From Siphonobacter sp. BAB-5405 (GTDB lineage: Bacteria > Bacteroidota > Bacteroidia > Cytophagales > Spirosomataceae): a stretch of DNA of 64,000 nucleotides. Below, piece by piece: positions 1 to 64,000 of this stretch (position 1 is the stretch's first letter; every line of letters starts with the position of its first letter). The notes beneath the pieces were generated by a model. The model was given only the letters and a program-made list of their open reading frames with translations, was not told the DNA's origin and did not search any database. The translations under genes and the position numbers were made by a program. The stretch is taken from assembly GCF_002872335.1 (NCBI RefSeq), contig NZ_NJAG01000011.1:1-64000 (forward strand), read 5' to 3'.

Positions 1-507
1 GACCAGCAAGTACTCGTAACCTGGGGTACCTCGCAGGAATTGAACGCCAGTCACTTCGAGGTAGAGCGTCGCAGCGAGCATACAACCTTCGAAGCCATTG
101 CTACCGTACGAGCCGCTGGAACCACTACCGAAGCTCATTCGTACCGCTTTGTGGACGAGAAGCCGCTTACGGGTACTAGTTACTATCGCCTCAGACAGGT
201 AGATTTCAATGGTAAAAACGAAATATTCCGGGCTGCCAGCATTAATCGTCAGGAGGGTGCCTGGTCCGCTCTGGCGTATCCGAATCCTAATTCCGGCCGT
301 TCAATTTCCATGCAGGTAGCTAATCCGGCTCAAACGAAGATTACCCTGCTCACTACGAATGGCCTTGAACTAGCCTACGACGTGAGCGTTACGGACGAAC
401 ATACCTGCACGCTTAATCCGAAACAGGTACTTGCACCAGGCTTTTATCTCGTCCGCGTTCAGGAAAAAGACGGCCCCATTCAACATCATAAATTAGTAGT
501 ACGTTAA
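1..507 (+). CDS. C-terminal part of a T9SS-sorted secreted protein (5' end outside window)
   Basis: The reading frame is open from base 1 to a TAA at 505-507, giving 168 residues with no start in view. The first ~85 residues (VTWGTSQELNASHFEVERR through SYYRLRQVDFNG) match the beta-sandwich module that commonly precedes the sorting signal in Bacteroidota secreted proteins. The last ~75 residues start with AYPNPNSG and end in HHKLVVR, the pattern of a type A T9SS C-terminal sorting domain, which directs passage through the outer membrane and is normally cleaved off. The catalytic or binding part of the protein lies upstream of the window, so its function cannot be told. A TTG at 40 opens a shorter frame, but homology continues upstream of it, so it is not the start. 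A terminator-like hairpin follows. Confidence 0.9.
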   Translation, partial: DQQVLVTWGTSQELNASHFEVERRSEHTTFEAIATVRAAGTTTEAHSYRFVDEKPLTGTSYYRLRQVDFNGKNEIFRAASINRQEGAWSALAYPNPNSGRSISMQVANPAQTKITLLTTNGLELAYDVSVTDEHTCTLNPKQVLAPGFYLVRVQEKDGPIQHHKLVVR

Positions 508-530
508 CGCTTTACTAATTCCATTTTCTC

Positions 531-563
531 AAAAAAGCAGGGCCGCCACCACTGCTTTTTTTT
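531..563 (+). terminator. Intrinsic terminator of the T9SS-sorted protein gene
   Basis: Arms AAAAAAGCAG (531-540) and CTGCTTTTTT (552-561) flank an 11-base loop, and the T run continues to 563. It lies 24 bases after the stop codon. The A/T symmetry means it could also act on the other strand. Confidence 0.7.
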
Positions 564-729
564 GTGCTTTACCGCATCCCGCTGTTGTATTTTAGCTGCC
601 CCTTTGCTACGGATATTTTGTTTCCCGTCGATTACCTTTCATGCGGGTGCCTAACAGGATTTTCCGAATACAGCAAAATTAAATTTTCGCTTCCCTTCGC
701 AGCATGGTTGTTGCCTAGTGCCTATACAC

Positions 730-1230
730 CCTTATTTCATTCAGCATATTCGAAAATACGTGGAGCTTACGGAAGAATGAGTTCAGCGACTGTTTGCGTA
801 TCTGAAACCCATTTCCGTCCCGGAAAAAGCTCCTGGCAGAGAAGCAAATCTGCCGGGCTAATTATTTCGTAGAAAAAGGCGGTCTGCGGCTGTTTGACCT
901 CACGGAAAAAGGGACGGAACCGATTACGCAGTCTGCCCTTGAAAACGGATGGCAGGCCGATTACCCAGCAACCCTCCGAATTCTACATTCAAACCCTGGA
1001 ACCTACCGAGGTTTATGTCATTCCGGCCGATTTTCAGAACCAGTTGTAACACAAATTTTCCCAGCTCGAACGGTATTTCGGCTCCTGTTTCAGCGGGTTC
1101 TCGTCAACTCGCAATGCCGCTTCAAGTTTAGACACGATTATAGTTATCGCCACTTCGTAGTCTGTTTTCCCGGCTTTACGCAACGTAGTTCGCAATACCT
1201 GAGAAAAGACCAGAATGGAACGATGCTATA
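730..1230 (+). pseudogene. Decayed Crp/Fnr-family transcriptional regulator
   Basis: No single frame is open, but pieces in different frames line up in order with a cyclic-nucleotide-binding-type Crp/Fnr regulator: HIRKYVELTEE (about 745), then ANYFVEKGGLRLFDL-like and EKGTEPITQSALENGW (about 860-960), QPSEFYIQTLEPTEVYVIPADF (about 970-1035), FSQLERYF (about 1058) and FRHDYSYRHFVVCFPGF (about 1128-1180). The breaks are an in-frame TGA after TEE, several frameshifts, a short deletion after ADY, and loss of the C-terminal helix-turn-helix end. Known Bacteroidota relatives are ~190 residues, matching the ~500-base span. A functional product is very unlikely. The remaining sequence between here and 1443 shows nothing else beyond the hairpin at 1376. 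Confidence 0.75.
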
Positions 1231-1375
1231 AATTTCTCTTTACTATCGCCTCTAAGCGAATGGAGATCCTTAACCCAATGCACGATTTACGGCAAGTATC
1301 GATTCAGAGCGTCGGGACCATAGCTTTTTCGGCAGTTATTTACCTAATGAAAATTCACTTACTTCCCATTACGCA

Positions 1376-1407
1376 AAAACGCCCCCTTCTTCTGAAGGGA
1401 GCGTTTT
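1376..1407 (-). terminator. Intrinsic terminator of the CBM3 repeat protein gene
   Basis: Arms on the plus strand are about 1376-1389 and 1394-1407 (AAAACGC-CCCTTC against GAAGGG-GCGTTTT, one mismatch). Read on the minus strand the hairpin lies just after the stop of the gene at 1444-5088 and ends in a T run. Confidence 0.75.
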
Positions 1408-1443
1408 ATGGCGTCTATCATTGCAAGGCTAGTCTGAGAACCC

Positions 1444-4400
1444 TTAAGGCCGTACCAGCCTGAGGCTCTGTTGTTGCGTATCCGTATTTACCTTCAGTAG
1501 CAGATGCCCCCGGCTAGTACCCAGCGGTATGCTCACCCGTTCGTTTTCACCGGCTTGCCCAATTCGCTGCTCGCCAATAACCCGGCCCTGTAGGTCCACC
1601 AGCGTCAGGCGGAGGGATTGTCTGGCCACGCCCGAAATGGCCACTTCGACGTTATTACCTACTACCGGATTGCCCAGTACTTGTACCTGCAGGCCAGTAA
1701 CCCCTACTTCCTGCACGGGACCCGCAGCCACCCGGGCCGACGCATCTGAAGGTACCATACCAAAAATTAACTGGTTTTCGAGATAGGCCGTTATTCGGGA
1801 GTTGAGCCTTACTGACCCGTAAACGGGAGCGAACGAGTAGTCATTGTTTTGATTCAACAAGCCAAAGTCTGAGCGTACCAACCGGAAGTCGATGAACCCT
1901 AAGCTGCTCAAAGGTGACAGACGTCGGGTGCTTTCGGGGAAACTAAGCTCCACGTAGCTATCGGCCCCGTTAACGGGTGAACTGAGCCGAACGACCTGTG
2001 CCCTTACCATACTCGCACCCATGTCGGCATAATCAACGAAGACGTTCGTGGGTTGTCCATTATCAGAAGTGAAATAGTAGCGTAGCTTGAGACTGCTCAC
2101 GGGTACGCTCACGTTGCCCGTATTGCGAAGCTCCAGACGAGTTTGAATCTGGGAAGTTATGGCTGCGTCCTTGGTTGCTGCGTACACCTGTACTGCCGTT
2201 TGCGGGGCAACTGCTGCGGGCTCCTGTCCCCAGAAAATAACGCCGTTTCGATACGCCGTTATGCGTGCGTTGGCCAGGTAGCTGCGGTTGAGCTGGTAAG
2301 AGTAATCATCGGTTTCATTGAAATTACTACGGTCGCTTTTCAAAATTCCTGTCTCAATGGGCCCTGAGTTACCGTTGGCAGGCAGACTACCTCCTCCGGG
2401 GAAGCTGTATTCTACGTACCCGAAGGCTCCCTGCCGGGGTTGGGCCAAAGGAACATACTTCATGGAAACGGCTCCCAGTTGAGCGTAATAAACCTGAAAA
2501 TCGGTAGGAGGAGCATTTCCCTCGGAGGTGAACCAGTACCGAACCGTTAGCTCGCCGTAGGGTATGGCCTGCCCGCCCGCATTAGACAGCTTTAAAAAAG
2601 GCTTGATGATCTGGTCCTGAGTTTGTCCGTTATCCACATCCAGGTGCAGCACCGAAAGGGTAGTCGGTACGATCGTCAGCGAGAAGCTGGCAGCGGGACT
2701 GGTACAGCCATTCTGGGTGCAGGTGGCAGTGAAAGTTTGGGTACCTAGATTGCTGGTAGAAACCGCTAAGGTTTTGCTGTCCCCGCCGCCCCAGGTAATG
2801 GTCCCATCACTGCATCCTGAAACGCTCAGGATAACCGAGCCCGTATTCTGGCTCGCCGTCAGGCTACTAACGCCTTCGGGAAAAGGCTGTCCACCGGCGG
2901 TTACCAGCGTAGGAGCGGTGGGCGTAGCTTTGATAATGAACGTCTGACTGGTCGATTTGGAACAGCCATTGCTGTTCGTATAGCTATACACTACGGTGTG
3001 TGACCCTACCGTTAAATTGGCGGTTTCGAAACTGGAAGCCTCCGTACCATCTACCGTAAAGCTTCCATTCGCAGGCGTACCGCTAAGGGTAATGAGTCCC
3101 GCATCCTGGCAGTAAGCCGATGCTAAACCAGTAATGGCAACGACGGGTAAAGCATTAACCGTGACAATAATTGCCGCTCGTGAGCTTTCACAACCATTAT
3201 CGTTGGTTTGACTTACGTAGTAAGTGGTCATACCTACATTAGACGTTGAAGGGGTGACTGACGTAGAAGGAGTGCCACCACTGGCGGTTGTGTAGTACTT
3301 GAGGTTCGTACCCGTAGCCGTTAATGCACCAGGCGTAGCCCCCTGACAGTACGCTACATTCTGAATACCGGGAGCCTCGGGTAGCGAGTTAATCGTGACG
3401 TTAATTGCTGCCCGTAGGCTTTCGCAACCATTAGCATTGGTCTGACTCACATAGTAAGTAGTCGTGCCTGGCGTGGAAGTAGGTGGCGTAGGTGCTACGG
3501 TTGAACTGGTCCCACCCGTAGAAGAGGTATAGTACTTGAGGTTCGTACCCGTAGCGGTTAATGCACCAGGCGTAGCACCCTGACAATACGCTACATTCTG
3601 AATACCGGGAGCCTCGGGTAGCGAGTTAATCGTAACGCTGATTGCCGCCCGTGGGCTTTCGCAACCAGTAGCATTGGTTTGACTCACGTAGTAAGTGGTC
3701 ATACCTACATTAGACGTTGACGGGGTAATGGTCGTAAAAGCGGCCCCACCAGAAGCAGAGGTATAGTACTTGAGATTCGTACCACTAGCCATTAATGGGC
3801 TGGGAATAGTAGCTTGACAGTAAGCCACATCTTGTACACCGGGAGCATTAGGTTGCGGGTTAACCGTGAAATTGATTGCCGCTCGCGGGCTTTCACAACC
3901 ATTAACATTGGTTTGACTCACGTAATAAGTGGTCGTGCCTGGCGTGGAAGTAGGTGGCGTAGGTGCTGCGACTGAACCGGTTCCACCCGTAGCAGCGGTA
4001 TAGTACTTGAGGTTCGTACCGCTAGCCGTCAATGGGCTAGCCGGAACACCTTGACAGTACGCTACATTCTGAACACCGGGGGCGTTGGGTAAAGCATTGA
4101 CAGTGACGCTGATTGCCGCCCGTGGGCTTTCGCAACCATTAGCGTTTGTTTGACTCACGTAGTAATTGGTCATGCCTACGTTAGACGTTGACGGGGTGAC
4201 TGACGTAGAAGGGGTGCCACCACTGGCGGTTGTGTAGTACTTGAGGTTGATACCCGTAGCCGTCAATGGGCTAGCTGGAACACCTTGACAGTACGCTACA
4301 TTCTGAACACCGGGGGCGTTAGGTTGCGGGTTAACCGTGATCTGTTGGGAGGCACAGGAACCAGCGGTTACGCAACCACCCTCGCCCCGTACGTAATAAG

Positions 4401-5088
4401 TCGTCGTTGATGTGGGGCTTACCTGTATGGATGTACCAGTACCAACCGGTGTGCCGCCGCAACTGCCCGTATACCATTTCCAGGCCGTGGCATCGTTCAG
4501 GTTTCCACTTTGAATCGACAGCGAAGTACTTGACCCAGCACAAATAGACGTTTGCGTAGCCGAAATGGTAGGTACATTTGGAGCGGTACAAACGTTGGTT
4601 CCCGTAGAAACAACGGTCAGTTTAATCGACCAAGTCGTACCAACGCTGAAATCCACGGAAGCCAGACCAGTGTAAGGATTGTTCGCAGTATTAGGTCCTA
4701 AATCACCCGACCTCGTGACGTTTACACCACTGCTGTTGCTGAACGAAGCAGCCTGATAATCAGGACTCGTACCATCAGCAAAGGAGACAAATCCAGTAGG
4801 CTGTTGTTGAGTATTACCACCCGATGCATTAAGTACCGCACGAGTAATCTTGAAACCCGTGGGTATGATTACCTTAAAGGCATCCTGCGGATCGCCTGGA
4901 GTTTCAACCCTACCTGAAAAGGTATACTCTCCCGCCTGATTAAGCGTATACGTAGCGGCAGAAACTGCATTGGGAAAATCCGGACCTTCTGAATACTTTG
5001 TTTGGGCCAGCAAAGCAGTAGAGGTGATCCAGCTCATCAGGAGCAGGCAAATCCTCAACCCAGTGAAAGAAGTAAATTTTTTAATCAT
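1444..5088 (-). CDS. Large secreted protein: Ig-like repeats, two CBM3 modules, T9SS sorting domain
   Basis: 1214 residues. Residues 1-29 form a signal peptide ending near LLAQ. After an N-terminal domain of ~140 residues comes an Ig-like domain (~170-255, CAGSSTSLSI, TTYYVRGEGGC). Five ~79-residue repeats follow (~255-650), each with PGVQNVAYCQG-, LKYYT- and TTYYVSQTN-GCES-type motifs. Two further Ig-like domains reach ~805. Residues ~811-958 and ~973-1112 are two family 3 carbohydrate-binding modules: LKLSNAGG/LELRNTGN, LTVRYWFTS/LKLRYYFTS, the DDYSYQ/NDYSFA signature and a final ITAYRNGVIFWGQEP. The last ~85 residues are a type A T9SS domain. No enzyme domain is visible, so it is probably a surface adhesin or polysaccharide-binding protein. 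The CBM3 assignment is by motif; the glycan ligand is unknown. Nearly identical repeats at DNA level suggest recent duplication. Confidence 0.9.
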   Translation of the reverse strand: MIKKFTSFTGLRICLLLMSWITSTALLAQTKYSEGPDFPNAVSAATYTLNQAGEYTFSGRVETPGDPQDAFKVIIPTGFKITRAVLNASGGNTQQQPTGFVSFADGTSPDYQAASFSNSSGVNVTRSGDLGPNTANNPYTGLASVDFSVGTTWSIKLTVVSTGTNVCTAPNVPTISATQTSICAGSSTSLSIQSGNLNDATAWKWYTGSCGGTPVGTGTSIQVSPTSTTTYYVRGEGGCVTAGSCASQQITVNPQPNAPGVQNVAYCQGVPASPLTATGINLKYYTTASGGTPSTSVTPSTSNVGMTNYYVSQTNANGCESPRAAISVTVNALPNAPGVQNVAYCQGVPASPLTASGTNLKYYTAATGGTGSVAAPTPPTSTPGTTTYYVSQTNVNGCESPRAAINFTVNPQPNAPGVQDVAYCQATIPSPLMASGTNLKYYTSASGGAAFTTITPSTSNVGMTTYYVSQTNATGCESPRAAISVTINSLPEAPGIQNVAYCQGATPGALTATGTNLKYYTSSTGGTSSTVAPTPPTSTPGTTTYYVSQTNANGCESLRAAINVTINSLPEAPGIQNVAYCQGATPGALTATGTNLKYYTTASGGTPSTSVTPSTSNVGMTTYYVSQTNDNGCESSRAAIIVTVNALPVVAITGLASAYCQDAGLITLSGTPANGSFTVDGTEASSFETANLTVGSHTVVYSYTNSNGCSKSTSQTFIIKATPTAPTLVTAGGQPFPEGVSSLTASQNTGSVILSVSGCSDGTITWGGGDSKTLAVSTSNLGTQTFTATCTQNGCTSPAASFSLTIVPTTLSVLHLDVDNGQTQDQIIKPFLKLSNAGGQAIPYGELTVRYWFTSEGNAPPTDFQVYYAQLGAVSMKYVPLAQPRQGAFGYVEYSFPGGGSLPANGNSGPIETGILKSDRSNFNETDDYSYQLNRSYLANARITAYRNGVIFWGQEPAAVAPQTAVQVYAATKDAAITSQIQTRLELRNTGNVSVPVSSLKLRYYFTSDNGQPTNVFVDYADMGASMVRAQVVRLSSPVNGADSYVELSFPESTRRLSPLSSLGFIDFRLVRSDFGLLNQNNDYSFAPVYGSVRLNSRITAYLENQLIFGMVPSDASARVAAGPVQEVGVTGLQVQVLGNPVVGNNVEVAISGVARQSLRLTLVDLQGRVIGEQRIGQAGENERVSIPLGTSRGHLLLKVNTDTQQQSLRLVRP

Positions 5089-6034
5089 ACGGCCTTTTGT
5101 TTAAAATTTAACTGTTTGACAATCAGAAAATAAGCAGAGGTATCGAAAAGTAAGCGAAAGGCAAAGAAGCTTTGGGTAGCGTACCATCGTCAGGCCATGC
5201 GGCTTCAGGCGTAGGCGTTTGACTACGAAGAACTACAGTACGTCTACTAGTGCGGGCAGCCAGCTAAAAAAACATGTTTTTGACGATGATTTTTTGTCAG
5301 ATTTTACAAGTTTATAAGTATTCCGGCGGCAAATACTTCTAAATAGACAATACTCAAAAAGGTCTCCTTTGAGAATAATTGAAAATGAATTGAAAACTCA
5401 GGGAAGCTATTAGCAATCGTTAATTCAAAGTAAAATAAATTAGGCTTCTTCGTAGAAATCACCTGGTCGAGTTCCAGCTAACTTAAGCAATGTCCAATAA
5501 AAAAAAGGTAAAATGATGTAGATAACTTCTCTGTCGAAGTGAACGACTGATTTTAGTAAGTCAATGCATTATGTTATTTTTTAGAGAATTCTCTAAAAAT
5601 CATTTAATACTTAACCCTTAATGCAGGTTTGAAAAAGAGTATAACTATTATTAACTACAATCCTTTAAACACGTATATTTTTAAAAATACTTAAATGAAT
5701 AACCTCCTAATCAAAACATTAATTTAATCATTTATACTTATAATTAGTACATACTATGTGACTCTAGTTATTCCCAACAACCTTATATATTTTTGAATTG
5801 CTAGTGTTATTTTTGTACCTGGAACTGACGGATTTGATTCAGCCCGTATAACTTCTATAAAACTTAACGGTATAAATTAAACGCCAGGTGGTGCGATACG
5901 TAGAGTTGTACAGAGGAAGTGGTTCTGTACTGCTCTGTTAGTGCATGATATTCGAGGATCGTAGTTGTACTCAGCTTAATGTTCTAGTTGTTTAAATAAG
6001 TCTATACCTGCAAACCAATTCTACTGATCAAACG
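5089..6034. other. Long AT-rich intergenic region between divergent genes
   Basis: About 945 bases without a credible gene on either strand. It must carry the promoters of the minus-strand CBM3 protein and of the plus-strand DinB-like gene. The only distinct structure I see is a perfect 22-base palindrome at 5578-5599. Composition is clearly more AT-rich than the surrounding genes. A small RNA gene cannot be excluded. Confidence 0.5.
5578..5599. promoter_or_regulatory. Perfect 22-bp palindrome, possible operator
   Basis: TTTTTAGAGAATTCTCTAAAAA is its own reverse complement, with no spacer. It lies ~435 bases before the DinB-like gene and ~490 bases before the start of the divergent CBM3 protein. 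A dimeric regulator could bind it, but no partner is visible and the site is single. Confidence 0.35.
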
Positions 6035-6568
6035 ATGACAAAGATGAACGTATTTGCTACCCTCTGTTTGCTTCTTGGGCTAGTTCAATTTTCACAGGCT
6101 CAAATGACTCTGCAAGAAAACGTCAACGAGTGGGAACGGGCCAAAGCTTATACCAAAGAATACCTGGATGCCATGCCCGAATCGGGTTATAGCCTCAAGC
6201 CTACGGCTGAAATCCGCTCGTTTGCCCAGCAAATGCTTCATTTAACGGATGCCAATTACTTATTTAGTTCAGCCGCCACGGGTGAGAAAAGTCCGTATGG
6301 GATAGCAGAATTAGAAAAATCAACAACGGATCTATCCAAAGCAAACGTAACCAAACTGGTTCTGGCAGGCTATGATTTTGTGATTGAAGGGATTAAGCAG
6401 ATGAAACCCGCTCAACTCAGTGAAAAGATCAAACTCTTTGACCGATTCGAGATGACGCGGGCTATGGCTTTAGCCAAGGATTTTGAACACCAAACGCATC
6501 ACCGGGGGCAAACGACGATTTACCTGCGACTGGCAGGGGTAACGCCACCTCAGGAAAAGCTATTCTAA
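6035..6568 (+). CDS. Exported DinB/DfsB-fold putative metal-binding protein
   Basis: 177 residues with a signal peptide (about 1-22, ending FSQAQ). The mature part is a four-helix DinB-type domain: His69 in QMLHL, and His152 and His156 in FEHQTHHRGQ, the spacing expected for the metal triad of the family. DinB-fold proteins include thiol-S-transferases, hydrolases and many uncharacterised members, so the reaction is unknown. An in-frame ATG three codons on (6044) is an equally acceptable start. The gene stands alone and ends in a strong hairpin. Confidence 0.85.
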   Translation: MTKMNVFATLCLLLGLVQFSQAQMTLQENVNEWERAKAYTKEYLDAMPESGYSLKPTAEIRSFAQQMLHLTDANYLFSSAATGEKSPYGIAELEKSTTDLSKANVTKLVLAGYDFVIEGIKQMKPAQLSEKIKLFDRFEMTRAMALAKDFEHQTHHRGQTTIYLRLAGVTPPQEKLF

Positions 6569-6585
6569 TGCCTCGCCTACCCTAC

Positions 6586-6630
6586 ATGAATCCCCCAAAA
6601 TTGTTGCCTTGACAGCTTTGGGGGATTCAT
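6586..6630 (+). terminator. Terminator-like hairpin after the DinB-like gene
   Basis: Perfect 14-bp arms, ATGAATCCCCCAAA (6586-6599) and its complement (6617-6630), around a 17-base loop. The T-rich stretch follows only ~20 bases later, so termination efficiency is uncertain. Confidence 0.6.
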
Positions 6631-7027
6631 AGCTATCAGCCTTTGTTCTTTTTTTTATGCGGTTTGCTTGGCAGAAAGGTGCTTGGGGGAAATCGTTTGA
6701 TCTCACATCACTGTATCAATTAGTTCATCTTCTTGCTCAGAAATGCCTGTTCACCGGGACCAGGGATTTTATCCGTTAAATAGCCAAAAGTCGCAGCTGA
6801 TTAGAGTCATAGTCGCCATCAATGCCTGAAACCGGATTGCCATTACCACGCAGTTGCAACCGGCTTCGAATTAAGTACTAGTTACCTTTTCTGCTTCTCA
6901 GAGACGCGATACCCTTGCTTCTCTTTGCTTGGTACCCTAAAAAACATAGGGTGATCGGCGGAGCGTCTTCAAAAAAATAGCATCTTTCGTAGACACTCAT
7001 TTCGCTTCTACTAACACCCGGTTTACT
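6631..7027. other. Intergenic region with no recognised gene
   Basis: About 400 bases before the dienelactone hydrolase. On the minus strand, around 6780-6870, a short peptide (RGNGNPVSGIDGDYDSNQ) can be read before a stop. It looks protein-like and may be a fossil of a lost gene, but I cannot assign it. The upstream part of the hydrolase promoter must lie here. Confidence 0.3.
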
Positions 7028-7885
7028 ATGGATCAGCGAATTATTAACCTCTTTGACGAATACACCCACAAGCCCCTAACCCGGCAGGATTTCCTGAGCC
7101 GACTGGCCAAACTTACCGGTAGTGTGACGGCGGCCATGGCCGTGTTACCCCTGCTGGAAGTCAACTACGCCCACGCCACGACCATTCCCGAAGATGACCC
7201 CGATCTGCTCCTCGAAGATGTTTCGTATCCGGGTGAAGGGACGACCATGAAAGGGTATCTGGCCCAGCCCAAAGCCAGCGGAAAACGCGGTATTGTCCTG
7301 GTCATTCACGAAAACCGGGGCCTCAATCCGCACATTCGCGATGTAACCCGTCGCGTGGCGAAAGCCGGATACGTCGCTTTGGCTCCCGATGCTCTTTCCC
7401 CGTTTGGAGGTACGCCCAGCAATGAGGACGAGGCTCGCACGCTCATCGGCAAGCTCAATAAGGAGCAAAATCTCCAGAACTTTCTCAAAAGCTTTGCGTA
7501 CGCCAAAAGCTTGCAGACGGCGAATGGCAAAACGGGTTGCGTTGGTTTTTGCTGGGGCGGAGCCTTGGCGAATCAGCTCGCCATCCACGATGCCACGCTG
7601 GATGCCGCCGTTGCTTTTTACGGTCGCCAACCCGAAGCCGCGGATGTCGCTAACATCAAATCGGCCGTGCAATTACATTACGGAGGGCTTGACGAAGGCG
7701 TCAACAAAGGCATCCCCGCCTACGAAGAAGCTCTGAAAGCGAATCACATCACCTACGAATTATACGTGTACGAAGGGGCTCAGCACGCCTTCAACAACGA
7801 TACGGCCCCGACGCGATACAACGAAGCCGCCGCCAAACTGGCCTGGGAGCGTACCCTCACATTTTTCAAGGCCCGTTTAAGTTAG
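7028..7885 (+). CDS. Dienelactone hydrolase family protein
   Basis: 285 residues, an alpha/beta hydrolase of the dienelactone hydrolase type. The nucleophile elbow is GFCWGG with Cys175, the acid is probably Asp222 in YGGLDEG and the base His253 in GAQHAFNN, giving the Cys-Asp-His triad of the family. The oxyanion region is HENRGLNPHIRD (about 94-105). The first ~50 residues (LTRQDFLSRLAKLTGSVTAAMAVLP) precede the domain and resemble the N-terminal segment of YghX-like exported members, so periplasmic location is plausible. Substrate unknown. The cyclophilin gene follows 52 bases downstream and may be co-transcribed. Confidence 0.88.
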   Translation: MDQRIINLFDEYTHKPLTRQDFLSRLAKLTGSVTAAMAVLPLLEVNYAHATTIPEDDPDLLLEDVSYPGEGTTMKGYLAQPKASGKRGIVLVIHENRGLNPHIRDVTRRVAKAGYVALAPDALSPFGGTPSNEDEARTLIGKLNKEQNLQNFLKSFAYAKSLQTANGKTGCVGFCWGGALANQLAIHDATLDAAVAFYGRQPEAADVANIKSAVQLHYGGLDEGVNKGIPAYEEALKANHITYELYVYEGAQHAFNNDTAPTRYNEAAAKLAWERTLTFFKARLS

Positions 7886-7937
7886 ATAGCCGGGTCTGAA
7901 TCAAGCCACTTCTCTGACGTCTCATCTCTCTTTTTTC

Positions 7938-8519
7938 ATGAACAAACGCTACTTCCTTCTCCCCCTGTTAGCCATCCTTTTACTCGCTTCCAAGCCCGAA
8001 AAAACGTATCCGGTGGGGCAGATTAAAACGCCCCAGGGTGAGATTCTTTTCTGGTTGTACGACGAAACGCCCAATCATAAGGCCAGCTTTATCAAACTGG
8101 CCAAACAGGGCTACTGGGATTCGTACACCTTCAACCGGGTCATTCCGAATTTCGTAGCTCAGGGCGGTTGCCCCGATACGCCGGAAGGGTTTGCCGGTTC
8201 GCCTTATTTACTGAAGCCGGAATTTGTCAAGAGCATCCGCCACGTGTACGGAGCCGTAGGTGCGGGTCGTGACGATAATCCGGGTATGCTTTCGGCGGGT
8301 TGTCAGTTTTATATTGTACAAAACAAACAGGGACTGCCCCGACTGGATGACAAGTACACTGTATACGGACAGGTTTTTAAAGGGATGGATGTAGTAGATG
8401 CCATTGTAGCCGTCAAACGCGACAGTACCGACACGCCCCTAACGCCCATTACGCTGGATGTAAATGTGATACAGTTGAGCGGTTCGGAATTGAAGAAGTT
8501 AGGGTATGTAGTAAAATAG
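7938..8519 (+). CDS. Exported cyclophilin-type peptidyl-prolyl cis-trans isomerase
   Basis: 193 residues with a hydrophobic N-terminal signal (about 1-18). The cyclophilin core is clear: FNRVIPNFVAQGGCP at 65-79 contains the catalytic Arg67 and Gln75, followed by an AGCQFYIV segment equivalent to the canonical SQFFI strand and by VYGQVFKGMDVVD. It should catalyse prolyl isomerisation of exported proteins in the periplasm. The short length matches the single-domain bacterial family. It ends at a hairpin shared with the convergent WGR gene. Confidence 0.92.
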   Translation: MNKRYFLLPLLAILLLASKPEKTYPVGQIKTPQGEILFWLYDETPNHKASFIKLAKQGYWDSYTFNRVIPNFVAQGGCPDTPEGFAGSPYLLKPEFVKSIRHVYGAVGAGRDDNPGMLSAGCQFYIVQNKQGLPRLDDKYTVYGQVFKGMDVVDAIVAVKRDSTDTPLTPITLDVNVIQLSGSELKKLGYVVK

Positions 8520-8600
8520 TTTGAATGATGATAAACATTATCCTCACTAACACAGGCTATTTATTGCTAGTATCATTCCTAGTAGTACACTTGATCAGGT

Positions 8601-8651
8601 ACGAGTGACGACTGATCTGAAGTAGAGCATTCAGAGCCAGTCGTCATTCGT
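8601..8651. terminator. Bidirectional terminator between convergent genes
   Basis: Arms ACGAGTGACGACTG (8601-8614) and CAGTCGTCATTCGT (8638-8651) pair with one mismatch. It lies between the stop codons of the cyclophilin (8519) and the WGR protein (8672, minus strand). Confidence 0.6.
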
Positions 8652-8671
8652 AGTTATTAAACCTTACTTCG

Positions 8672-9535
8672 TCAGGACTCCCGTAGGGCTAAAGCTTTCG
8701 CTACTAATTCAGGGTATTTTTCCTGAAGCTCGGTTCCCGTTACGGGTTCGGTTGCCATTTCGTTTTGAAGGGAATCGTAATGAATCACATGTGGATATAA
8801 GGCAGACATCGCCTCGTCAATTTTACACAATTCTTCATTGTCATGAGTTACGCCGTACGCTTCTTCGCTTGCTTTCAGTAGTCTTTCAGCCCAGCATTCT
8901 CCCAAAACAACTTTATATTTTCCACTTAAACAGGAATTAATATCCTCGGTAATAGCTTCGAAAAACGCTTTCCCCTGTAGCAGAAGCCAGCAACGGAAAT
9001 AAATAAACCCATCATCCGACAGATAGTCATCAAAGTTTGCCACGCCATTTTCGTACGAGTATGGTCCGTCCAGAATGAAAGATAACGCTGCAATTTCAGC
9101 CGTATACAATTGATTCAGCTTTTCCTGTAGTACTTTCTCAAACAGAATAAGTCTGGGTTTACCGACTTTTGAAAGTAGCTCAATCAAATTATCTATATGT
9201 TCTTCTGCATCATATTCCTGCCAATTCACGTGTTTCCATTTATTCGCCTTTTCGATACTCTGCCAAAAATAAACTTCGGCTTTTTCTTCTTCTGAAACGT
9301 CTGCTTTTACTGGAATAGGTTGGGATTCTTCCCAGGCTATATATCCTTTGCTTTGTTTCTGTTTAATCAGTTTTTCAGTCTCCTGTAAACAGATTTCTTC
9401 CGTTGGAAACTCCTTTTCGGATACTTTTCCGGCAGAACCAATTTTACCGTAGGTTACTTTCTGAACGTTTTTGTCCACTTCAACTTTCCAGAATTTATCC
9501 GAAAGCTCATTCTGATTAATGAAAAACTTAGTCAT
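8672..9535 (-). CDS. WGR-domain protein with DUF4240-like region
   Basis: 287 residues from the ATG at 9535, chosen because the WGR domain begins straight after it; an in-frame ATG at 9577 adds 14 residues without homology. Residues ~5-75 form a WGR domain (FWKVEVD, VTYGKIGSAGKV), a fold that binds nucleic acid in PARPs and occurs in many bacterial proteins of unknown role. Residues ~85-220 begin YFWQSIEKANKW and resemble DUF4240. The C-terminal ~60 residues are acidic and unassigned. No signal peptide, so cytoplasmic. Function unknown. Confidence 0.8.
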   Translation of the reverse strand: MTKFFINQNELSDKFWKVEVDKNVQKVTYGKIGSAGKVSEKEFPTEEICLQETEKLIKQKQSKGYIAWEESQPIPVKADVSEEEKAEVYFWQSIEKANKWKHVNWQEYDAEEHIDNLIELLSKVGKPRLILFEKVLQEKLNQLYTAEIAALSFILDGPYSYENGVANFDDYLSDDGFIYFRCWLLLQGKAFFEAITEDINSCLSGKYKVVLGECWAERLLKASEEAYGVTHDNEELCKIDEAMSALYPHVIHYDSLQNEMATEPVTGTELQEKYPELVAKALALRES

Positions 9536-9730
9536 AGGATTTAGGAGTACAGGGGGTAACGGTAAGACAACATGCAATGATAGTTGATTTCTTCACTCTT
9601 TTCAGGATGACAGCTTAAACGGAGGCAGAAACACGTTTACGAGGAATCCCTTACCGACCGAAGTGAACGCTTGCCCGTGGCCTTCCCACAAGAATCGCCT
9701 ATCTTGTATCCGACTTTGATTTTTAAACCT

Positions 9731-11269
9731 ATGAAACGCTTTCTCTACCTCGGGGTGGCTCTGCTGACCCTGGGTTCCCTGCGAGCCCAGCAGCCTAATC
9801 GTCCGAACGTCATTTTCATTTTCTCGGACGACCACGCCTACCAGGCCATCAGTGCCTACGGGAGCAAACTCGCCCAAACGCCCAACATCGACCGGATCGC
9901 CAATGAGGGTGCCCTGTTACTCAACAACGTAGTCACCAATTCCATTTGCGGACCGAGCCGGGCCACCTTACTCACGGGCAAGTACAGTCACCTGAACGGG
10001 TACAAGCTCAACGAACGGAAATTCAACATCAACCAGCCCGTCTTTCCCGAAGAATTGCAGAAAAACGGCTATCAGACGGCCTGGATTGGGAAAATGCACC
10101 TGGGCAGTTTGCCCCACGGGTTCGATTATCTGGATGTACTGCCCGGCCAGGGACATTATTACAGTCCGGACTTCGTGAACGGGAAGAAAGATACCGTGCG
10201 GCATGAAGGCAAGTATGTGAGCAATGTCATTACGGAACTTTCGCTCGACTGGCTCAATAAACGGGATGCCTCCAAGCCCTTTTTTCTGGTTGTGGGACAC
10301 AAGGCTACGCACCGCGAATGGCTGCCCGACATTCAGGATTTGGGAGCGTATGACGACGTGAACTTCCCTCTTCCTGCTTCGTTTTATGATGCCTACGAAG
10401 GCCGGGAAGCTGCCGAAAAACAGGACATGACCATCGACCAAACGATGCGTTTGAAGGAAGACCTGAAAGTACACCTGAACTACGACGCGAAGAACCGATT
10501 CAATGGCTACAACCGCTTTTCACCCGAGCAGAAAAAGGCTTTCTACGAGTATTACGAAAAGAAAATCAGTAAGGAGTTTGATGAAAAGAAACTGACGGGC
10601 AAAGCTCTGGTGGAATGGAAATACCAGCGGTATTTAAAAGATTACCTCGCTACGGCCAAATCCCTGGACCGCAACATTGGCCGATTGCTGGACTACCTGG
10701 ATCAAAAGGGTCTGGCTAAAAATACCGTGGTGATTTATGCGTCCGATCAGGGCTTTTACATGGGGGAACATGGCTGGTTTGACAAACGATTCATTTACGA
10801 AGAATCCCTGAAAACGCCCTTCGTCATTCGGTACCCGGGCGTCATCCAACCGGGCAAAAAAGTACCGCAACTGGTGTCGAATATCGACTGGGCTCCTACC
10901 CTGCTTGAGCTGACGGGTACGAAGGTTCCTAAAGAAATTCAGGGAAAATCCTTTCTGCCCCTGCTGAAAGACGAAAAACCAGCCTGGCGGACGGCGGCGT
11001 ATTACCACTACTACGAATTTCCGGAACCGCACCACGTGTACCCGCACTTTGGCGTACGTACGGAGCGTTATACGCTGGTGCACTTTTACGGCGACATCAA
11101 TACCTGGGAGCTGTATGATTTACAGAAAGATCCCCAGCAATTAAAAAACCTGTACGGTCAGAAAGGTACCGAGAAAATCACCGCTGATCTGAAAGCCCAA
11201 CTGAAAGAGCTGATGGTTACGTACAAAGACGACGAAGCCCTGAGCCTGCTGCAACAAACCAATCCGTAA
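9731..11269 (+). CDS. Exported sulfatase (type I, formylglycine-dependent)
   Basis: 512 residues from the ATG at 9731, which begins a clean signal peptide (MKRFLYLGVALLTLGSLRAQ); the longer in-frame start at 9671 only adds residues before the signal. Metal-binding FSDDH has Asp33 and Asp34. The sulfatase signature CGPSRATLLTG carries Cys73, the residue oxidised to formylglycine. ASDQGFYMGEHGWFDKR supplies the second Asp and the Lys/His of the active site. It hydrolyses sulfate esters in the periplasm. Sequence style suggests the S1_11-like group, a tentative guess; the substrate is not shown. The formylglycine-generating enzyme gene lies 60 bases downstream. Confidence 0.93.
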   Translation: MKRFLYLGVALLTLGSLRAQQPNRPNVIFIFSDDHAYQAISAYGSKLAQTPNIDRIANEGALLLNNVVTNSICGPSRATLLTGKYSHLNGYKLNERKFNINQPVFPEELQKNGYQTAWIGKMHLGSLPHGFDYLDVLPGQGHYYSPDFVNGKKDTVRHEGKYVSNVITELSLDWLNKRDASKPFFLVVGHKATHREWLPDIQDLGAYDDVNFPLPASFYDAYEGREAAEKQDMTIDQTMRLKEDLKVHLNYDAKNRFNGYNRFSPEQKKAFYEYYEKKISKEFDEKKLTGKALVEWKYQRYLKDYLATAKSLDRNIGRLLDYLDQKGLAKNTVVIYASDQGFYMGEHGWFDKRFIYEESLKTPFVIRYPGVIQPGKKVPQLVSNIDWAPTLLELTGTKVPKEIQGKSFLPLLKDEKPAWRTAAYYHYYEFPEPHHVYPHFGVRTERYTLVHFYGDINTWELYDLQKDPQQLKNLYGQKGTEKITADLKAQLKELMVTYKDDEALSLLQQTNP

Positions 11270-11277
11270 CGAACCGG

Positions 11278-11310
11278 AAGCCCCGCTGACAAGGTATCTT
11301 CGCGGGGCTT
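11278..11310 (+). terminator. Hairpin between sulfatase and FGE genes
   Basis: Perfect arms AAGCCCCGC (11278-11286) and GCGGGGCTT (11302-11310), followed after CTGA by five Ts. It could terminate or attenuate transcription between the sulfatase and its activator. Confidence 0.65.
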
Positions 11311-11329
11311 TCTGATTTTTAGTTTTCGA

Positions 11330-12373
11330 ATGAAGAATTTACTCCTTTGGGCATGGATCGGGCTTTTGTTTTCCTGCCAGGAACAAAACAAGACGCAGTC
11401 CGACATTGCGGTTTGTAAAGTGCCGACACGGGCGGTGGCTTTGGCGGGGCAACCGACAGATGCTCCCTCAACCACTGCCGATACTACCCGTATGGTACGT
11501 ATTACCGGTGGCGATTTCCAGATGGGCTCCCATGACTTTGAGGACACGCGACCGGTACACCCGGTGCATGTCAACCCCTTTCTGATGGATACGCACGAGG
11601 TTACCAATGCCGAATTTGCGGCCTTCGTGAAAGCCACCCAGTATAAAACCATTGCCGAGCGTCCGCTCAATCCCGCGGATTATCCGGGCGTTCCGGCGGA
11701 CAAGCTCGTTCCGGGTTCGGCCGTATTTACGCCACCAGCCCAGCCCGTTCCGCTTGAAAACCCCTTAGCTTGGTGGGAGTACGTAGCCGGTGCCAACTGG
11801 CAGCATCCGAAAGGTCCGCACTCGAAAGCCGTACCCAACGAACCCGTCGTCCATATCGCCTACGAAGATGCCTTTGCCTACGCTCAATGGGCGGGCAAAC
11901 GCCTGCCCACCGAAGCGGAGTGGGAATTTGCCGCTCGGGGTGGACAAACGCAGGCATTGCCTTACTACTGGGGTTCAGAACTCAAACCCGGCGGTCGCTG
12001 GGTAGCCAATATTCACCAGGGCCACTTTCCCGATCACAATACGAAAGAAGATGGCTTTGCGGACGTAGCTCCGGTACGCTCGTACCCGGCCAATGCCTAC
12101 GGCCTGTACGACATGGACGGGAATGTCTGGGAATGGTGTTCCGATTATTACCGTCCGGATTACTACGCATCGAGTCCGAAAGACAACCCGAAAGGTCCTA
12201 CCGACAGTTACGATCCACAGGAACCGGGGGCGGTCAAACGCGTGCAACGCGGCGGTTCGTTTCTGTGCAGCGATCAATACTGCATTCGTTACAAAACGGG
12301 CAGTCGGGGTAAGGGCGAAGTGACGAGCGGCAGTAGTAACCTGGGTTTTCGCTGCGTGAAGGATGTTCGCTAA
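11330..12373 (+). CDS. Formylglycine-generating enzyme (sulfatase-activating), lipoprotein form
   Basis: 347 residues. The N-terminus ends in LLFSC with Cys16, a lipobox, so the protein is probably a lipoprotein. From ~55 (MVRITGGDFQMGS) to the end it is a full FGE/SUMF1 domain: HEVTNAEFAAFV, RLPTEAEWEFAARGG, YGLYDMDGNVWEWCSDYY and RGGSFLCSDQYCIRY. Cys313 and Cys318 have the CxxxxC spacing of the copper-binding catalytic pair of genuine FGEs, and NLGFRC follows. The many relatives without this pair are not FGEs, so activity is well supported. It would oxidise Cys73 of the neighbouring sulfatase to formylglycine. Confidence 0.92.
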   Translation: MKNLLLWAWIGLLFSCQEQNKTQSDIAVCKVPTRAVALAGQPTDAPSTTADTTRMVRITGGDFQMGSHDFEDTRPVHPVHVNPFLMDTHEVTNAEFAAFVKATQYKTIAERPLNPADYPGVPADKLVPGSAVFTPPAQPVPLENPLAWWEYVAGANWQHPKGPHSKAVPNEPVVHIAYEDAFAYAQWAGKRLPTEAEWEFAARGGQTQALPYYWGSELKPGGRWVANIHQGHFPDHNTKEDGFADVAPVRSYPANAYGLYDMDGNVWEWCSDYYRPDYYASSPKDNPKGPTDSYDPQEPGAVKRVQRGGSFLCSDQYCIRYKTGSRGKGEVTSGSSNLGFRCVKDVR

Positions 12374-12406
12374 GTTTGCATTCCTTAAGGTAATCCCCGA
12401 AACTGC

Positions 12407-13285
12407 ATGCCCCTGGCTACTACGCAGGTTGCCGCCATGGTAACGCTGTATCACTCCGAATCTACCGTCCTGACGAATGTTGATTCGTACCTCGATCAGG
12501 TGGGGAAGCTTTACGTCATTGACAATTCCGAACAACCAGACGAACGTTTGCGGGAAGCCTTACAGCTACGATCGCCTCGTTTGCTGTCCCTTACTCCGCG
12601 TGGCAATGAAGGACTGGGCGTGGCGTTGAACCGGGCCGCTGAACAGGCGTTGGCCGACGGTTTCTCGCATCTGCTGATGATGGATGATGACTCCTCCCTT
12701 CCCGCCGGAGCCGTCGAGCAGTTGTACCAAACGGCGGTTGCCAGACCGGAAGCGGGCATTGTTTCGGCCGTAATGGTCGATCAGTCGGCACGCCAGACGG
12801 ATCGATCGACGAAACCTCCTACCATCGATCCGGTCCTCACGGCTATTACGGCGGGTAGTTTGCTGAATCTGGCCGCGTATCAGGTAGCCGGACCTTTTCA
12901 GGAAGATTTATTCATCGACTGGGTGGATCTGGAGTACAGCTTTCGCCTGAAACGACACGGATTCCCGATTCTGGCCGATGGCCACGTCCGACTGTTGCAC
13001 CGCATTGGCATTAAGAAAAAGATACGGCTGTTGGGGTTTATTCCCTATCAGTGGCGGTCGCATAATCCCGTCCGGCTGTACTACAAATTCCGGAACAGTT
13101 TATACCTGCTCCGCCGGGATCAGGATGTGATTCCGGCCCGGTTTAAACGCCGTTTTCACAAGGAACTCCGCCGTAATCTGTATCAGATTTTACTGGCCGA
13201 ACCCAATAAGGGCCGCTTTTTCTCCCTCATCCGGAAAGCCATAATAGATGCCCGGGCTGGAAAGCTCGGCAAGCTGGAGGAGTAA
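12407..13285 (+). CDS. Glycosyltransferase family 2, rhamnosyltransferase-like
   Basis: 292 residues with a GT2 Rossmann-like start (AAMVTLYHSESTVL, YVIDNSEQ), the nucleotide-sugar and metal site MMDDDSSLP (about 87-95), and the acceptor-side motif DWVDLEYSFRLKRHG. The C-terminal part (RSHNPVRLYYKFRNSLYLLRRD) is typical of rhamnosyltransferase-like members that build surface glycans. No signal peptide or membrane segment, so it acts at the cytoplasmic face. Donor and acceptor are unknown. The first ATG at 12407 fits; 33 bases separate it from the FGE stop. Confidence 0.85.
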   Translation: MPLATTQVAAMVTLYHSESTVLTNVDSYLDQVGKLYVIDNSEQPDERLREALQLRSPRLLSLTPRGNEGLGVALNRAAEQALADGFSHLLMMDDDSSLPAGAVEQLYQTAVARPEAGIVSAVMVDQSARQTDRSTKPPTIDPVLTAITAGSLLNLAAYQVAGPFQEDLFIDWVDLEYSFRLKRHGFPILADGHVRLLHRIGIKKKIRLLGFIPYQWRSHNPVRLYYKFRNSLYLLRRDQDVIPARFKRRFHKELRRNLYQILLAEPNKGRFFSLIRKAIIDARAGKLGKLEE

Positions 13286-13347
13286 GGTATACGGATGGTC
13301 AAAGGCTAGAATTTTACCGGCTGCCCGGACGTTTTATCCTCCGAAAG

Positions 13348-13458
13348 TAAATGTCCGCAAACGAACAAACACTGTTCATTTGCGGACATTTATTTTATTT
13401 AATATACTGATTATCAATATAATTTAAATTACAAGTTCCGAATGGCATGGCTTTCTAC
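13348..13458 (+). promoter_or_regulatory. Permease regulatory module 1: paired activator sites plus sigma-54-like promoter
   Basis: Site A GTCCGCAAACGAAC (13353-13366) and site B GTTCATTTGCGGAC (13374-13387) start 21 bp apart. A TGGCATGGCTTTCTAC box has its GG at 13444, 57 bp after site B. The two sites sit inside a near-perfect inverted repeat with 20-bp arms (13348-13367 and 13373-13392). The ATG of P1 follows 48 bp after the GG. The -24 half fits a sigma-54 promoter well; the -12 half (TCTA instead of TTGC) does not. The activator is inferred, not seen. Confidence 0.7.
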
Positions 13459-13491
13459 AAAGCACTTTTGCTCCTTTCATCTCGTCTGCCT

Positions 13492-15879
13492 ATGCTGCGT
13501 AACTACCTGAAAATCGCCGTTCGTAACCTCTTTAAAAATCCGGGGTACAGCTTCATCAATATCATGGGACTGGCCGTAGGAATGGCTGCCAGCATGCTCA
13601 TCATGCTCTGGATTCTGGATGAGTTTAGTTACGATACATTTCATACGAAAAAAGACCGGATTTACCGCGTCATGCGGAATTTCAGGGAGTCGGAAACTAA
13701 TACCTGGACTTCGTCTTCGCAGGGGGGCTTACTGGGCGATTACCTCCGCAAGAACATTCCGGAGATGAAAAACGTCACGATGACTGGCTGGGAATCGCCG
13801 ATGGCACTGGCGTACCAGGACAAGGTGATGAAGAAAACCACGATGACGGTGGAGCCGGATTTTTTCCGCATGTTTTCCTTCGAACCCGTTAAAGGTTCAC
13901 TTCAGACGGCCTTCAAAAATCCTAATTCCATTGTCTTAACGGAATCAACGGCCAAAGCTCTTTTTGGCGACGAAGATCCAATTAATAAAGTAATTCGCTA
14001 CTACGGTCAGGTGGACCTGAAAGTCACCGCCGTACTGAAAGATTACCCGAAAAACTCGCGATTTGCTTTTGAGGCTTTAATCCCCGTAAAACTCTATGAT
14101 GCTCTGGGCTGGAGTTCGTACGGCTGGAGTAACAACAACTTTCAGTTGTACGTCGAGCTGGACCCCAATGCGAATCTGGAGGCGGTTAATGCGAAGATTC
14201 GAAACATTTATGCCCAACAGGATAAAGGCTCCAGCAACGGTGATATTTTTCTGCACGCCCTGACCCGTTCCCGTCTGCACAGCCGCTTCGAAAACGGTGT
14301 ATCCGTGGGTGGTCGCATCGAAAACGTTCAGTTGTTTGGGATCATCGCCGGATTTGTACTGCTCATTGCCTGTATCAATTTCATGAACCTGAGTACGGCC
14401 CGTAGTGAAAAGCGGGCCCGCGAAGTAGGCATCCGCAAGACCTCCGGAGCCATGCGAGGCGGTCTGATCGGACAGTTTCTGGGCGAATCGTTGTTGCTGG
14501 CACTCCTGGGATTTCTTCTGGCCATTGGTCTGGTAGAAGTAAGCCTGCCCTGGTTTAATGAACTGGTTGAAAAACAGTTATCCATTGACTTTCTGCACCC
14601 CTTGTACTGGCTGGCGGCTCTGTCAATCGTAGCTCTTACGGGCATTTTGGCGGGCAGTTATCCGGCGTTTTACCTGTCGTCTTTCAATCCGGTTACCGTA
14701 CTTAAAGGCACCATGCAAACGGGTCGGGCGGCTTCGCTTCCGCGTAAGGTACTGGTCATTCTGCAATTCTCTTTCTCCATTGCTCTCATTATCAGCACCA
14801 TTCTGGTGTACCAGCAGATTCAGCACGCCAAAAACCAGCCCCTGGGTTACGATCAGGAAAACCTGATGTATTTCGCCATGGAAGGCGATGCCTCGAATCA
14901 CTGGCAGGCCTTGCGGAGTGAAATCATGGCCACAGGACTGGCCGAAAACGCCTATGCTTCCAGTTCAGTACCCGCGGCAGAAGGCGGTTCCAACGGCTGG
15001 GGCTTCAACTGGCGGGGCCGCAAACCCGAACAGTACAATCAGGTCTTCGAGTTTATGCGGGTCAGCTATGATTTCGTCAAAACGTCGGGCGTACAGGTAT
15101 TGGCGGGTCGCGATTTCTCACCGGCTTTTCCCGGTGATACATCCCGGGCCGTCATTCTGAACGAATCGGCGGTGAAAGTCTTGGGATTCAGGAATCCACT
15201 GGGCGAAACCATCAGTCGCGGCGAACCGAACGAACCCTACGCTGAAAAATATACGGTCGTGGGCGTTGTCAAAAATTTCGCGTACGGTTCGCCCTACGAA
15301 ACGATGTCACCCATGATGATCAATGTATCCGTCAATGGCGGTAACCTGAGTTATATGGTCGTCCGGCTACGCGGGGCTAGCTCGGTCGGTATTGAAAAAA
15401 TCCAGAGCCTTTACCAGAAGTATGCCCGCAACGTTCCCTTCGATTACCACTTCATCGATTCCGATTTTGAGAAACGCTTTCAGGCCGAACGCCTGCTGGG
15501 AAGTCTGGCTTTCGTCTTTGGCAGCCTGGCGGTTTTTATCTCCTGCCTGGGCCTGTTCGGACTGGCTTCGTTCATGGCTGAGCAACGACGTAAGGAAATT
15601 GGCGTACGCAAAGTACTGGGAGCCAGCGTACTGAACCTCTGGGGTTTACTTTCCAAAGATTTCGTCGTACTGGTCGGACTTTCCTTTCTCATTGCCTCAC
15701 CCCTGGCGTACTACTTCATGAGCGACTGGCTCAACAAGTACGCCATCCGCATTGAGATTGGCTGGCTGGTCTTTGCCGTTTCGGGTTGTATCGCATTGGG
15801 CATTACACTGCTCACGGTTAGTTACCAGGCCATTCGGGCGGCTTCGGCCAATCCGGTTAAAAGTTTAAAAACCGAGTAA
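13492..15879 (+). CDS. MacB/FtsX-like ABC transporter permease P1
   Basis: 795 residues from the ATG at 13492. An in-frame ATG at 13447 lies inside the promoter box and is rejected, and all paralogues begin ML(R/K)N. Layout: transmembrane segment ~21-42, first periplasmic core domain (MacB_PCD type) to ~275, FtsX segments around 277-300, 340-365 and 383-400 with INFMNLSTARSEKRAREVGIRK, a fifth segment at ~420-442, a second periplasmic core to ~665, and a second FtsX set at ~672-693, 722-747 and 757-780 ending NPVKSLKTE. This is two fused four-segment permease halves. There is no ATPase domain and none is encoded nearby. P1 groups with P8 and P9. First gene of its unit; P2 starts 27 bases later. 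Confidence 0.95.
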   Translation: MLRNYLKIAVRNLFKNPGYSFINIMGLAVGMAASMLIMLWILDEFSYDTFHTKKDRIYRVMRNFRESETNTWTSSSQGGLLGDYLRKNIPEMKNVTMTGWESPMALAYQDKVMKKTTMTVEPDFFRMFSFEPVKGSLQTAFKNPNSIVLTESTAKALFGDEDPINKVIRYYGQVDLKVTAVLKDYPKNSRFAFEALIPVKLYDALGWSSYGWSNNNFQLYVELDPNANLEAVNAKIRNIYAQQDKGSSNGDIFLHALTRSRLHSRFENGVSVGGRIENVQLFGIIAGFVLLIACINFMNLSTARSEKRAREVGIRKTSGAMRGGLIGQFLGESLLLALLGFLLAIGLVEVSLPWFNELVEKQLSIDFLHPLYWLAALSIVALTGILAGSYPAFYLSSFNPVTVLKGTMQTGRAASLPRKVLVILQFSFSIALIISTILVYQQIQHAKNQPLGYDQENLMYFAMEGDASNHWQALRSEIMATGLAENAYASSSVPAAEGGSNGWGFNWRGRKPEQYNQVFEFMRVSYDFVKTSGVQVLAGRDFSPAFPGDTSRAVILNESAVKVLGFRNPLGETISRGEPNEPYAEKYTVVGVVKNFAYGSPYETMSPMMINVSVNGGNLSYMVVRLRGASSVGIEKIQSLYQKYARNVPFDYHFIDSDFEKRFQAERLLGSLAFVFGSLAVFISCLGLFGLASFMAEQRRKEIGVRKVLGASVLNLWGLLSKDFVVLVGLSFLIASPLAYYFMSDWLNKYAIRIEIGWLVFAVSGCIALGITLLTVSYQAIRAASANPVKSLKTE

Positions 15880-15906
15880 TCGCGTTTACTTCAACTTCCG
15901 ACTATT

Positions 15907-18300
15907 ATGCTCCGTAACTACATCAAAATTGCCCTGCGAAACCTGCTGCGAAACAAAGGGTTCTCCATCATTAATATTCTGGGCCTGAGCATTGGGCTGG
16001 CCTGCTGTATGCTGATTATTCTGTACACCAAAGATGAGGTGAGTTTCGACGCCTTCCAGGCTCGTAAGGATCAGCTGTATCGGGTGACCTGTACCATTCA
16101 GGATATGAACGGGGAGAAGCAGAAGCTAGGAATTGCAGCCCTAACGCAGGGACCTTCGTTTAAAGAGGACATTCCGGAAGTACTGGAATTTTCGCGGGTA
16201 CAGGATCGGAATATGTTCGTGCGTTCGGGCCGTGAGGTTTTCACTGAAAAAGCCGTTTGGGCCGACAAAAACTTTTTTACGCTGTTCTCTTTTCCATTGG
16301 TCGCGGGCAATGCGAAAACGGTACTCTCGGATATTCATTCGCTGGTTTTGACGGAAGAAATGGCCGAAAAATATTTCGGTACTACGCAGGCTCTGGGCAA
16401 AAAGCTGGAATTCGAAATCAATAATAAGTTCGAAACTTTCGTCGTATCGGGCATTGCCAAAAATGCTCCGCAGAACTCGACCATTCAGTTTAAAATGCTC
16501 TTGCCCTTTGCGTACCAGGAGGCTCACGAAAAAGACGATAACTGGCTCTGGCTTTCGTTCCCCACCTACCTGCTACTGCATCCTTCGGCTAATGTAGCCA
16601 CAGTTGAGAAAAAGATGAATCAGGTCTACCTCACCCGTTCAAAGGAGCAACGGGCGGAGGCGAGCAAGCACGGCTTCAAGGACCGTTTTAACTGGGGATT
16701 ACAGCCGTTCCTGCAAATGCACCTGGCCACCGATACCCAGTATACGCCGCAGGCTAGTAATCCCATGTATTCGTATATTCTGCTGGGCATTGCTCTCTTT
16801 GTATTGCTAATTGCCTGCATTAATTTCGTGAACCTGACCGTGGCTCAATCCTTACGCCGCAGCCGGGAAATCGGTATTCGAAAAGTAGTGGGTGGTCAGC
16901 GAAGTCAGTTGATGGGGCAGTTCCTGGGTGAATCGTTCATTCTGTGTTTTCTGGCCTTTACGCTGGCTATTTTGCTGGCCGAAGCGAGCCTGCCGTTCTT
17001 CAACGAGCTGGCTAATAAGGAATTAAGCCTGACTTATCTGCTGGATTATCAGCTAGTCCTGGGTGTAGTGGGCTTGTTCTTGGTTACGGGTTTTGCGGCT
17101 GGCTTCTATCCGGCTTTGGTTTTATCGGGCTTTGATCCGCTGCAAACGTTGTACAATCGCTTCCGGTTTTCGGGTAAAAACTATCTATCGAAGGGGCTGG
17201 TCGTCTTGCAGTTTTCACTGGCCACGTTCCTGATTATTACAACGCTGTTCATTTATGCCCAGTTTAATTACCTGACGAACAAGGATCTGGGTTATAATGA
17301 AAAGAACCTGCTGTCCGTTACGGTCGGCTGGAATAGGACGGATAGCCCTACCTCCACCCGGCAACAAACCTTTGAACATGAGTTAAGTCATGCCCCAGGC
17401 GTACAACAGGTAGCACCCGTCATGGATGGCTCCTGGACCACTACTGCAAAAGCCAATGGCGTGGAGCTGGATGTGAAGTACGAGCACGTCGACGAACACT
17501 TTTTACCGGCCATGCAGATACCGATGGTTGAGGGTCGAAATTTTTCCGCGGCTTACCCCGCCGATTCTACGCACTCGGTGCTCGTCAATGAAGCCTTTGT
17601 TCAGAAAGTGGGCTGGAAAGGTTCAGCCATCGGTAAAACCGTCGATTTTTTGAACGGCAATGATACTAAACTGACGATTGTAGGCGTCGTGAAAGACTAT
17701 CATTTCGCTTCGCTTAAAGCCAAAATTAGTCCGCAATTGTTCAGTTCGAATCCACACCTGCCCTTTGGCCGTTTTCTGATTCGGGTACAGCCCGACAAAC
17801 TCCCCCGGGCCATCCAGTCGATCGAGGCTACGTACCGCAAAATGGTTCCGTACCGTCCTTTTTCGTATGATTTTATGGATGAGCTGAATTATAAGAATTA
17901 CGAAGCCGAAGCCAAGTGGAAGCAGATTATCACGTTCGGAGCGATACTGACCATTTTTATTTCCTGCATCGGCCTGTTCGGTCTGGCGAGTTTATCCATG
18001 CAACAGCGGACCAAGGAAATCGGCATCCGGAAAGTACTGGGAGCTTCCGTATTGCAACTTTCGAATCTGCTGGCGAAAAACTTCCTGACTCTGGTACTGA
18101 TTGCTTTTGTGGTAGCCATTCCGGCGGCCTGGTACGTGACCCAACGCTGGCTGGAAAACTTCGCCTACCGCATTGACATTACCTGGCAAACCTTCGCCGT
18201 AGCCGCCCTGCTGACGAGTAGTATCGCCCTGGTTACGGTGAGTTTCAATACCATTCGTACGGCCCTGGCTAATCCGATAAAATCTTTAAAATCAGAGTAA
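15907..18300 (+). CDS. MacB/FtsX-like ABC transporter permease P2
   Basis: 797 residues, same two-half layout as P1 and almost certainly co-transcribed with it, being only 27 bases downstream with no promoter module between. It is not a close copy of P1: the mid-protein signature is INFVNLTVAQSLRRSREIGIRK, and where the paralogues have VLKG before segment five P2 has QTLYNRFRF. The C-terminal half carries QQRTKEIGIRKVLGAS and ends NPIKSLKSE. The first transmembrane segment is unusually cysteine-rich (LACCML). Substrate unknown. The pairing of unlike paralogues in one unit hints at a heteromeric transporter, which is inference. Confidence 0.95.
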   Translation: MLRNYIKIALRNLLRNKGFSIINILGLSIGLACCMLIILYTKDEVSFDAFQARKDQLYRVTCTIQDMNGEKQKLGIAALTQGPSFKEDIPEVLEFSRVQDRNMFVRSGREVFTEKAVWADKNFFTLFSFPLVAGNAKTVLSDIHSLVLTEEMAEKYFGTTQALGKKLEFEINNKFETFVVSGIAKNAPQNSTIQFKMLLPFAYQEAHEKDDNWLWLSFPTYLLLHPSANVATVEKKMNQVYLTRSKEQRAEASKHGFKDRFNWGLQPFLQMHLATDTQYTPQASNPMYSYILLGIALFVLLIACINFVNLTVAQSLRRSREIGIRKVVGGQRSQLMGQFLGESFILCFLAFTLAILLAEASLPFFNELANKELSLTYLLDYQLVLGVVGLFLVTGFAAGFYPALVLSGFDPLQTLYNRFRFSGKNYLSKGLVVLQFSLATFLIITTLFIYAQFNYLTNKDLGYNEKNLLSVTVGWNRTDSPTSTRQQTFEHELSHAPGVQQVAPVMDGSWTTTAKANGVELDVKYEHVDEHFLPAMQIPMVEGRNFSAAYPADSTHSVLVNEAFVQKVGWKGSAIGKTVDFLNGNDTKLTIVGVVKDYHFASLKAKISPQLFSSNPHLPFGRFLIRVQPDKLPRAIQSIEATYRKMVPYRPFSYDFMDELNYKNYEAEAKWKQIITFGAILTIFISCIGLFGLASLSMQQRTKEIGIRKVLGASVLQLSNLLAKNFLTLVLIAFVVAIPAAWYVTQRWLENFAYRIDITWQTFAVAALLTSSIALVTVSFNTIRTALANPIKSLKSE

Positions 18301-18340
18301 ATCGTTTCTAAACGCTGTTTGACCTTTTACAAACACAGCC

Positions 18341-18907
18341 ATGCAAAAAGTTCTGATTCTGGCAGCTATGCTCTTTAGTATACCTGCGTTAGCCCAGCAA
18401 TCCATTCATTCATCGATTCACGACGATGGTAAGAAGTTGCACATCGACATTCACGGGACGGTGAATGGAAAAGCGTTTGATTTCGAGAATTCGTACGATG
18501 TGAGTCAAATGAGCAAAGAGGAGCGAAAAGAGCTGATCAATCAGGCGTATCGCTCCGTCGGTCTACAGCCTCCCAAGCCACCGACTCCGCCCTCCTCTCC
18601 GAGTGCACCTTCGGCTCCGAGTGCTCCTTCCTCACCGAATACGCCTCCTACGCCGCCGACCCCACCCAGTCCGGCCTCACCACCTACCCCCCCTGGTCCA
18701 CCGACTCCCGCAGAATCGCAGTACCGGATTCCCAAAGATGCTTCCCTTACCATTGATGAGACGGATGAAACAATGTCGGTTAAACTTGAACGTACGCATA
18801 ACGGCAAGCGAACCGTGCTGCAAAAGTCCTATAACATCAAAGGCAAAAGCGAGGCTGAAAAGCGTGAGCTAGTCGAAGCTGCAACGAAGGAGTTTGAAAA
18901 ACAATAA
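18341..18907 (+). CDS. Exported protein: two similar domains joined by a proline-rich linker
   Basis: 188 residues with a signal peptide (about 1-19, ending ALAQQ). Residues ~28-75 (KLHIDIHGTVNGKAFDFENSYDVSQMSKEERKELI in part) and ~135-188 (DETMSVKLERTHNGK, KSYNIKGKSEAEKRELVEAA) look like two copies of one small domain, with matching NGK, SYD/SYN and KEERKEL/EAEKREL positions. Between them lies ~60 residues of Pro, Ser and Thr with PPTPPSP-like runs, probably an extended periplasmic spacer. It begins 40 bases after P2 and a terminator follows, so it is likely the last gene of the P1-P2 unit. No family recognised; a periplasmic partner of the permeases is possible. Confidence 0.75.
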   Translation: MQKVLILAAMLFSIPALAQQSIHSSIHDDGKKLHIDIHGTVNGKAFDFENSYDVSQMSKEERKELINQAYRSVGLQPPKPPTPPSSPSAPSAPSAPSSPNTPPTPPTPPSPASPPTPPGPPTPAESQYRIPKDASLTIDETDETMSVKLERTHNGKRTVLQKSYNIKGKSEAEKRELVEAATKEFEKQ

Positions 18908-18925
18908 ATTTGAGCGTATGAATGG

Positions 18926-18959
18926 CCCCGACCTGCTAACTTGGCAGGCCGGGGTTTTT
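18926..18959 (+). terminator. Intrinsic terminator of the P1-P2 unit
   Basis: CCCCGACCTGC (18926-18936) pairs with GCAGGCCGGGG with one mismatch, around a short loop, and five Ts follow. Confidence 0.8.
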
Positions 18960-19092
18960 GTTTAGTGTTGTGGGCCTTGATTGGTTATTTACCTTTCAAC
19001 GTATGGCCTCGTTATTCACCTAGACTAGGTTTGGTCCCGTTAGCATGGCTGTTCGATAGCCCCGTGAGCCTTCCAGGCTGGACCTCTCCACG

Positions 19093-19347
19093 CCTGACGA
19101 CAGCCCGCTTTAGGCCACCGCATTGCGGCTGTCGTAGGTCGTTCCGTTGCTCACGTGCGGGAGAGGTTTTCTTCTTCCGACATCTTTTGAAAGTTATTAG
19201 TTACTAGTTGTTAAAATGTAACCTAGAACCTCCACAGGCGACATAAATCCGATCCCCGTCCTATTGCGAAAAGCCGCTGACTTCCTCTGCAATGCGGTGG
19301 GTCTGAGTAAGAGGAAGTCAGCGGCATGGGATGCATACGGACTAAAG
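19093..19347 (+). repeat. Dispersed non-coding repeat, copy A
   Basis: This ~255-base stretch matches the reverse complement of 28157-28441. Shared blocks in order include GCCACCGCATTGCGGCTGTC and the following GTAGGTCGTTC, GCGGGAGA, GTTGTTAAAAT, GGCGACATAAA, CCCCGTCCTAT, GCAATGCGGTGG, TCTGAG-AAGAGGAAGT and GGACTAAA. It contains a strong hairpin with perfect 16-bp arms (19273-19288 and 19310-19325). No open frame runs through it and no transposase is near. The rest of 18960-19414 holds only the S41 gene's upstream region. Function unknown; a structured RNA or a miniature mobile element are both possible. Confidence 0.75.
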
Positions 19348-19414
19348 TACCAACTCTGCTTGAAGGACCAGATCCGGTCTTTTTAAGGCGAAAGAATCAA
19401 ACAATACCTACTTC

Positions 19415-20533
19415 ATGCGAAAAGCATCTTTCCTACTACTCTTACTAAGCTGGGCAACCCTCACGGTTGCTCAGCAAAATCCTGCGTCTACGCCCACAGA
19501 CACTATGCTCTCGATGCCCGAAAAGTGCTTTGAGACGTTTTGGCAAACCTTTGAAGATCATTACGCTTTTTTTCGTTTGCGGAATATCGACTGGCAGGCT
19601 AGCTATAAACAATACCGGCCCCGCATCACGGCGACTACTTCGGATGATTCTCTTTTCTCGGTGTTATCCCAACTGGTAGCTCCGTTTCAGGATGATCACA
19701 TCAACCTCATCATTCCCGGCAAACGACAGTACAAGGCCCGAAAACCTTCGACATTTCTGGCGGATTTTCCGGATAAAGAAGCCAAAGCTTTATTCTGGAA
19801 AGCTACGGATGCCACGCTGGAACGAAACGGGTTTCAACCCGTAAAAACAAGTGGACCCTTATTTCGGAACACGCCGCTTTTCTCGTATACGCGTTCGAAA
19901 AACTACGGCTACATCCGAACGGGTCGGTGCTTTGCTTCCGAAGATACGTCGGATGACGCCCCACAGGATGCCTCCCTGGCAGGAACTATTCTGGATTCGG
20001 TTTTACGGCAGATGGATGGTGTACAGGCCCTCCTGGTAGACGCCCGGATGAATATTGGAGGCAATGATGAATTTTCGTACGCGTTTGCGGGACGGTTTAC
20101 GTCGAAGAAAGTACTGGGCCACAGCAAACAGACCCGAAAAGGCGGTTATGAAGACTTTACACCGCTGGAAAAATGGTACATCCAACCCGAGTCGAAAAAG
20201 CCTTTTACCCGACCCGTCATCGTACTCACCAATGACCAGACCGCAAGTGCCGGCGATGTACTGGCGATGATTTTGAAAGCCTTACCCCAGACCACGCTTA
20301 TCGGTGAAAATACCAGGGGCATTTATTCCGATATGTACGGCTTTGAATTGCCCAACCAATGGCAGATTTCACTATCCAATCAACGCTATTACGCGGCGAA
20401 TGGCGTTTGCTACGAAGGAAAAGGTACGCCCGTAGATGTGGTCGTAAAGAATACCCGGAAAGAAGCCGAACAAATGCAGGATACGGTTTTATCGGCCGCT
20501 CTGGCTCATTTGAAGCAGAGTAAGACTAAGTAG
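19415..20533 (+). CDS. Exported S41 family (C-terminal-processing/tricorn-like) serine peptidase
   Basis: 372 residues with a signal peptide (about 1-20, ending TVAQQ). The N-terminal helical part (FETFWQTFEDHYAFFRLRNIDW, partly) is typical of tricorn-core-like S41 members. The catalytic core shows LLVDARMNIGGND (about 207-218), equivalent to the DLRxNxGG strand, and NDQTASAGDVLAM with the probable nucleophile Ser278, followed by GENTRG. There is no obvious PDZ domain. It would cleave unfolded or C-terminal peptides in the periplasm; the substrate is unknown. Alone between the repeat and the convergent VOC gene. Confidence 0.88.
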   Translation: MRKASFLLLLLSWATLTVAQQNPASTPTDTMLSMPEKCFETFWQTFEDHYAFFRLRNIDWQASYKQYRPRITATTSDDSLFSVLSQLVAPFQDDHINLIIPGKRQYKARKPSTFLADFPDKEAKALFWKATDATLERNGFQPVKTSGPLFRNTPLFSYTRSKNYGYIRTGRCFASEDTSDDAPQDASLAGTILDSVLRQMDGVQALLVDARMNIGGNDEFSYAFAGRFTSKKVLGHSKQTRKGGYEDFTPLEKWYIQPESKKPFTRPVIVLTNDQTASAGDVLAMILKALPQTTLIGENTRGIYSDMYGFELPNQWQISLSNQRYYAANGVCYEGKGTPVDVVVKNTRKEAEQMQDTVLSAALAHLKQSKTK

Positions 20534-20587
20534 CCTTTTCTATTCTGAACGATTTACACAGGTTTTTAGATTGGAATATACAATGGA

Positions 20588-20935
20588 CTAGACATTCTGC
20601 CCGAACGTGAGCAGATTAGAATCCGGATCGAGCATGGAAAATTCCATTACGCCCCAGGGTTTGTAATCCAGTTCGGTTGACTTCAGTCCCTGATCCTGTA
20701 TAAACTGGTACCACTCCCGGATGGCATCGGTACGAATGTAGACCTGTCCATAATTCTCAGCCGGATCAAGTTCTTTAAACTCAAAAAAGTGAATTTCGAT
20801 GGCATCCTTTTTCACCATCAGATACCCTTCGTAATCCACCGTTCCCAGCTCCGCGAATTGCAATTGATGCAAATAAAAATCCCGGGTAGCGGCCTTATCC
20901 CGCATGGGTAATTTGGGGTGAATGTGCGTGAGCAT
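20588..20935 (-). CDS. VOC (glyoxalase/bleomycin-resistance) superfamily protein
   Basis: 115 residues with the paired beta-alpha-beta-beta-beta modules of the VOC fold: HIHPKLPMRDKAATRDFYLHQLQF, a GYLMVKKDAIEIHFFEF strand pair, then YIRTDAIREWYQFI and MEFSMLDPDSNLLTFGQ. It most resembles Ble-like proteins that bind drugs without chemistry, which lack a full metal site, so resistance or a small-molecule binding role are both open. No signal peptide. It follows the GMC gene on the same strand by ~40 bases and may share its transcript. Confidence 0.85.
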   Translation of the reverse strand: MLTHIHPKLPMRDKAATRDFYLHQLQFAELGTVDYEGYLMVKKDAIEIHFFEFKELDPAENYGQVYIRTDAIREWYQFIQDQGLKSTELDYKPWGVMEFSMLDPDSNLLTFGQNV

Positions 20936-20974
20936 GGGGCTTGAAGATTTGGATTAAGTACACCTATTTTAAAA

Positions 20975-22669
20975 TTATAAACGTCGGGCTTTTAACTCTT
21001 TAGCAGCGTATGCGGCGGCCCGGGCCGTCAGAGCCATGTACAGCAGCGAGGGACTTTGGTTGCCCGTGCTGGTCATACAGGCTCCGTCGGTCACGAACAC
21101 ATTGGGTACGGCGTGCATCTGATTGTGAGCGTTGAGCAGGGACGTCTTCGGATCACGGCCCATGCGTACTCCTCCCATTTCGTGAATGTCGAGACCCGGA
21201 GCCTGCCTGTTATCGTGTGTTTCGATATTCGTGCATCCCGCCTTTTCAAGCATGGTCTTACTTTCCCGAATAAAGTCCTCAGTCATTTTCTCATCGTTTT
21301 CGTCGTACCCTACCGAGGTAATCAGACTCGGAATACCCCAGGCATCCGTCTGATCTGTACTCAATCGCACGTGATTGCTATCCTTCGGAATGGTTTCACC
21401 CTGCATGTACATGTAAATCTGCCAAGTACCGGGTTCGGTCATGGCTTTTTTAAATTCCGTCCCAAAGCCCGGCCTCTTGGCCGTCAACGTTCCTTTCTTC
21501 CGGTAAGCTCCCAGAAAGGTCGTAAATCCGCCCAGGTAATCAGTATCCTGCTTCGCCAGATTACGGTAGTTGGCGATGATGGCATCCGTCGGATTACGGC
21601 CGAAATAGTAGCGGTCGGTAAATCCCGGCATTTCCGCGTGCAAACTGGCCCGGTAATTATGAAAGGCCACGTACTTACCCAGCAGTCCGGAGTCGTTGCC
21701 TAGTCCATTCGGGAAACGGTTCGAGCGGGAATTGAGCAAAATCAAATTGCTGTTTAGAGCCGAGGCATTCACAAAAATGACACGGGCCGAAAAGTCAATG
21801 ACCTCGTTGCTCTCCGCATCAATCACCCGAACGCCCGACGCTTTCTGCGTGGCTTCGTCGTAGCGAATGGAGTGCACAACGGAATGCGGCCGAATGGTAA
21901 GTTTTCCCGTTTTCTGAGCCCAGGGCAAGGTGGAAGATACGGAGCTAAAATAGCCCCCATACGGACAGCCTCGCATGCACAGGTTACGAGCCTGACACTT
22001 TCCCCGCCCCTGTTGCAGGTGAATGTCTTTGGGTTGCGTCAGATGAGCCCAGCGGGCCTGTACCAGATGACGATCCGGGTAATGCTTCCGGATAGATTCC
22101 TGAAGAGCCGTTTCTACGCAGTTGAGCTGAAAAGGCGGGAGAAATTCACCGTCGGGCATGGCTTCGATCCCATCCGCATGGCCACAAACCCCGATGAATT
22201 TCTCCACGTGTGTGTACCAGGGAGCAATATCGGCGTAACGAATGGGCCAGTCGATGCCGTACCCAAACCGCTGGGGAGCGGTAAATTCGAAATCGCTCCA
22301 CCGCTGACAGGCCCGGCCCCAGGTCAATGATTTGCCACCTACCTGATAGCCACGAATCCAGTCGAACGGTTGCTCCTGAATGTAGGGATGATCCTGATCA
22401 CGAATGAAGAAATGAGCCGTATCCGAGCCAAACCCGGCGGCTTTGCTAATTAAGGGATTTTCATCCAGAAACGCTTTACTCATCCGGCCCCGGTGTGGTA
22501 CCTGCCAGGGATGCAGGGGGGCGGTCGGGTAATCTTTGAGGTGCTCGATCGGGCGACCGCGTTCCAGTACCAGGGTTTTTAAGCCCTTTTCGCAGAGTTC
22601 TTTGGCCGCCCAGCCGCCACTAATACCCGAACCGATGACAATGGCATCGTAGGAACGTTCTTCTTTCAT
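20975..22669 (-). CDS. GMC-family FAD-dependent oxidoreductase
   Basis: 564 residues. The N-terminus has the FAD dinucleotide-binding motif VIGSGISGGWAAKEL (residues 11-25) and the LVLERG acidic end of the second strand. A cysteine cluster KCQARNLCMRGCPYGG and the SALNSNLILLNSRS segment follow. The C-terminal GMC domain has HEMGGVRMG with the probable catalytic His, then VTDGACMTSTGNQSPSL. These are sugar- or alcohol-oxidising enzymes; in Cytophagales they often pair with a gluconate-dehydrogenase subunit 3-like protein, which is absent here. No signal peptide seen. Substrate unknown. Confidence 0.92.
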   Translation of the reverse strand: MKEERSYDAIVIGSGISGGWAAKELCEKGLKTLVLERGRPIEHLKDYPTAPLHPWQVPHRGRMSKAFLDENPLISKAAGFGSDTAHFFIRDQDHPYIQEQPFDWIRGYQVGGKSLTWGRACQRWSDFEFTAPQRFGYGIDWPIRYADIAPWYTHVEKFIGVCGHADGIEAMPDGEFLPPFQLNCVETALQESIRKHYPDRHLVQARWAHLTQPKDIHLQQGRGKCQARNLCMRGCPYGGYFSSVSSTLPWAQKTGKLTIRPHSVVHSIRYDEATQKASGVRVIDAESNEVIDFSARVIFVNASALNSNLILLNSRSNRFPNGLGNDSGLLGKYVAFHNYRASLHAEMPGFTDRYYFGRNPTDAIIANYRNLAKQDTDYLGGFTTFLGAYRKKGTLTAKRPGFGTEFKKAMTEPGTWQIYMYMQGETIPKDSNHVRLSTDQTDAWGIPSLITSVGYDENDEKMTEDFIRESKTMLEKAGCTNIETHDNRQAPGLDIHEMGGVRMGRDPKTSLLNAHNQMHAVPNVFVTDGACMTSTGNQSPSLLYMALTARAAAYAAKELKARRL

Positions 22670-23210
22670 TTCAGCAACGTACAGTATTCGTGTAATCTAA
22701 CACTAAAATAAAAATTTATTTATTTTTTATAGTGATAAACTAGGAATACCGATGTCGTTTCCTGGCATATGGGTAATTATTGGTATTTTCCTGGTAGGCT
22801 GGTTTCGGGTGATTGGTCGGCCGTCTGCAATGCTCAACCAATCACCCGATCATTACATGACGGTTTCAAATCGTGCCAAGCAAAATATTCATTTTTTTAG
22901 TAAGCTGAGTTGGGGTGATAGGTAGCTGGACCTCGCAGACGCCAAACCAGGACCGCCCCGATTTAAAAATCGGAGCGAGCGGCTAAACTAGCAACTTGTT
23001 GATATTTTATTGAAATATAATATGATCGAATCGGTAGGAATTGTAGCCATGAAGAAGCTATTTTTGTAGCAGTGCAGATTCCGAATAGGTCCCCTGCCTA
23101 TGTATTCCGCATGTATCAGCCTACGTTTTATAGGCTTTTACCTGGCTCGCCGCCGACCGGGTTACGAAGCTGAGCTTTACTAAGGAATTTTCATTCATTT
23201 ACCCGCATCC
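22670..23210. other. Intergenic region between divergent genes with hairpins
   Basis: About 540 bases without a credible gene. It contains a dyad with perfect 12-bp arms CGGGTGATTGGT (22806-22817) and ACCAATCACCCG (22837-22848), and a short CCGATTT/AAATCGG hairpin near 22955. Promoters of the GMC gene (minus) and of the unknown gene at 23211 (plus) must lie here. I see no match to the permease promoter module. Confidence 0.5.
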
Positions 23211-23759
23211 ATGAGCTTCTTCTCCAACTGGTTTGGTCCAAAAAAGAAAAAGGACCAGCCCGACTTCGCGTTTTACGAAAACGTCATTCATACTATTGCC
23301 GTCTCTGAAACGCTAAAGGATAAATTACTACGCAAGGTCCGACAAGCCTTCGATCGTCCGGAATCGTTTTTTGACGAAAAAGGTGAGTACCTACTGGCGG
23401 CTCGTGGGCTCTCGCTTAAGGCCCACAAGGCCTTATTACCCAAAATCGCATTCGTCGATATCTTACTGAATCATAACGAAATGGCGGAAGTGGACTGGAA
23501 AGAAACAGAGCAGGGAGTTCGCTATTGGATCATCGCTTTACTGGTAGCAAAAAACTACCCGGGCTCACTGTCGAACGAAGAGAAATACGGTCGTAATGTT
23601 CATACCGGCGAGGTCCTAGACTTGATTAATCAAAACGAATTAAAGCCCTTGGGTTATGCTCTGGAAATTCTGGATATCGATTCAGATAGTTACGTATTTA
23701 CCATAGTACCACTCCATCGACAGGAGGAGGTTCAGGAGATGTTTAGAGTTCTGAAATAA
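23211..23759 (+). CDS. Cytoplasmic protein of unknown function, possibly DUF6630-like
   Basis: 182 residues, no signal peptide or membrane segment; starts MSFFSNWFGPKKKK with a basic stretch. The pattern VDILLNHNEMAEVDWKE in the middle and LGYALEILDIDSDSYVFTIVP near the C-terminus suggest a DUF6630-like or immunity-type fold, a weak recognition only. Alone, flanked by a long upstream region and a terminator. I cannot give a role. Confidence 0.6.
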   Translation: MSFFSNWFGPKKKKDQPDFAFYENVIHTIAVSETLKDKLLRKVRQAFDRPESFFDEKGEYLLAARGLSLKAHKALLPKIAFVDILLNHNEMAEVDWKETEQGVRYWIIALLVAKNYPGSLSNEEKYGRNVHTGEVLDLINQNELKPLGYALEILDIDSDSYVFTIVPLHRQEEVQEMFRVLK

Positions 23760-23804
23760 GGCATTAGCAAGTCTGATTAGAAGATAACGGACTTGCTAAT
23801 GCCT
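23759..23804. terminator. Bidirectional hairpin between convergent genes
   Basis: Perfect 15-bp arms AGGCATTAGCAAGTC (23759-23773) and GACTTGCTAATGCCT (23790-23804), with a 16-base loop, overlapping the stop of the gene at 23211 and 34 bases from the end of the antiporter gene. No clear T run. Confidence 0.6.
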
Positions 23805-23838
23805 CGCCTCCAGTTACTTTGGACCGTGTAAAAGTCTT

Positions 23839-25410
23839 TTACAAATAGTGAATTTTCTCTTCCTCCAGATCCAGCCGTAACAGGTGTTTGCGAATGACTT
23901 CTTCGTTCACCAGGGGATCCTTGTTCCACTCGCGGAGCCATTTTCGCTGCTGATCTAACATCTCCAGATAGACTTCCCGCGATTGCGTACTGAGCAACTG
24001 ATCTTCCAGTACCAGCGTACTGTTCTCCCATTTCTGTACCAGCTCTTTTAGCACGGGCTGATCATTTAAGCCCATTGGATACTGGTCTCGCAATCGTTTT
24101 AGACTCTGCTCGACCAATTGCTTGTGCATGGCATGGTAATCATCTTCTTCCGGCAGAAAGTGGTCCATATCGGAAATCCGGAAGGCTCGAATCAGGTACG
24201 GCAGGGTCAGGCCCTGTACCACTAACGTCAGCAAAATCACAATAAAGGTGATGAACAGGATCAGGTTCCGTTGCGGAAATTCCGTGCCGTTATCTAGGTA
24301 TACGGGAATGGATAATGCCGCCGCCAGCGACACAACGCCCCGCATCCCGGCCCAGCCCATCAGAAAAGGAGCTTTATACCCCGGATGCCGACTGTCTGCT
24401 ACAGTGATGTATCGTCTGGCAAACAGCGTAACGAAGATGGCCGAATACGTCGAGATCATGCGACTGATCATCAGCGTACCCGTAATCAGCACACCGTAAC
24501 CAATGGCGGTATAAATGCTGACGCCGTCGAGGTTCGCAGTGATTTCCGGCAAGTCCAGCCCAATCAGCATGAAGACCAGTCCGTTCAGGATAAAAACTAG
24601 CGATTCCCAGACGTTGCTCGTTCGCAGGCGACTCGTACTGCTCAGGAACAAATGCCGCCGCTGCGACAGAAACAGTCCCCCACTCACCACGCTTAATACG
24701 CCCGAACAGTGGATTTCTTCCGCCGTGATGTACATGATATACGGAGCAACCAGCGTGAAGACCAGATCCGTATTGGCATCGGTGGGTAAGAGTCGGTGCG
24801 TTTTGAAAAACAGTAAGGCAATCAATACACCCACGCCGATCCCGCCCACTACCATCCACACAAAATTCAAAGCCGCATTTCCCGCCAGAAAATGGCCTGT
24901 ACTGACGGCAATCAGGGCAAAACGGAAGATGATCAAACTGGACGCGTCGTTGAGCAGACTTTCTCCTTCCAGAATCGACGCCATCCGTTTGGGTACTTTC
25001 ACGAATTTCAGAATGGCTCCGGCACTTACGGCGTCGGGCGGCGATACGATCCCGCCCAGCAAAAAGCCCAGGGCTAGCGTGAAGCCGGGAATAAAATGGG
25101 CGGCGACCAGAGCCACCGAAAAAGCCGAGACAAAGACAATCAGAAAGGCGAAGCTGGTAATGATCCGTCGCCACCGCCATAGTTCTTTCCAGGAGGTATT
25201 CCAGGCGGCTTCGTACAGGAGCGGCGGCAGGAAAATGATGAAAATCAGTTCCGGATCGATCTGGATGGAGGGCAATCCCGGCAGAAAACTGAAGGCCAGT
25301 CCCGCCAACACCAGTACAATGGGATAGGCTACCCGAATTCGCTGGGCCAGCATAATGAGCAAGACAATCGCAACAATGAGAGCCAGATAATAGGGGAAAA
25401 CGTCAAACAT
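23839..25410 (-). CDS. Na+/H+ antiporter, CPA1 family
   Basis: 523 residues from the ATG at 25410, which starts at the first membrane helix (MFDVFPYYLALIVAIVLLIM); a longer frame from 25542 adds 44 residues of no membrane character. About 12 hydrophobic segments follow. Ion-binding signature GGIVSPPDAVSAGAI (about 119-133, Asp126) and EGESLLNDASSLI (Asn154, Asp155) are those of CPA1 exchangers. A hydrophilic C-terminal tail of ~110 residues (from ~415) is probably cytoplasmic and regulatory. It exports Na+ (or K+) for protons in the inner membrane. Confidence 0.92.
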   Translation of the reverse strand: MFDVFPYYLALIVAIVLLIMLAQRIRVAYPIVLVLAGLAFSFLPGLPSIQIDPELIFIIFLPPLLYEAAWNTSWKELWRWRRIITSFAFLIVFVSAFSVALVAAHFIPGFTLALGFLLGGIVSPPDAVSAGAILKFVKVPKRMASILEGESLLNDASSLIIFRFALIAVSTGHFLAGNAALNFVWMVVGGIGVGVLIALLFFKTHRLLPTDANTDLVFTLVAPYIMYITAEEIHCSGVLSVVSGGLFLSQRRHLFLSSTSRLRTSNVWESLVFILNGLVFMLIGLDLPEITANLDGVSIYTAIGYGVLITGTLMISRMISTYSAIFVTLFARRYITVADSRHPGYKAPFLMGWAGMRGVVSLAAALSIPVYLDNGTEFPQRNLILFITFIVILLTLVVQGLTLPYLIRAFRISDMDHFLPEEDDYHAMHKQLVEQSLKRLRDQYPMGLNDQPVLKELVQKWENSTLVLEDQLLSTQSREVYLEMLDQQRKWLREWNKDPLVNEEVIRKHLLRLDLEEEKIHYL

Positions 25411-25548
25411 GGAAGTGTTACGCAAGGGATAGGTCCGTGCTAAAATAAAAGGAAGCCCGGTTTTTACGCACACGCAGTCGGGGAAAAATAAAGCGTAGTC
25501 TAGCCTGAGAAGGCTGATTGAAAAGCGATGACTTTGGTCCAATTTTGT

Positions 25549-25662
25549 AAAATTGTCCGAAAGCGAACAGAGATCGTTCGCTTTCGGACAATTTTATTTT
25601 TTACAACTATTGATTTTCAAATACTTACCTCTTTGCCTTTCGTAACGGCACAACTTTAGACC
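25549..25662 (+). promoter_or_regulatory. Permease regulatory module 2: paired activator sites plus sigma-54-like promoter
   Basis: Site A GTCCGAAAGCGAAC (25555-25568) and site B GTTCGCTTTCGGAC (25576-25589), starts 21 bp apart, lie within a perfect 20-bp inverted repeat (25549-25568 and 25576-25595). The CGGCACAACTTTAGAC box has its GG at 25647, 58 bp after site B, and the P3 ATG is 44 bp beyond the GG. The -24 half is good, the -12 half (TAGA) poor. Confidence 0.72.
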
Positions 25663-25690
25663 AGCCTTACCAACCGATCGCTGATTTGCT

Positions 25691-28102
25691 ATGCTACGTA
25701 ATTACTTCCTCGTCGCTTACCGGACCCTCCTGCGTTATAAAGGCTATACGCTACTCAATGTTATTGGCCTTACCCTGGGCCTTACCTGTGGTATTCTGAT
25801 CTTTCAGGTCCTTAAGTTTCAAACCAGTTTCGATGCGTATCACACCCAGAAAGACCGCATTTATCGGGTAATGACCGAGTGGCATTCCGATGGGGTAGGC
25901 CGTTCGAGTGGCGTTCCTACGCCCATGGCGAAAGCCCTTCGAAATGACCTGTCTTTCTTCGAGCGTACGGCCATGATCTTCGATCAGCATGACATCCTGG
26001 TTTCCGTACCCGATGCCAAGGGACGTCCGCTCAAGAAATTTAAGGAAGACCATTCTATTGCCTACGTAGAACCCGAGTTTTTCAGCATCATGGATTACCA
26101 ATGGCTCAACGGCAACGCACGCCTGTCGCTGACCCAACCCAACAGCGTCGTACTTACGAAAAAGCTGGCGACCAAATTTTTTGGTACGGAAGACCCGATT
26201 GGGAAACGCCTCAAAGTTGACAATGAACTGGATTTAAAAGTAAGCGGTCTTTTAGCGGATATTCCGGAAAATACGGACGTACGTCAGGAAATGTTTATTT
26301 CCTGGGAAACGCTCAAAAACTATAAAAATGCGGGAGGGGCAGGACTCGATAATTGGGGCGGTGTCAATTCCAGTACGCATTGTTTTGTTTTGATGCGTCC
26401 GGGTGTCGATCCCAAAACGTTGGAGCAGCCCATGCGGAAGTTTATTAACAAGTATCACCCCAAAGATGGCAACGAGTGGTTTCATCCCTTCATTTCCGTT
26501 CAGGACGCTCACTTTGCCTTCGATTTCGATGCTCAGATCAGTAAAAGTCAGTTGTACGCCCTGGCGATCATTGGCTTGTTTTTGGTACTGACGGCCTGCA
26601 TCAATTTCGTGAATCTGGCAACGGCTCAGGCCCTTAAACGTTCCAAAGAAGTAGGCGTACGCAAAGTCATCGGGGGTACGAAAGGACAGCTTTTTGCTCA
26701 GTTTCTTTCCGAAACCGGACTCATTACCTTGTGCTCCGTTATTATGGCCGTACTGCTGACCGAGCTGGTTTTACCCAGCGTCAACCACTGGGTGTATGAA
26801 ACGGCGGGGCTCAATCTCTTCGGCAACCTTCAGCTGTTTACCGACTTGCCCATGCTCTTGTTCCTGTTGGTACTGGTCGTAGTGGTTACCTTCTTTTCGG
26901 GTTCGTACCCTGGACTGGTACTGGCGGGTTTCCAGCCCGTAGCAGCGTTGAAAGGCAAAATCAGTACGCAACAGGTGGGCGGCTTATCCGTACGCCGGGG
27001 TCTGGTGATGGTACAGTTTGTGTTGACGCAACTGCTCATCATCGGAACCATCGTGATCACCCAGCAAATGGATTTTTTCCGGGGAAAAGACATTGGCTAT
27101 GATCCTACCGCGATTGTCATGGTGAATTTACCTACGCCGGACAAAGTCACCGAGTCCCTTCGCCATCGGTTTATGCAGATACCCGGCGTAGAGAAAGTTT
27201 CGTTTGTGTCCCAGGCTCCCACCAGCAATTCCAACAACAATACCAACCACCGGTTCGATACCCGGCAGGAAGACGAGAAATGGTCCGTTAATACGAAACC
27301 CATTGACTCACATTACCTGCAAACCTTTGGTCTGAAGCTAGTAGCCGGTAAAAACATTCCCGAAAGTGATACCACGCGTGCGTTTATGGTGAATGAAACG
27401 TACGTAAAACGGCTGGGTGGAAATCTGAAACCCGCCGATGTCGTCGGGCGTAATATGACCGTTTGGGGCCGGACTGCTCCCATCGCTGGGGTAGTGAAAG
27501 ACTGGAATAACCTTTCTTTTCACAATCAGATTCAACCCGTGGTCTTGTTCTCCGATCATAACCTCTACTACACGGGAGCGTTAAAAGTCAGTACGGCTCA
27601 CCTCCCCCAGACGCTGGCCGGGATCGAACAGCTTTGGAATGAAGTGTATCCCGATCACCTGTACGATCAGACCTTCCTGGATCAACGTATTGCTCAGTCG
27701 TATCAAACCGAAAACCTGATTCTGAATCTGATTCGCGTCTTTTCCTTCATCGCCATCATCATTGGTTGCCTGGGTCTGTACGGACTGGTCAGCTTCATGG
27801 CGGCTCAAAAAACCAAGGAAATCGGCGTTCGGAAAGTACTCGGTGCCAGCGTAGCCCAGATTCTGGCTTTGTTTGGAAAAGAGTTCGCCAAACTGGTGGT
27901 ACTGGCCTTCGTCGTAGCCGCTCCGCTGGGCTGGTGGGTGATGTCGGGCTGGCTGGAAGATTATACTTACCGCATCAGTATTGGCTGGACGACCTTCCTG
28001 GTAGCCATTTTCACCACGGCCTTCATTGCTACCCTGACCGTTGGCTGGCAATCCTTCCGGGCCGCTACGGCTAACCCGGCGAAGAGTTTGAAGAGTGAGT
28101 AG
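25691..28102 (+). CDS. MacB/FtsX-like ABC transporter permease P3
   Basis: 803 residues, two fused permease halves without an ATPase. It defines the subgroup P3/P4/P6: start MLRNYFLVAYRTLLRYKGY, signature INFVNLATAQALKRSKEVGVRK, the linker GFQPVAALKGKISTQQVGG before segment five, TQQMDFFRGKDIGYDP, and the C-terminal variant GCLGLYGLVSFMAAQKTKEIGVRK, with LYG where other paralogues have LFG. In the second periplasmic core it has a WGRTAPIAGVVKDW motif. First gene of its unit, directly behind module 2. Confidence 0.95.
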   Translation: MLRNYFLVAYRTLLRYKGYTLLNVIGLTLGLTCGILIFQVLKFQTSFDAYHTQKDRIYRVMTEWHSDGVGRSSGVPTPMAKALRNDLSFFERTAMIFDQHDILVSVPDAKGRPLKKFKEDHSIAYVEPEFFSIMDYQWLNGNARLSLTQPNSVVLTKKLATKFFGTEDPIGKRLKVDNELDLKVSGLLADIPENTDVRQEMFISWETLKNYKNAGGAGLDNWGGVNSSTHCFVLMRPGVDPKTLEQPMRKFINKYHPKDGNEWFHPFISVQDAHFAFDFDAQISKSQLYALAIIGLFLVLTACINFVNLATAQALKRSKEVGVRKVIGGTKGQLFAQFLSETGLITLCSVIMAVLLTELVLPSVNHWVYETAGLNLFGNLQLFTDLPMLLFLLVLVVVVTFFSGSYPGLVLAGFQPVAALKGKISTQQVGGLSVRRGLVMVQFVLTQLLIIGTIVITQQMDFFRGKDIGYDPTAIVMVNLPTPDKVTESLRHRFMQIPGVEKVSFVSQAPTSNSNNNTNHRFDTRQEDEKWSVNTKPIDSHYLQTFGLKLVAGKNIPESDTTRAFMVNETYVKRLGGNLKPADVVGRNMTVWGRTAPIAGVVKDWNNLSFHNQIQPVVLFSDHNLYYTGALKVSTAHLPQTLAGIEQLWNEVYPDHLYDQTFLDQRIAQSYQTENLILNLIRVFSFIAIIIGCLGLYGLVSFMAAQKTKEIGVRKVLGASVAQILALFGKEFAKLVVLAFVVAAPLGWWVMSGWLEDYTYRISIGWTTFLVAIFTTAFIATLTVGWQSFRAATANPAKSLKSE

Positions 28103-28156
28103 AGGATGATTAGCAATAGGACTGTTTTTCATCCTGTAGAGGTGGCTGATTTTTTA

Positions 28157-28441
28157 GTCCATATCGCGAACGCCACTCACTTCCTCTTGCTCAGAGCCAC
28201 CGCATTGCTGAGGGAGCCACCATTGAATGGTAGGCGGCTTATCGCGATAGGACGGGGCCCGGGTTTATGTCGCCCATGCAAATTTTAGGCTGTATTTTAA
28301 CAACCTCCGACTATTAACTAACAACTTCTGTCAGAAGAAGCAAACTTCTCCCGCCCGTAAGCCATTCCATAACGGCCACTGAACGACCTACGACAGCCGC
28401 AATGCGGTGGCCCAGAGCGGGCGGTTGCTGCCATGGGATGG
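28157..28441 (-). repeat. Dispersed non-coding repeat, copy B
   Basis: Inverted copy of the element at 19093-19347, about 285 bases long and filling most of the 503-base gap between P3 and P4. It keeps the GCAATGCGGTGG, GGCGACATAAA and CCCCGTCCTAT blocks but has extra bases near its 5' part, and the hairpin arm of copy A is only partly conserved. The remainder of the gap (28442-28605) holds one weak activator-like half site (GTTCAAAGCGAAAT at 28486) without a matching promoter box. Confidence 0.72.
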
Positions 28442-28605
28442 CCCCCATGGAATGTCAGGCGTGCTTACGGGAACAAATTCGGTCTGTTCAAAGCGAAATA
28501 CATTAATCCATCATTATTGAGTTGTCAGCCGCTTCACTCGTTAGGAGTTTTTGAAGAAACCAATACGAACTCTTTCCAACCATCAACGGACAAACCATCC
28601 ATCCC

Positions 28606-31005
28606 ATGCTACGTAACTACTTCCTGGTCGCCTATCGCACCCTGCTTCGATACAAAGGCTATACGCTGCTTAATGTATTGGGCCTAACGTTGGGCATTGC
28701 CTGTAGCATCCTGATTTTTCAGGTGATTAAATTCCAGACCAGCTTCGATCGCTATCACGCGAACGCAGATCGGATTGTGCAGGTGACTACGGAAAATAAG
28801 GACGAAAATGGGGTGAGTCATTCGTCCGGCGTCCCCGCCCCCGTCGCCAAGGCTCTGCGAAACGATTTTGCCTTTCTGGAACGCGTGTCGGTTCTCATGG
28901 CCGTAGGCAATCGCCTCATCACCATTCCGGACAGCAAGGGTACGGTTCAGAAAAAATTCAAAGAAGAAAAAACCATCGGTTTTGTTGAACCCGATTATTT
29001 CCATATTCTGGATTATCAGTGGCTGGCGGGCTCACCAAAGGAACTGACGGCCCCCAACACCGTCGTACTTACCCGAAAAATGGCCGAAAAATACTTTGGC
29101 ACGGAGCAGGCGGTTGGGAAGATAATTCGTCTGGAAAATACCATGGATTTAAAGGTAACGGGCATCGTAGCGGATATTCCCGAGAATACGGACCGCCGCC
29201 TGGAAGTATTCATTTCCTGGGCCTCCATGCCCAAGCAATGGGACGGTATTGAGGTAGATAACTGGGGTTGGACCAATTCCAGCACGAACTGTCTGATCCT
29301 TTTTAAAAAGGAGGCTGACATTGAACGTTTGAATAAGCTGATGCCCGCATTTCGTCAAAAATACCTGGGCGAGGATGCGAAAGAGGGCTCCTACCCGCTG
29401 GTACCTTTGAAAAGACTGCATTTTGATTCGAATTACGGCGGAGCAAAGGATACGATGTTTTACGTACTGGCGGCGATCGGTTTGTTTCTACTGCTGACGG
29501 CCTGCATCAATTTCGTGAATCTGGCGACGGCTCAGGCTCTTAAACGTTCGAAAGAAGTAGGCGTACGCAAGGTCATCGGCGGTACGAAAGCCCAGCTTTT
29601 TGGTCAGTTCCTCACTGAAACTGGACTTATTACGTTCATCGCCATCGTGGTAGCCGTGGGCCTCAGCGAAGTACTGATTCCCCTGGCGAACGCAGCCATC
29701 AAAAATCAGACGAGTATCAATTTTACGGGTACGTTTTCCTTCTTTCAGGAACCACTCCTGTGGGCTTTTTTACTGGGTTTATTACTAGTGGTGACACTTC
29801 TGGCGGGCTTTTATCCGGGTATGATCCTGTCGGGTTTTCAACCCGTAGCCGCTCTGAAGGGCAAAATCAATACGCAGCAGGTCGGTGGTTTATCCGTACG
29901 CCGCAGTCTGGTGATCGTCCAATTCATTATCACTCAGGTATTGATTATCAGTACGATCGTGATTACCCAGCAAATGGGTTTTTACCGCAACCAGGACATT
30001 GGTTACGACCCTTCGGCGATCATTGTCATTCCCAACCCGACACCCGAACAGACCAATCTTCAAACCTTCCGGCATCGGCTTGGACAGGTACCCGGCGTCG
30101 AAGCCGTATCCTTTTTTGCGGCTCCGCCTACGTCTACCACTAATTTCTCCACCAACCATCGGTTTGGTTCCCACACGGAGGTTGAACCCTGGAGTCTGGT
30201 AATCAAGCCAGCTGACTATACCTATGCCAACACATTTGGCCTGAAATTACTGGCCGGTCGGAACATTATCGAAAGTGATACGGCTCGGGAATACCTGGTC
30301 AACGAAGCCTACGTTAAGAAATTAGGATTAAAAATTCAGGATGTACTTGGCCAGAATTTAGATGTCTGGGGCGTATCGGCTCCCATCGTAGGCGTGATCA
30401 AAGACTTTAATAATTTGTCCCTGCGGGAAGAAATCAGTCCGATTGCGATATTCTCCGCCCGGGATTTTCAAAAATTCGGGGCCGTCCGCGTCAGCACGCG
30501 TGATTTGCCCGGCACTTTGGCGGGCGTGGAGAGCGTTTGGAATGATACCTATCCCAATCACCTCTACGAGCAATCATTCATGGACGAGCGTATTGCGAAA
30601 ATGTACAAGAGTGAATCCCTGATGCTGCAAACCATACGGATCTTTTCGTTCATCGCCATTTTCATCGGCTGCCTGGGCCTGTACGGACTGGTCAGTTTCC
30701 TGGCGGCTCAGAAAACCAAGGAGATCGGCGTTCGGAAAGTACTCGGTGCCAGTTTGATTCAAATCTTGGGACTGTTTGGAAGAGAATTTGCCCGCCTGAT
30801 TCTCGTAGCCTTTGCCATCGCGGCACCCCTGGGTTGGTGGCTGATGTCGCAGTGGCTGAAAGAATACACGTACCGGATTTCGATCGGCTGGGAGACGTTT
30901 GCTCTGGCCATTCTGCTCACCACCGCTATTGCCGCCCTGACTGTGGGCTGGCAATCCTTCCGGGCCGCTCTGGCCAATCCGGCCAAGAGTTTAAAAAGCG
31001 AGTAG
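28606..31005 (+). CDS. MacB/FtsX-like ABC transporter permease P4
   Basis: 799 residues, close paralogue of P3 and P6, with almost the same start (MLRNYFLVAYRTLLRYKGYTLLNVLGLTLG), INFVNLATAQALKRSKEVGVRKVIGG, GFQPVAALKGKINTQQVGG and SCLGLYG-type C-terminal half. The first periplasmic core differs most from P3, which suggests that this domain sets partner or substrate choice (inference). The gene lacks a promoter module of its own; the 503-base gap from P3 contains repeat copy B, so whether it is still read from module 2 is uncertain. Confidence 0.95.
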   Translation: MLRNYFLVAYRTLLRYKGYTLLNVLGLTLGIACSILIFQVIKFQTSFDRYHANADRIVQVTTENKDENGVSHSSGVPAPVAKALRNDFAFLERVSVLMAVGNRLITIPDSKGTVQKKFKEEKTIGFVEPDYFHILDYQWLAGSPKELTAPNTVVLTRKMAEKYFGTEQAVGKIIRLENTMDLKVTGIVADIPENTDRRLEVFISWASMPKQWDGIEVDNWGWTNSSTNCLILFKKEADIERLNKLMPAFRQKYLGEDAKEGSYPLVPLKRLHFDSNYGGAKDTMFYVLAAIGLFLLLTACINFVNLATAQALKRSKEVGVRKVIGGTKAQLFGQFLTETGLITFIAIVVAVGLSEVLIPLANAAIKNQTSINFTGTFSFFQEPLLWAFLLGLLLVVTLLAGFYPGMILSGFQPVAALKGKINTQQVGGLSVRRSLVIVQFIITQVLIISTIVITQQMGFYRNQDIGYDPSAIIVIPNPTPEQTNLQTFRHRLGQVPGVEAVSFFAAPPTSTTNFSTNHRFGSHTEVEPWSLVIKPADYTYANTFGLKLLAGRNIIESDTAREYLVNEAYVKKLGLKIQDVLGQNLDVWGVSAPIVGVIKDFNNLSLREEISPIAIFSARDFQKFGAVRVSTRDLPGTLAGVESVWNDTYPNHLYEQSFMDERIAKMYKSESLMLQTIRIFSFIAIFIGCLGLYGLVSFLAAQKTKEIGVRKVLGASLIQILGLFGREFARLILVAFAIAAPLGWWLMSQWLKEYTYRISIGWETFALAILLTTAIAALTVGWQSFRAALANPAKSLKSE

Positions 31006-31070
31006 GGTTTAAAGTTTTGGGTTGTTTGTTGTCAAGGATTCGGGTTGCTGGAACTTCCTGCGGATTCGGT

Positions 31071-31190
31071 TCGGGCTGGATTTTTGCCGGGGCGGCTCTG
31101 GCTACCCTACCGGTAACCCTACTCACCGTTAGCTATCAGGCCATCCGGGCGGCGTTGATGAATCCGGTTCAATCGCTGAAATCGGAATAA
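31071..31190 (+). pseudogene. C-terminal fossil of a deleted permease
   Basis: 39 codons and a TAA just after P4, reading SGWIFAGAALATL, then TLLTVSYQAIRAALMNPVQSLKSE (written here in two parts). This is the last membrane segment and tail that end every permease of the array, and it is nearest to P8 (SGWIFFAAG, LTVSYQALSAALINPVKSLKSE). There is no start and no upstream homology, so it is the remnant of a gene whose front was lost by deletion or recombination. Confidence 0.88.
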
Positions 31191-31215
31191 TTCAATCAAA
31201 AGCACTAAAGAAAGC

Positions 31216-31325
31216 TGTTCGGAAGCGTACGACACATTGTACGCTTCCGAACACTTGTTTTTATATTAATTACTGAATACCAACACCTTAACCCTTCTTA
31301 CCTTTCATCGGCACGACTTTTCTAA
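31216..31325 (+). promoter_or_regulatory. Permease regulatory module 3: paired activator sites plus sigma-54-like promoter
   Basis: Site A GTTCGGAAGCGTAC (31217-31230) and site B GTACGCTTCCGAAC (31239-31252), starts 22 bp apart, form a perfect 15-bp inverted repeat. CGGCACGACTTTTCTA has its GG at 31310, 58 bp after site B. Here the P5 ATG (31440) is 130 bp downstream, so this unit has a longer leader than the others. Confidence 0.7.
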
Positions 31326-31439
31326 CCGGTAGATTAACTTTCACTTACCAGTCATTCTAGTACGCCATTACCGAGTAAACGAAACGAACTACGCAGCTTT
31401 CCAGCACACGTTAACCCATACCTGCAACCCTTGCGACCG

Positions 31440-33833
31440 ATGTTAAAAAATCATTTTAAAATCGCCTTTCGTAATCTACTGAAAAACAAGGTTTTTTCGG
31501 TGATTAATCTGCTCGGTCTGGCCGTAGGGTTGGCCGCTTTCTGGATGATTGGGTTGTACGTAGCGGATGAGCTGAGCTATGATCGTTTTCACGAAAATTC
31601 GGATCGGATTTATCGCGTAACACACGAGGCCAACTGGGAGACGGGTCAGTTTAAGACCGCCCTAACTTCCGCTCCCTATGCACCGACGCTGAAGAAAGAT
31701 TATCCCGAAATCGAGCAGGCCGTACGCTTCGCTCCCGAAGGAGGTGGTTTGATCCAATGGGGCAAGACTCAATTGAGAGTCAATGACATGATATTCACGG
31801 ATGGAAACGTATTCCAGGTCTTTCAATTTCCTTTTTTGTACGGCGATCCGAAGACGGCCTTAAGCAAGCCCAACTCATTGGTCATCACGGAACAGCTGGC
31901 GACGAAACTTTTCGGTAGTCCAGCAAAAGCCCTGAACCAAACGGTATACCTGGAGAATAATCTGGGCAACGTCATCACGGGCGTTCTGCAGGATCTTCCC
32001 ACGAACTCCCACCTGCAATTCAGTGCCCTGCGTTCCATGCCCGCTAACTTTACCGACGGCTGGCAAAACTTTAACCTGTACACCTACGTACTGCTTCGCC
32101 CGAATACGGATGCCGTAGCTTTCGAAAAAAAAATCCAACGTTTCTTCCCGGATCATTTACTCCAGGAAATGGGGAAAGTCAATTACCAGCTTAATCTTCA
32201 ACCGCTGGTGGACATTCATTTACATTCGCATCTGAGTTTTGAAATGAGTGCGAATGGGGACGCTACCTACGTCCTGGTCTTCAGTATCGTAGCCGTACTG
32301 GTCCTGCTCATTGCGGCCATCAATTACATGAACTTAAGTACGGCCCGTTCCTCGCTGCGGGTACGCGAGGTGGGGGTACGGAAAGCCATTGGCTCGGAGC
32401 GTAACCAATTGGTAAGCTTGTTTCTGGCTGAGTCCCTGCTACTGAGCTTGTTCGCGGCAATTCTGGGTATTCTGCTAACGGAATTGCTACTGCCCTTTTT
32501 CAATACGTTTTCGGGAAAAGAGCTTTCCCTCTGGCAATTTGGCGTCCTGCCCAGCCTAGGCTTTCTGGTGTTCTTTTGTCTGTTGACGGGTCTGCTCAGC
32601 GGTACGTACCCAGCCTTATTCCTCTCGGGTTTCCGGACTATTCCGGCGTTGAAAGGCCAGTTAGGGAGTTCAGCCACTAACAAACGATTCCGGCAGTCGC
32701 TGGTTACGTTCCAGTTTGTGATTACAATTAGTATGCTGGTCGGTTCGGCCGTCATCTACCAGCAAATGCACTATACCGCAACGAAAGATCTGGGTTTCAA
32801 CCGCGAGCAGACCCTGTCCTTTCACATTGATAAGATGGAGGTACGCAAGCACATTTCCGCCTTCAAGGAACAACTGTTGAAAAGTCCACTCATTACGGCT
32901 GCGGCTGCGGTTGGCAACCCCATTGGCAATAACAATATCGGCTCGCGGGGATACCACTTTGAAACCAACGGAAAAGTTTCGGATGCCAGCATGATGATGC
33001 AGCGGCTCGACGCGGATGAAGATTTTCTGACAACGATGGAAACTCCACTCGTCGCGGGTCGAAACTTTGATAAAAACCGGGAAACCGATGTAACCCAAGC
33101 GGTACTGGTGAATGAAACACTGGTGAAGAAACTGGGCTGGAAAGATCCCATCGGTAAAATCGTGGAAGCCAATACGGAGGATACGGAGAGTCCCCGACTC
33201 CATTTTCAGGTGATTGGCGTCGTCAAAGATTTCCACACCTACTCCCTCCAGCATACGATTGAGCCGCTGGTGATTCAACGGGCTTTGGGTACGCAGCAGG
33301 ATAACTTATACGTACGCATTCGTCCCGAACAAACGGAAGCGGCTCTGGCCTATATCCAAACAGTGTATCGACAATTCGATCCAGCCAGTGATTTCGAATA
33401 TAGTTTTCTTGATCAGAACTTCGCTCACCAGTACGAAAGCGAGCAAAAGCAGGGCCAACTCTTACTCACGTTTACGATCCTCACCATTTTCATTGCCTGT
33501 TTAGGCTTGTTTGGGCTGGTTACCTTCACCGCCGAACAGCGTACCAAGGAAATCGGCATTCGGAAAGTACTGGGAGCCAGCGTACCGAATATCGTCGGCA
33601 TGCTCTCGAAAGATTTTCTGCTACTGGTCGGCGTTGCAGCTCTGGTTGCTTTTCCGCTGGCCTGGTACGCCATGCACCGCTGGCTCGAAGACTTTGCCTA
33701 CCGCATCGAAATGCACTGGTGGGTCTTTGCCGGAGCCGGACTGATGGCACTACTCATCGCCCTGCTGACCGTCAGTACGCAGGCGATCCGAGCCGCTACG
33801 GCGAATCCGGTACGTTCGTTAAAGTCGGAATAG
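31440..33833 (+). CDS. MacB/FtsX-like ABC transporter permease P5
   Basis: 797 residues from the ATG at 31440, where the conserved MLKNHFKIAFRNLLKNK begins; a TTG three codons earlier is also in frame. It is not in the P3 or P8 subgroups: signature INYMNLSTARSSLRVREVGVRKAIGSERNQLVSLFLAES, with LTGLLSGTYPALFLSGF before segment five and EQRTKEIGIRKVLGAS in the second half. Tail ANPVRSLKSE. First gene of the P5-P6 unit behind module 3, about 105 bases before P6. Confidence 0.95.
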   Translation: MLKNHFKIAFRNLLKNKVFSVINLLGLAVGLAAFWMIGLYVADELSYDRFHENSDRIYRVTHEANWETGQFKTALTSAPYAPTLKKDYPEIEQAVRFAPEGGGLIQWGKTQLRVNDMIFTDGNVFQVFQFPFLYGDPKTALSKPNSLVITEQLATKLFGSPAKALNQTVYLENNLGNVITGVLQDLPTNSHLQFSALRSMPANFTDGWQNFNLYTYVLLRPNTDAVAFEKKIQRFFPDHLLQEMGKVNYQLNLQPLVDIHLHSHLSFEMSANGDATYVLVFSIVAVLVLLIAAINYMNLSTARSSLRVREVGVRKAIGSERNQLVSLFLAESLLLSLFAAILGILLTELLLPFFNTFSGKELSLWQFGVLPSLGFLVFFCLLTGLLSGTYPALFLSGFRTIPALKGQLGSSATNKRFRQSLVTFQFVITISMLVGSAVIYQQMHYTATKDLGFNREQTLSFHIDKMEVRKHISAFKEQLLKSPLITAAAAVGNPIGNNNIGSRGYHFETNGKVSDASMMMQRLDADEDFLTTMETPLVAGRNFDKNRETDVTQAVLVNETLVKKLGWKDPIGKIVEANTEDTESPRLHFQVIGVVKDFHTYSLQHTIEPLVIQRALGTQQDNLYVRIRPEQTEAALAYIQTVYRQFDPASDFEYSFLDQNFAHQYESEQKQGQLLLTFTILTIFIACLGLFGLVTFTAEQRTKEIGIRKVLGASVPNIVGMLSKDFLLLVGVAALVAFPLAWYAMHRWLEDFAYRIEMHWWVFAGAGLMALLIALLTVSTQAIRAATANPVRSLKSE

Positions 33834-33938
33834 TGAGGGAATGCCTGATCTACGCTTGTACCGAACTCTTTGTCTCCTTAGTAATTGTTAGAAAAGCTTC
33901 AGCAAAGCGATCATTGCTTCATCCTTATCTATCCAAAG

Positions 33939-36341
33939 ATGCTAAAGAATTATTTCCTCGTCGCCTACCGAACGTTGCTTCGCTACAAGGGATACGCCTT
34001 GCTGAATATCCTGGGACTGGGTCTGGGCCTTACCTGTACCGTGCTGATTTTTCAGGTCCTGAAGTTTCAGTTCAGCTTTGATACCTACCATACGAAGAAA
34101 GATCGCACGTACCGGGTGGTAACGGAATTTAGCGGAGAAAGCACGGAGTATCAGTCGGGCGTACCGCTCCCCCTCGGGCAGGCCCTGCGAAATGACTATT
34201 CCTTTTTGGAAAAAGTTGCGATGACCTACCTCCAGTACAATACCTTGGTCAGTGTCCCCAACTCCCGGCCTTTTAAGAAATTCGAGGAAGAAGAAACGCT
34301 CACCTACGCCGAGCCTTCGTACTTCGACATTCTGGATTACCAATGGCTGGCAGGAAACCCGAAGCACGCGTTGGATCAGCCCAATACCGTGGTGATGACG
34401 CGGCGAATGGCGGAAAAATACTTTGGCCTGGCGAACCCGATAGGTCTACGTCTGCGGATCAATAATGACCTGGATCTGAAAGTCAGCGGTATCCTGGCCG
34501 ACATTCCCGAGAATACGGATCAGCGGCAGGAATTGTTTATTTCCTGGGCTACGCTACCGGGTTATAAAAACAACGTGGCGTATAAACTCGACGACTGGGG
34601 TGGCGTCAGTTCACGTACCCACTGTCTGGTGTTACTACGCAAAGGCACTTCGCCAGCCAGCGTTGAGCAGGCACTCAAGGGTTTCGTGAAAAAGTATCAT
34701 CCGGACGATTACAAGGAAATTCGGCATCCGCTTATTTCCCTGACTGACTTTCACTTTTCAGCGGAATACAACGAGCAGCTTACCGTCACGCAACTGTACG
34801 CATTGGCTTCGGTTGGCCTCTTTTTGTTACTGACGGCCTGTATCAATTTCGTGAATCTGGCGACGGCCCAGGCCCTCAAACGCTCCAAAGAAGTAGGCGT
34901 CCGCAAAGTGATGGGTGGAACGAACGGGCAGTTATTCTGGCAATTCATCGCCGAGACCGGACTCATTACCCTGACCGCCATTGCCTTTGCCGTATTGCTC
35001 GTAGAATTGCTGGCTCCGGTGCTGAGTCAATGGGTACATCAGGCTTCGGACCTGAATCTGCTCGGTACGTTCGATCTTTTTTCCGATCCCCTACTGCTGA
35101 TTTTTCTGGCTGTATTACTGATCGTCGTAACGCTATTAGCGGGTTCGTATCCGGGACTCATTCTGGCGGGTTTTCAGCCCGTCGCGGCCTTAAAGGGAAA
35201 AATCAGTACGCAACAAGTGGGCGGCATGTCCATTCGCCGAGGATTGGTGGTAGTTCAGTTTACGCTGACCCAACTGCTACTCATTGGAACGCTGGTGGTT
35301 ACGCAACAAATGGATTTTTTCCGGGGAAAAGACATTGGCTACGATCCCACTTCGATTGTACTGGTCAACCTTCCCACGACCGATCAGATCAACCTGCAAA
35401 CGCTACGCAATCGCCTCTTGCAGGTAAGCGGCGTAGAGCAGCTGAGCTTTAGTTCCACTCCACCAACGAGCGGGAACAACAATCGCTCCAACCATCATTT
35501 TGACAATCGACAGAAGGAAGAAATCTGGGACGTCAATACCAAAGGCGGCGATGCTCAATACTTACAAACGTACGGACTTAAACTCGTGGCTGGTACAAAT
35601 TTGCCCGAAAGCGATTCCATTCGGGGCTTTCTCGTCAACGAAGCTTACGCCGAGAAGCTTGGTCGGCTGCCGCAGGAGATCGTCGGGCGATCGCTGGAAC
35701 TCTGGGGCTTCAAGGCTCCGATTGTGGGCGTAGTGAAAAACTGGAATAACCTTTCCTTACAAAACCGGATTGAACCCGTCACCATTTTCCCGTTTCCGAA
35801 GGCGTATCAGTACGTCGGTCTGAAGGTCCGCAGCTCTCATTTGCCCCAAACCCTGGGCGGCATTGAAGGCGTTTGGAACGAAACCTTTCCGGACTACCTC
35901 TACAAGCAATCGTTCCTGGACCAACGCATTGCCAAAGCCTACGAAACCGAACAGCTGATGCTGCAACTGGTTCGCGTCTTTTCCTTCATTGCCATCTTCA
36001 TCGGCTGTCTGGGTTTGTACGGACTGGTCAGCTTTATGGCCGCTCAGAAAACCAAGGAAATCGGGGTACGCAAGGTACTCGGTGCCAGCGTCGGCCAAAT
36101 TCTGACGCTCTTCGGTACCGAATTCGGACGACTCATCCTGCTGGCGTTTGTCGTAGCGGCCCCACTGGGTGGCTGGATCATGACGAACTGGCTGGAAGGT
36201 TACACCTACAAAATTCACTTGGGCTGGCAAACGTACGCTGGGGCCATGCTACTCACGCTACTGGTTACTCTATGCACGGTAAGCTGGCAATCCTACCGAG
36301 CCGCGACCACGAATCCGGTCAAGTCGTTGAAATCAGAGTAA
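33939..36341 (+). CDS. MacB/FtsX-like ABC transporter permease P6
   Basis: 800 residues from the ATG at 33939, where MLKNYFLVAYRTLLRYKGY matches P3 and P4; the in-frame start at 33885 adds 18 unrelated residues. Member of the P3/P4/P6 subgroup with the same GFQPVAALKGKISTQQVGG, TQQMDFFRGKDIGYDP and GCLGLYGLVSFMAAQKTKEIGVRK motifs. The mid-protein signature has changed slightly to VRKVMGGTNGQLFWQFIAE. It is the second gene of its unit, although P3, its relative, is a first gene. A hairpin follows. Confidence 0.95.
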   Translation: MLKNYFLVAYRTLLRYKGYALLNILGLGLGLTCTVLIFQVLKFQFSFDTYHTKKDRTYRVVTEFSGESTEYQSGVPLPLGQALRNDYSFLEKVAMTYLQYNTLVSVPNSRPFKKFEEEETLTYAEPSYFDILDYQWLAGNPKHALDQPNTVVMTRRMAEKYFGLANPIGLRLRINNDLDLKVSGILADIPENTDQRQELFISWATLPGYKNNVAYKLDDWGGVSSRTHCLVLLRKGTSPASVEQALKGFVKKYHPDDYKEIRHPLISLTDFHFSAEYNEQLTVTQLYALASVGLFLLLTACINFVNLATAQALKRSKEVGVRKVMGGTNGQLFWQFIAETGLITLTAIAFAVLLVELLAPVLSQWVHQASDLNLLGTFDLFSDPLLLIFLAVLLIVVTLLAGSYPGLILAGFQPVAALKGKISTQQVGGMSIRRGLVVVQFTLTQLLLIGTLVVTQQMDFFRGKDIGYDPTSIVLVNLPTTDQINLQTLRNRLLQVSGVEQLSFSSTPPTSGNNNRSNHHFDNRQKEEIWDVNTKGGDAQYLQTYGLKLVAGTNLPESDSIRGFLVNEAYAEKLGRLPQEIVGRSLELWGFKAPIVGVVKNWNNLSLQNRIEPVTIFPFPKAYQYVGLKVRSSHLPQTLGGIEGVWNETFPDYLYKQSFLDQRIAKAYETEQLMLQLVRVFSFIAIFIGCLGLYGLVSFMAAQKTKEIGVRKVLGASVGQILTLFGTEFGRLILLAFVVAAPLGGWIMTNWLEGYTYKIHLGWQTYAGAMLLTLLVTLCTVSWQSYRAATTNPVKSLKSE

Positions 36342-36355
36342 GCTAGCTCCTTTTT

Positions 36356-36388
36356 GGAACGGGTTAGGATTCGTGTTCGACCCGTTCC
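36356..36388 (+). terminator. Hairpin after the P5-P6 unit
   Basis: Perfect 9-bp arms GGAACGGGT (36356-36364) and ACCCGTTCC (36380-36388), starting 14 bases after the P6 stop. The T-rich sequence before it (CTCCTTTTT) is on the wrong side for a plus-strand terminator, so this is a modest call. Confidence 0.45.
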
Positions 36389-36422
36389 GAAGCCATCCTT
36401 TCCTTTTGAATCTTTACTCCAT

Positions 36423-36532
36423 TGTTCGTTTCCGAACTATACTCTGTTCAAAAACGAACACTCTTACTATTGCATTCCATTCTATACCAGACAGTTACTT
36501 AAACACAGTTTCCAACGGCACAACTATTGAAC
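36423..36532 (+). promoter_or_regulatory. Permease regulatory module 4: paired activator sites plus sigma-54-like promoter
   Basis: Site A GTTCGTTTCCGAAC (36424-36437) and site B GTTCAAAAACGAAC (36446-36459), starts 22 bp apart. Each is close to a GTTCG-N4-CGAAC dyad, but here the pair does not form a long inverted repeat, which separates the site from a mere hairpin. CGGCACAACTATTGAA has its GG at 36517, 58 bp after site B, with the best -12 element of the set (TTGA). The P7 ATG is 47 bp beyond the GG. Confidence 0.75.
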
Positions 36533-36563
36533 GTAACCGGATCTACTGAAAGCGTCCTGTCTT

Positions 36564-38993
36564 ATGCTTAGAAACTACTTTTTGGTTGCCTGGCGGAACC
36601 TGTTGCGGAACCGGACCTTCACCCTTATCAATGTTACCGGACTGGCTCTAGGTCTGGCTACCTGTATACTAATCATGCTATACGTGGTAGATGAATGGAG
36701 TTATGACCGCTTTCACGAGCGTGCCGACCGGATCGTGCGGGTAGTTTTCAAAGGGAAAACGGAAGGCGGCAGTATCAACGAGGCTCATGTTATGCCTCCA
36801 GTAGCCCGTACGCTTCAGTCCAGCTTTCCGGAAGTAGCCGAAGCTACGCGTCTTCGTCTGGCGGGTTCGCCGCTGATCTCCTACGGAACCAAGTCCTTAC
36901 GGGAAAGTGTGATGGCCTTCGCCGATTCCAACATTTTCCGGGTCTTTACGCTACCGCTGCTCAAAGGCGATTCAAAAACGGCCCTGATTAAACCTTCCTC
37001 CCTGGTTATTTCTGAAACGGTAGCCCGCAACTACTTCGGCGAAGCCGATCCCATAGGTAAGATACTGGAAATTAAAGCCTGGAAATCTTCGTATCAGGTA
37101 ACGGGCGTTATGCAGGATATGCCCACGAATTCGCATTTCCACGTCGATATACTGGCCTCCATGTCGGGGCTTGCGGAAGCTCAGTCTACGACCTGGCTAA
37201 CTTCCGAATTTTTCACCTACCTCCTCCTAACGCCCGGCACGGATGTAACCCAACTGGAGCGGAAATTACCGCCGATCGTTTCCCGGTACATGGGCCCGCA
37301 ACTGGAACAGGCTTTTGGCATGCCCTACGAAACATTCCGCAACAAAGGAAATGCCCTTGGGCTCTTTCTACAGCCGTTAACGGACATACACCTTCGTTCC
37401 GATTTTGCGTACGATCTCTCCGCCCCCGGTAATCTTCAGACGGTGTACATTTCCAGTATCATTGCCGGACTCATGTTACTGGTAGCCTGCATCAATTTCA
37501 TGAACCTCTCGTCGGCGGGAGCTTCCCGTCGGGGCCGCGAGGTGGGCATTCGGAAAGTACTGGGTTCGGGGCAGTCTGAACTCATGAAACAGTTTCTGTT
37601 CGAATCCATTCTGCTCACGGGACTGGCCCTGTTTCTTTCACTTTTACTGGTTGATCTGACTCTACCCGCTTTCAACGAACTAGCCGGCAAACACCTGAGT
37701 TTCCCCTTCTTCACGCATCCGCTGCTGTTCGTGGGTTTACTGGTGCTGGGTTTACTGGTGGGTGTAGCGGCAGGGAGTTATCCCGCTTTCTTTCTGTCTT
37801 CTTTCCAGCCGATGGCAGTACTGAAAGGTGGCGGGTTCCAGATCAAAACTTCGAAGGGCAGTATTCATTTCCGGAGTAGTCTGGTCGTGTTTCAGTTTTT
37901 CGTTTCCATTGCCTTAATCATCGCTACGACCGTAGTCTATCGCCAGCTTTCCTACATTCAGCATAAGGAGCTGGGGTATAACAAAGAGCAGGTGATTGTA
38001 CTGCCCGAAACCTGGGCCTTAGGTCCGAACGAGGCCGCGTTTCGACAACGGTTACTACAGGATTCCAGGGTACAGTCGGTAAGTGCCTCGGTATATTTAC
38101 CCGCTGGGCCAAGTAGTAACAATAATTTTTTCCTTTCGCCGGAGACGAATCCCAGTCTACTCGTCAAAACCCTTCGTTACGACGTAGATGAAGCCTACAT
38201 TCCCACGTTAAACATCCGGATCGCCGCCGGACGCAATTTTTCCCCTCGGTTTGCTACCGATTCTACGGGTATTCTTCTCAACGAAACGGCCGTTCGCTCG
38301 ATGGGCTGGACCGGGAATGTACTGGGCAGAACCTTAGCCACCCATAGCAACAACGGCCACCGTACCACCTACCACGTCATTGGCGTAGTAAAAGATTTTC
38401 ACTTCCGGTCCCTGCACGAACTCATCACGCCTCTGGTAATGGTTCAGGCCCAATCGGGTGGTACCCTGATCGTCAAAGCCAAAGCGGGCGATGTGGCCGG
38501 GTTACTGCGAACCATGCAGCAGGTTTGGAGCCAGTACCACGTTGATGTACCCTTCAGCTATTCGTTTTTAAATGATCGTTTCTCGAACACTTATCAAATC
38601 GAACAAAAAACGGGGACGCTCCTGAGCGTCTTTGCGGGGCTGACCATTTTTGTGGCCTGTCTCGGTCTGTTTGGTCTGGTTACGTTTACCACGCAACAAC
38701 GTACCAAAGAGATTGGCGTACGGAAAGTACTTGGAGCTTCGGTAGGCAGTATCCTTGCCCTGCTTTCCAAAGAGTTCCTCCAACTGGTAGGCCTGGCCTT
38801 TATACTGGCGATTCCGCTGGCCGGGTACGTTACGCACGAATGGTTGCAGCAGTTTGCCTACCGTATTTCGCTGGAATGGTGGGTCTTTGTTATGGCGGGT
38901 GTATTAGCTCTGAGCATTGCTCTGCTTACGGTGAGTGTCCAGAGTATAAAAGCCGCTTTGGTTAATCCGGTAAAGAGTTTGAAATCCGAATAG
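36564..38993 (+). CDS. MacB/FtsX-like ABC transporter permease P7
   Basis: 809 residues. Own sequence type: mid signature INFMNLSSAGASRRGREVGIRKVLGSGQSELMKQFLFES, where the usual STAR is replaced by SSAG; a longer basic linker GGGFQIKTSKGSIHFRSS before segment five; and QQRTKEIGVRKVLGAS near the C-terminus. Its nearest relatives in the array are P5 and P10 rather than its operon partners P8 and P9. First gene of the three-gene unit behind module 4, 93 bases before P8. Confidence 0.95.
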   Translation: MLRNYFLVAWRNLLRNRTFTLINVTGLALGLATCILIMLYVVDEWSYDRFHERADRIVRVVFKGKTEGGSINEAHVMPPVARTLQSSFPEVAEATRLRLAGSPLISYGTKSLRESVMAFADSNIFRVFTLPLLKGDSKTALIKPSSLVISETVARNYFGEADPIGKILEIKAWKSSYQVTGVMQDMPTNSHFHVDILASMSGLAEAQSTTWLTSEFFTYLLLTPGTDVTQLERKLPPIVSRYMGPQLEQAFGMPYETFRNKGNALGLFLQPLTDIHLRSDFAYDLSAPGNLQTVYISSIIAGLMLLVACINFMNLSSAGASRRGREVGIRKVLGSGQSELMKQFLFESILLTGLALFLSLLLVDLTLPAFNELAGKHLSFPFFTHPLLFVGLLVLGLLVGVAAGSYPAFFLSSFQPMAVLKGGGFQIKTSKGSIHFRSSLVVFQFFVSIALIIATTVVYRQLSYIQHKELGYNKEQVIVLPETWALGPNEAAFRQRLLQDSRVQSVSASVYLPAGPSSNNNFFLSPETNPSLLVKTLRYDVDEAYIPTLNIRIAAGRNFSPRFATDSTGILLNETAVRSMGWTGNVLGRTLATHSNNGHRTTYHVIGVVKDFHFRSLHELITPLVMVQAQSGGTLIVKAKAGDVAGLLRTMQQVWSQYHVDVPFSYSFLNDRFSNTYQIEQKTGTLLSVFAGLTIFVACLGLFGLVTFTTQQRTKEIGVRKVLGASVGSILALLSKEFLQLVGLAFILAIPLAGYVTHEWLQQFAYRISLEWWVFVMAGVLALSIALLTVSVQSIKAALVNPVKSLKSE

Positions 38994-39086
38994 CAGGGCG
39001 GTTTTGTTCCGTTCTACGGTTCCTAAAGAAGAGGTTCGTTCACGTTTGACAGACGGGTGGGTTCGCTCCACCGCAATCAACAAGCT

Positions 39087-41462
39087 ATGCTACGCAACTA
39101 CATCAAAGTCGCTTTACGAAATCTGTTCAAGCACAAATTATACTCCGTAGTCAATATCCTGGGACTGGCCATTGGTATGGCGGTAACGCTGTTGATTGGA
39201 CTTTGGGTCTGGGACGAACTTTCGTTTAATCGCTCCTTCGAGCAGTACGACCGCATTGCTCAGGTCATGCAGCACCAGACCCTTCAACAACAGAAAGAGA
39301 CCTGGCCTGCCGTATCGATTCCCGTGGCGGCGGAGCTGCGTAACACCTACGGATCGGACTTCAAACACGTGGTTCTTTCTTCCTGGAATGATGATCACGT
39401 CCTTTCATCGGGGACGAAAAAACTGAAGTCCGACGGTAGTTTTATGGAGCCCAATGCCCCGGACTTGCTGAGTCTACGCATGCTGGCGGGCAGCCGGAAG
39501 GGATTGGAGAACCCTTCTTCCATCCTGCTTTCTGCATCGCTCGCCAAGGCCCTTTTCGGTACCAGGGATCCGATGGAACAGGTGATTAAGATTGATAACC
39601 AACTATCGGTACAGGTGAGCGGGGTCTACGAAGATCTGCCTTCCAATACTTCCTTCCATAACCTGACCTTCCTTTTACCCTGGGATTTATACGTTTCCAG
39701 CGAAGAATGGGTGAAACGAAATCTAACTGACTGGCAGGAATACTCCTTCCAGGTGTTTGTACAACTCAGCCCCCAGGCTCAGCTGGATCAGGTTTCGGCT
39801 AAACTCAAACCCCTGTTGGCCGTAAAAACCCGGCAAACTTCTCGCCCGGAAGTTTTTCTGCATCCGATGGCAAAATGGCACTTGTACGAAGAATTCAAGA
39901 ACGGCGTCAACACGGGTGGCAGCATTCAGTACGTCTGGCTGTTTGGATTGATTGGCTTCTTCATCCTACTACTGGCCTGTATCAATTTTATGAACCTGAG
40001 TACAGCCCGCAGCGAGAAACGAGCCAAGGAAGTGGGCATTCGAAAAGCCATCGGCTCGGTACGTACGCAGCTGATCAGCCAGTTTCTCAGCGAATCATTC
40101 CTGGTGGTTTTCATTGCTTTAGTACTGAGTCTGGGGCTGGTTGAACTGGCTCTCCCCTGGTTTAATGCACTGGCGAATAAGCATGTATCCATTCTCTGGA
40201 ACAATCCCGTTTTCTGGTCCACTACGCTCGGCTTTTGCCTGATTACGGCTTTGTTGGCGGGTAGTTATCCGGCCTTCTATTTATCTTCCTTCCAACCGGT
40301 CAAAGTGCTCAAAGGTACCTTTCAGGCCGGACGTTTTTCGGCCTTGCCCCGTAAGGCCTTGGTGATGGTACAGTTCACCATATCCATTACGCTGATTATT
40401 GGCACCATCATCGTGTACCGGCAAATTGAATTTGCCAAAGAGCGGCCCGTGGGGTATACGCGGGAAGGACTGATTGCCGTGCCCATGAATACGCCGGATC
40501 TGTACGGACACTACGACGCCATCCGGAATGACCTGTTGCAGACCGGAGCCGTTTTGGAGATGTCCGAATCTTCCAGTGCACCCACGCGGGTACAGTCCGT
40601 CAATTTTGATTTTACCTGGAAAGGTAAAGACCCTAATACGAAACCGCTGTTTGCCTACATTGCCGTTACCCACGATTTTGGCTCTACCGTGGGCTGGCAG
40701 TTTGTACAGGGCCGTAATTTCTCCCGAAGCCATTCGACGGATACGCTCGGACTAGTGATCAACGAGGCGGCCGTTCAACAAATCGGCTTTCAGCATCCCG
40801 TCGGAGAAATGCTTCAAAAGGGTGGAAAAACCTATCAAATCATCGGCGTCATCAAGGATATGGTGATGGATTCGCCCTTTAGTACCGCCCGCCCCACCCT
40901 GTATACGCTGGATTACGGCTGGGTCAATTACATCAACATCCGGATTAATCCGAAGCTACCCATGCGTACGTCGCTGGCCGCCATCGAGCAGGTATTTCGA
41001 AAATATAATCCAGAAAGTCCGTTCGATTATCGATTTGTCAGCGAAGAATACGCCCGGAAGTTTGCCACGGAAGATCGCATTAGTCAGCTTACTTCCTTCT
41101 TCGCCGGACTCACCATTTTCATTTCCTGCCTGGGTTTATTTGGACTGGCTTCCTACGTAGCCGAACAGCGAACCAAGGAAATCGGCATTCGGAAAGTACT
41201 CGGGGCCTCCGTGCTAAATCTGTGGCAACTCTTGTCGAAAGAATTCGTAACACTGGTTTTGCTTTCCTGCCTTCTTTCCGTGCCGCTTGCGTATTATTTC
41301 ATGAACAATTGGCTGGATCACTATGAATATCGGACGACCATCTCCGGTTGGATTTTCTTCGCCGCGGGTCTGGGGGCTCTGGTGATTACCGTACTGACAG
41401 TAAGTTATCAGGCCTTATCGGCGGCTTTGATTAATCCGGTAAAGAGTCTGAAATCGGAATGA
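39087..41462 (+). CDS. MacB/FtsX-like ABC transporter permease P8
   Basis: 791 residues from the ATG at 39087 (MLRNYIKVALRNLFKHK); the in-frame ATG at 39057 only adds ten residues. Close paralogue of P9: both have AVTLLIGLWVWDEL/IWDEL in segment one, QVMQHQT, FLHPMAKWHLY in the first periplasmic core, and INFMNLSTARSEKRAKEVGIRKAIGS. The ends differ (P8 has ISGWIFFAAG and ALINPVKSLKSE). Middle gene of the P7-P8-P9 unit. Confidence 0.95.
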   Translation: MLRNYIKVALRNLFKHKLYSVVNILGLAIGMAVTLLIGLWVWDELSFNRSFEQYDRIAQVMQHQTLQQQKETWPAVSIPVAAELRNTYGSDFKHVVLSSWNDDHVLSSGTKKLKSDGSFMEPNAPDLLSLRMLAGSRKGLENPSSILLSASLAKALFGTRDPMEQVIKIDNQLSVQVSGVYEDLPSNTSFHNLTFLLPWDLYVSSEEWVKRNLTDWQEYSFQVFVQLSPQAQLDQVSAKLKPLLAVKTRQTSRPEVFLHPMAKWHLYEEFKNGVNTGGSIQYVWLFGLIGFFILLLACINFMNLSTARSEKRAKEVGIRKAIGSVRTQLISQFLSESFLVVFIALVLSLGLVELALPWFNALANKHVSILWNNPVFWSTTLGFCLITALLAGSYPAFYLSSFQPVKVLKGTFQAGRFSALPRKALVMVQFTISITLIIGTIIVYRQIEFAKERPVGYTREGLIAVPMNTPDLYGHYDAIRNDLLQTGAVLEMSESSSAPTRVQSVNFDFTWKGKDPNTKPLFAYIAVTHDFGSTVGWQFVQGRNFSRSHSTDTLGLVINEAAVQQIGFQHPVGEMLQKGGKTYQIIGVIKDMVMDSPFSTARPTLYTLDYGWVNYINIRINPKLPMRTSLAAIEQVFRKYNPESPFDYRFVSEEYARKFATEDRISQLTSFFAGLTIFISCLGLFGLASYVAEQRTKEIGIRKVLGASVLNLWQLLSKEFVTLVLLSCLLSVPLAYYFMNNWLDHYEYRTTISGWIFFAAGLGALVITVLTVSYQALSAALINPVKSLKSE

Positions 41463-41472
41463 AGTACGTCAA

Positions 41473-41503
41473 GGCTGACGGGATGGTTTATACTCCGTCA
41501 GCC
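41473..41503 (+). terminator. Hairpin between P8 and P9
   Basis: Perfect 9-bp arms GGCTGACGG (41473-41481) and CCGTCAGCC (41495-41503), 11 bases after the P8 stop, with no T run. It may be a partial terminator, an mRNA-stabilising hairpin or a segmental expression device, so P9 may be read less than P8. Confidence 0.4.
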
Positions 41504-41659
41504 CTCTCAGGCGGCAACAACCAAGCCTAAAATCAGAGTAATTAGTTATACGATCCCAAAAAGGATACAGTATTTGAAAGGGTATGCAACGCCAAAGGCG
41601 ACTTTATCATCCTTGGTAGGAATAACCGGATTTTCTTCTTCATTCCTGCTCCCTATCCT

Positions 41660-44035
41660 ATGCTTCGTAACTACTTTAAAGTCGCTATTCGTGCCTTACT
41701 GAAGAATAAGGCCTACTCGCTCATCAACATCGTCGGACTGGCTACGGGCATGGCGGTTACGCTGTTGATTGGGCTTTGGATCTGGGATGAACTGACGTTC
41801 GACCGTTACCACAAAAATTACGATCGCATTGCTCAGGTGATGCAGCACCAGACCTGGGATGGCCGCAAGGGAACGCAGACCGCCGTGCCGGTACCCCTGC
41901 ACCTGGAACTGCGAGCCAAGTATCCCGACTTCAAATATGTGGTTCCCAGCTCCTGGACCTTCGATCACATTCTGGCTTACAAAGACAACAAGTTCACGAA
42001 AAAAGGAAATTACATCGGAGCCGATGCCCCGACGATGTTTTCCTTGCACATGGTGAAAGGGTCCTTGCAGGGACTGCGGGATCCGCATTCGATTCTCCTC
42101 AACGAATCCGTAGCGAAAGCGTTGTTTGGAGCGGAAGATCCGATCAATAAAATCGTCAAGTGCGATAATCAGACGGAAGTAAAAGTAACCGGCGTTTACG
42201 AAGACCTGCCCGCCAATACGGAACTGGCCGATGTTTCCTATTTACTGCCCTGGGAACTGTACTTGACCGTAGAGCCCTGGGTAAAACGGGGCGAAGAGCA
42301 ATGGGATAATAATTCCTTCCAAACCTACGCCATGCTACAGCCCAATGCCGATTTCGATCAGGTATCGGCTAAAATCAAGTACATCAAGTTACGTCACAAT
42401 CCCAAGGATGCCGCCAAGCCGGAAATCTTCCTGCACCCCATGGCGAAGTGGCACCTGTACTCCGAATTTAAGGATGGTGTCATCAAGGGGGGCCGTATTG
42501 AGTTTGTCTGGCTGTTTGGGATCATCGGGGCGTTTGTACTCCTGCTGGCCTGTATCAATTTCATGAACCTGAGTACCGCCCGCAGTGAAAAACGAGCTAA
42601 AGAAGTGGGCATCCGGAAAGCCATTGGCTCCCTACGTCCGCAACTGATTGGTCAGTTTCTGAGCGAATCCCTGCTGGTCGCCCTACTGGCCTTTATTCTG
42701 TCTATTTTTCTGGTGGAGAGTTCGCTACCCCTTTTTAACGATCTGGCCAGCAAGCATTTATCGATCCCCTGGAACAATCCGATCTTTTGGCTCATTGGGC
42801 TAAGTTTTACCTTCTTCACGGGTTTCATTGCGGGAAGTTATCCGGCCTTTTATTTATCCTCCTTTGAGCCCGTCAAGGTACTCAAGGGTACGTTTCGAGT
42901 GGGACGCTACGCTTCGCTACCCCGTAAAGTGCTGGTCGTCATTCAGTTTACCGTTTCGGTAACGCTCATCATCGGAACGATCATCGTGTTCCGGCAGATT
43001 CAGTTTGCCAAAAATCGACCCATTGGCTTCTCGCGGGACGGGCTTATTACCCTGACCATGAATACCGAAGATATTCGCAAAAACTACGAACCCTTCCGTA
43101 CCGAATTACTGGGCAGCGGGGTCGTAGCCAGCGTTACTAAATCATCCAGCCCCATCACGGATTTGTATTCCAACCAGATTGGGTTTGACTGGAAGGGCAA
43201 GGACCCCAATAAACAGGCCTTGTTTGGCGTCGTAGCCGTCAGCTCAGGGTATGGAAAAACGATGGGTTTGCAGTTTTCTGCGGGCCGTGATTTCTCGGAT
43301 GCCTTCGCTACGGACTCCTCCGCCCTTCTGCTCAATGAAGCGGCGGCGGCTTACGTAGGCAAGAAAAACCTGGTTGGTGAAACCATCAAATGGAACGGCA
43401 AAGACTATACTGTAGTCGGGATTATCAAAAACGTCATGATGACTTCGCCGTATCACGCCGCGATGCCAACCATTTTTACCTTTAATCCCGGCTGGGCGGG
43501 CATCATTACCATTAAAATTAGCCCAACGGTCAGTACGACCCAGGCCCTGAGCCAGATCGAAGAAATCTACAAAAAGCACGATCGGAATGCTCCCTTCGAT
43601 TATAAGTTTTCGAGCGAAGAGTACGCCCGGAAATTTGCTTCCGAAGAAAGGGTTGGAAAACTAGCCACGTTCTTTGCCTGTTTGGCCATCTTCATTTCCT
43701 GCCTGGGCTTATTCGGCCTGGCCTCGTTCGTCGCGGAGCAGCGGATTAAGGAAATTGGCGTTCGGAAAGTACTCGGGGCCTCGGTATTCAATCTCTGGGG
43801 TATGCTTTCAAAAGACTTTGTCTGGCTAGTTTTGATTTCATTCGGCCTCTCCGTACCCATTGCCTATTTCTTCATGAATAACTGGCTGGCTCGTTATGAA
43901 TACCATTCCGAGTTAAGCTGGTGGGTGTTCGCCGCCGCTGGCATCGGAGCCCTGCTGATTACGCTGGCCACGGTCAGTTACCAGGCGATTAATGCCGCTC
44001 TGATGAATCCGGTACGGAGTTTGAAAAGCGAGTAG
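41660..44035 (+). CDS. MacB/FtsX-like ABC transporter permease P9
   Basis: 791 residues, same length as P8 and clearly its tandem duplicate (shared motifs listed under P8), most divergent in the first ~200 residues of the second periplasmic core. The second FtsX half reads EQRIKEIGVRKVLGASVFNLWGMLSKDF and the tail ALMNPVRSLKSE. It lies 197 bases after P8, the widest gap inside a unit apart from the repeat-filled one, and that gap contains no promoter module. Last gene of the P7-P8-P9 unit. Confidence 0.95.
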   Translation: MLRNYFKVAIRALLKNKAYSLINIVGLATGMAVTLLIGLWIWDELTFDRYHKNYDRIAQVMQHQTWDGRKGTQTAVPVPLHLELRAKYPDFKYVVPSSWTFDHILAYKDNKFTKKGNYIGADAPTMFSLHMVKGSLQGLRDPHSILLNESVAKALFGAEDPINKIVKCDNQTEVKVTGVYEDLPANTELADVSYLLPWELYLTVEPWVKRGEEQWDNNSFQTYAMLQPNADFDQVSAKIKYIKLRHNPKDAAKPEIFLHPMAKWHLYSEFKDGVIKGGRIEFVWLFGIIGAFVLLLACINFMNLSTARSEKRAKEVGIRKAIGSLRPQLIGQFLSESLLVALLAFILSIFLVESSLPLFNDLASKHLSIPWNNPIFWLIGLSFTFFTGFIAGSYPAFYLSSFEPVKVLKGTFRVGRYASLPRKVLVVIQFTVSVTLIIGTIIVFRQIQFAKNRPIGFSRDGLITLTMNTEDIRKNYEPFRTELLGSGVVASVTKSSSPITDLYSNQIGFDWKGKDPNKQALFGVVAVSSGYGKTMGLQFSAGRDFSDAFATDSSALLLNEAAAAYVGKKNLVGETIKWNGKDYTVVGIIKNVMMTSPYHAAMPTIFTFNPGWAGIITIKISPTVSTTQALSQIEEIYKKHDRNAPFDYKFSSEEYARKFASEERVGKLATFFACLAIFISCLGLFGLASFVAEQRIKEIGVRKVLGASVFNLWGMLSKDFVWLVLISFGLSVPIAYFFMNNWLARYEYHSELSWWVFAAAGIGALLITLATVSYQAINAALMNPVRSLKSE

Positions 44036-44064
44036 TCCATTATCGATTCCGAAACCGGTACTCA

Positions 44065-44174
44065 TGTCCATTTACGAACAGTTGACTGTTCGTAAATGGA
44101 CATCTTTATTTACACAAACTCCTGATAATCATATACTTATTCACTTATCGATCCCTAAGGCATGACTTTCTAGG
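44065..44174 (+). promoter_or_regulatory. Permease regulatory module 5: paired activator sites plus sigma-54-like promoter
   Basis: Site A GTCCATTTACGAAC (44066-44079) and site B GTTCGTAAATGGAC (44088-44101), starts 22 bp apart, forming a perfect inverted repeat. AGGCATGACTTTCTAG has its GG at 44159, 58 bp after site B. The P10 ATG is 47 bp beyond the GG. The -12 half (TCTA) matches module 1 but not the sigma-54 consensus. Confidence 0.7.
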
Positions 44175-44205
44175 TACTGTTTCACTACCCTTGATCCCAG
44201 AACCT

Positions 44206-46605
44206 ATGCTGAAGAACTATTTGCAAATAGCCCTGCGTAATCTCCGACGGAATCCCCTATATAGTCTGCTCAACATTGGCGGACTCGCCACTGGGCTGGC
44301 CGTCAGTATTCTGATTCTGCTGTACGTCGTTCATGAATACAGTTACGATACGTTTCATCAGAACGGTGATCGGATTTTCCAGACGATGGACCGGATGCCT
44401 TACGGTGAAACGCACATTCAGACCCAGTCCCTGTCGGTGCAACTGGGACCGCGTACGCAGGCGGCCCGACCGGATCTGGTGGAAGCAACGGTTCGTACGC
44501 GACCTTCCATGCGAACGGTCCTGAAAACGGCCACGAACTTCCACTCTTTCGAGGATCAGCTTCTCTTTGCCGACCCTTCCTTTCTGACTGTCTTTACGTA
44601 CCCCCTACAAAAAGGAAATGCGGCCACGGCCCTGACCAGGCCCAATACGATTGTGCTTTCCCCGGAATTAGCCCGGAAGTACTTTGGAGCGGCTAATCCA
44701 CTGGGTAAAACGCTGGTCTACGATAACAAACTACCGCTGGAAGTAACCGGCGTGCTGGAAAGCCTGCCTTCGCACAGTACGCTTTCCTTCTCCGCACTCA
44801 TTTCCTTCGCCACGCAAAAAAATCTGGTTTCTTACGACGGTGGATTACGCCAGCAACTGGAATACAGTCACGTTGGCGGCGGGGCTTTTCAGACGTATTT
44901 TCTGCTGACGAAAGCCGAACACCGATCGAAAGTAGAACGGCTGATTCGTCAGTTGCACCTGAAAGATCATCCCGTTAAAAAGGGTGAAAAAACGGAAGAG
45001 TTTATTTTAGAACCTTTCACCGATCTTCATCTGCACGGCATCATGGTGGATCATTCCCAGCAGTACCACGGGTTGTTTACAGGCATTGCCCTGGGTATTT
45101 TGCTACTGGCCCTGATCAACTACATGAACCTGACTACGGCCCGGGCTACCCAGCGAGCCAAAGAAGTAGGCGTACGGAAAGTACTTGGTGGCTTACGGAG
45201 TAATCTGGCCGCTCAGTTTTATACCGAATCCGTATTGATTACCCTGATTTCCTTTGGGCTGAGTCTGTTGCTGGTTGAAGCCTTACGGCCTTTCTTTTTT
45301 CAGTGGCTGGATCTTCACATCAGCGATACCTTCCTGAGTACGCCGCTCTTTATTGGCTTACTGGCGGGTCTGCTGGTGGCCTGTACGCTGTTGGCGGGCA
45401 GTTATCCGGCTCTGCTGCTCTCCCGGTTTGCTCCGGCCGAAGTATTGAAAGGACGTTTTTCAAAAGCAAATGGGATCAACATTCGCCGCGTCCTGACCAT
45501 CTTTCAGTTTTCGGTTTCCATTGGTTTGATTGTGTGCAGTCTGATTGTCAAGAACCAGCTTGATTTTCTCCGGCATCAGAATATCGGACTGGATCGCGAC
45601 GGGATTGTGGTAATTACCGTTCCTCAGACGATGATTCCTCATTACGCCGCATTCAAGCAGGAACTCCGGCAACAGGCGGGGATTCAGAACGTAGCGGCGG
45701 CGAGCTGGCCGCTGTTCAAGGGTGGCGTGAGCATGTTCTTTACGGAGTCGCCGATTACCAAAAAGGAGATTTCTTTCCAGATTACGGCCGTGGATAATTC
45801 CTTTTTCCAGACCATGAATGTACCCTGGAAAATCAAGCCCTCCCGGCCTTATTCGGCCAATCCTCCTTCATTGATTCTGAATGAATCAGCGGTGAAAGAG
45901 TTCGGATTTTCGGAAAGCCCGATTGGCGAAAAAATCAAGCTGGGCATCCAGCCTGCCGAAGTGGTGGGAGTCGTCAAAGATTTCAACCTTTTTTCCAGCA
46001 AGCACCCACAGGGCGGACTGGGCATTTCGGTAGTAGCCGATACAACACGAGAACTGATGACCTACGGCGGCTGCCTGTACCTGAAGCTGGCCGCTGGCGG
46101 CAACGTAACCACCCGACTGGCCGCCGTGGAATCGGTATTCAAAAAATACGAGACGGAATATCCCTTCGAGTACTACTTCCTCGACGAAGCCTACGACGCT
46201 CTGTACAAAGCCGAAAGTAAACTGGGCACGATGCTGACGGCCTTTACCGGTCTGGCCATTCTGATTGCCTGCCTTGGCCTGTTTGGGCTGGCTACCTTTG
46301 CCGTGGAAACCCGCCGCAAGGAAATTGGCATCCGTAAAGTCCTGGGGGCCAGCTTATCCAGCATTACGATACTCTTGTCGAAAGAATTTTTAAGACTGGT
46401 ACTGATTGCCAATGTCATCGCGTTTCCGCTGGCCTGGTATTTCATGCAGGACTGGTTGCAGGCCTACGCCATTCGTATTCAAATGGGCTGGGTAGCGTTT
46501 GCTGTGTCGGGGTTCATCGCTCTGGTGATTGCGTTTGTCACCGTCAGCAGCCAGGCCATCCGGGCGGCGAATGCGGACCCGGTGAAGAGTCTGAAAAGTG
46601 AATAA
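44206..46605 (+). CDS. MacB/FtsX-like ABC transporter permease P10
   Basis: 799 residues from the ATG at 44206, where MLKNYLQIALRNLRRNPLYS begins; a TTG at 44191 is also in frame but falls outside the conserved start. Signature INYMNLTTARATQRAKEVGVRKVLGGLRSNLAAQFYTES. The first periplasmic core ends with a His-containing stretch TDLHLHGIMVDHSQQYHG. The second half has VETRRKEIGIRKVLGASLSS. The tail NADPVKSLKSE has the ADP variant shared only with P11 and P12, so this trio seems to have diversified together. First gene behind module 5. Confidence 0.95.
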   Translation: MLKNYLQIALRNLRRNPLYSLLNIGGLATGLAVSILILLYVVHEYSYDTFHQNGDRIFQTMDRMPYGETHIQTQSLSVQLGPRTQAARPDLVEATVRTRPSMRTVLKTATNFHSFEDQLLFADPSFLTVFTYPLQKGNAATALTRPNTIVLSPELARKYFGAANPLGKTLVYDNKLPLEVTGVLESLPSHSTLSFSALISFATQKNLVSYDGGLRQQLEYSHVGGGAFQTYFLLTKAEHRSKVERLIRQLHLKDHPVKKGEKTEEFILEPFTDLHLHGIMVDHSQQYHGLFTGIALGILLLALINYMNLTTARATQRAKEVGVRKVLGGLRSNLAAQFYTESVLITLISFGLSLLLVEALRPFFFQWLDLHISDTFLSTPLFIGLLAGLLVACTLLAGSYPALLLSRFAPAEVLKGRFSKANGINIRRVLTIFQFSVSIGLIVCSLIVKNQLDFLRHQNIGLDRDGIVVITVPQTMIPHYAAFKQELRQQAGIQNVAAASWPLFKGGVSMFFTESPITKKEISFQITAVDNSFFQTMNVPWKIKPSRPYSANPPSLILNESAVKEFGFSESPIGEKIKLGIQPAEVVGVVKDFNLFSSKHPQGGLGISVVADTTRELMTYGGCLYLKLAAGGNVTTRLAAVESVFKKYETEYPFEYYFLDEAYDALYKAESKLGTMLTAFTGLAILIACLGLFGLATFAVETRRKEIGIRKVLGASLSSITILLSKEFLRLVLIANVIAFPLAWYFMQDWLQAYAIRIQMGWVAFAVSGFIALVIAFVTVSSQAIRAANADPVKSLKSE

Positions 46606-46647
46606 ATGCTCCGTATTCCTGTTTGCTTTTGCTAATCCCTTATCCTT

Positions 46648-49032
46648 ATGCTGAAAAACCATATCAAAATCACCTTCCGCAATTTGTGGCGAAACAAAAT
46701 GTATTCGGGACTCAATATCGGGGGCCTGGCCCTCGGGATGACCGCTTCGATTCTGCTTTTGTTGTGGGTGCAGAATGAACTGCGTTTTGATACCTATCAT
46801 CAACGGGCGAGTCAGATCTATCGGGTTACCAATACGCTTAAAATCAGTCCGCAGGATACATGGACGTGGTCCAACTCACCCCTGATCATGGGGGATTTCG
46901 CCCAGAAGCAAATTCCGGAAATTGAAAAAATAACCCGTTTTCAGAAGCCCTGGAGCCCCCTCGTATTTCGGGTAAACGATGAGCTTTTCAAAGAGTCGAA
47001 CGTCGCGTATATTGATTCAACCTGGTTTGAGGTTTTCGATTACGCCTTCGTCATGGGTAGTCCCAAAGTTGTTTTCAAGGACTACAACAGCATTGTTCTG
47101 ACCCAGTCCAAAGCAAAAACGTTTTTCGGGGATGCTGCTGCGGCTATTGGTCAGACCATTCGCCTCGATTCCACGGACTATGTTGTCAAAGCCATCGTCA
47201 GGGATAATCCGGCCCAGTCCAGCTTTCAGTTCGATCTGATGTTGCCCATTGCGGCACTCCTGAAAAATCCGGAAGACGCCGCCAACGATCGCCAGTGGGG
47301 AAACTTTAATTATCAACTGTTCCTGCAACTGGTGCCTGGATCCAGTACCAAAGCCATCGGAGCGAAACTGACAAACCTCTTTCGTACCTACAAAAAAGAC
47401 ACGCACACTATTGCCAGCCTTTTGCCACTGACCGACATCCACTTTGCCAAAGGGTTTCAGCGGGATGAGTTAGCCATCGGCAATGAACGTACCACGCAGA
47501 TTCTGGGTATCGTTGGCTTACTGATTCTCATCATTGCCTGCATCAACTACGTAAACCTGTCCACCGCCCGAGCAAGTACCCGGTCCAAGGAAGTGGGCAT
47601 CAAGAAGCTGATTGGAGCCGAACGGGGCCGCTTATTTGGGCAGTTTCTGACGGAATCGCTGGTTTTCACGCTTCTAGCCCTGTGCCTCACACTGGCTTTG
47701 GTCGAACTGCTGTTACCCTTTTTTAATGACTTTACGAGAAAACAGTTTGTGTTTACCCTCAGCGATCCCGGTGTAGCGGGCATCCTGCTGGGAACAGGGC
47801 TGGTGACCATTTTTCTATCGGGCCTTTATCCGGCCCTGCTGCTTTCTTCCTTTCAGCCCATGCAGGTTCTGAAAGGCAACCAGCTCCTGGGAACGAAAAC
47901 AACGCACTTCCGAAAAGCACTGGTGATTCTGCAGTTTACCATTTCCATTACCCTGATCATTGGCACGCTGGGTATTTTCAAACAACTCCGTTTCATCCAG
48001 ACGCACGATCCGGGGTATGCCCGGGAAGGAATTTTCAGCTTCGAACTCCCTTCCGATGAGGTCAGAAACCGTACGGAGCGGGAAGCGTTCAAAACCCAGC
48101 TTCGTTCCCTGACTGTCCTTGAGGGCGTAACCGCGACCAGTCTTCCGCTTGAAAACAACCCCAACAGTATGGCGGGTAATCTGGAGTGGAAAGGCAAGGC
48201 GGAAGACTTCAACCCTACCGTTTCGGCGTTGTCGGTTGAACCTGAGTTCCAGCCTATCTTCAACCTCAAACTGGTAGAAGGCCGTTGGTTCAGTCATGCC
48301 GTACGCATGGATACGGCTCACGTTATTCTCAACGAAAAAGCGATCAAAACCCTGGGGTTGAAGCCGCCCTATCTCGGACAAGCCATTACGTTTCGGGGGA
48401 GAACCGGGCAAATTATTGGAATTGCGAAAGATTTTCATTTCCGCAATTTTCACGAAGCCATCGCTCCGGCCATTTTGTTCTACGATCACTCCTGGCAGCG
48501 TACGTTTTACGTGAAAGCCTCCCTGGCGAGTACCTCGCGAGCCCTGGCGGAAACGGAGAAAGTGTGGAAACGCCTGTATCCAAACCAGCCCTTTGAGTAT
48601 CATTTTGTCGAAGAGAGCTTTCAGCGGCTACACGAGCTGGAACGGCGGACCGGAACACTTTTCAACCTGTTCGCCATGATCGCTATTCTTATTTCCTGCC
48701 TGGGTCTTTTTGGGTTAGCTACGTACACTGTAGAAGTTCGAACGAAAGAAATCGGGATTAGAAAAGTATTGGGAGCCAGCGTGTTCCATATTACCAGCCT
48801 CATTTCCAAAGATTTCGTCGCCCTGATTCTCATTGCGTTCGCTATTGCCTCCCCCCTGGCCTGGTATGCCCTCAATCGCTGGCTGGAAGACTTTGCTTAC
48901 AAGGCCCACATCAGCGGGCTTACGTTTGGAATCGGCGGACTGATTGCTCTGACCGTAGCCATTCTGACCGTTTCTACGCAGGCTGTTCGGGCAGCCAATG
49001 CCGACCCGGTGAAGAGTTTAAAAAATGAGTAA
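46648..49032 (+). CDS. MacB/FtsX-like ABC transporter permease P11
   Basis: 794 residues starting MLKNHIKITFRNLWRNKMYS, 42 bases after P10. Signature INYVNLSTARASTRSKEVGIKKLIGAERGRLFGQFLTES, with the usual IRK changed to IKK. Second periplasmic core with RGRTGQIIGIAKDFHF; VEVRTKEIGIRKVLGAS in the second FtsX half; tail NADPVKSLKNE, the only one ending in KNE. Middle gene of the P10-P11-P12 unit. Confidence 0.95.
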   Translation: MLKNHIKITFRNLWRNKMYSGLNIGGLALGMTASILLLLWVQNELRFDTYHQRASQIYRVTNTLKISPQDTWTWSNSPLIMGDFAQKQIPEIEKITRFQKPWSPLVFRVNDELFKESNVAYIDSTWFEVFDYAFVMGSPKVVFKDYNSIVLTQSKAKTFFGDAAAAIGQTIRLDSTDYVVKAIVRDNPAQSSFQFDLMLPIAALLKNPEDAANDRQWGNFNYQLFLQLVPGSSTKAIGAKLTNLFRTYKKDTHTIASLLPLTDIHFAKGFQRDELAIGNERTTQILGIVGLLILIIACINYVNLSTARASTRSKEVGIKKLIGAERGRLFGQFLTESLVFTLLALCLTLALVELLLPFFNDFTRKQFVFTLSDPGVAGILLGTGLVTIFLSGLYPALLLSSFQPMQVLKGNQLLGTKTTHFRKALVILQFTISITLIIGTLGIFKQLRFIQTHDPGYAREGIFSFELPSDEVRNRTEREAFKTQLRSLTVLEGVTATSLPLENNPNSMAGNLEWKGKAEDFNPTVSALSVEPEFQPIFNLKLVEGRWFSHAVRMDTAHVILNEKAIKTLGLKPPYLGQAITFRGRTGQIIGIAKDFHFRNFHEAIAPAILFYDHSWQRTFYVKASLASTSRALAETEKVWKRLYPNQPFEYHFVEESFQRLHELERRTGTLFNLFAMIAILISCLGLFGLATYTVEVRTKEIGIRKVLGASVFHITSLISKDFVALILIAFAIASPLAWYALNRWLEDFAYKAHISGLTFGIGGLIALTVAILTVSTQAVRAANADPVKSLKNE

Positions 49033-49088
49033 CTCGTTCAGATTTATTGATCAGGGGGTCTAAGAGCCCCCTTTCCAACCTTTATATC

Positions 49089-51554
49089 ATGTTCAAAAAT
49101 TACCTTAAAATTGCTCTCCGCACGCTCTGGCGAAACCGACTGACGACCAGTATCAATATCCTGGGTCTGGCGGTAGGGATTTCGGCCTGTATTGTCATTT
49201 TCCTATTAGTTAATTTTGAATTTAGCTTTGATCGGCACCCGCCCGATGCCGATCGGATTTACCGGCTCGTGACAGAATTCAAATTTGGCGACGATCCGGG
49301 GCATAATGCTGGCGTTTCAGCTCCTATCCCCGAAAGCATTCGTCGGGAGGTAACGGGTTTGGAAACCGTAGCACACGTTCACCTGGAAAGTTTTGAGCAG
49401 ATCGAAGTACCACGTTCGCGGCAAACTCCCGTACTCTTTCCAGCAACGAAGGAATCGTCTTCCGAGCTCATCTTTACGGATGCTCAATTCTTTAAGATTC
49501 TACCGACTGAATGGATTGCAGGCTCGCCTCAGACTTCGCTCGCCAAACCTAATCAGATCGTCCTGACGCAACGCCTGGCTGAACGTTATTTCGGAGCGGC
49601 ATCGGCGGCCTTACTGGGTCGTACCCTACGGGCTGTTTCCTACCGGGATACGCTGGAACTGACGGTATCGGGCCTTGTCAAAAATGCCGTTGAGCGAAGT
49701 GACTTCTCATATCCGGCCTACTTATCGCTGAGTACCCTTACGGCCAGCAAAAAACGTCGCGAAAACTACGGTTTTGATGCCTGGACGAACACCAATGGTT
49801 CGTCCCAATGCCTGGTAAAAATCAAGCCCGGTACCAACCCTGATCAACTGGCTCAAAAGATTACAAAACTGGCCGACAGCCACTCCGGAGATTTATCCAT
49901 CGAGTGGAAACGCTGGTTTAATTTACAGCCTCTGTCCGACGTTCATTTTAATCAAACCTACGCCAATGGCATTCGGGTAGCCCACAAGCCTACCCTGTAT
50001 GGCCTGGCTGCCGTGGGTGTGTTTCTGCTGCTGCTGGCGTCCATCAATTTTGTGAATCTGTCTACGGCCCAGGCCAGTCAACGTGGCAAGGAAATCGGTA
50101 TTCGCAAAACCCTGGGCAGCCGCCGCAGTCATCTTATTTCGCAGTTGCTCGGCGAGACGCTGCTGGTAACCGTCGTAGCCGTTCTGCTCTCGGTGGCTCT
50201 GGCTGAGTTGGGTCTGATCTACCTGAGTGAACTGATACCGTCGGGCGTGGAGCTTGACTTAAGCCAGCCTACTTTCTGGCTGTTCCTGCTGGTAATGGCA
50301 CTGCTTACGTCTCTGCTTTCTGGCATTTATCCGGGCTGGCTGATCTCCCGTTTTTCGCCTGTTCTTACGCTCCGCGGTTCGAACCTTTCTGTGCAGGCCG
50401 GGAAAATTGGGCTTCGTCGGGTACTCATCATTTCGCAGTTTGTGATTGCCCAACTGTTCATTATTGGAGCTTTATTCGTCAGTCGGCAATTGCAGTACAT
50501 GATTCAGAAAGACCTGGGTTTTAACCGGGAGGCCATCGTTACTTTTCAGGTACCGAGTAAATATTTCTGGACCGGTGATCAGAATCAACGCATGACGCTG
50601 GCCGATCGTATCCGAAAACTTTCGGGCGTTAAACAGGTCAGTCTGGCGAATCAGTCGCCGATTTCTTCAGGGTACAGTTCATCCATGATGAACGCCGTTC
50701 GCAACAAACAGAAAGTATCGATTAATGTGTACCGCAAGGACGGCGATACGCAATACCTGAATCTCTTCGGGTTTCATCTGTTGGCGGGGAGAAATTTCGC
50801 CGAAAGCGATACCACGAACGAACTGGTTATCAACGAAACCCTGGCCCGACAGATGGGTTTCAGACAACCCGCGGAAGCCATTGGCCAATTCCTGCAATAC
50901 GGGAATGGTGCCCAGATTCCGGTGGTGGGGGTTGTACAGGATTTTCACGGTCGTTCATTGCACGAATCCATTCAGCCCACAGCCTTGATGACCAACAGCC
51001 CTAGTAGCCTATACCAATTCAACGTGCGATTACAGACGGGCAGTGCTCAGGCGTTCGATGCTACGCTGGCTCAGATCAAACAGCTCTGGAATGAAACGTA
51101 CCGTGGCGAGGATTTCTCGTATGCCTTCTTCGACGATGAAATTGCCAGGCTCTATGACAAAGAGCGGAATCTGGTAAAGCTTACCAATTTAGCTACGGGA
51201 GTGGCCATTTTTATCAGTTGTCTGGGCCTGTTTGGGTTAGTCACCTTTACTGCCGAGCGACGTACCAAAGAAATCGGTATCCGGAAAGTATTGGGAGCTT
51301 CGGTTTCCCAACTGGTGGCGTTACTCTCCAAAGAATTTCTGATTCTGGTCGGACTGGCTTTCCTGCTGGCGGCTCCGGCGGCGTGGTATTTTCTGCGGGA
51401 ATGGCTGAATGGCTTTGCTTACCGTACGGAGCTAAGCTGGTGGCTGTTTGCAACGGCGGGTATACTGGCTCTGCTGGTGGCCTTGCTAACGGTGAGTACG
51501 CAGGCGATCCGGGCGGCGAATGCGGACCCGGTGAAAGCCCTGAAAACCGAGTAG
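49089..51554 (+). CDS. MacB/FtsX-like ABC transporter permease P12
   Basis: 821 residues from the ATG at 49089 (MFKNYLKIALRTLWRNR); the in-frame ATG at 49047 adds 14 unrelated residues. Longest of the array, with extra sequence in the first periplasmic core (SRQTPVLFPATKESSS region). Signature INFVNLSTAQASQRGKEIGIRKTLGSRRSHLISQLLGET. In its first half it resembles the P3 subgroup (STAQA), but the C-terminal half (SCLGLFGLVTFTAERRTKEIGIRK, NADPVKALKTE) fits P10/P11, so recombination between subgroups is possible. Last gene of the array proper. Confidence 0.95.
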   Translation: MFKNYLKIALRTLWRNRLTTSINILGLAVGISACIVIFLLVNFEFSFDRHPPDADRIYRLVTEFKFGDDPGHNAGVSAPIPESIRREVTGLETVAHVHLESFEQIEVPRSRQTPVLFPATKESSSELIFTDAQFFKILPTEWIAGSPQTSLAKPNQIVLTQRLAERYFGAASAALLGRTLRAVSYRDTLELTVSGLVKNAVERSDFSYPAYLSLSTLTASKKRRENYGFDAWTNTNGSSQCLVKIKPGTNPDQLAQKITKLADSHSGDLSIEWKRWFNLQPLSDVHFNQTYANGIRVAHKPTLYGLAAVGVFLLLLASINFVNLSTAQASQRGKEIGIRKTLGSRRSHLISQLLGETLLVTVVAVLLSVALAELGLIYLSELIPSGVELDLSQPTFWLFLLVMALLTSLLSGIYPGWLISRFSPVLTLRGSNLSVQAGKIGLRRVLIISQFVIAQLFIIGALFVSRQLQYMIQKDLGFNREAIVTFQVPSKYFWTGDQNQRMTLADRIRKLSGVKQVSLANQSPISSGYSSSMMNAVRNKQKVSINVYRKDGDTQYLNLFGFHLLAGRNFAESDTTNELVINETLARQMGFRQPAEAIGQFLQYGNGAQIPVVGVVQDFHGRSLHESIQPTALMTNSPSSLYQFNVRLQTGSAQAFDATLAQIKQLWNETYRGEDFSYAFFDDEIARLYDKERNLVKLTNLATGVAIFISCLGLFGLVTFTAERRTKEIGIRKVLGASVSQLVALLSKEFLILVGLAFLLAAPAAWYFLREWLNGFAYRTELSWWLFATAGILALLVALLTVSTQAIRAANADPVKALKTE

Positions 51555-51565
51555 TCCATTTCCAG

Positions 51566-51635
51566 TACAAAGCTTGAAACCACTCAGACTTATTGCCTAT
51601 GGGCCCCGTGAGTCTGAGTGGTTTCAAGCTTTGTA
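51566..51635 (+). terminator. Very long perfect hairpin ending the permease array
   Basis: Perfect 25-bp arms (51566-51590 and 51611-51635), beginning TACAAAGCTTGAAACC, around a 20-base loop containing GGGCCCC. It starts 11 bases after the P12 stop. Much longer than an ordinary intrinsic terminator and without a T run; probably a terminator or mRNA 3' stabiliser. Confidence 0.6.
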
Positions 51636-51659
51636 TCCTGATACAAAATGGCAGTTTTT

Positions 51660-51715
51660 AATTGTATCCTTGGGTACTTTTCTGACATTTTAGCCGATTG
51701 GCATGTATTTTTCTC
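51660..51715 (+). promoter_or_regulatory. Possible sigma-54-like promoter of the CbpA/CbpM operon
   Basis: TTGGCATGTATTTTTC with its GG at 51700 resembles a sigma-54 -24 element with a poor -12, about 80 bases before the CbpA ATG. It lacks the paired GTTCG-N4-CGAAC sites of the permease modules. A dyad of TACAA/TTGTA type lies just upstream (about 51640-51670). Single occurrence, so tentative. Confidence 0.3.
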
Positions 51716-51780
51716 CGGATTAACAGGACCATTCAGTCTCGAATCGTACCACACTTTATAACCCTAGCAGGAAAACCTCC

Positions 51781-52698
51781 ATGGCCTTCATTGATTATTA
51801 CCAAATCCTGGGCCTGACTAAATCAGCGTCCGATGAAGATATAAAAAAAGCGTATCGGAAGTTGGCCCGGAAATACCACCCGGATGTAAATCCCAACAAC
51901 GCCGAAGCTACGCTTAAGTTTCAGCAGATTAACGAAGCCAACGAAGTACTCAGCGACCCGGAAAAACGTAAAAAGTACGATCAGTACGGCGAGAACTGGC
52001 AACAGGCGGACCAGTACGAGGCCTACGAACAGGCCCGCCGGGCCCAGGGCGGTGGCTCGTACGGTGGCGATGCCGGTAGCTGGTTTAGTGGTGACGGCGG
52101 TGATTTCAGCGGCTTTACGGGTGATAATTTCTCGGAATTTTTCCAGTCCATGTTCGGTGGTGAACGCAGCGGCGGCCGTCGAACGCAGCAATACCGGGGC
52201 CAGGATTACAACGCTGAACTACAACTGAACCTACGCGATGCGTACGAAACGCACAAACAAACCCTGACGGTCAACGGTAAAAATATTCGAATCACCATTC
52301 CGGCGGGCGTGGCCAACGAACAGGTCATCAAGCTGAAAGGGTACGGTGCCCCCGGCCAGAATGGCGGGCCAGATGGTGATTTGTACATTACCTTCAAGAT
52401 TGCTGAAGATCCGACCTTTAAACGTCAGGGAAATGACCTCTACGCCACGCTGGATCTGGACTTGTATACGGCGGTGCTGGGCGGTGACGTAACCATTGAT
52501 ACGCTGACGGGAAAAGTGAAAGTGCCCATCAAACCCGAAACGCAGAACGGTACGAAAGTGCGGTTACGCGGCAAAGGTTTCCCGGTCTATAAGAAAGACG
52601 GAGAATTTGGCGATTTGATCCTGAGCTGGTCGATTAAAATCCCCACCAATCTGACGGATCGACAAAAGGAATTGTTTCAGGAATTAGCTCAATCATAA
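51781..52698 (+). CDS. cbpA: CbpA-like J-domain co-chaperone
   Basis: 305 residues. J domain 4-70 with the invariant His33-Pro34-Asp35 that stimulates the DnaK ATPase. Then a Gly/Phe-rich stretch (~85-135), no zinc-finger cysteines, and the two beta-barrel client-binding domains of the DnaJ C-terminal region (from ~140, [32 protein letters not shown]). The absence of the zinc finger and the ~300-residue length mark the CbpA/class B type rather than DnaJ. It helps DnaK bind unfolded proteins in the cytoplasm. The next gene encodes its probable modulator. Confidence 0.93.
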
Positions 52699-52699
52699 G

Positions 52700-52984
52700 A
52701 TGGAAAGAAGTGAATGGATTGCCATCAGCGATTGCTGTACGCATTATAACATCGAAATTTCGTTCGTCGATTCGTTACAGGATTACGGACTCATCGAAAT
52801 CACCCGTATTCAGGAGTCGCAGTATATTCACGAAGACCGCTTACCGGCTCTGGAACGGTTCATCCGACTCCATTACGACCTGAATATCAACCTGGAAGGT
52901 ATTGACGTGATTACGCAGCTGGTCCAACAAGTCGAGCAATTGCAACACGAAATAGCCTTGCTTAGAAGTCAGTTTCCGCGATAG
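52700..52984 (+). CDS. cbpM: CbpM-like chaperone modulator
   Basis: 94 residues, starting one base after the CbpA stop, so translationally close. The sequence (IAISDCCTHYNIEISFVDSLQDYGLIEI then LERFIRLHYDLNINLEGIDVI and a C-terminal coiled coil) is that of CbpM, a MerR-like helical protein without DNA-binding role that in E. coli binds the J domain of CbpA and inhibits it. Gene order cbpA-cbpM is as in E. coli. Role here inferred from family and neighbour. Confidence 0.9.
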   Translation: MERSEWIAISDCCTHYNIEISFVDSLQDYGLIEITRIQESQYIHEDRLPALERFIRLHYDLNINLEGIDVITQLVQQVEQLQHEIALLRSQFPR

Positions 52985-53002
52985 CTGGTTCATCCGCCAT
53001 TC

Positions 53003-53032
53003 AAAAGGGTTGCTCGTTTGAGCAACCCTTTT
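53003..53032 (+). terminator. Intrinsic terminator of cbpA-cbpM
   Basis: Perfect 13-bp arms AAAAGGGTTGCTC (53003-53015) and GAGCAACCCTTTT (53020-53032), loop of 4 bases. It may serve both strands, as the emfourin gene converges from the right. Confidence 0.85.
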
Positions 53033-53066
53033 CTGTAAACAGGCGAGTCATTACCTTTCAGGATTT

Positions 53067-53366
53067 CTACCGTAACGATTTGGGCTTAAGGTACTTCTTC
53101 AACACACCCACCAGCGGCTTCAATGATTCCGGTAAGGTCTGATCGGTATACGCCGCAGTATAGGTTTGCTCCTGATCTTCCACCCGCACGTGGTACTGGT
53201 AGCCATCCCGCATGGCGGAAGGATTGGGTTCAGCCTCCGTCCAGTTCGTGTTCGTTACGGATTCCTGGATAGCCTGCACTTCGTCGGCTTCCAGCTGATC
53301 CGTGTCCAGGCTACATTCTTTCAAAGCCCCCATAAAACCGCCCGATTGTTGCAATTGTACTTTCAT
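53067..53366 (-). CDS. Emfourin-type inhibitor of M4 metallopeptidase
   Basis: 99 residues, no signal peptide. MKVQLQQSGGFMGALKEC with the GGF-G motif, the acidic middle and the C-terminal LKPLVGVLKKYLKP are typical of emfourin, the small cytoplasmic inhibitor encoded beside protealysin-like proteases and thought to protect the cell from them. It begins 10 bases after the protease stop on the same strand, so the two are one operon. The partnership is well founded on family and context. Confidence 0.88.
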   Translation of the reverse strand: MKVQLQQSGGFMGALKECSLDTDQLEADEVQAIQESVTNTNWTEAEPNPSAMRDGYQYHVRVEDQEQTYTAAYTDQTLPESLKPLVGVLKKYLKPKSLR

Positions 53367-53376
53367 AACCGGGTCT

Positions 53377-54453
53377 TTATATAGTCAGTCCAACCGTTTT
53401 CCAGGCGTTGCTAACCACCTTCTTTTCCGCTTCGCCGAACTGACTGCCCGCAATTTGTACGGTCAATTTCGCACAGTCTTTGAACTGACCCGAGGACGTC
53501 AGTTGCAGCATGGTATCGTACCAGATGCGGCCCGCCACGTCCCAGGCATTTCCGCCTAGTTCGGTAGCTACCAAAGCAAACACCCGGTTTGGAATGCCGG
53601 AGTTGATGTGTACCCCATTGTTATCGTACGGTCCGGTGTACAAGTCATTCATGTGACCAGGCTGCGGATCGGTACCCAAATCCGGATCATCGACGTAGGC
53701 TTTACCGGGATTGAGCATATCCCGGATGCCGTGACGCGTCGCGGCGGGCACCAGCACTTCCGAACCAATGGTCCAGTTCGCCGTTTTAGCCTCCTCCTGT
53801 TTCTTCCACTGTCGGATCAGAATGCCGAATACATCCGAAAAGTGCTCATTCAGAGCACCCGGCTGTCCGTAATAGGTCAGGTTACTGGTGAATGACTGAA
53901 CGCCGTGCGTCAGCTCATGCCCAACCACATCAAGCGACTGGGTAAAGCGGTTAAAGATGATGCCGTCCCCATCGCCATAGGCCATCAGCTCTCCGTTCCA
54001 GAAGGCATTGTTCATGGGCACAAAGCCGCCCCGGTAATCCGGCTCGGCTACGTGCACGGCGGAGATCAGCGTCATACCCCGGTCATCCAGGGAATTCCGC
54101 TGAAAAATGCTTTCGTAAAAATCGTAGGTATCGCCCGAGTAATCGTAGGCTTCATTGACGGCTACATCATTTCCGGCCTCCTGCCCTTCCCGCCGTACGA
54201 TGACGTTTTTCAGTCGGTCCGTCTGACGAGCATCGTAAATCACGCGATCCTTCCCCTGCTCGGCCGCAAAACTGTGGGCCCGCAAACTGGGAAAGGCCTG
54301 TGAAAACTGTCGTTCTGCCCGTAAAGCCGAAGAAATTTTCACCGTAGCCAGGGCTCTGGCCCGTACTTCTGGATTGGACGATTGCACCAGTTGATCCGTC
54401 ATATACGGCGGTACAATGCAATGAATGGAGTGACGATGCGAGCAGGTACACAT
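53377..54453 (-). CDS. Protealysin-like M4 (thermolysin family) metallopeptidase
   Basis: 358 residues from the ATG at 54453, where the protealysin-type short propeptide begins (CTCSHRHSIHCIVPPYM, with the PPL-like PPY motif); the in-frame start at 54564 adds residues without homology. Zinc site HELTH with His179, Glu180 and His183; third ligand Glu203 in ALNEHFSDVFG; catalytic-domain His282 in GVHINSGIPNR. There is no signal peptide and only the short protealysin propeptide, so it differs from secreted thermolysins, and its export route is unclear. Co-transcribed with an emfourin inhibitor downstream. Confidence 0.92.
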   Translation of the reverse strand: MCTCSHRHSIHCIVPPYMTDQLVQSSNPEVRARALATVKISSALRAERQFSQAFPSLRAHSFAAEQGKDRVIYDARQTDRLKNVIVRREGQEAGNDVAVNEAYDYSGDTYDFYESIFQRNSLDDRGMTLISAVHVAEPDYRGGFVPMNNAFWNGELMAYGDGDGIIFNRFTQSLDVVGHELTHGVQSFTSNLTYYGQPGALNEHFSDVFGILIRQWKKQEEAKTANWTIGSEVLVPAATRHGIRDMLNPGKAYVDDPDLGTDPQPGHMNDLYTGPYDNNGVHINSGIPNRVFALVATELGGNAWDVAGRIWYDTMLQLTSSGQFKDCAKLTVQIAGSQFGEAEKKVVSNAWKTVGLTI

Positions 54454-54574
54454 ACGAGCGAGGTTCTGGTTTTTTGGTCGAAACACAGGAAATGATCCAT
54501 CAAAGAGATGCTTCAAGATACCTAAAAAACCGGACCGGACGAAGCGTTGATCCGGGAAAAACAAGCCACAAAAA

Positions 54575-54620
54575 GGTCAGCGGGATACTTTCGTTGGATT
54601 GTTGAAGTACCCCGCTGACC
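54575..54620 (-). terminator. Intrinsic terminator of the RND efflux operon
   Basis: Perfect 10-bp arms GGTCAGCGGG (54575-54584) and CCCGCTGACC (54611-54620). On the minus strand the hairpin follows the RND stop by ~35 bases and runs into TTTTTG, as expected for a terminator. Confidence 0.8.
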
Positions 54621-54653
54621 GGAGAATAATTACGTCTATAAAGAGACTATTTT

Positions 54654-57600
54654 TTACTCATCGGGTAAGCCGCGTTTGCGTAAGCCGGGCCGATACGCCA
54701 GGTAAAAGACCTGCGGCAGGACAATTAGCGACAGGATCATACAGATCACCAGTCCACCCACAATCATAATTGCCAAGGGTTTCTGGATTTCGGAGCCCAT
54801 GCCGGTGGACATGGCTGCGGGTAACAAACCCGCCGATCCCATCACGGCAATCATGAAGACGGGCCGAATCCGGGAGAAAACCCCTTCCTTGATGGCTTTC
54901 TTGAGCGGGTATCCTTTCCGCAATAAATCCTTCATAACCCCGATCAGAATGATCCCATCAATGGTACCGACGCCAAATAGGATAATGAAACCAATTCCGG
55001 CCGAGATACCGAAGATCGTATTGGTAATGAACAGCGAGAGAAATCCGCCGACGAATGCAAAGGGAATCGTTACCAGCGAAATCAGCGTATCCTTCAGGTT
55101 ACCGAAATTGATGTACAGCAGGAAGAAAATCATCAGCAGGGAAATCGGTACGATGACGGCCAGTCGGCTCGTCGCTCGCTGCTGACTTTCAAACTCGCCC
55201 GCCCAGGACATCCGGTACGAATCCGGCAACTGTACCTGCTCTTGTACCCGTTGCTGAGCATCGGCGATAGTACTTCCCAAATCGCGGCCCCGCACGGAGA
55301 AGCCAATGCCAATGTAGCGGCTGCTTCCTTCCCGGTAAATAAAGGCCGGACCGGTATGAAAGGAAATATCCGCGATTTCGTACAGGGGTACTTTTGACGT
55401 ACCGCTGGCGGGTACCAGAATATTGGCGATCTCTTTTTCGGACTGCCGGAAGGGTTCCGCGTACCGAACCCGAATGTCGAACAACCGTTCGTTTTCGTAA
55501 AAATGCGAGGCCTCTTTCCCGCCAATCGCCATTTCGATGACCGACTGGGCATCGTCCATACTGACGCCGTAGCGACCCATGCGTTTTTCGTCCAGTTTAA
55601 TCCGGAGTTCGGGCGAGCCAATGTTCCGGAATACGTTTAGATCCTGCACGCCGGGCACATCTTTAATGGCATCGGCAATCTGATCGGCGGTTTTTTCGAG
55701 CTGGAATAAATCATCACCGAATACCTTGACAACCAGGGAGCTTTTCACCCCCGCTACGTATTCCTCCACGTTATCCATAATCGGCTGACTGAAGCTGAAG
55801 ATGGTTCCGGGATAGACGCTGAGTGATTTTTCCATTTCTTCCAGCAGTTCATCTTTCGAAATCTTCCGCTTCCACTCTTCTTTCGGATAGAGCTGAACGT
55901 GAAATTCCACGTTGAAGAATCCGGTCGGATCGGTACCATCATTGGGTCGGCCGGTCTGAGTGAGTACGAAACGAACTTCTTCAAACGATCGAAACTTCGC
56001 CTTCATCTCTTTCGTCAGCTTTACTGATTCTTGGAGACTGACGCTATTAGGCAACGTAGCCCGAATGTACAAGGCTCCTTCGTTCAGCTTGGGAATAAAC
56101 TCCGAGCCTAGTCGCCCGAAGCTGAGCATACAAACGGCGAACAATCCGATGAATACGGCGATGGTCGCCTTCGGCATCCGGAACGCTCCCACGAAGAGTT
56201 TGTAAATACCATTCCGGAAAAAATCGGTAATCGGGTTTTCAGGGTCCTTGATGTTTTTGCGTAACAGCACCTTACACATGGCGGGTACGTACGTCAGACT
56301 CAGCACGGCCGAGCCAATGAGGGCGTAACCGAGCGTGAAGGCCAGCGGCGTAAACATCTTGCCTTCTACTTTCTGGAAGGTAAAGATGGGCAACAGGGCC
56401 ACGATCAGGATAATCTGGGCAAAGAAGATGGATTTGGCGACCGTGCGGGCACTCTGCTTAATGATCCCGAGTTTCGAGATTTTATTAAACCGCTCCATGC
56501 CTAGTTCATGAGCCCGCCGGTCAAGCCCCACGAAGACCGTCTCCACCATTACCATCGTCCCTTCCAGCAGCAAGCCGAAATCGACGGCACCGATGGAAAT
56601 CAGGTTGGCAGGAACGCCCTGCACGCGTAGCATGATGATCGCAAACAGGAAGGCCAGCGGAATCACGGAAGCGACGATTACTGTCGTTCGCCAGTTAACC
56701 AGGAAGATAAAGACGAATACCGATATCAGTACAATCCCCTCCACGAGGTTGTGTGTTACCGTATCCACCGTCGTGGTGACCAGTTCGGAACGGTCGTGGA
56801 ACGGTTCGATTTTTACGCCCTTGGGAAGAATCCGGTTATTGAGATCCTCGATTTTCAGCTTCAGGTTATCAATGACGGCACTCGGATTTTCACCCCGCAG
56901 CATAATCACAATGCCTTCCACCAGGTCATCTTCGTCCTGCAAACCGACCTGACCCAGCCGGGGTTTCGCCGTGATGTTTACCTTGGCGACGTTCCCGACG
57001 GTTACGGGGGTACCGTTGACGTTCTCAATCAGGATGTTTTCGATGTCAGCCGTACTTTCCAGTAAACCCACACCGCGTACCGCATAAGCCTGGCTGCCCT
57101 TGGTAATGACATCGCCACCGACGTTGATGTTACTTTTGGAAACGGCTTCAAAGACATCCAGGGATGTCAGGTTGTAGTTGGCCAGTTCGACCGGGTCTAC
57201 CTGTATTTCGTAGATTTTTTCTTCCCCGCCAAAGCTGACCACCTGAGCCACGCCGGGTACCCCTACCAGCTCCCGTTCAACCACCCACTCCTGGAGAGCG
57301 GACAATTCCCGAATGGGCAAATCACCCTTGAGTACATACCGGAAAATCTCCCCCGTCGCACCGGCGGGCGGTTCAATTTCCGCTTCAGCACCCTCGGGCA
57401 TCGTAACGTTATTGATCCGATTGGAAGCGTATTGCTGGGCGTAAAAGTCATCAACCTTTTCGTCAAACAGTACGGTTACCACAGACAGCCCAAACAGCGA
57501 AACCGAGCGTACTTCGGTTTTCTTCGGGATCGTATTCATTTCCCGGGTGATGGGCAACGTAATAAATTTCTCTACCTCCTCCGCACTCCGACCGGACCAC

Positions 57601-57764
57601 TGGGTAATGATTCGAACCCGGGTGTTGGTGACGTCTGGAAAGGCTTCTATGGGCGTGTTCATGTAGCTGATAATCCCGGCACCCACCAGCAAAAAGGTCA
57701 TAAAAAAGACCAGAATGTGGTTTCTCAGGGAAAAGGCTACAATCTTTTCGACAAATTTGGACAT
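54654..57764 (-). CDS. CusA/CzcA-family heavy-metal RND efflux pump
   Basis: 1036 residues, full RND length: transmembrane segment ~15-32, large periplasmic loop, six segments ~340-550, a second periplasmic loop, and a final membrane block from ~870. In segment four DFGLLLEGTMVMVE places Asp395, Glu401 and Glu408 at the proton-relay positions of CzcA; the second acidic residue is Glu where CzcA usually has Asp. The HME type is supported by the DFG motif, but the metal (Cu/Ag or Co/Zn/Cd/Ni) cannot be read from sequence. Last gene of the operon; it starts 7 bases after the adaptor. Confidence 0.92.
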   Translation of the reverse strand: MSKFVEKIVAFSLRNHILVFFMTFLLVGAGIISYMNTPIEAFPDVTNTRVRIITQWSGRSAEEVEKFITLPITREMNTIPKKTEVRSVSLFGLSVVTVLFDEKVDDFYAQQYASNRINNVTMPEGAEAEIEPPAGATGEIFRYVLKGDLPIRELSALQEWVVERELVGVPGVAQVVSFGGEEKIYEIQVDPVELANYNLTSLDVFEAVSKSNINVGGDVITKGSQAYAVRGVGLLESTADIENILIENVNGTPVTVGNVAKVNITAKPRLGQVGLQDEDDLVEGIVIMLRGENPSAVIDNLKLKIEDLNNRILPKGVKIEPFHDRSELVTTTVDTVTHNLVEGIVLISVFVFIFLVNWRTTVIVASVIPLAFLFAIIMLRVQGVPANLISIGAVDFGLLLEGTMVMVETVFVGLDRRAHELGMERFNKISKLGIIKQSARTVAKSIFFAQIILIVALLPIFTFQKVEGKMFTPLAFTLGYALIGSAVLSLTYVPAMCKVLLRKNIKDPENPITDFFRNGIYKLFVGAFRMPKATIAVFIGLFAVCMLSFGRLGSEFIPKLNEGALYIRATLPNSVSLQESVKLTKEMKAKFRSFEEVRFVLTQTGRPNDGTDPTGFFNVEFHVQLYPKEEWKRKISKDELLEEMEKSLSVYPGTIFSFSQPIMDNVEEYVAGVKSSLVVKVFGDDLFQLEKTADQIADAIKDVPGVQDLNVFRNIGSPELRIKLDEKRMGRYGVSMDDAQSVIEMAIGGKEASHFYENERLFDIRVRYAEPFRQSEKEIANILVPASGTSKVPLYEIADISFHTGPAFIYREGSSRYIGIGFSVRGRDLGSTIADAQQRVQEQVQLPDSYRMSWAGEFESQQRATSRLAVIVPISLLMIFFLLYINFGNLKDTLISLVTIPFAFVGGFLSLFITNTIFGISAGIGFIILFGVGTIDGIILIGVMKDLLRKGYPLKKAIKEGVFSRIRPVFMIAVMGSAGLLPAAMSTGMGSEIQKPLAIMIVGGLVICMILSLIVLPQVFYLAYRPGLRKRGLPDE

Positions 57765-57771
57765 AACAGAC

Positions 57772-58893
57772 TCAGTGTGCGGCTTTAGTTTGCTTCAACT
57801 GATTATAAACCAGCAATTGATTTTTAGTCAGAATTTTATCTCCTACCCGTACGCCTCCGTGGAAGTACGTGGAGTCACTATTCTGGAACAAGGGCGTCAA
57901 ATTGACGAGTTCGAGATTGCATTCATCCTGGTACTTTACGACGAAATAGCGGTCTTCATCAAACACGACGGCCTGGGTAGGAACGGCCATGGTGGTTTCA
58001 TTACCCGTTTTTTTCACGCGAATGATGACGAACATTTCGGGCTTCAGCAGCAGGCCGGGGTTATCCAGGAAAATCTGAGCTTTCAGTACCCGCTCGTTCG
58101 GATCGAAGACATTAGAAAAACGACTGATCTTTCCGTGGAAAACGGTATTGGGGTACGCCGTTGTCGTAATCTCGACGGGCATGCCTTCTTTCACCTGTCC
58201 CAACTGACCCGTGTAGATGTTTGCCGTAACCCACACCTGCTTGAGGTCAGAAATGGTAAACAGGGCATCGGTACCCGCTTCCACCTGCTGCCCGACGACA
58301 ATGTTTTTCTCCACGACATACCCATTACTGACAGCTTTGACGACGAGTACGCCTTTTTCCAGACTACCTCCGTACAGGTTCAAAGTTTCCTGAGCTTTGA
58401 TGATGCTTTGCTTGGCCACGTCTACTTCGCTTTCGGCCACGACCAGCTCTTTTTCCGTAGCCAGTTTGTCTTCGTACATTTCCTTCACGGAAGCCAGGTT
58501 TCGTTCGGCGGTTCGCAGGGTAGCCTGAGCCGTTTTCAGATCCGTACTCAAGTTGGTCAGTTCAGAACTGCGTAGTTCGAGCATGACCTGGCCTTTTTTC
58601 ACGTAGTCGCCCAGGGCAAAATTCACTTTGCTTACGACCCCATCGATCAAAGGCACAAACCGAACGACCTTATCGGGATTGTAATTGACTTTTCCCGTCA
58701 GCGAAATTTTCTGAATGGGCGTTGTCGCCTTTACTTCAGTCGTTTGAGTGGTTACCTCCTTGGCCAGGCAATGGGTAGAATCGGCCTGGGGAACGTTTTG
58801 GGTCTGTTGCTCGGGCTTTTGGTTGCAGCTCAGCACAAGACCGCCCAACAGAGCGAGTGTCAGGCCATTAAGAGTAGCATACATTAACTTCAT
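57772..58893 (-). CDS. Periplasmic adaptor (HlyD/CusB-like) lipoprotein of the RND pump
   Basis: 373 residues. Lipobox LVLSC with Cys23, so anchored to a membrane by lipid. PLIDGVVSKVNFALGDYVKKGQVMLELRSSELTNL is the biotinyl-lipoyl half (~85-115), followed by a long alpha-helical hairpin with coiled-coil character (~115-165), the return lipoyl strand and a beta-barrel domain with VKEGMPVEITTTAYPNTVFHGKI. A DSTHC segment near the N-terminus might touch metal. It bridges the RND pump and the outer-membrane channel. Its ATG overlaps the TolC stop by four bases. Confidence 0.92.
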   Translation of the reverse strand: MKLMYATLNGLTLALLGGLVLSCNQKPEQQTQNVPQADSTHCLAKEVTTQTTEVKATTPIQKISLTGKVNYNPDKVVRFVPLIDGVVSKVNFALGDYVKKGQVMLELRSSELTNLSTDLKTAQATLRTAERNLASVKEMYEDKLATEKELVVAESEVDVAKQSIIKAQETLNLYGGSLEKGVLVVKAVSNGYVVEKNIVVGQQVEAGTDALFTISDLKQVWVTANIYTGQLGQVKEGMPVEITTTAYPNTVFHGKISRFSNVFDPNERVLKAQIFLDNPGLLLKPEMFVIIRVKKTGNETTMAVPTQAVVFDEDRYFVVKYQDECNLELVNLTPLFQNSDSTYFHGGVRVGDKILTKNQLLVYNQLKQTKAAH

Positions 58894-60185
58894 GGCAGGT
58901 CGGTTCCAGCTAAATAATTAAGTTCTTCCAAAGAATTTCTGAGATTTTTAGTCGCTTTCAGCAGCGTTTCGCGGTTGGACCGGAAGGCTTCGAAGTAGTT
59001 GAGGAATTCCAGCAGACTGATATTTTTTCGCTGGAAGTTGCGACTGATGGCCTCGCTGAGTTCCTCCAGTTCCGTCGCGTAATTGACGTCGATTCGTTCG
59101 TAGAAATCGCTAGCCCCGAGAAAGTTGGCATAGGCTTTAAACAATTGATTCTGCCAATCATTACGAGCTTCTTCCAGCTGTCGACTCGTTTTTTCGATTT
59201 CGATTTTACTCGACAGAATGTTGCCCTTGTTCCGATCGAAAACGGGAATATCTGCCGATACACCAAACCCAACGAAATCAAGCATGGTATTCCCGTTTCG
59301 ATCGTAGCCTGCCTTGAGGGTTAGATCGGGCGTTCTTTTGGCTTCCTCGTAACGGCTCTGGGCTTTGGCATAGGCTACTTCGCTCTGGGCCGCCCGCAAG
59401 CGTGGCGGATCTTCACTAACGCGTTGGCGGAAGAAAGAAAAACCTCCCTGTTTTAATGCGGTATACGCGGGCAGGACTGAGCCGTCACTAATAACCAAAT
59501 ACGTCGTTACGGGCAGGGCCATCAGCGTTTTGAGCTGCTGCTGCGAATCCTGGATTTCCTGATCCAGCTCCCGCAAATCGTCCATCAACTCCAGCTCCAG
59601 AGACTTTAACCGGAAGTACTCCGCCTTCGAAAGGTTATTATTCTGATACTGACGCTCTTGAGCCTTAAACACTTCCGACAGCACCGTTAGCTGATCCGCG
59701 AAAAGTTGTTTGGTCTGCTGATCGTACGTCAGTTCGGTAAGCAGATTGCGGAATTCGGCTTTCAGGGAAACCAGTAAGTCGAGGAAATACTGCTCCGTCC
59801 GATCCCGGTTCACCTTTTCGATGGCAACCATTTTCCGACGTTTCCCGGCGGTTAGGATGAGTTGTTCGAGATCAAAGGCAAACTGCTGGTTTCGTCCGAA
59901 GTTCTTGCCCAGGGGTGGGGAAACCTCCTGGCCCCGCGTTTGTCGCTGGGTGGCCCAAAGGTTTACCTGATCGATCCCAAAGTTGGGGTTAGGCCAGGCC
60001 TTTGCCTGCAGAATCTGAGCCTCCGCCTGGGAAATCGTCAGCTTTTCGGCAAGTAGACGCAGGTTATTCGTCAGGAATAACTGCTCGGCCTCCGCCCGGG
60101 TAATACGCATGGTATCCACCGGGACCGATTGGGCCCAACTGCTGCCTACGCTTAGTATAAAAAAGAGAAATAAGATCCGACGCAT
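58890..60185 (-). CDS. TolC-family outer-membrane channel of the RND efflux system
   Basis: 431 residues from the ATG at 60185, which starts the signal peptide (MRRILFLFFILSVGSSWAQ); an ATG at 60200 adds five residues. The remainder is two repeats of long helices (AEAEQLFLTNNLRLLAEKLTISQAEAQILQAK... and AYAKAQSRYEEAKRTPDLTLKAGY...) as in outer-membrane efflux proteins of CusC type. It overlaps the adaptor gene by four bases, so translation is probably coupled. First gene of the tripartite operon. Confidence 0.9.
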   Translation of the reverse strand: MRRILFLFFILSVGSSWAQSVPVDTMRITRAEAEQLFLTNNLRLLAEKLTISQAEAQILQAKAWPNPNFGIDQVNLWATQRQTRGQEVSPPLGKNFGRNQQFAFDLEQLILTAGKRRKMVAIEKVNRDRTEQYFLDLLVSLKAEFRNLLTELTYDQQTKQLFADQLTVLSEVFKAQERQYQNNNLSKAEYFRLKSLELELMDDLRELDQEIQDSQQQLKTLMALPVTTYLVISDGSVLPAYTALKQGGFSFFRQRVSEDPPRLRAAQSEVAYAKAQSRYEEAKRTPDLTLKAGYDRNGNTMLDFVGFGVSADIPVFDRNKGNILSSKIEIEKTSRQLEEARNDWQNQLFKAYANFLGASDFYERIDVNYATELEELSEAISRNFQRKNISLLEFLNYFEAFRSNRETLLKATKNLRNSLEELNYLAGTDLP

Positions 60186-60257
60186 AATGACCAATGACAA
60201 TTACATTGGCAAAAGTGCGAAGTCAAGATTAAGGGGAAATTAACAGAATTATTAAAA

Positions 60258-60292
60258 GTAGATTGGAAGTAGATTAGAGTTTTTTAATCTAC
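60258..60292 (-). promoter_or_regulatory. Likely response-regulator operator before the efflux operon
   Basis: On the plus strand GTAGATT occurs at 60258 and again at 60269 (11 bp apart, one helical turn, the usual spacing for OmpR-family dimers), and GTAGATTA-N8-TAATCTAC forms a dyad (60269-60292). It lies ~75-105 bases upstream of the TolC ATG. The adjacent two-component regulator is the natural candidate to bind it (inference). Confidence 0.55.
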
Positions 60293-60334
60293 GAAAAGAA
60301 TCCAGCGTTTTGTAACATCCGTACTGATTCTAGC

Positions 60335-61699
60335 TTACGATTTCTTGAAATCAACCACAAATACTGACCCTTCTCCTACGACGGATTGAAAGTTTAACAT
60401 AAAGCCATGAAGATCCAGAATACGTTGCGTTAAGTGTAAGCCCAAGCCATGGCCAGCAACCGAAGTAGTGTTTGACCCACGATAGAAAAGATCAAAAATT
60501 TTCGATTGCTCCGTCGGTTCGATCCCTCTACCCTGATCAACAATACGAATTTGTAAATTTGAAGTATAATCTAACGATACAGTGACGGGTTTTGCATCCG
60601 AAAACTTAACCGCATTCTCAATTAAATTGGTTAATACGAGTGATAGTAATACTTCATTTCCTTCAACAAGTAGCCAGTCCGTGTTTTCCTGTTCTGACGA
60701 AACTTCCACTTCGACTACCGCCGATGGATGCGTCAACTGAATTTTCCCTAACACATCCCATAAAACGTCATCCATTTGAATGGCATGAATTGGAAAATTA
60801 CGGCTGGATTCCAGTCCCGACAGGATGAGTAAGCCCTCCAGTATATCCTTTAAATGCTGAGCATCCAGCAACAGGGTTTGTAATAAAGACTGGTACTCTT
60901 CTTCACTTCGCTTCTGTTGCAGGTTTACCTGTAGCTCACCAATCAGGGCAGCCAGAGGTGTTTTTAACTCATGGGAAGCGTGTTTCAAGAAGTGTTTCTG
61001 GCTTTTTACGCTTTTTTCCAGCCGCTCCAGAAAATAATTGAACGTGGCCACGACCTGCTGCAACTCATCGTCCGTGGCTCCTTTCTGCTGGGGTAAGCGT
61101 AAGTGCAGGTTATCCGCCGAAATCGTATTGACCTGATCAATGACTTCCGTAAAAGGGTGAAACGTTCGTTTGGAGAGCCAGGCATTCAGGAGCAGGTTAA
61201 TGGCAATCCCTCCGAAAAAGAAGGTCAACATGGTGATTCCCAGGTTGGTAAGCCGGTCCTGCCCGCTTACATTAATTCCCGAAGAAATGATGATAAAATC
61301 ACCCTGATTATCCTGATAATAAATGCCCACACATTGCCGTCCATTCTGATAAAACTGTACCGACTTTGCTTGCGGTATTTCCTTTAATCGCTTCGGATTA
61401 ATCGTTACAGCCGGACCATTATCCACGAAAATCAATTTACCCGTCGTGTCGTATACCTGTACAATTTCATCCACTAATGGCACGCGGTAAATGGATTCCT
61501 GTTTGCTGTAATTTAATTTTGTCGCTTCATCTTTTTCAAAGTATACAAAGGCAGCAATTAAAGCCCGATCACTGAGTTTATTAAAAAATATGGTATCCGT
61601 ATGTTTCTTAAAGATGATATAGGTGCCTACGAAAACAATCACCAGGGTAATGGCGAAAATCAGGGTGGATTGTAACGTAAGTTTAAAACGAAGTTTCAT
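60335..61699 (-). CDS. Sensor histidine kinase, probably metal-sensing
   Basis: 454 residues: transmembrane segments ~12-30 and ~152-174 bound a ~120-residue periplasmic sensor, then HAMP (to ~230), H-box HASHELKTPLAAL with His243, N-box NLIENAVKFSDA, and ATP-lid motifs DQGRGIEPTEQSKIFDLFYRG and GHGLGLHLTQRIL. It phosphorylates the regulator encoded 48 bases upstream in the same direction. Being next to an RND heavy-metal operon, it resembles CusS/CzcS in context; the ligand is not shown. Confidence 0.93.
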   Translation of the reverse strand: MKLRFKLTLQSTLIFAITLVIVFVGTYIIFKKHTDTIFFNKLSDRALIAAFVYFEKDEATKLNYSKQESIYRVPLVDEIVQVYDTTGKLIFVDNGPAVTINPKRLKEIPQAKSVQFYQNGRQCVGIYYQDNQGDFIIISSGINVSGQDRLTNLGITMLTFFFGGIAINLLLNAWLSKRTFHPFTEVIDQVNTISADNLHLRLPQQKGATDDELQQVVATFNYFLERLEKSVKSQKHFLKHASHELKTPLAALIGELQVNLQQKRSEEEYQSLLQTLLLDAQHLKDILEGLLILSGLESSRNFPIHAIQMDDVLWDVLGKIQLTHPSAVVEVEVSSEQENTDWLLVEGNEVLLSLVLTNLIENAVKFSDAKPVTVSLDYTSNLQIRIVDQGRGIEPTEQSKIFDLFYRGSNTTSVAGHGLGLHLTQRILDLHGFMLNFQSVVGEGSVFVVDFKKS

Positions 61700-61747
61700 T
61701 CAACAAAGTCTATCTAATAGCTGTTTTCTAAACCAATAAATACCATT

Positions 61748-62437
61748 CTATTCTTCCGTATATTGTTCAAACAAATATCCTCTTCCTTTAATCGTTTGGA
61801 TGAACTTCGTATCGTACCCTTTATCCAGTTTATTTCTCAGATAGTTAATATATACATCTACTACATTAGTGTTCGTATCAAAGTTTAAATCCCAGGCTGC
61901 TTCGGCGATTTCAGCACGCGTTACTACTCTCTCTTTGTTCTGCATAAAAAACAATAAGAGTTTAAACTCACGCGGTGATAATGTAATTTCGGTTTCTCCC
62001 CGTTTCACGACATGGCGGTCCAGATTGATGCTTAAATCATGATACGTATACTGTTCAAAGTTTCCTTTTTCGAAGGATTTCCGCCGCAGCTGAGCATTGA
62101 TTCGAGCAATCAGTTCCAGAAAGTTGAAGGGCTTTCCCAGGTAATCGTCGGCCCCAGCTTCGAGTCCCTGAATCTTCTCCTCCGGCGTATTTAACGCACT
62201 CAGCATGATGATCGGAACGTTGATTTCCCGCCGCCGAATCGTTCGGCAAACATCAAATCCATCCAGATCCGGCAACATAATGTCCAGAATAATGGCATCA
62301 AATTCCTGCTGCATACACTCCTCGATGGCCTCGTAACCCTTCGTGACGTGCCGGACCTGAAACATTTTTTCCCGCAATCCTTTTTCAACAAAGGAAGCCA
62401 CCCGGCTATCATCCTCAACGAGCAGAATTTTTGACAT
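61748..62437 (-). CDS. OmpR-family response regulator of the efflux operon
   Basis: 229 residues. Receiver domain 1-120 with the acidic pair E8-D9-D10, phospho-acceptor Asp52 in LDIMLPDLDG and the conserved Lys in LGKPF. Winged-helix domain ~130-229 (SPREFKLLLFFMQNKERVVTRAEI, NVVDVYINYLRNKLD, IQTIKGRGYLF). It probably activates the efflux operon by binding the 60258-60292 repeats. It is not an NtrC-type protein, so it is not the predicted sigma-54 activator of the permease modules. Confidence 0.94.
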   Translation of the reverse strand: MSKILLVEDDSRVASFVEKGLREKMFQVRHVTKGYEAIEECMQQEFDAIILDIMLPDLDGFDVCRTIRRREINVPIIMLSALNTPEEKIQGLEAGADDYLGKPFNFLELIARINAQLRRKSFEKGNFEQYTYHDLSINLDRHVVKRGETEITLSPREFKLLLFFMQNKERVVTRAEIAEAAWDLNFDTNTNVVDVYINYLRNKLDKGYDTKFIQTIKGRGYLFEQYTEE

Positions 62438-62494
62438 AGCAGTATAAGCTGGTTACTGAAGTATCATTCATTAATGACAAAACTAGTATGCTAT

Positions 62495-62604
62495 TGTTCA
62501 AAACCGCACAGCTTACTGTTCATAACTGAGCAACCCTTTATTTATAACTACTTGTTTATCTGAGACTTAACAAACTTTAACTTTTATTGGAATACTTTTA
62601 GGGC
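62495..62604 (+). promoter_or_regulatory. Permease regulatory module 6 (divergent copy)
   Basis: Site A GTTCAAAACCGCAC (62496-62509) and site B GTTCATAACTGAGC (62518-62531), starts 22 bp apart; both are degraded forms of GTTCG-N4-CGAAC. The GG of TGGAATACTTTTAGGG is at 62589, 58 bp after site B, at the position predicted from the other five modules. The -24 box itself is weaker (GGAAT for GGCAY). The P13 ATG is 56 bp beyond the GG. Confidence 0.55.
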
Positions 62605-62644
62605 CACTTACTTCCGTTCGTTTTTTCATTTCTTTCATTCGCCT

Positions 62645-64000
62645 ATGTTCGGAAATTTCCTTACCCTTATCTTCCGTCAGTTTGCTCGTCAGAAAGTCTA
62701 TACTTTTCTGCATTTGGCGGGTTTGGCCGTGGGCATAGCTGGTGGCATCCTAACGTTTCTGTTTATCCGCTACCATTATACTACGGATCGGCATCATCAG
62801 AAATTCGATCGCATTTTTCGAGTAGTGACCGATTTACGGCTGGACGATGGGTCCGTTGAAGCCTATCCCGAAGCCATGCCTCCGCTGGCTCCTTTGTTAC
62901 GGCGTCAGTTTCCGCAGGTAGAAGAGGCCACCTTCTTCGTGACCAATCAGGATGTAACGGTACGTCAGGGTGACCGGGTTTTTCCCGAACATACGGGCGT
63001 TTTTCTGGTCGATTCCTCCTATTTCAAGATTTTCGACTACCAGTGGAAGCAAGGGACACCCGCGTCGCTGCAAAAAAATACGGCGATTCTAACCGAGCGT
63101 TGGGCAAAAAAATACTTTGGTGATCGGAATCCAATGGGCCAACGCCTCGACATCGACAAAGAAACGAGCGTACTCGTCACGGGTATTATCGCTGATCCCC
63201 CACCCACGACGGATCTGAAAGCAGGGATGTTCTTACCGCTAGACGTTATTCCCACTTTTGAAAAAGACAATTGGTGGTATTTAAACAGTACCAATCGCGT
63301 TTACGCTACGCTTAAAGATCCTACCAAAGAGGCCCAAATGGAACAGGCCATGCCAAAGGTTATCCGAAAGGCCCTCGGAGCGGATGCTCGTTATATTCAA
63401 CTGCATTGGCAACCCCTGCGAGACGTGCATTTCGATCCACGTACGCCCGGCTCCATCCGCCGTATGCTGGTACATACACTGGCCTGGGTGGGGCTTTTTC
63501 TGGTACTAACGGCCTGTATGAACTTCATTAACCTTACAACGGCTCAATCGCTTCGCCGGGTGAAGGAAGTGGGCATTCGCAAGAGCCTGGGTAGTTCACG
63601 CCGGCAGTTACTAACTCAGTTTCTGCTTGAAACGGCCGTACTCGTAGGGATTGCTTTTCTACTGGCCCTGTTTCTGGTGGAAGTATTGCTTCCGTATCTG
63701 AATCAATGGACCCAGAGTCAGCTAAGCTGGCAACTGGACACCAGTCTTACGTTTTTTCTACTGCTACTTGCCGGAACGATTACGGGGCTGGCGGGTGCTT
63801 ATCCGGCGTACCTTCAAGCCAGCTTTGCTCCCATCGCGGCGTTGAAAGGTACCCTTCGTTCCCACCGTACTCTTTCCTTGCGACAGGTACTTACCGTTAC
63901 GCAGTTTGTTGTTTGTCAGGTACTGATCACCGGTGCGATTGTGATGGTGTGCCAGACCCGGTATTTCGAGCAAGCAGATTTGGGATTTAAAAAAGATAAT
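62645..64000 (+). CDS. MacB/FtsX-like ABC transporter permease P13 (3' end outside window)
   Basis: 452 codons open to the window end, about the first 57 percent of a normal paralogue. Start MFGNFLTLIFRQFARQKVYTFLHLAGLAVG; first transmembrane segment ~22-42; first periplasmic core with AMPPLAPLLRRQFPQVEEA and FGDRNPMGQRLD; FtsX signature MNFINLTTAQSLRRVKEVGIRKSLGSSRRQLLTQFLLET; and the fifth segment. The most divergent member (MFGNF for ML-N, FRQF for xRNL), separated from the array by 11 kb but preceded by the same type of promoter module. Confidence 0.93.
   Translation, partial: MFGNFLTLIFRQFARQKVYTFLHLAGLAVGIAGGILTFLFIRYHYTTDRHHQKFDRIFRVVTDLRLDDGSVEAYPEAMPPLAPLLRRQFPQVEEATFFVTNQDVTVRQGDRVFPEHTGVFLVDSSYFKIFDYQWKQGTPASLQKNTAILTERWAKKYFGDRNPMGQRLDIDKETSVLVTGIIADPPPTTDLKAGMFLPLDVIPTFEKDNWWYLNSTNRVYATLKDPTKEAQMEQAMPKVIRKALGADARYIQLHWQPLRDVHFDPRTPGSIRRMLVHTLAWVGLFLVLTACMNFINLTTAQSLRRVKEVGIRKSLGSSRRQLLTQFLLETAVLVGIAFLLALFLVEVLLPYLNQWTQSQLSWQLDTSLTFFLLLLAGTITGLAGAYPAYLQASFAPIAALKGTLRSHRTLSLRQVLTVTQFVVCQVLITGAIVMVCQTRYFEQADLGFKKDN

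Follow-up and report, generated by a model that had tools for sequence, protein, structure and literature searches.

Ten modules in the Siphonobacter genome, six of them within the window (the whole stretch of 64,000 nucleotides analysed), appear to be sigma-54 control regions under one NtrC-type activator, and their enhancer probably doubles as a transcriptional terminator where the gene upstream is co-directional; for this reading a probability of roughly 0.6 is estimated. Each module would consist of two tandem operator sites, an IHF-like bending site and a promoter whose -24 element is strong and whose -12 element is weak, and would drive MacB/FtsX-type exporter genes. A single response regulator of the NtrC type, encoded in trans, would act on all modules. 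Behind a co-directional gene the operator pair would also form a hairpin, with a T-tract after it. There the enhancer DNA would at the same time be the intrinsic terminator for the upstream gene, and termination would keep read-through RNA polymerase away from the enhancer-promoter region.

To define the site pairs, up to three mismatches per site were allowed, with G and C at the ends and a spacing of 21 or 22. Exactly six pairs were detected on the plus strand of the window, all followed by GG at the matching distance. Pair matches on the minus strand were the same six pairs read in reverse and lacked the GG. When the window was shuffled 100 times by dinucleotides, triples of two sites and GG were obtained 0.05 times on average (maximum 1) compared with six observed, and pairs without the GG demand 0.84 times (maximum 4). 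Lone sites showed only an about twofold excess, 62 against 33.6 by chance with up to two mismatches. The pairs start at 13353, 25555, 31217, 36424, 44066 and 62496, as the initial annotation had reported, and its distances of 21, 21, 22, 22, 22 and 22 bp from start to start were reproduced; the GG, for which it had also proposed a fixed spacing, starts 56 (module 1) or 57 bases (all others) past the end of site B. An Rfam search of the window yielded no match at gathering threshold. The modules and the genes behind them are as follows.

Module 1 operator: A 13353-13366, B 13374-13387, plus strand, arms of an inverted repeat, 13/14 paired; T-rich stretch 13389-13397
Module 1 promoter part: IHF-like box 13412-13424, -24/-12 box 13444-13457 (GGCATGGCTTTCTA), plus strand
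MacB/FtsX-type permease frame after module 1, as listed: 13447..15879, plus strand
Module 2 operator: A 25555-25568, B 25576-25589, plus strand, 14/14 paired; T-rich stretch 25591-25599; upstream neighbour divergent
Module 2 promoter part: IHF-like box 25615-25627, -24/-12 box 25647-25660, plus strand
Permease after module 2: 25691..28102, plus strand, ADOP-like, under cut-off
Module 3 operator: A 31217-31230, B 31239-31252, plus strand, 14/14 paired; T-rich stretch 31254-31262
Module 3 promoter part: IHF-like box 31278-31290, -24/-12 box 31310-31323, plus strand
Permease after module 3: 31431..33833, plus strand, ADOP-like, under cut-off
Module 4 operator: A 36424-36437, B 36446-36459, plus strand, 12/14 paired; weak T stretch 36461-36469
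Module 4 promoter part: IHF-like box 36485-36497, -24/-12 box 36517-36530, plus strand
Permease after module 4: 36564..38993, plus strand, ADOP-like, under cut-off
Module 5 operator: A 44066-44079, B 44088-44101, plus strand, 14/14 paired; T-rich stretch 44103-44111
Module 5 promoter part: IHF-like box 44127-44139, -24/-12 box 44159-44172, plus strand
Permease after module 5: 44191..46605, plus strand, ADOP-like, under cut-off
Module 6 operator: A 62496-62509, B 62518-62531, plus strand, 7/14 paired, no hairpin; upstream neighbour divergent
Module 6 promoter part: IHF-like box 62557-62569, -24-like box 62589-62602 (GGAATACTTTTAGG), plus strand
Permease after module 6, truncated by the window end: 62645..64000, plus strand

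The listed frame behind module 1 opens within the -24/-12 box, and its real start is therefore probably located downstream. That a permease gene follows each module was borne out by Pfam matches to MacB_PCD/FtsX for the first and the sixth and by matches to the ADOP profile (TIGR03434) for all six. With the ADOP duplicated permeases these proteins share a length of about 800 amino acids, and the first four permeases match most of the profile. The scores of 145-338 bits (the sixth gene being truncated by the window end) are nevertheless under the curated threshold of 622.3, and the permeases are consequently not members of this family.

The sequence between operator and promoter, described initially as not conserved, contains an IHF-like 13-mer whose best match starts exactly 32 bp before the GG in all six modules. 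The proposed sigma-54 box held for its -24 half, GG being present in six of six, and failed for its -12 half, GC being present in none. In the ten modules of the genome, which belong to one regulon, a pair of upstream activating sites (UAS) is combined with an IHF-like box and with a promoter that is strong at -24 and weak at -12. The genome also harbors two rpoN genes, each with all three sigma-54 domains, and the absence of rpoN, named at the outset as an argument against sigma-54 control, does not apply.

A search of related genomes had been suggested as well. Modules were detected in 125 of the 150 family genomes searched, that of Siphonobacter itself counted, and 134 of 150 examined modules are located before an exporter part. 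From the first search of relatives, 80 modules were used together with the 10 of the Siphonobacter genome, once opposite-strand matches to a hairpin already counted and part of the weakest matches (E about 0.002 to 0.009) had been set aside; 40 were taken, from the matches listed, from genomes first met in the family search, and 20 from genomes of a later search. Numbers per genome are lower bounds, as no more than 61 candidates per genome were scored in the first search and no more than 24 in the family search. The search models include T-rich columns, and most modules of relatives were obtained with a model that rewards pairing. Five of the 96 rows in alignment A3, on which model R3 is based, represent the other hairpin strand or the second copy of a repeat locus. 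Module 10 reached an E of 1.8 with the first model, was included for its position beside the activator gene and then contributed to the training of later models. In relatives the -24 element is TGGCAY- or TGGTAY-like, the GG being demanded by the scan script. GC near +12 was found in 4 of 46 Siphonobacter modules and 17 of 77 others, and G alone at +12 in 59% and 86%, respectively; the -12 GC of sigma-54 promoters is mostly missing across the modules. At the level of sequence, these comparisons establish the regulon and the anatomy of its modules; use of sigma-54 and bending at the IHF-like box are predicted from them. The sigma-54 regulon reading of the initial annotation thus seems largely right: regulon, rpoN and an activator gene in trans stood up, the unconserved linker, the -12 element and the plain site pair did not.

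As to the activator, the expected gene for an NtrC-type regulator is present on another contig, contig 70, next to an exporter operon equipped with a module of its own, and with module 10 beside it. Its product contains PF00072 (Response_reg), PF00158 (Sigma54_activat) and PF02954 (HTH_8), all over the Pfam cut-off. The GAFTGA loop reads GAFTDA, and G[AS][FY]TDA is found in 79 of 80 orthologs; in the available text of PMC4641369, GAFTDA is given as a variant that would retain activity. Across the other families of this order, 9/9 genomes with an ortholog contained modules, as against 0/13 without (p=2e-6, among the matches listed). Among the matches listed, 13 of 23 orthologs are located within 100 kb of a module, compared with 2 of 58 paralogs, in a set that covers neither the Siphonobacter genome nor G005 nor any genome lacking a module in the first search; four of the 13 are from the same genus. 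At 55 of 80 ortholog loci, several in other phyla, a match was seen within the 0-600 bp preceding the regulator gene, with one match per locus retained by hand and some matches partial. Genomes G019 and G029 have modules, and an ortholog with E<1e-130 was not found in either among the matches listed. Co-occurrence and proximity across genomes point to this regulator, the likely activator of the regulon, which would bind the paired sites. An OmpR-type regulator encoded with a histidine kinase in the window (60335-62437) was also considered as activator and rejected, not being of the NtrC type.

A reading of sites A and B as two independent palindromes was dropped, as site A did not bear it out at its positions 3 and 6-9. 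A matches the reverse complement of B apart from 1, 0, 0, 2, 0 and 7 mismatches of 14 in modules 1 to 6; judged by these sequences, the two sites are the arms of one inverted repeat, which the initial annotation had missed. Their core is invariant (GTnC-N6-GnAC), and the bases outside the core covary across the two sites (0.413 compared with 0.156 +/- 0.033; with a base-pair-free model, 0.569 compared with 0.475 +/- 0.019). Inside a single site no covariation above that of shuffles was detected. Among 12 hand-picked ortholog pairs, near-identical ones excluded, nine changes were two-sided (two of these nine being the same change), three mended, nine broken and one neither. The repeat is followed by T residues, on average 5.57 in the 8 bases after B, compared with 2.64 A in the 8 bases before A; the tract leans to the B side in 111 of 130 modules and the other way in 8, and it is weak in modules 4 and 6. 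Given a covarying inverted repeat with a T-tract on one side, two plain activator sites fall short as an explanation.

Pairing and T-tract also vary with upstream gene orientation, which was derived from codon statistics rather than annotation and was not clear for 18 of the 130 modules. Next to a co-directional upstream gene (n=80) 12.0 of 14 positions pair, next to a divergent upstream gene (n=32) 10.0 (p=2e-7), and the difference persisted after deduplication (p=0.0012). In deduplicated sets, the T-tract differed at p=0.07, a simple terminator threshold did not separate the groups (27/34 versus 14/19, p=0.74), and in the sequence-only set (3 versus 6) pairing did not differ (p=0.51). Co-directional modules fold at -19.0 kcal/mol on average versus -8.6 in core-keeping shuffles, with 78 of 80 under their own shuffle mean; divergent modules out-fold such shuffles in 26 of 32, and by this comparison modules 6 and 10 have no stable hairpin. 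The hairpin is located a median of 40 bp past the upstream stop codon. A plain terminator scan missed module 4, although covering its region, and called module 3 on both strands; module 2, with a perfect hairpin despite a divergent upstream gene, is an exception to the terminator rule. Modules beside the activator gene show 9.6 and 9.5 pairs and 3.45 and 2.1 T of 8; for these a model-free scan found a pair in 40 of 80 loci and a GG box in 36, and the 36 were compared. In the sequences, covariation and a one-sided T-tract, both tied to gene orientation, are evident. Pairing and T-tract being strongest after co-directional genes and weaker beside the activator gene, the enhancer is proposed to act as an insulating terminator, which would end the upstream transcript.

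Ordinary sigma-54 enhancers, with A and B as two activator dimer sites and neither complementarity nor T-rich stretch involved in termination, are a possible but rather unlikely explanation. The T-rich stretch may then help the DNA to bend, and an asymmetry of the mirror-image kind may be favorable to the activator. The modules adjacent to the regulator gene, which would work without hairpin or T-tract, are consistent with this, as is the T-rich stretch of divergent modules (median 6 of 9). G-U and A-C mismatches were 83 and 78, no excess, and this negative wobble test, which gave RNA no edge over DNA, fits as well; strand-specific wobble was dropped as proof of an RNA hairpin. Covariation at bases free to differ between modules, the two-sided changes in orthologs (nine, with three mended, nine broken and one neither) and the dependence of pairing on upstream orientation argue against it. 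The strand symmetry of wobble mismatches would also be expected if pairing occurred in DNA, in a cruciform competing with activator binding or through template-switch repair matching the arms without selection, and E. coli promoter regions are rich in cruciform-capable inverted repeats according to the text available of PMC6060812. The same text describes long-arm inverted repeats near E. coli gene ends as mostly terminators. A T-tract on one side only, the influence of upstream orientation and the position just past stop codons make pairing at the DNA level quite improbable. A hairpin with T-tract past stop codons, together with the weak -12, would suit plain terminators of the upstream genes, the GG beyond them being fortuitous and neither sigma-54 nor an activator being involved. 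Such terminators should not, however, keep fixed distances to IHF-like and GG boxes, co-occur with a single activator, lie between divergent genes in some cases or precede the regulator gene in several phyla, and this explanation is very improbable.

Sigma-54 promoters served by NtrC-type enhancers comprise paired upstream activating sites, an IHF site and -24/-12 elements. The modules resemble them in dyad sites paired about two helical turns apart, an IHF-like box, a -24 GG at a fixed, helically phased distance and an NtrC-type regulator linked to one target operon; they differ in that the sites double as hairpin arms followed by a T-tract, that the -12 GC is mostly missing and that the activator loop is GAFTDA. 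With intrinsic (Rho-independent) terminators they share a GC-containing stem, a short loop, a one-sided T-tract and the location directly past the stop codon of a co-directional gene, but the stem is made of predicted activator operator sites. At about even odds, a module contains a conserved composite element, an "enhancer-terminator" of about 36 bp, in which operator sites are terminator arms. It would end the upstream transcript and turn on the exporter that follows; RNA polymerase moving through the arms would compete with activator bound there, so that read-through would gate the regulon, and the operator of this activator family would be common to Bacteroidota and several further phyla.

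Sigma-54 promoters before COG0577/FtsX-like permeases have been reported in Bacteroidota among others (PMC12316311, 2025), the same link as in the Siphonobacter modules; in the part of that paper available, no activator, operator or terminator is named for the permeases, and the main text is free of the string "upstream activat". In the literature covered, mostly non-subscription, neither an activator or operator for the exporter regulon nor a terminator-embedded enhancer was found. For a link between sigma-54 and MacB/FtsX exporters known from promoters predicted there (PMC12316311, as available), the analysis offers a testable activator, operator and regulon, and it carries the operator over to several phyla. 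Should the double role be true, clustered paralogous exporter genes would be insulated from each other at no extra sequence, and predictions of sigma-54 enhancers would have to be compared with those of terminators for overlap. Two or more copies of rpoN are frequent among members of the family. The copy located about 8 kb past the window adjoins a class II tRNA synthetase gene and was dropped as a dedicated partner of the modules; it lies near module 7, and this nearness is seen again in the same-genus genomes G001, G003, G004 and G005.

The initial annotation had described six paired sites before permease genes, each followed at a set distance by a sigma-54-like -24 box. A scan of the 64 kb for such pairs returned exactly these six, each with a GG 56 or 57 bases further on, while 100 dinucleotide shuffles gave a mean of 0.05 and a maximum of one such combination. 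MacB_PCD and FtsX domains are present in the permeases examined, and the six permeases preceded by modules are sub-cut-off relatives of ADOP. Four parts make up a module. Sites A and B are followed by a T-rich stretch, then by an IHF-like box and by the -24 box, which is strong. Judged by sequence, the modules count as sigma-54-like control regions without a proper -12 element, GC at -12 being present in 0/6 modules of the window, 4/46 from Siphonobacter and 17/77 others. G at the -12 G position falls from 86% (77 modules, other genera) to 59% (46 modules) in Siphonobacter, which amounts to a weaker -12 element across the genus. The best match to the IHF-like consensus WATCAR-N4-TTR starts exactly 32 bp before the GG in all six modules of the window and scores 11-12 of 13. 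For 125 modules with GG the mean score was 12.07 versus 10.76 in shuffled linkers. Distances from this box to the GG peak at 20-21 (59 modules), 31-32 (36) and 43 (7), in steps of about one helical turn. The distance from the end of B to the GG also falls mainly into two classes about one turn apart: of 144 modules, 124 have 54-57 bases here and 14 have 65-69, all of the latter from other families of the order and 11 of them in one genome, G040. Such helical phasing would fit a looped enhancer.

With a profile of the six modules, three further ones were detected in the genome at E 2.3e-7 or better. Module 10 reached E 1.8 only in the same search and was accepted for its position beside the activator gene described below.

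Further modules in the source genome
Module 7: before an ABC ATPase gene and one for an outer-membrane efflux protein
Module 8: before a MacB permease gene
Module 9: locus L050:9874-9991, minus strand, before a gene for a 228-aa protein that is no exporter part and has only a sub-cut-off DUF3244 match in Pfam; ortholog at locus L110 of the congeneric genome G001
Module 10: before a gene run for an ECF sigma factor, an HlyD protein, an ABC ATPase and two permeases

The ECF-type sigma factor gene, first after module 10 and beside the activator gene (L020:11117-11653, plus strand), might connect this regulon with another. Among related genomes, a base-paired model detected modules in 28 of 59, and a sequence-only model in 125 of the 150 searched within the family, the source genome being included in both sets. 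An exporter part follows on the same strand within 3.3 kb in 134 of 150 modules examined, a permease in 105, and in 84 the permease frame starts at most 400 bp from the module.

The sigma-54 reading had also been made dependent on rpoN, and two full-length genes are present, C4:71934-72503 (L014:9553-11040) and C8:2621-3202 (L015:2210-3733). The RpoN box ARRTVAKYR occurs in the copy on contig C4; its pattern had no match in the copy on C8, which adjoins a gene for an NtrC-type regulator and another for a histidine kinase. Among 59 relatives, source genome included, many family members have two or three copies. A candidate for the proposed NtrC-type activator was found among 11 PF00158 matches, six of them strong: one of the strong genes, on contig 70, encodes an NtrC-type response regulator and is divergent from module 10, and a histidine kinase gene is second downstream of it. 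The gene recurs at 93-95% identity in named Siphonobacter records. In the congeneric genomes G001-G004, and also in G031 from a different genus, the ortholog is divergently adjacent to a module; in G005, also a Siphonobacter, gene and module both lie at contig ends. Of 22 genomes from other families of the order, nine contain an ortholog at E < 1e-130, a threshold chosen after the list was seen, and modules (E <= 0.01) occur in 9/9 with and 0/13 without it (Fisher p=2e-6). Exceptions are G019 and G029 (66% complete), with modules and no such ortholog, and G014 and G017, without ortholog and with one weak partial module match each. Within the family, 13 of 23 orthologs versus 2 of 58 paralogous activators lie at most 100 kb from a module, among the matches listed. 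Sequence-only matches (E <= 0.05, some partial) end 0-600 bp upstream of the gene in 55 of 80 named ortholog loci, including MAGs with the database labels Zixibacteria, Aminicenantes, Latescibacteria, KSB1, Ignavibacteriae, Neomarinimicrobiota and Acidobacteria. The activator loop reads GAFTDA, and G[AS][FY]TDA is found in 79 of 80 orthologs; GAFTDA is one of the variants that, according to work on Desulfovibrio (PMC4641369), would retain activity.

Two separate palindromes at A and B were ruled out, within-site structure pairing less than its shuffles. Across the genome's ten modules, each site has a symmetric set of positions (1, 2, 4, 11, 13 and 14) that is invariant but for one cell, as would be expected of protein contacts, and the remaining positions pair between A and B. 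In these ten modules 89% of cells are paired and whole-stem covariation was 0.413 versus 0.156 +/- 0.033 in shuffles. Since pairing is itself rewarded by the first models, the test was repeated on 40 modules from the sequence-only model; pairing outside the core was 0.569 versus 0.475 +/- 0.019, reached by none of 2000 shuffles, and 0.787 versus 0.466 in the ten own modules. Among pairs changed between orthologs, in 12 hand-picked comparisons within the genus, nine had stayed Watson-Crick through change on both sides, three were mended, nine broken (five to G-T) and one neither.

A role of this hairpin as terminator of the upstream transcript is predicted because the T-tract is one-sided, pairing is tied to the orientation of the upstream gene, and the hairpin follows soon after the stop codon. 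T accounts for 5.57 of 8 bases after B versus 2.64 of 8 for A before A, and 111 of 130 modules lean toward the after-B side, 8 the opposite way, with search models that themselves contain T-rich columns. A and B pair at 12.0 of 14 positions in modules behind a co-directional gene (80 modules) versus 10.0 in those beside a divergent one (32; p=2e-7), and at 11.8 versus 10.3 after deduplication (34 and 19; p=0.0012). In the sequence-only set, not deduplicated (23 versus 15), pairing was 11.1 versus 9.3 (p=0.004), and T occupied 6.8 versus 5.0 of the 8 bases (p=1.6e-5). The effect on pairing is seen within 10 of 11 genomes having both kinds, five of them Siphonobacter. Activator-adjacent modules have 9.6 pairs and T 3.45 when pointing away from the gene (20), these divergent ones having no co-directional gene upstream, and 9.5 pairs and T 2.1 when pointing at it (16). 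From the upstream stop codon to the start of the hairpin the median distance is 40 bp, and in 46 of 80 modules it is no more than 50 bp. A plain terminator scan of positions 28000-47000 gave modules 3 and 5 as the two longest stems.

Other results speak against this role. The scan lists module 3 on both strands and leaves module 4 unlisted, though it is in range. In a plus-strand RNA hairpin, G-U would be better tolerated than A-C, its mirror case, but no G-U excess was found (83 versus 78 in all modules; 54 versus 43 in co-directional ones, p=0.31). Of the 32 divergent modules, 26 still have a more stable fold than shuffles that keep the core. A simple terminator-like threshold did not separate the deduplicated groups (27/34 versus 14/19, p=0.74), the deduplicated T-tract difference had p=0.07, and for the sequence-only set after deduplication (3 versus 6) there was no difference in pairing (p=0.51). 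Module 2 forms a perfect hairpin although its upstream gene is divergent; a recent rearrangement may have occurred there, since the upstream frame is co-directional in two of its four orthologs beyond the nearest genome and divergent in a third, the fourth having no frame called.

The predicted enhancer-terminator would combine known parts in a new way; the link between sigma-54 promoters and permeases is already reported. Such promoters before FtsX-like/COG0577 permeases, in Bacteroidota among others, were presented as first evidence in a 2025 paper (PMC12316311). For Flavobacterium psychrophilum, another paper describes sigma-54-type promoters with measured 5' ends, its tabulated selection including chaperones, a gliding operon and exported proteins (PMC9723704). 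A literature search, with most subscription papers outside its reach, found no terminator with an enhancer built into it and, for the exporter regulon, neither activator nor operator.

In the relative G033, a site pair at L079:1510 (plus strand) has well-paired arms and is A-rich, not T-rich, after B, an apparent exception to the terminator pattern. By eye, several modules with little A-B pairing could instead make the stem from B by itself together with the A- and T-runs on either side. A core-only scan gave a further site pair at L135:2344 (minus strand), in which B with its flanks could form its own stem followed by a T-run.
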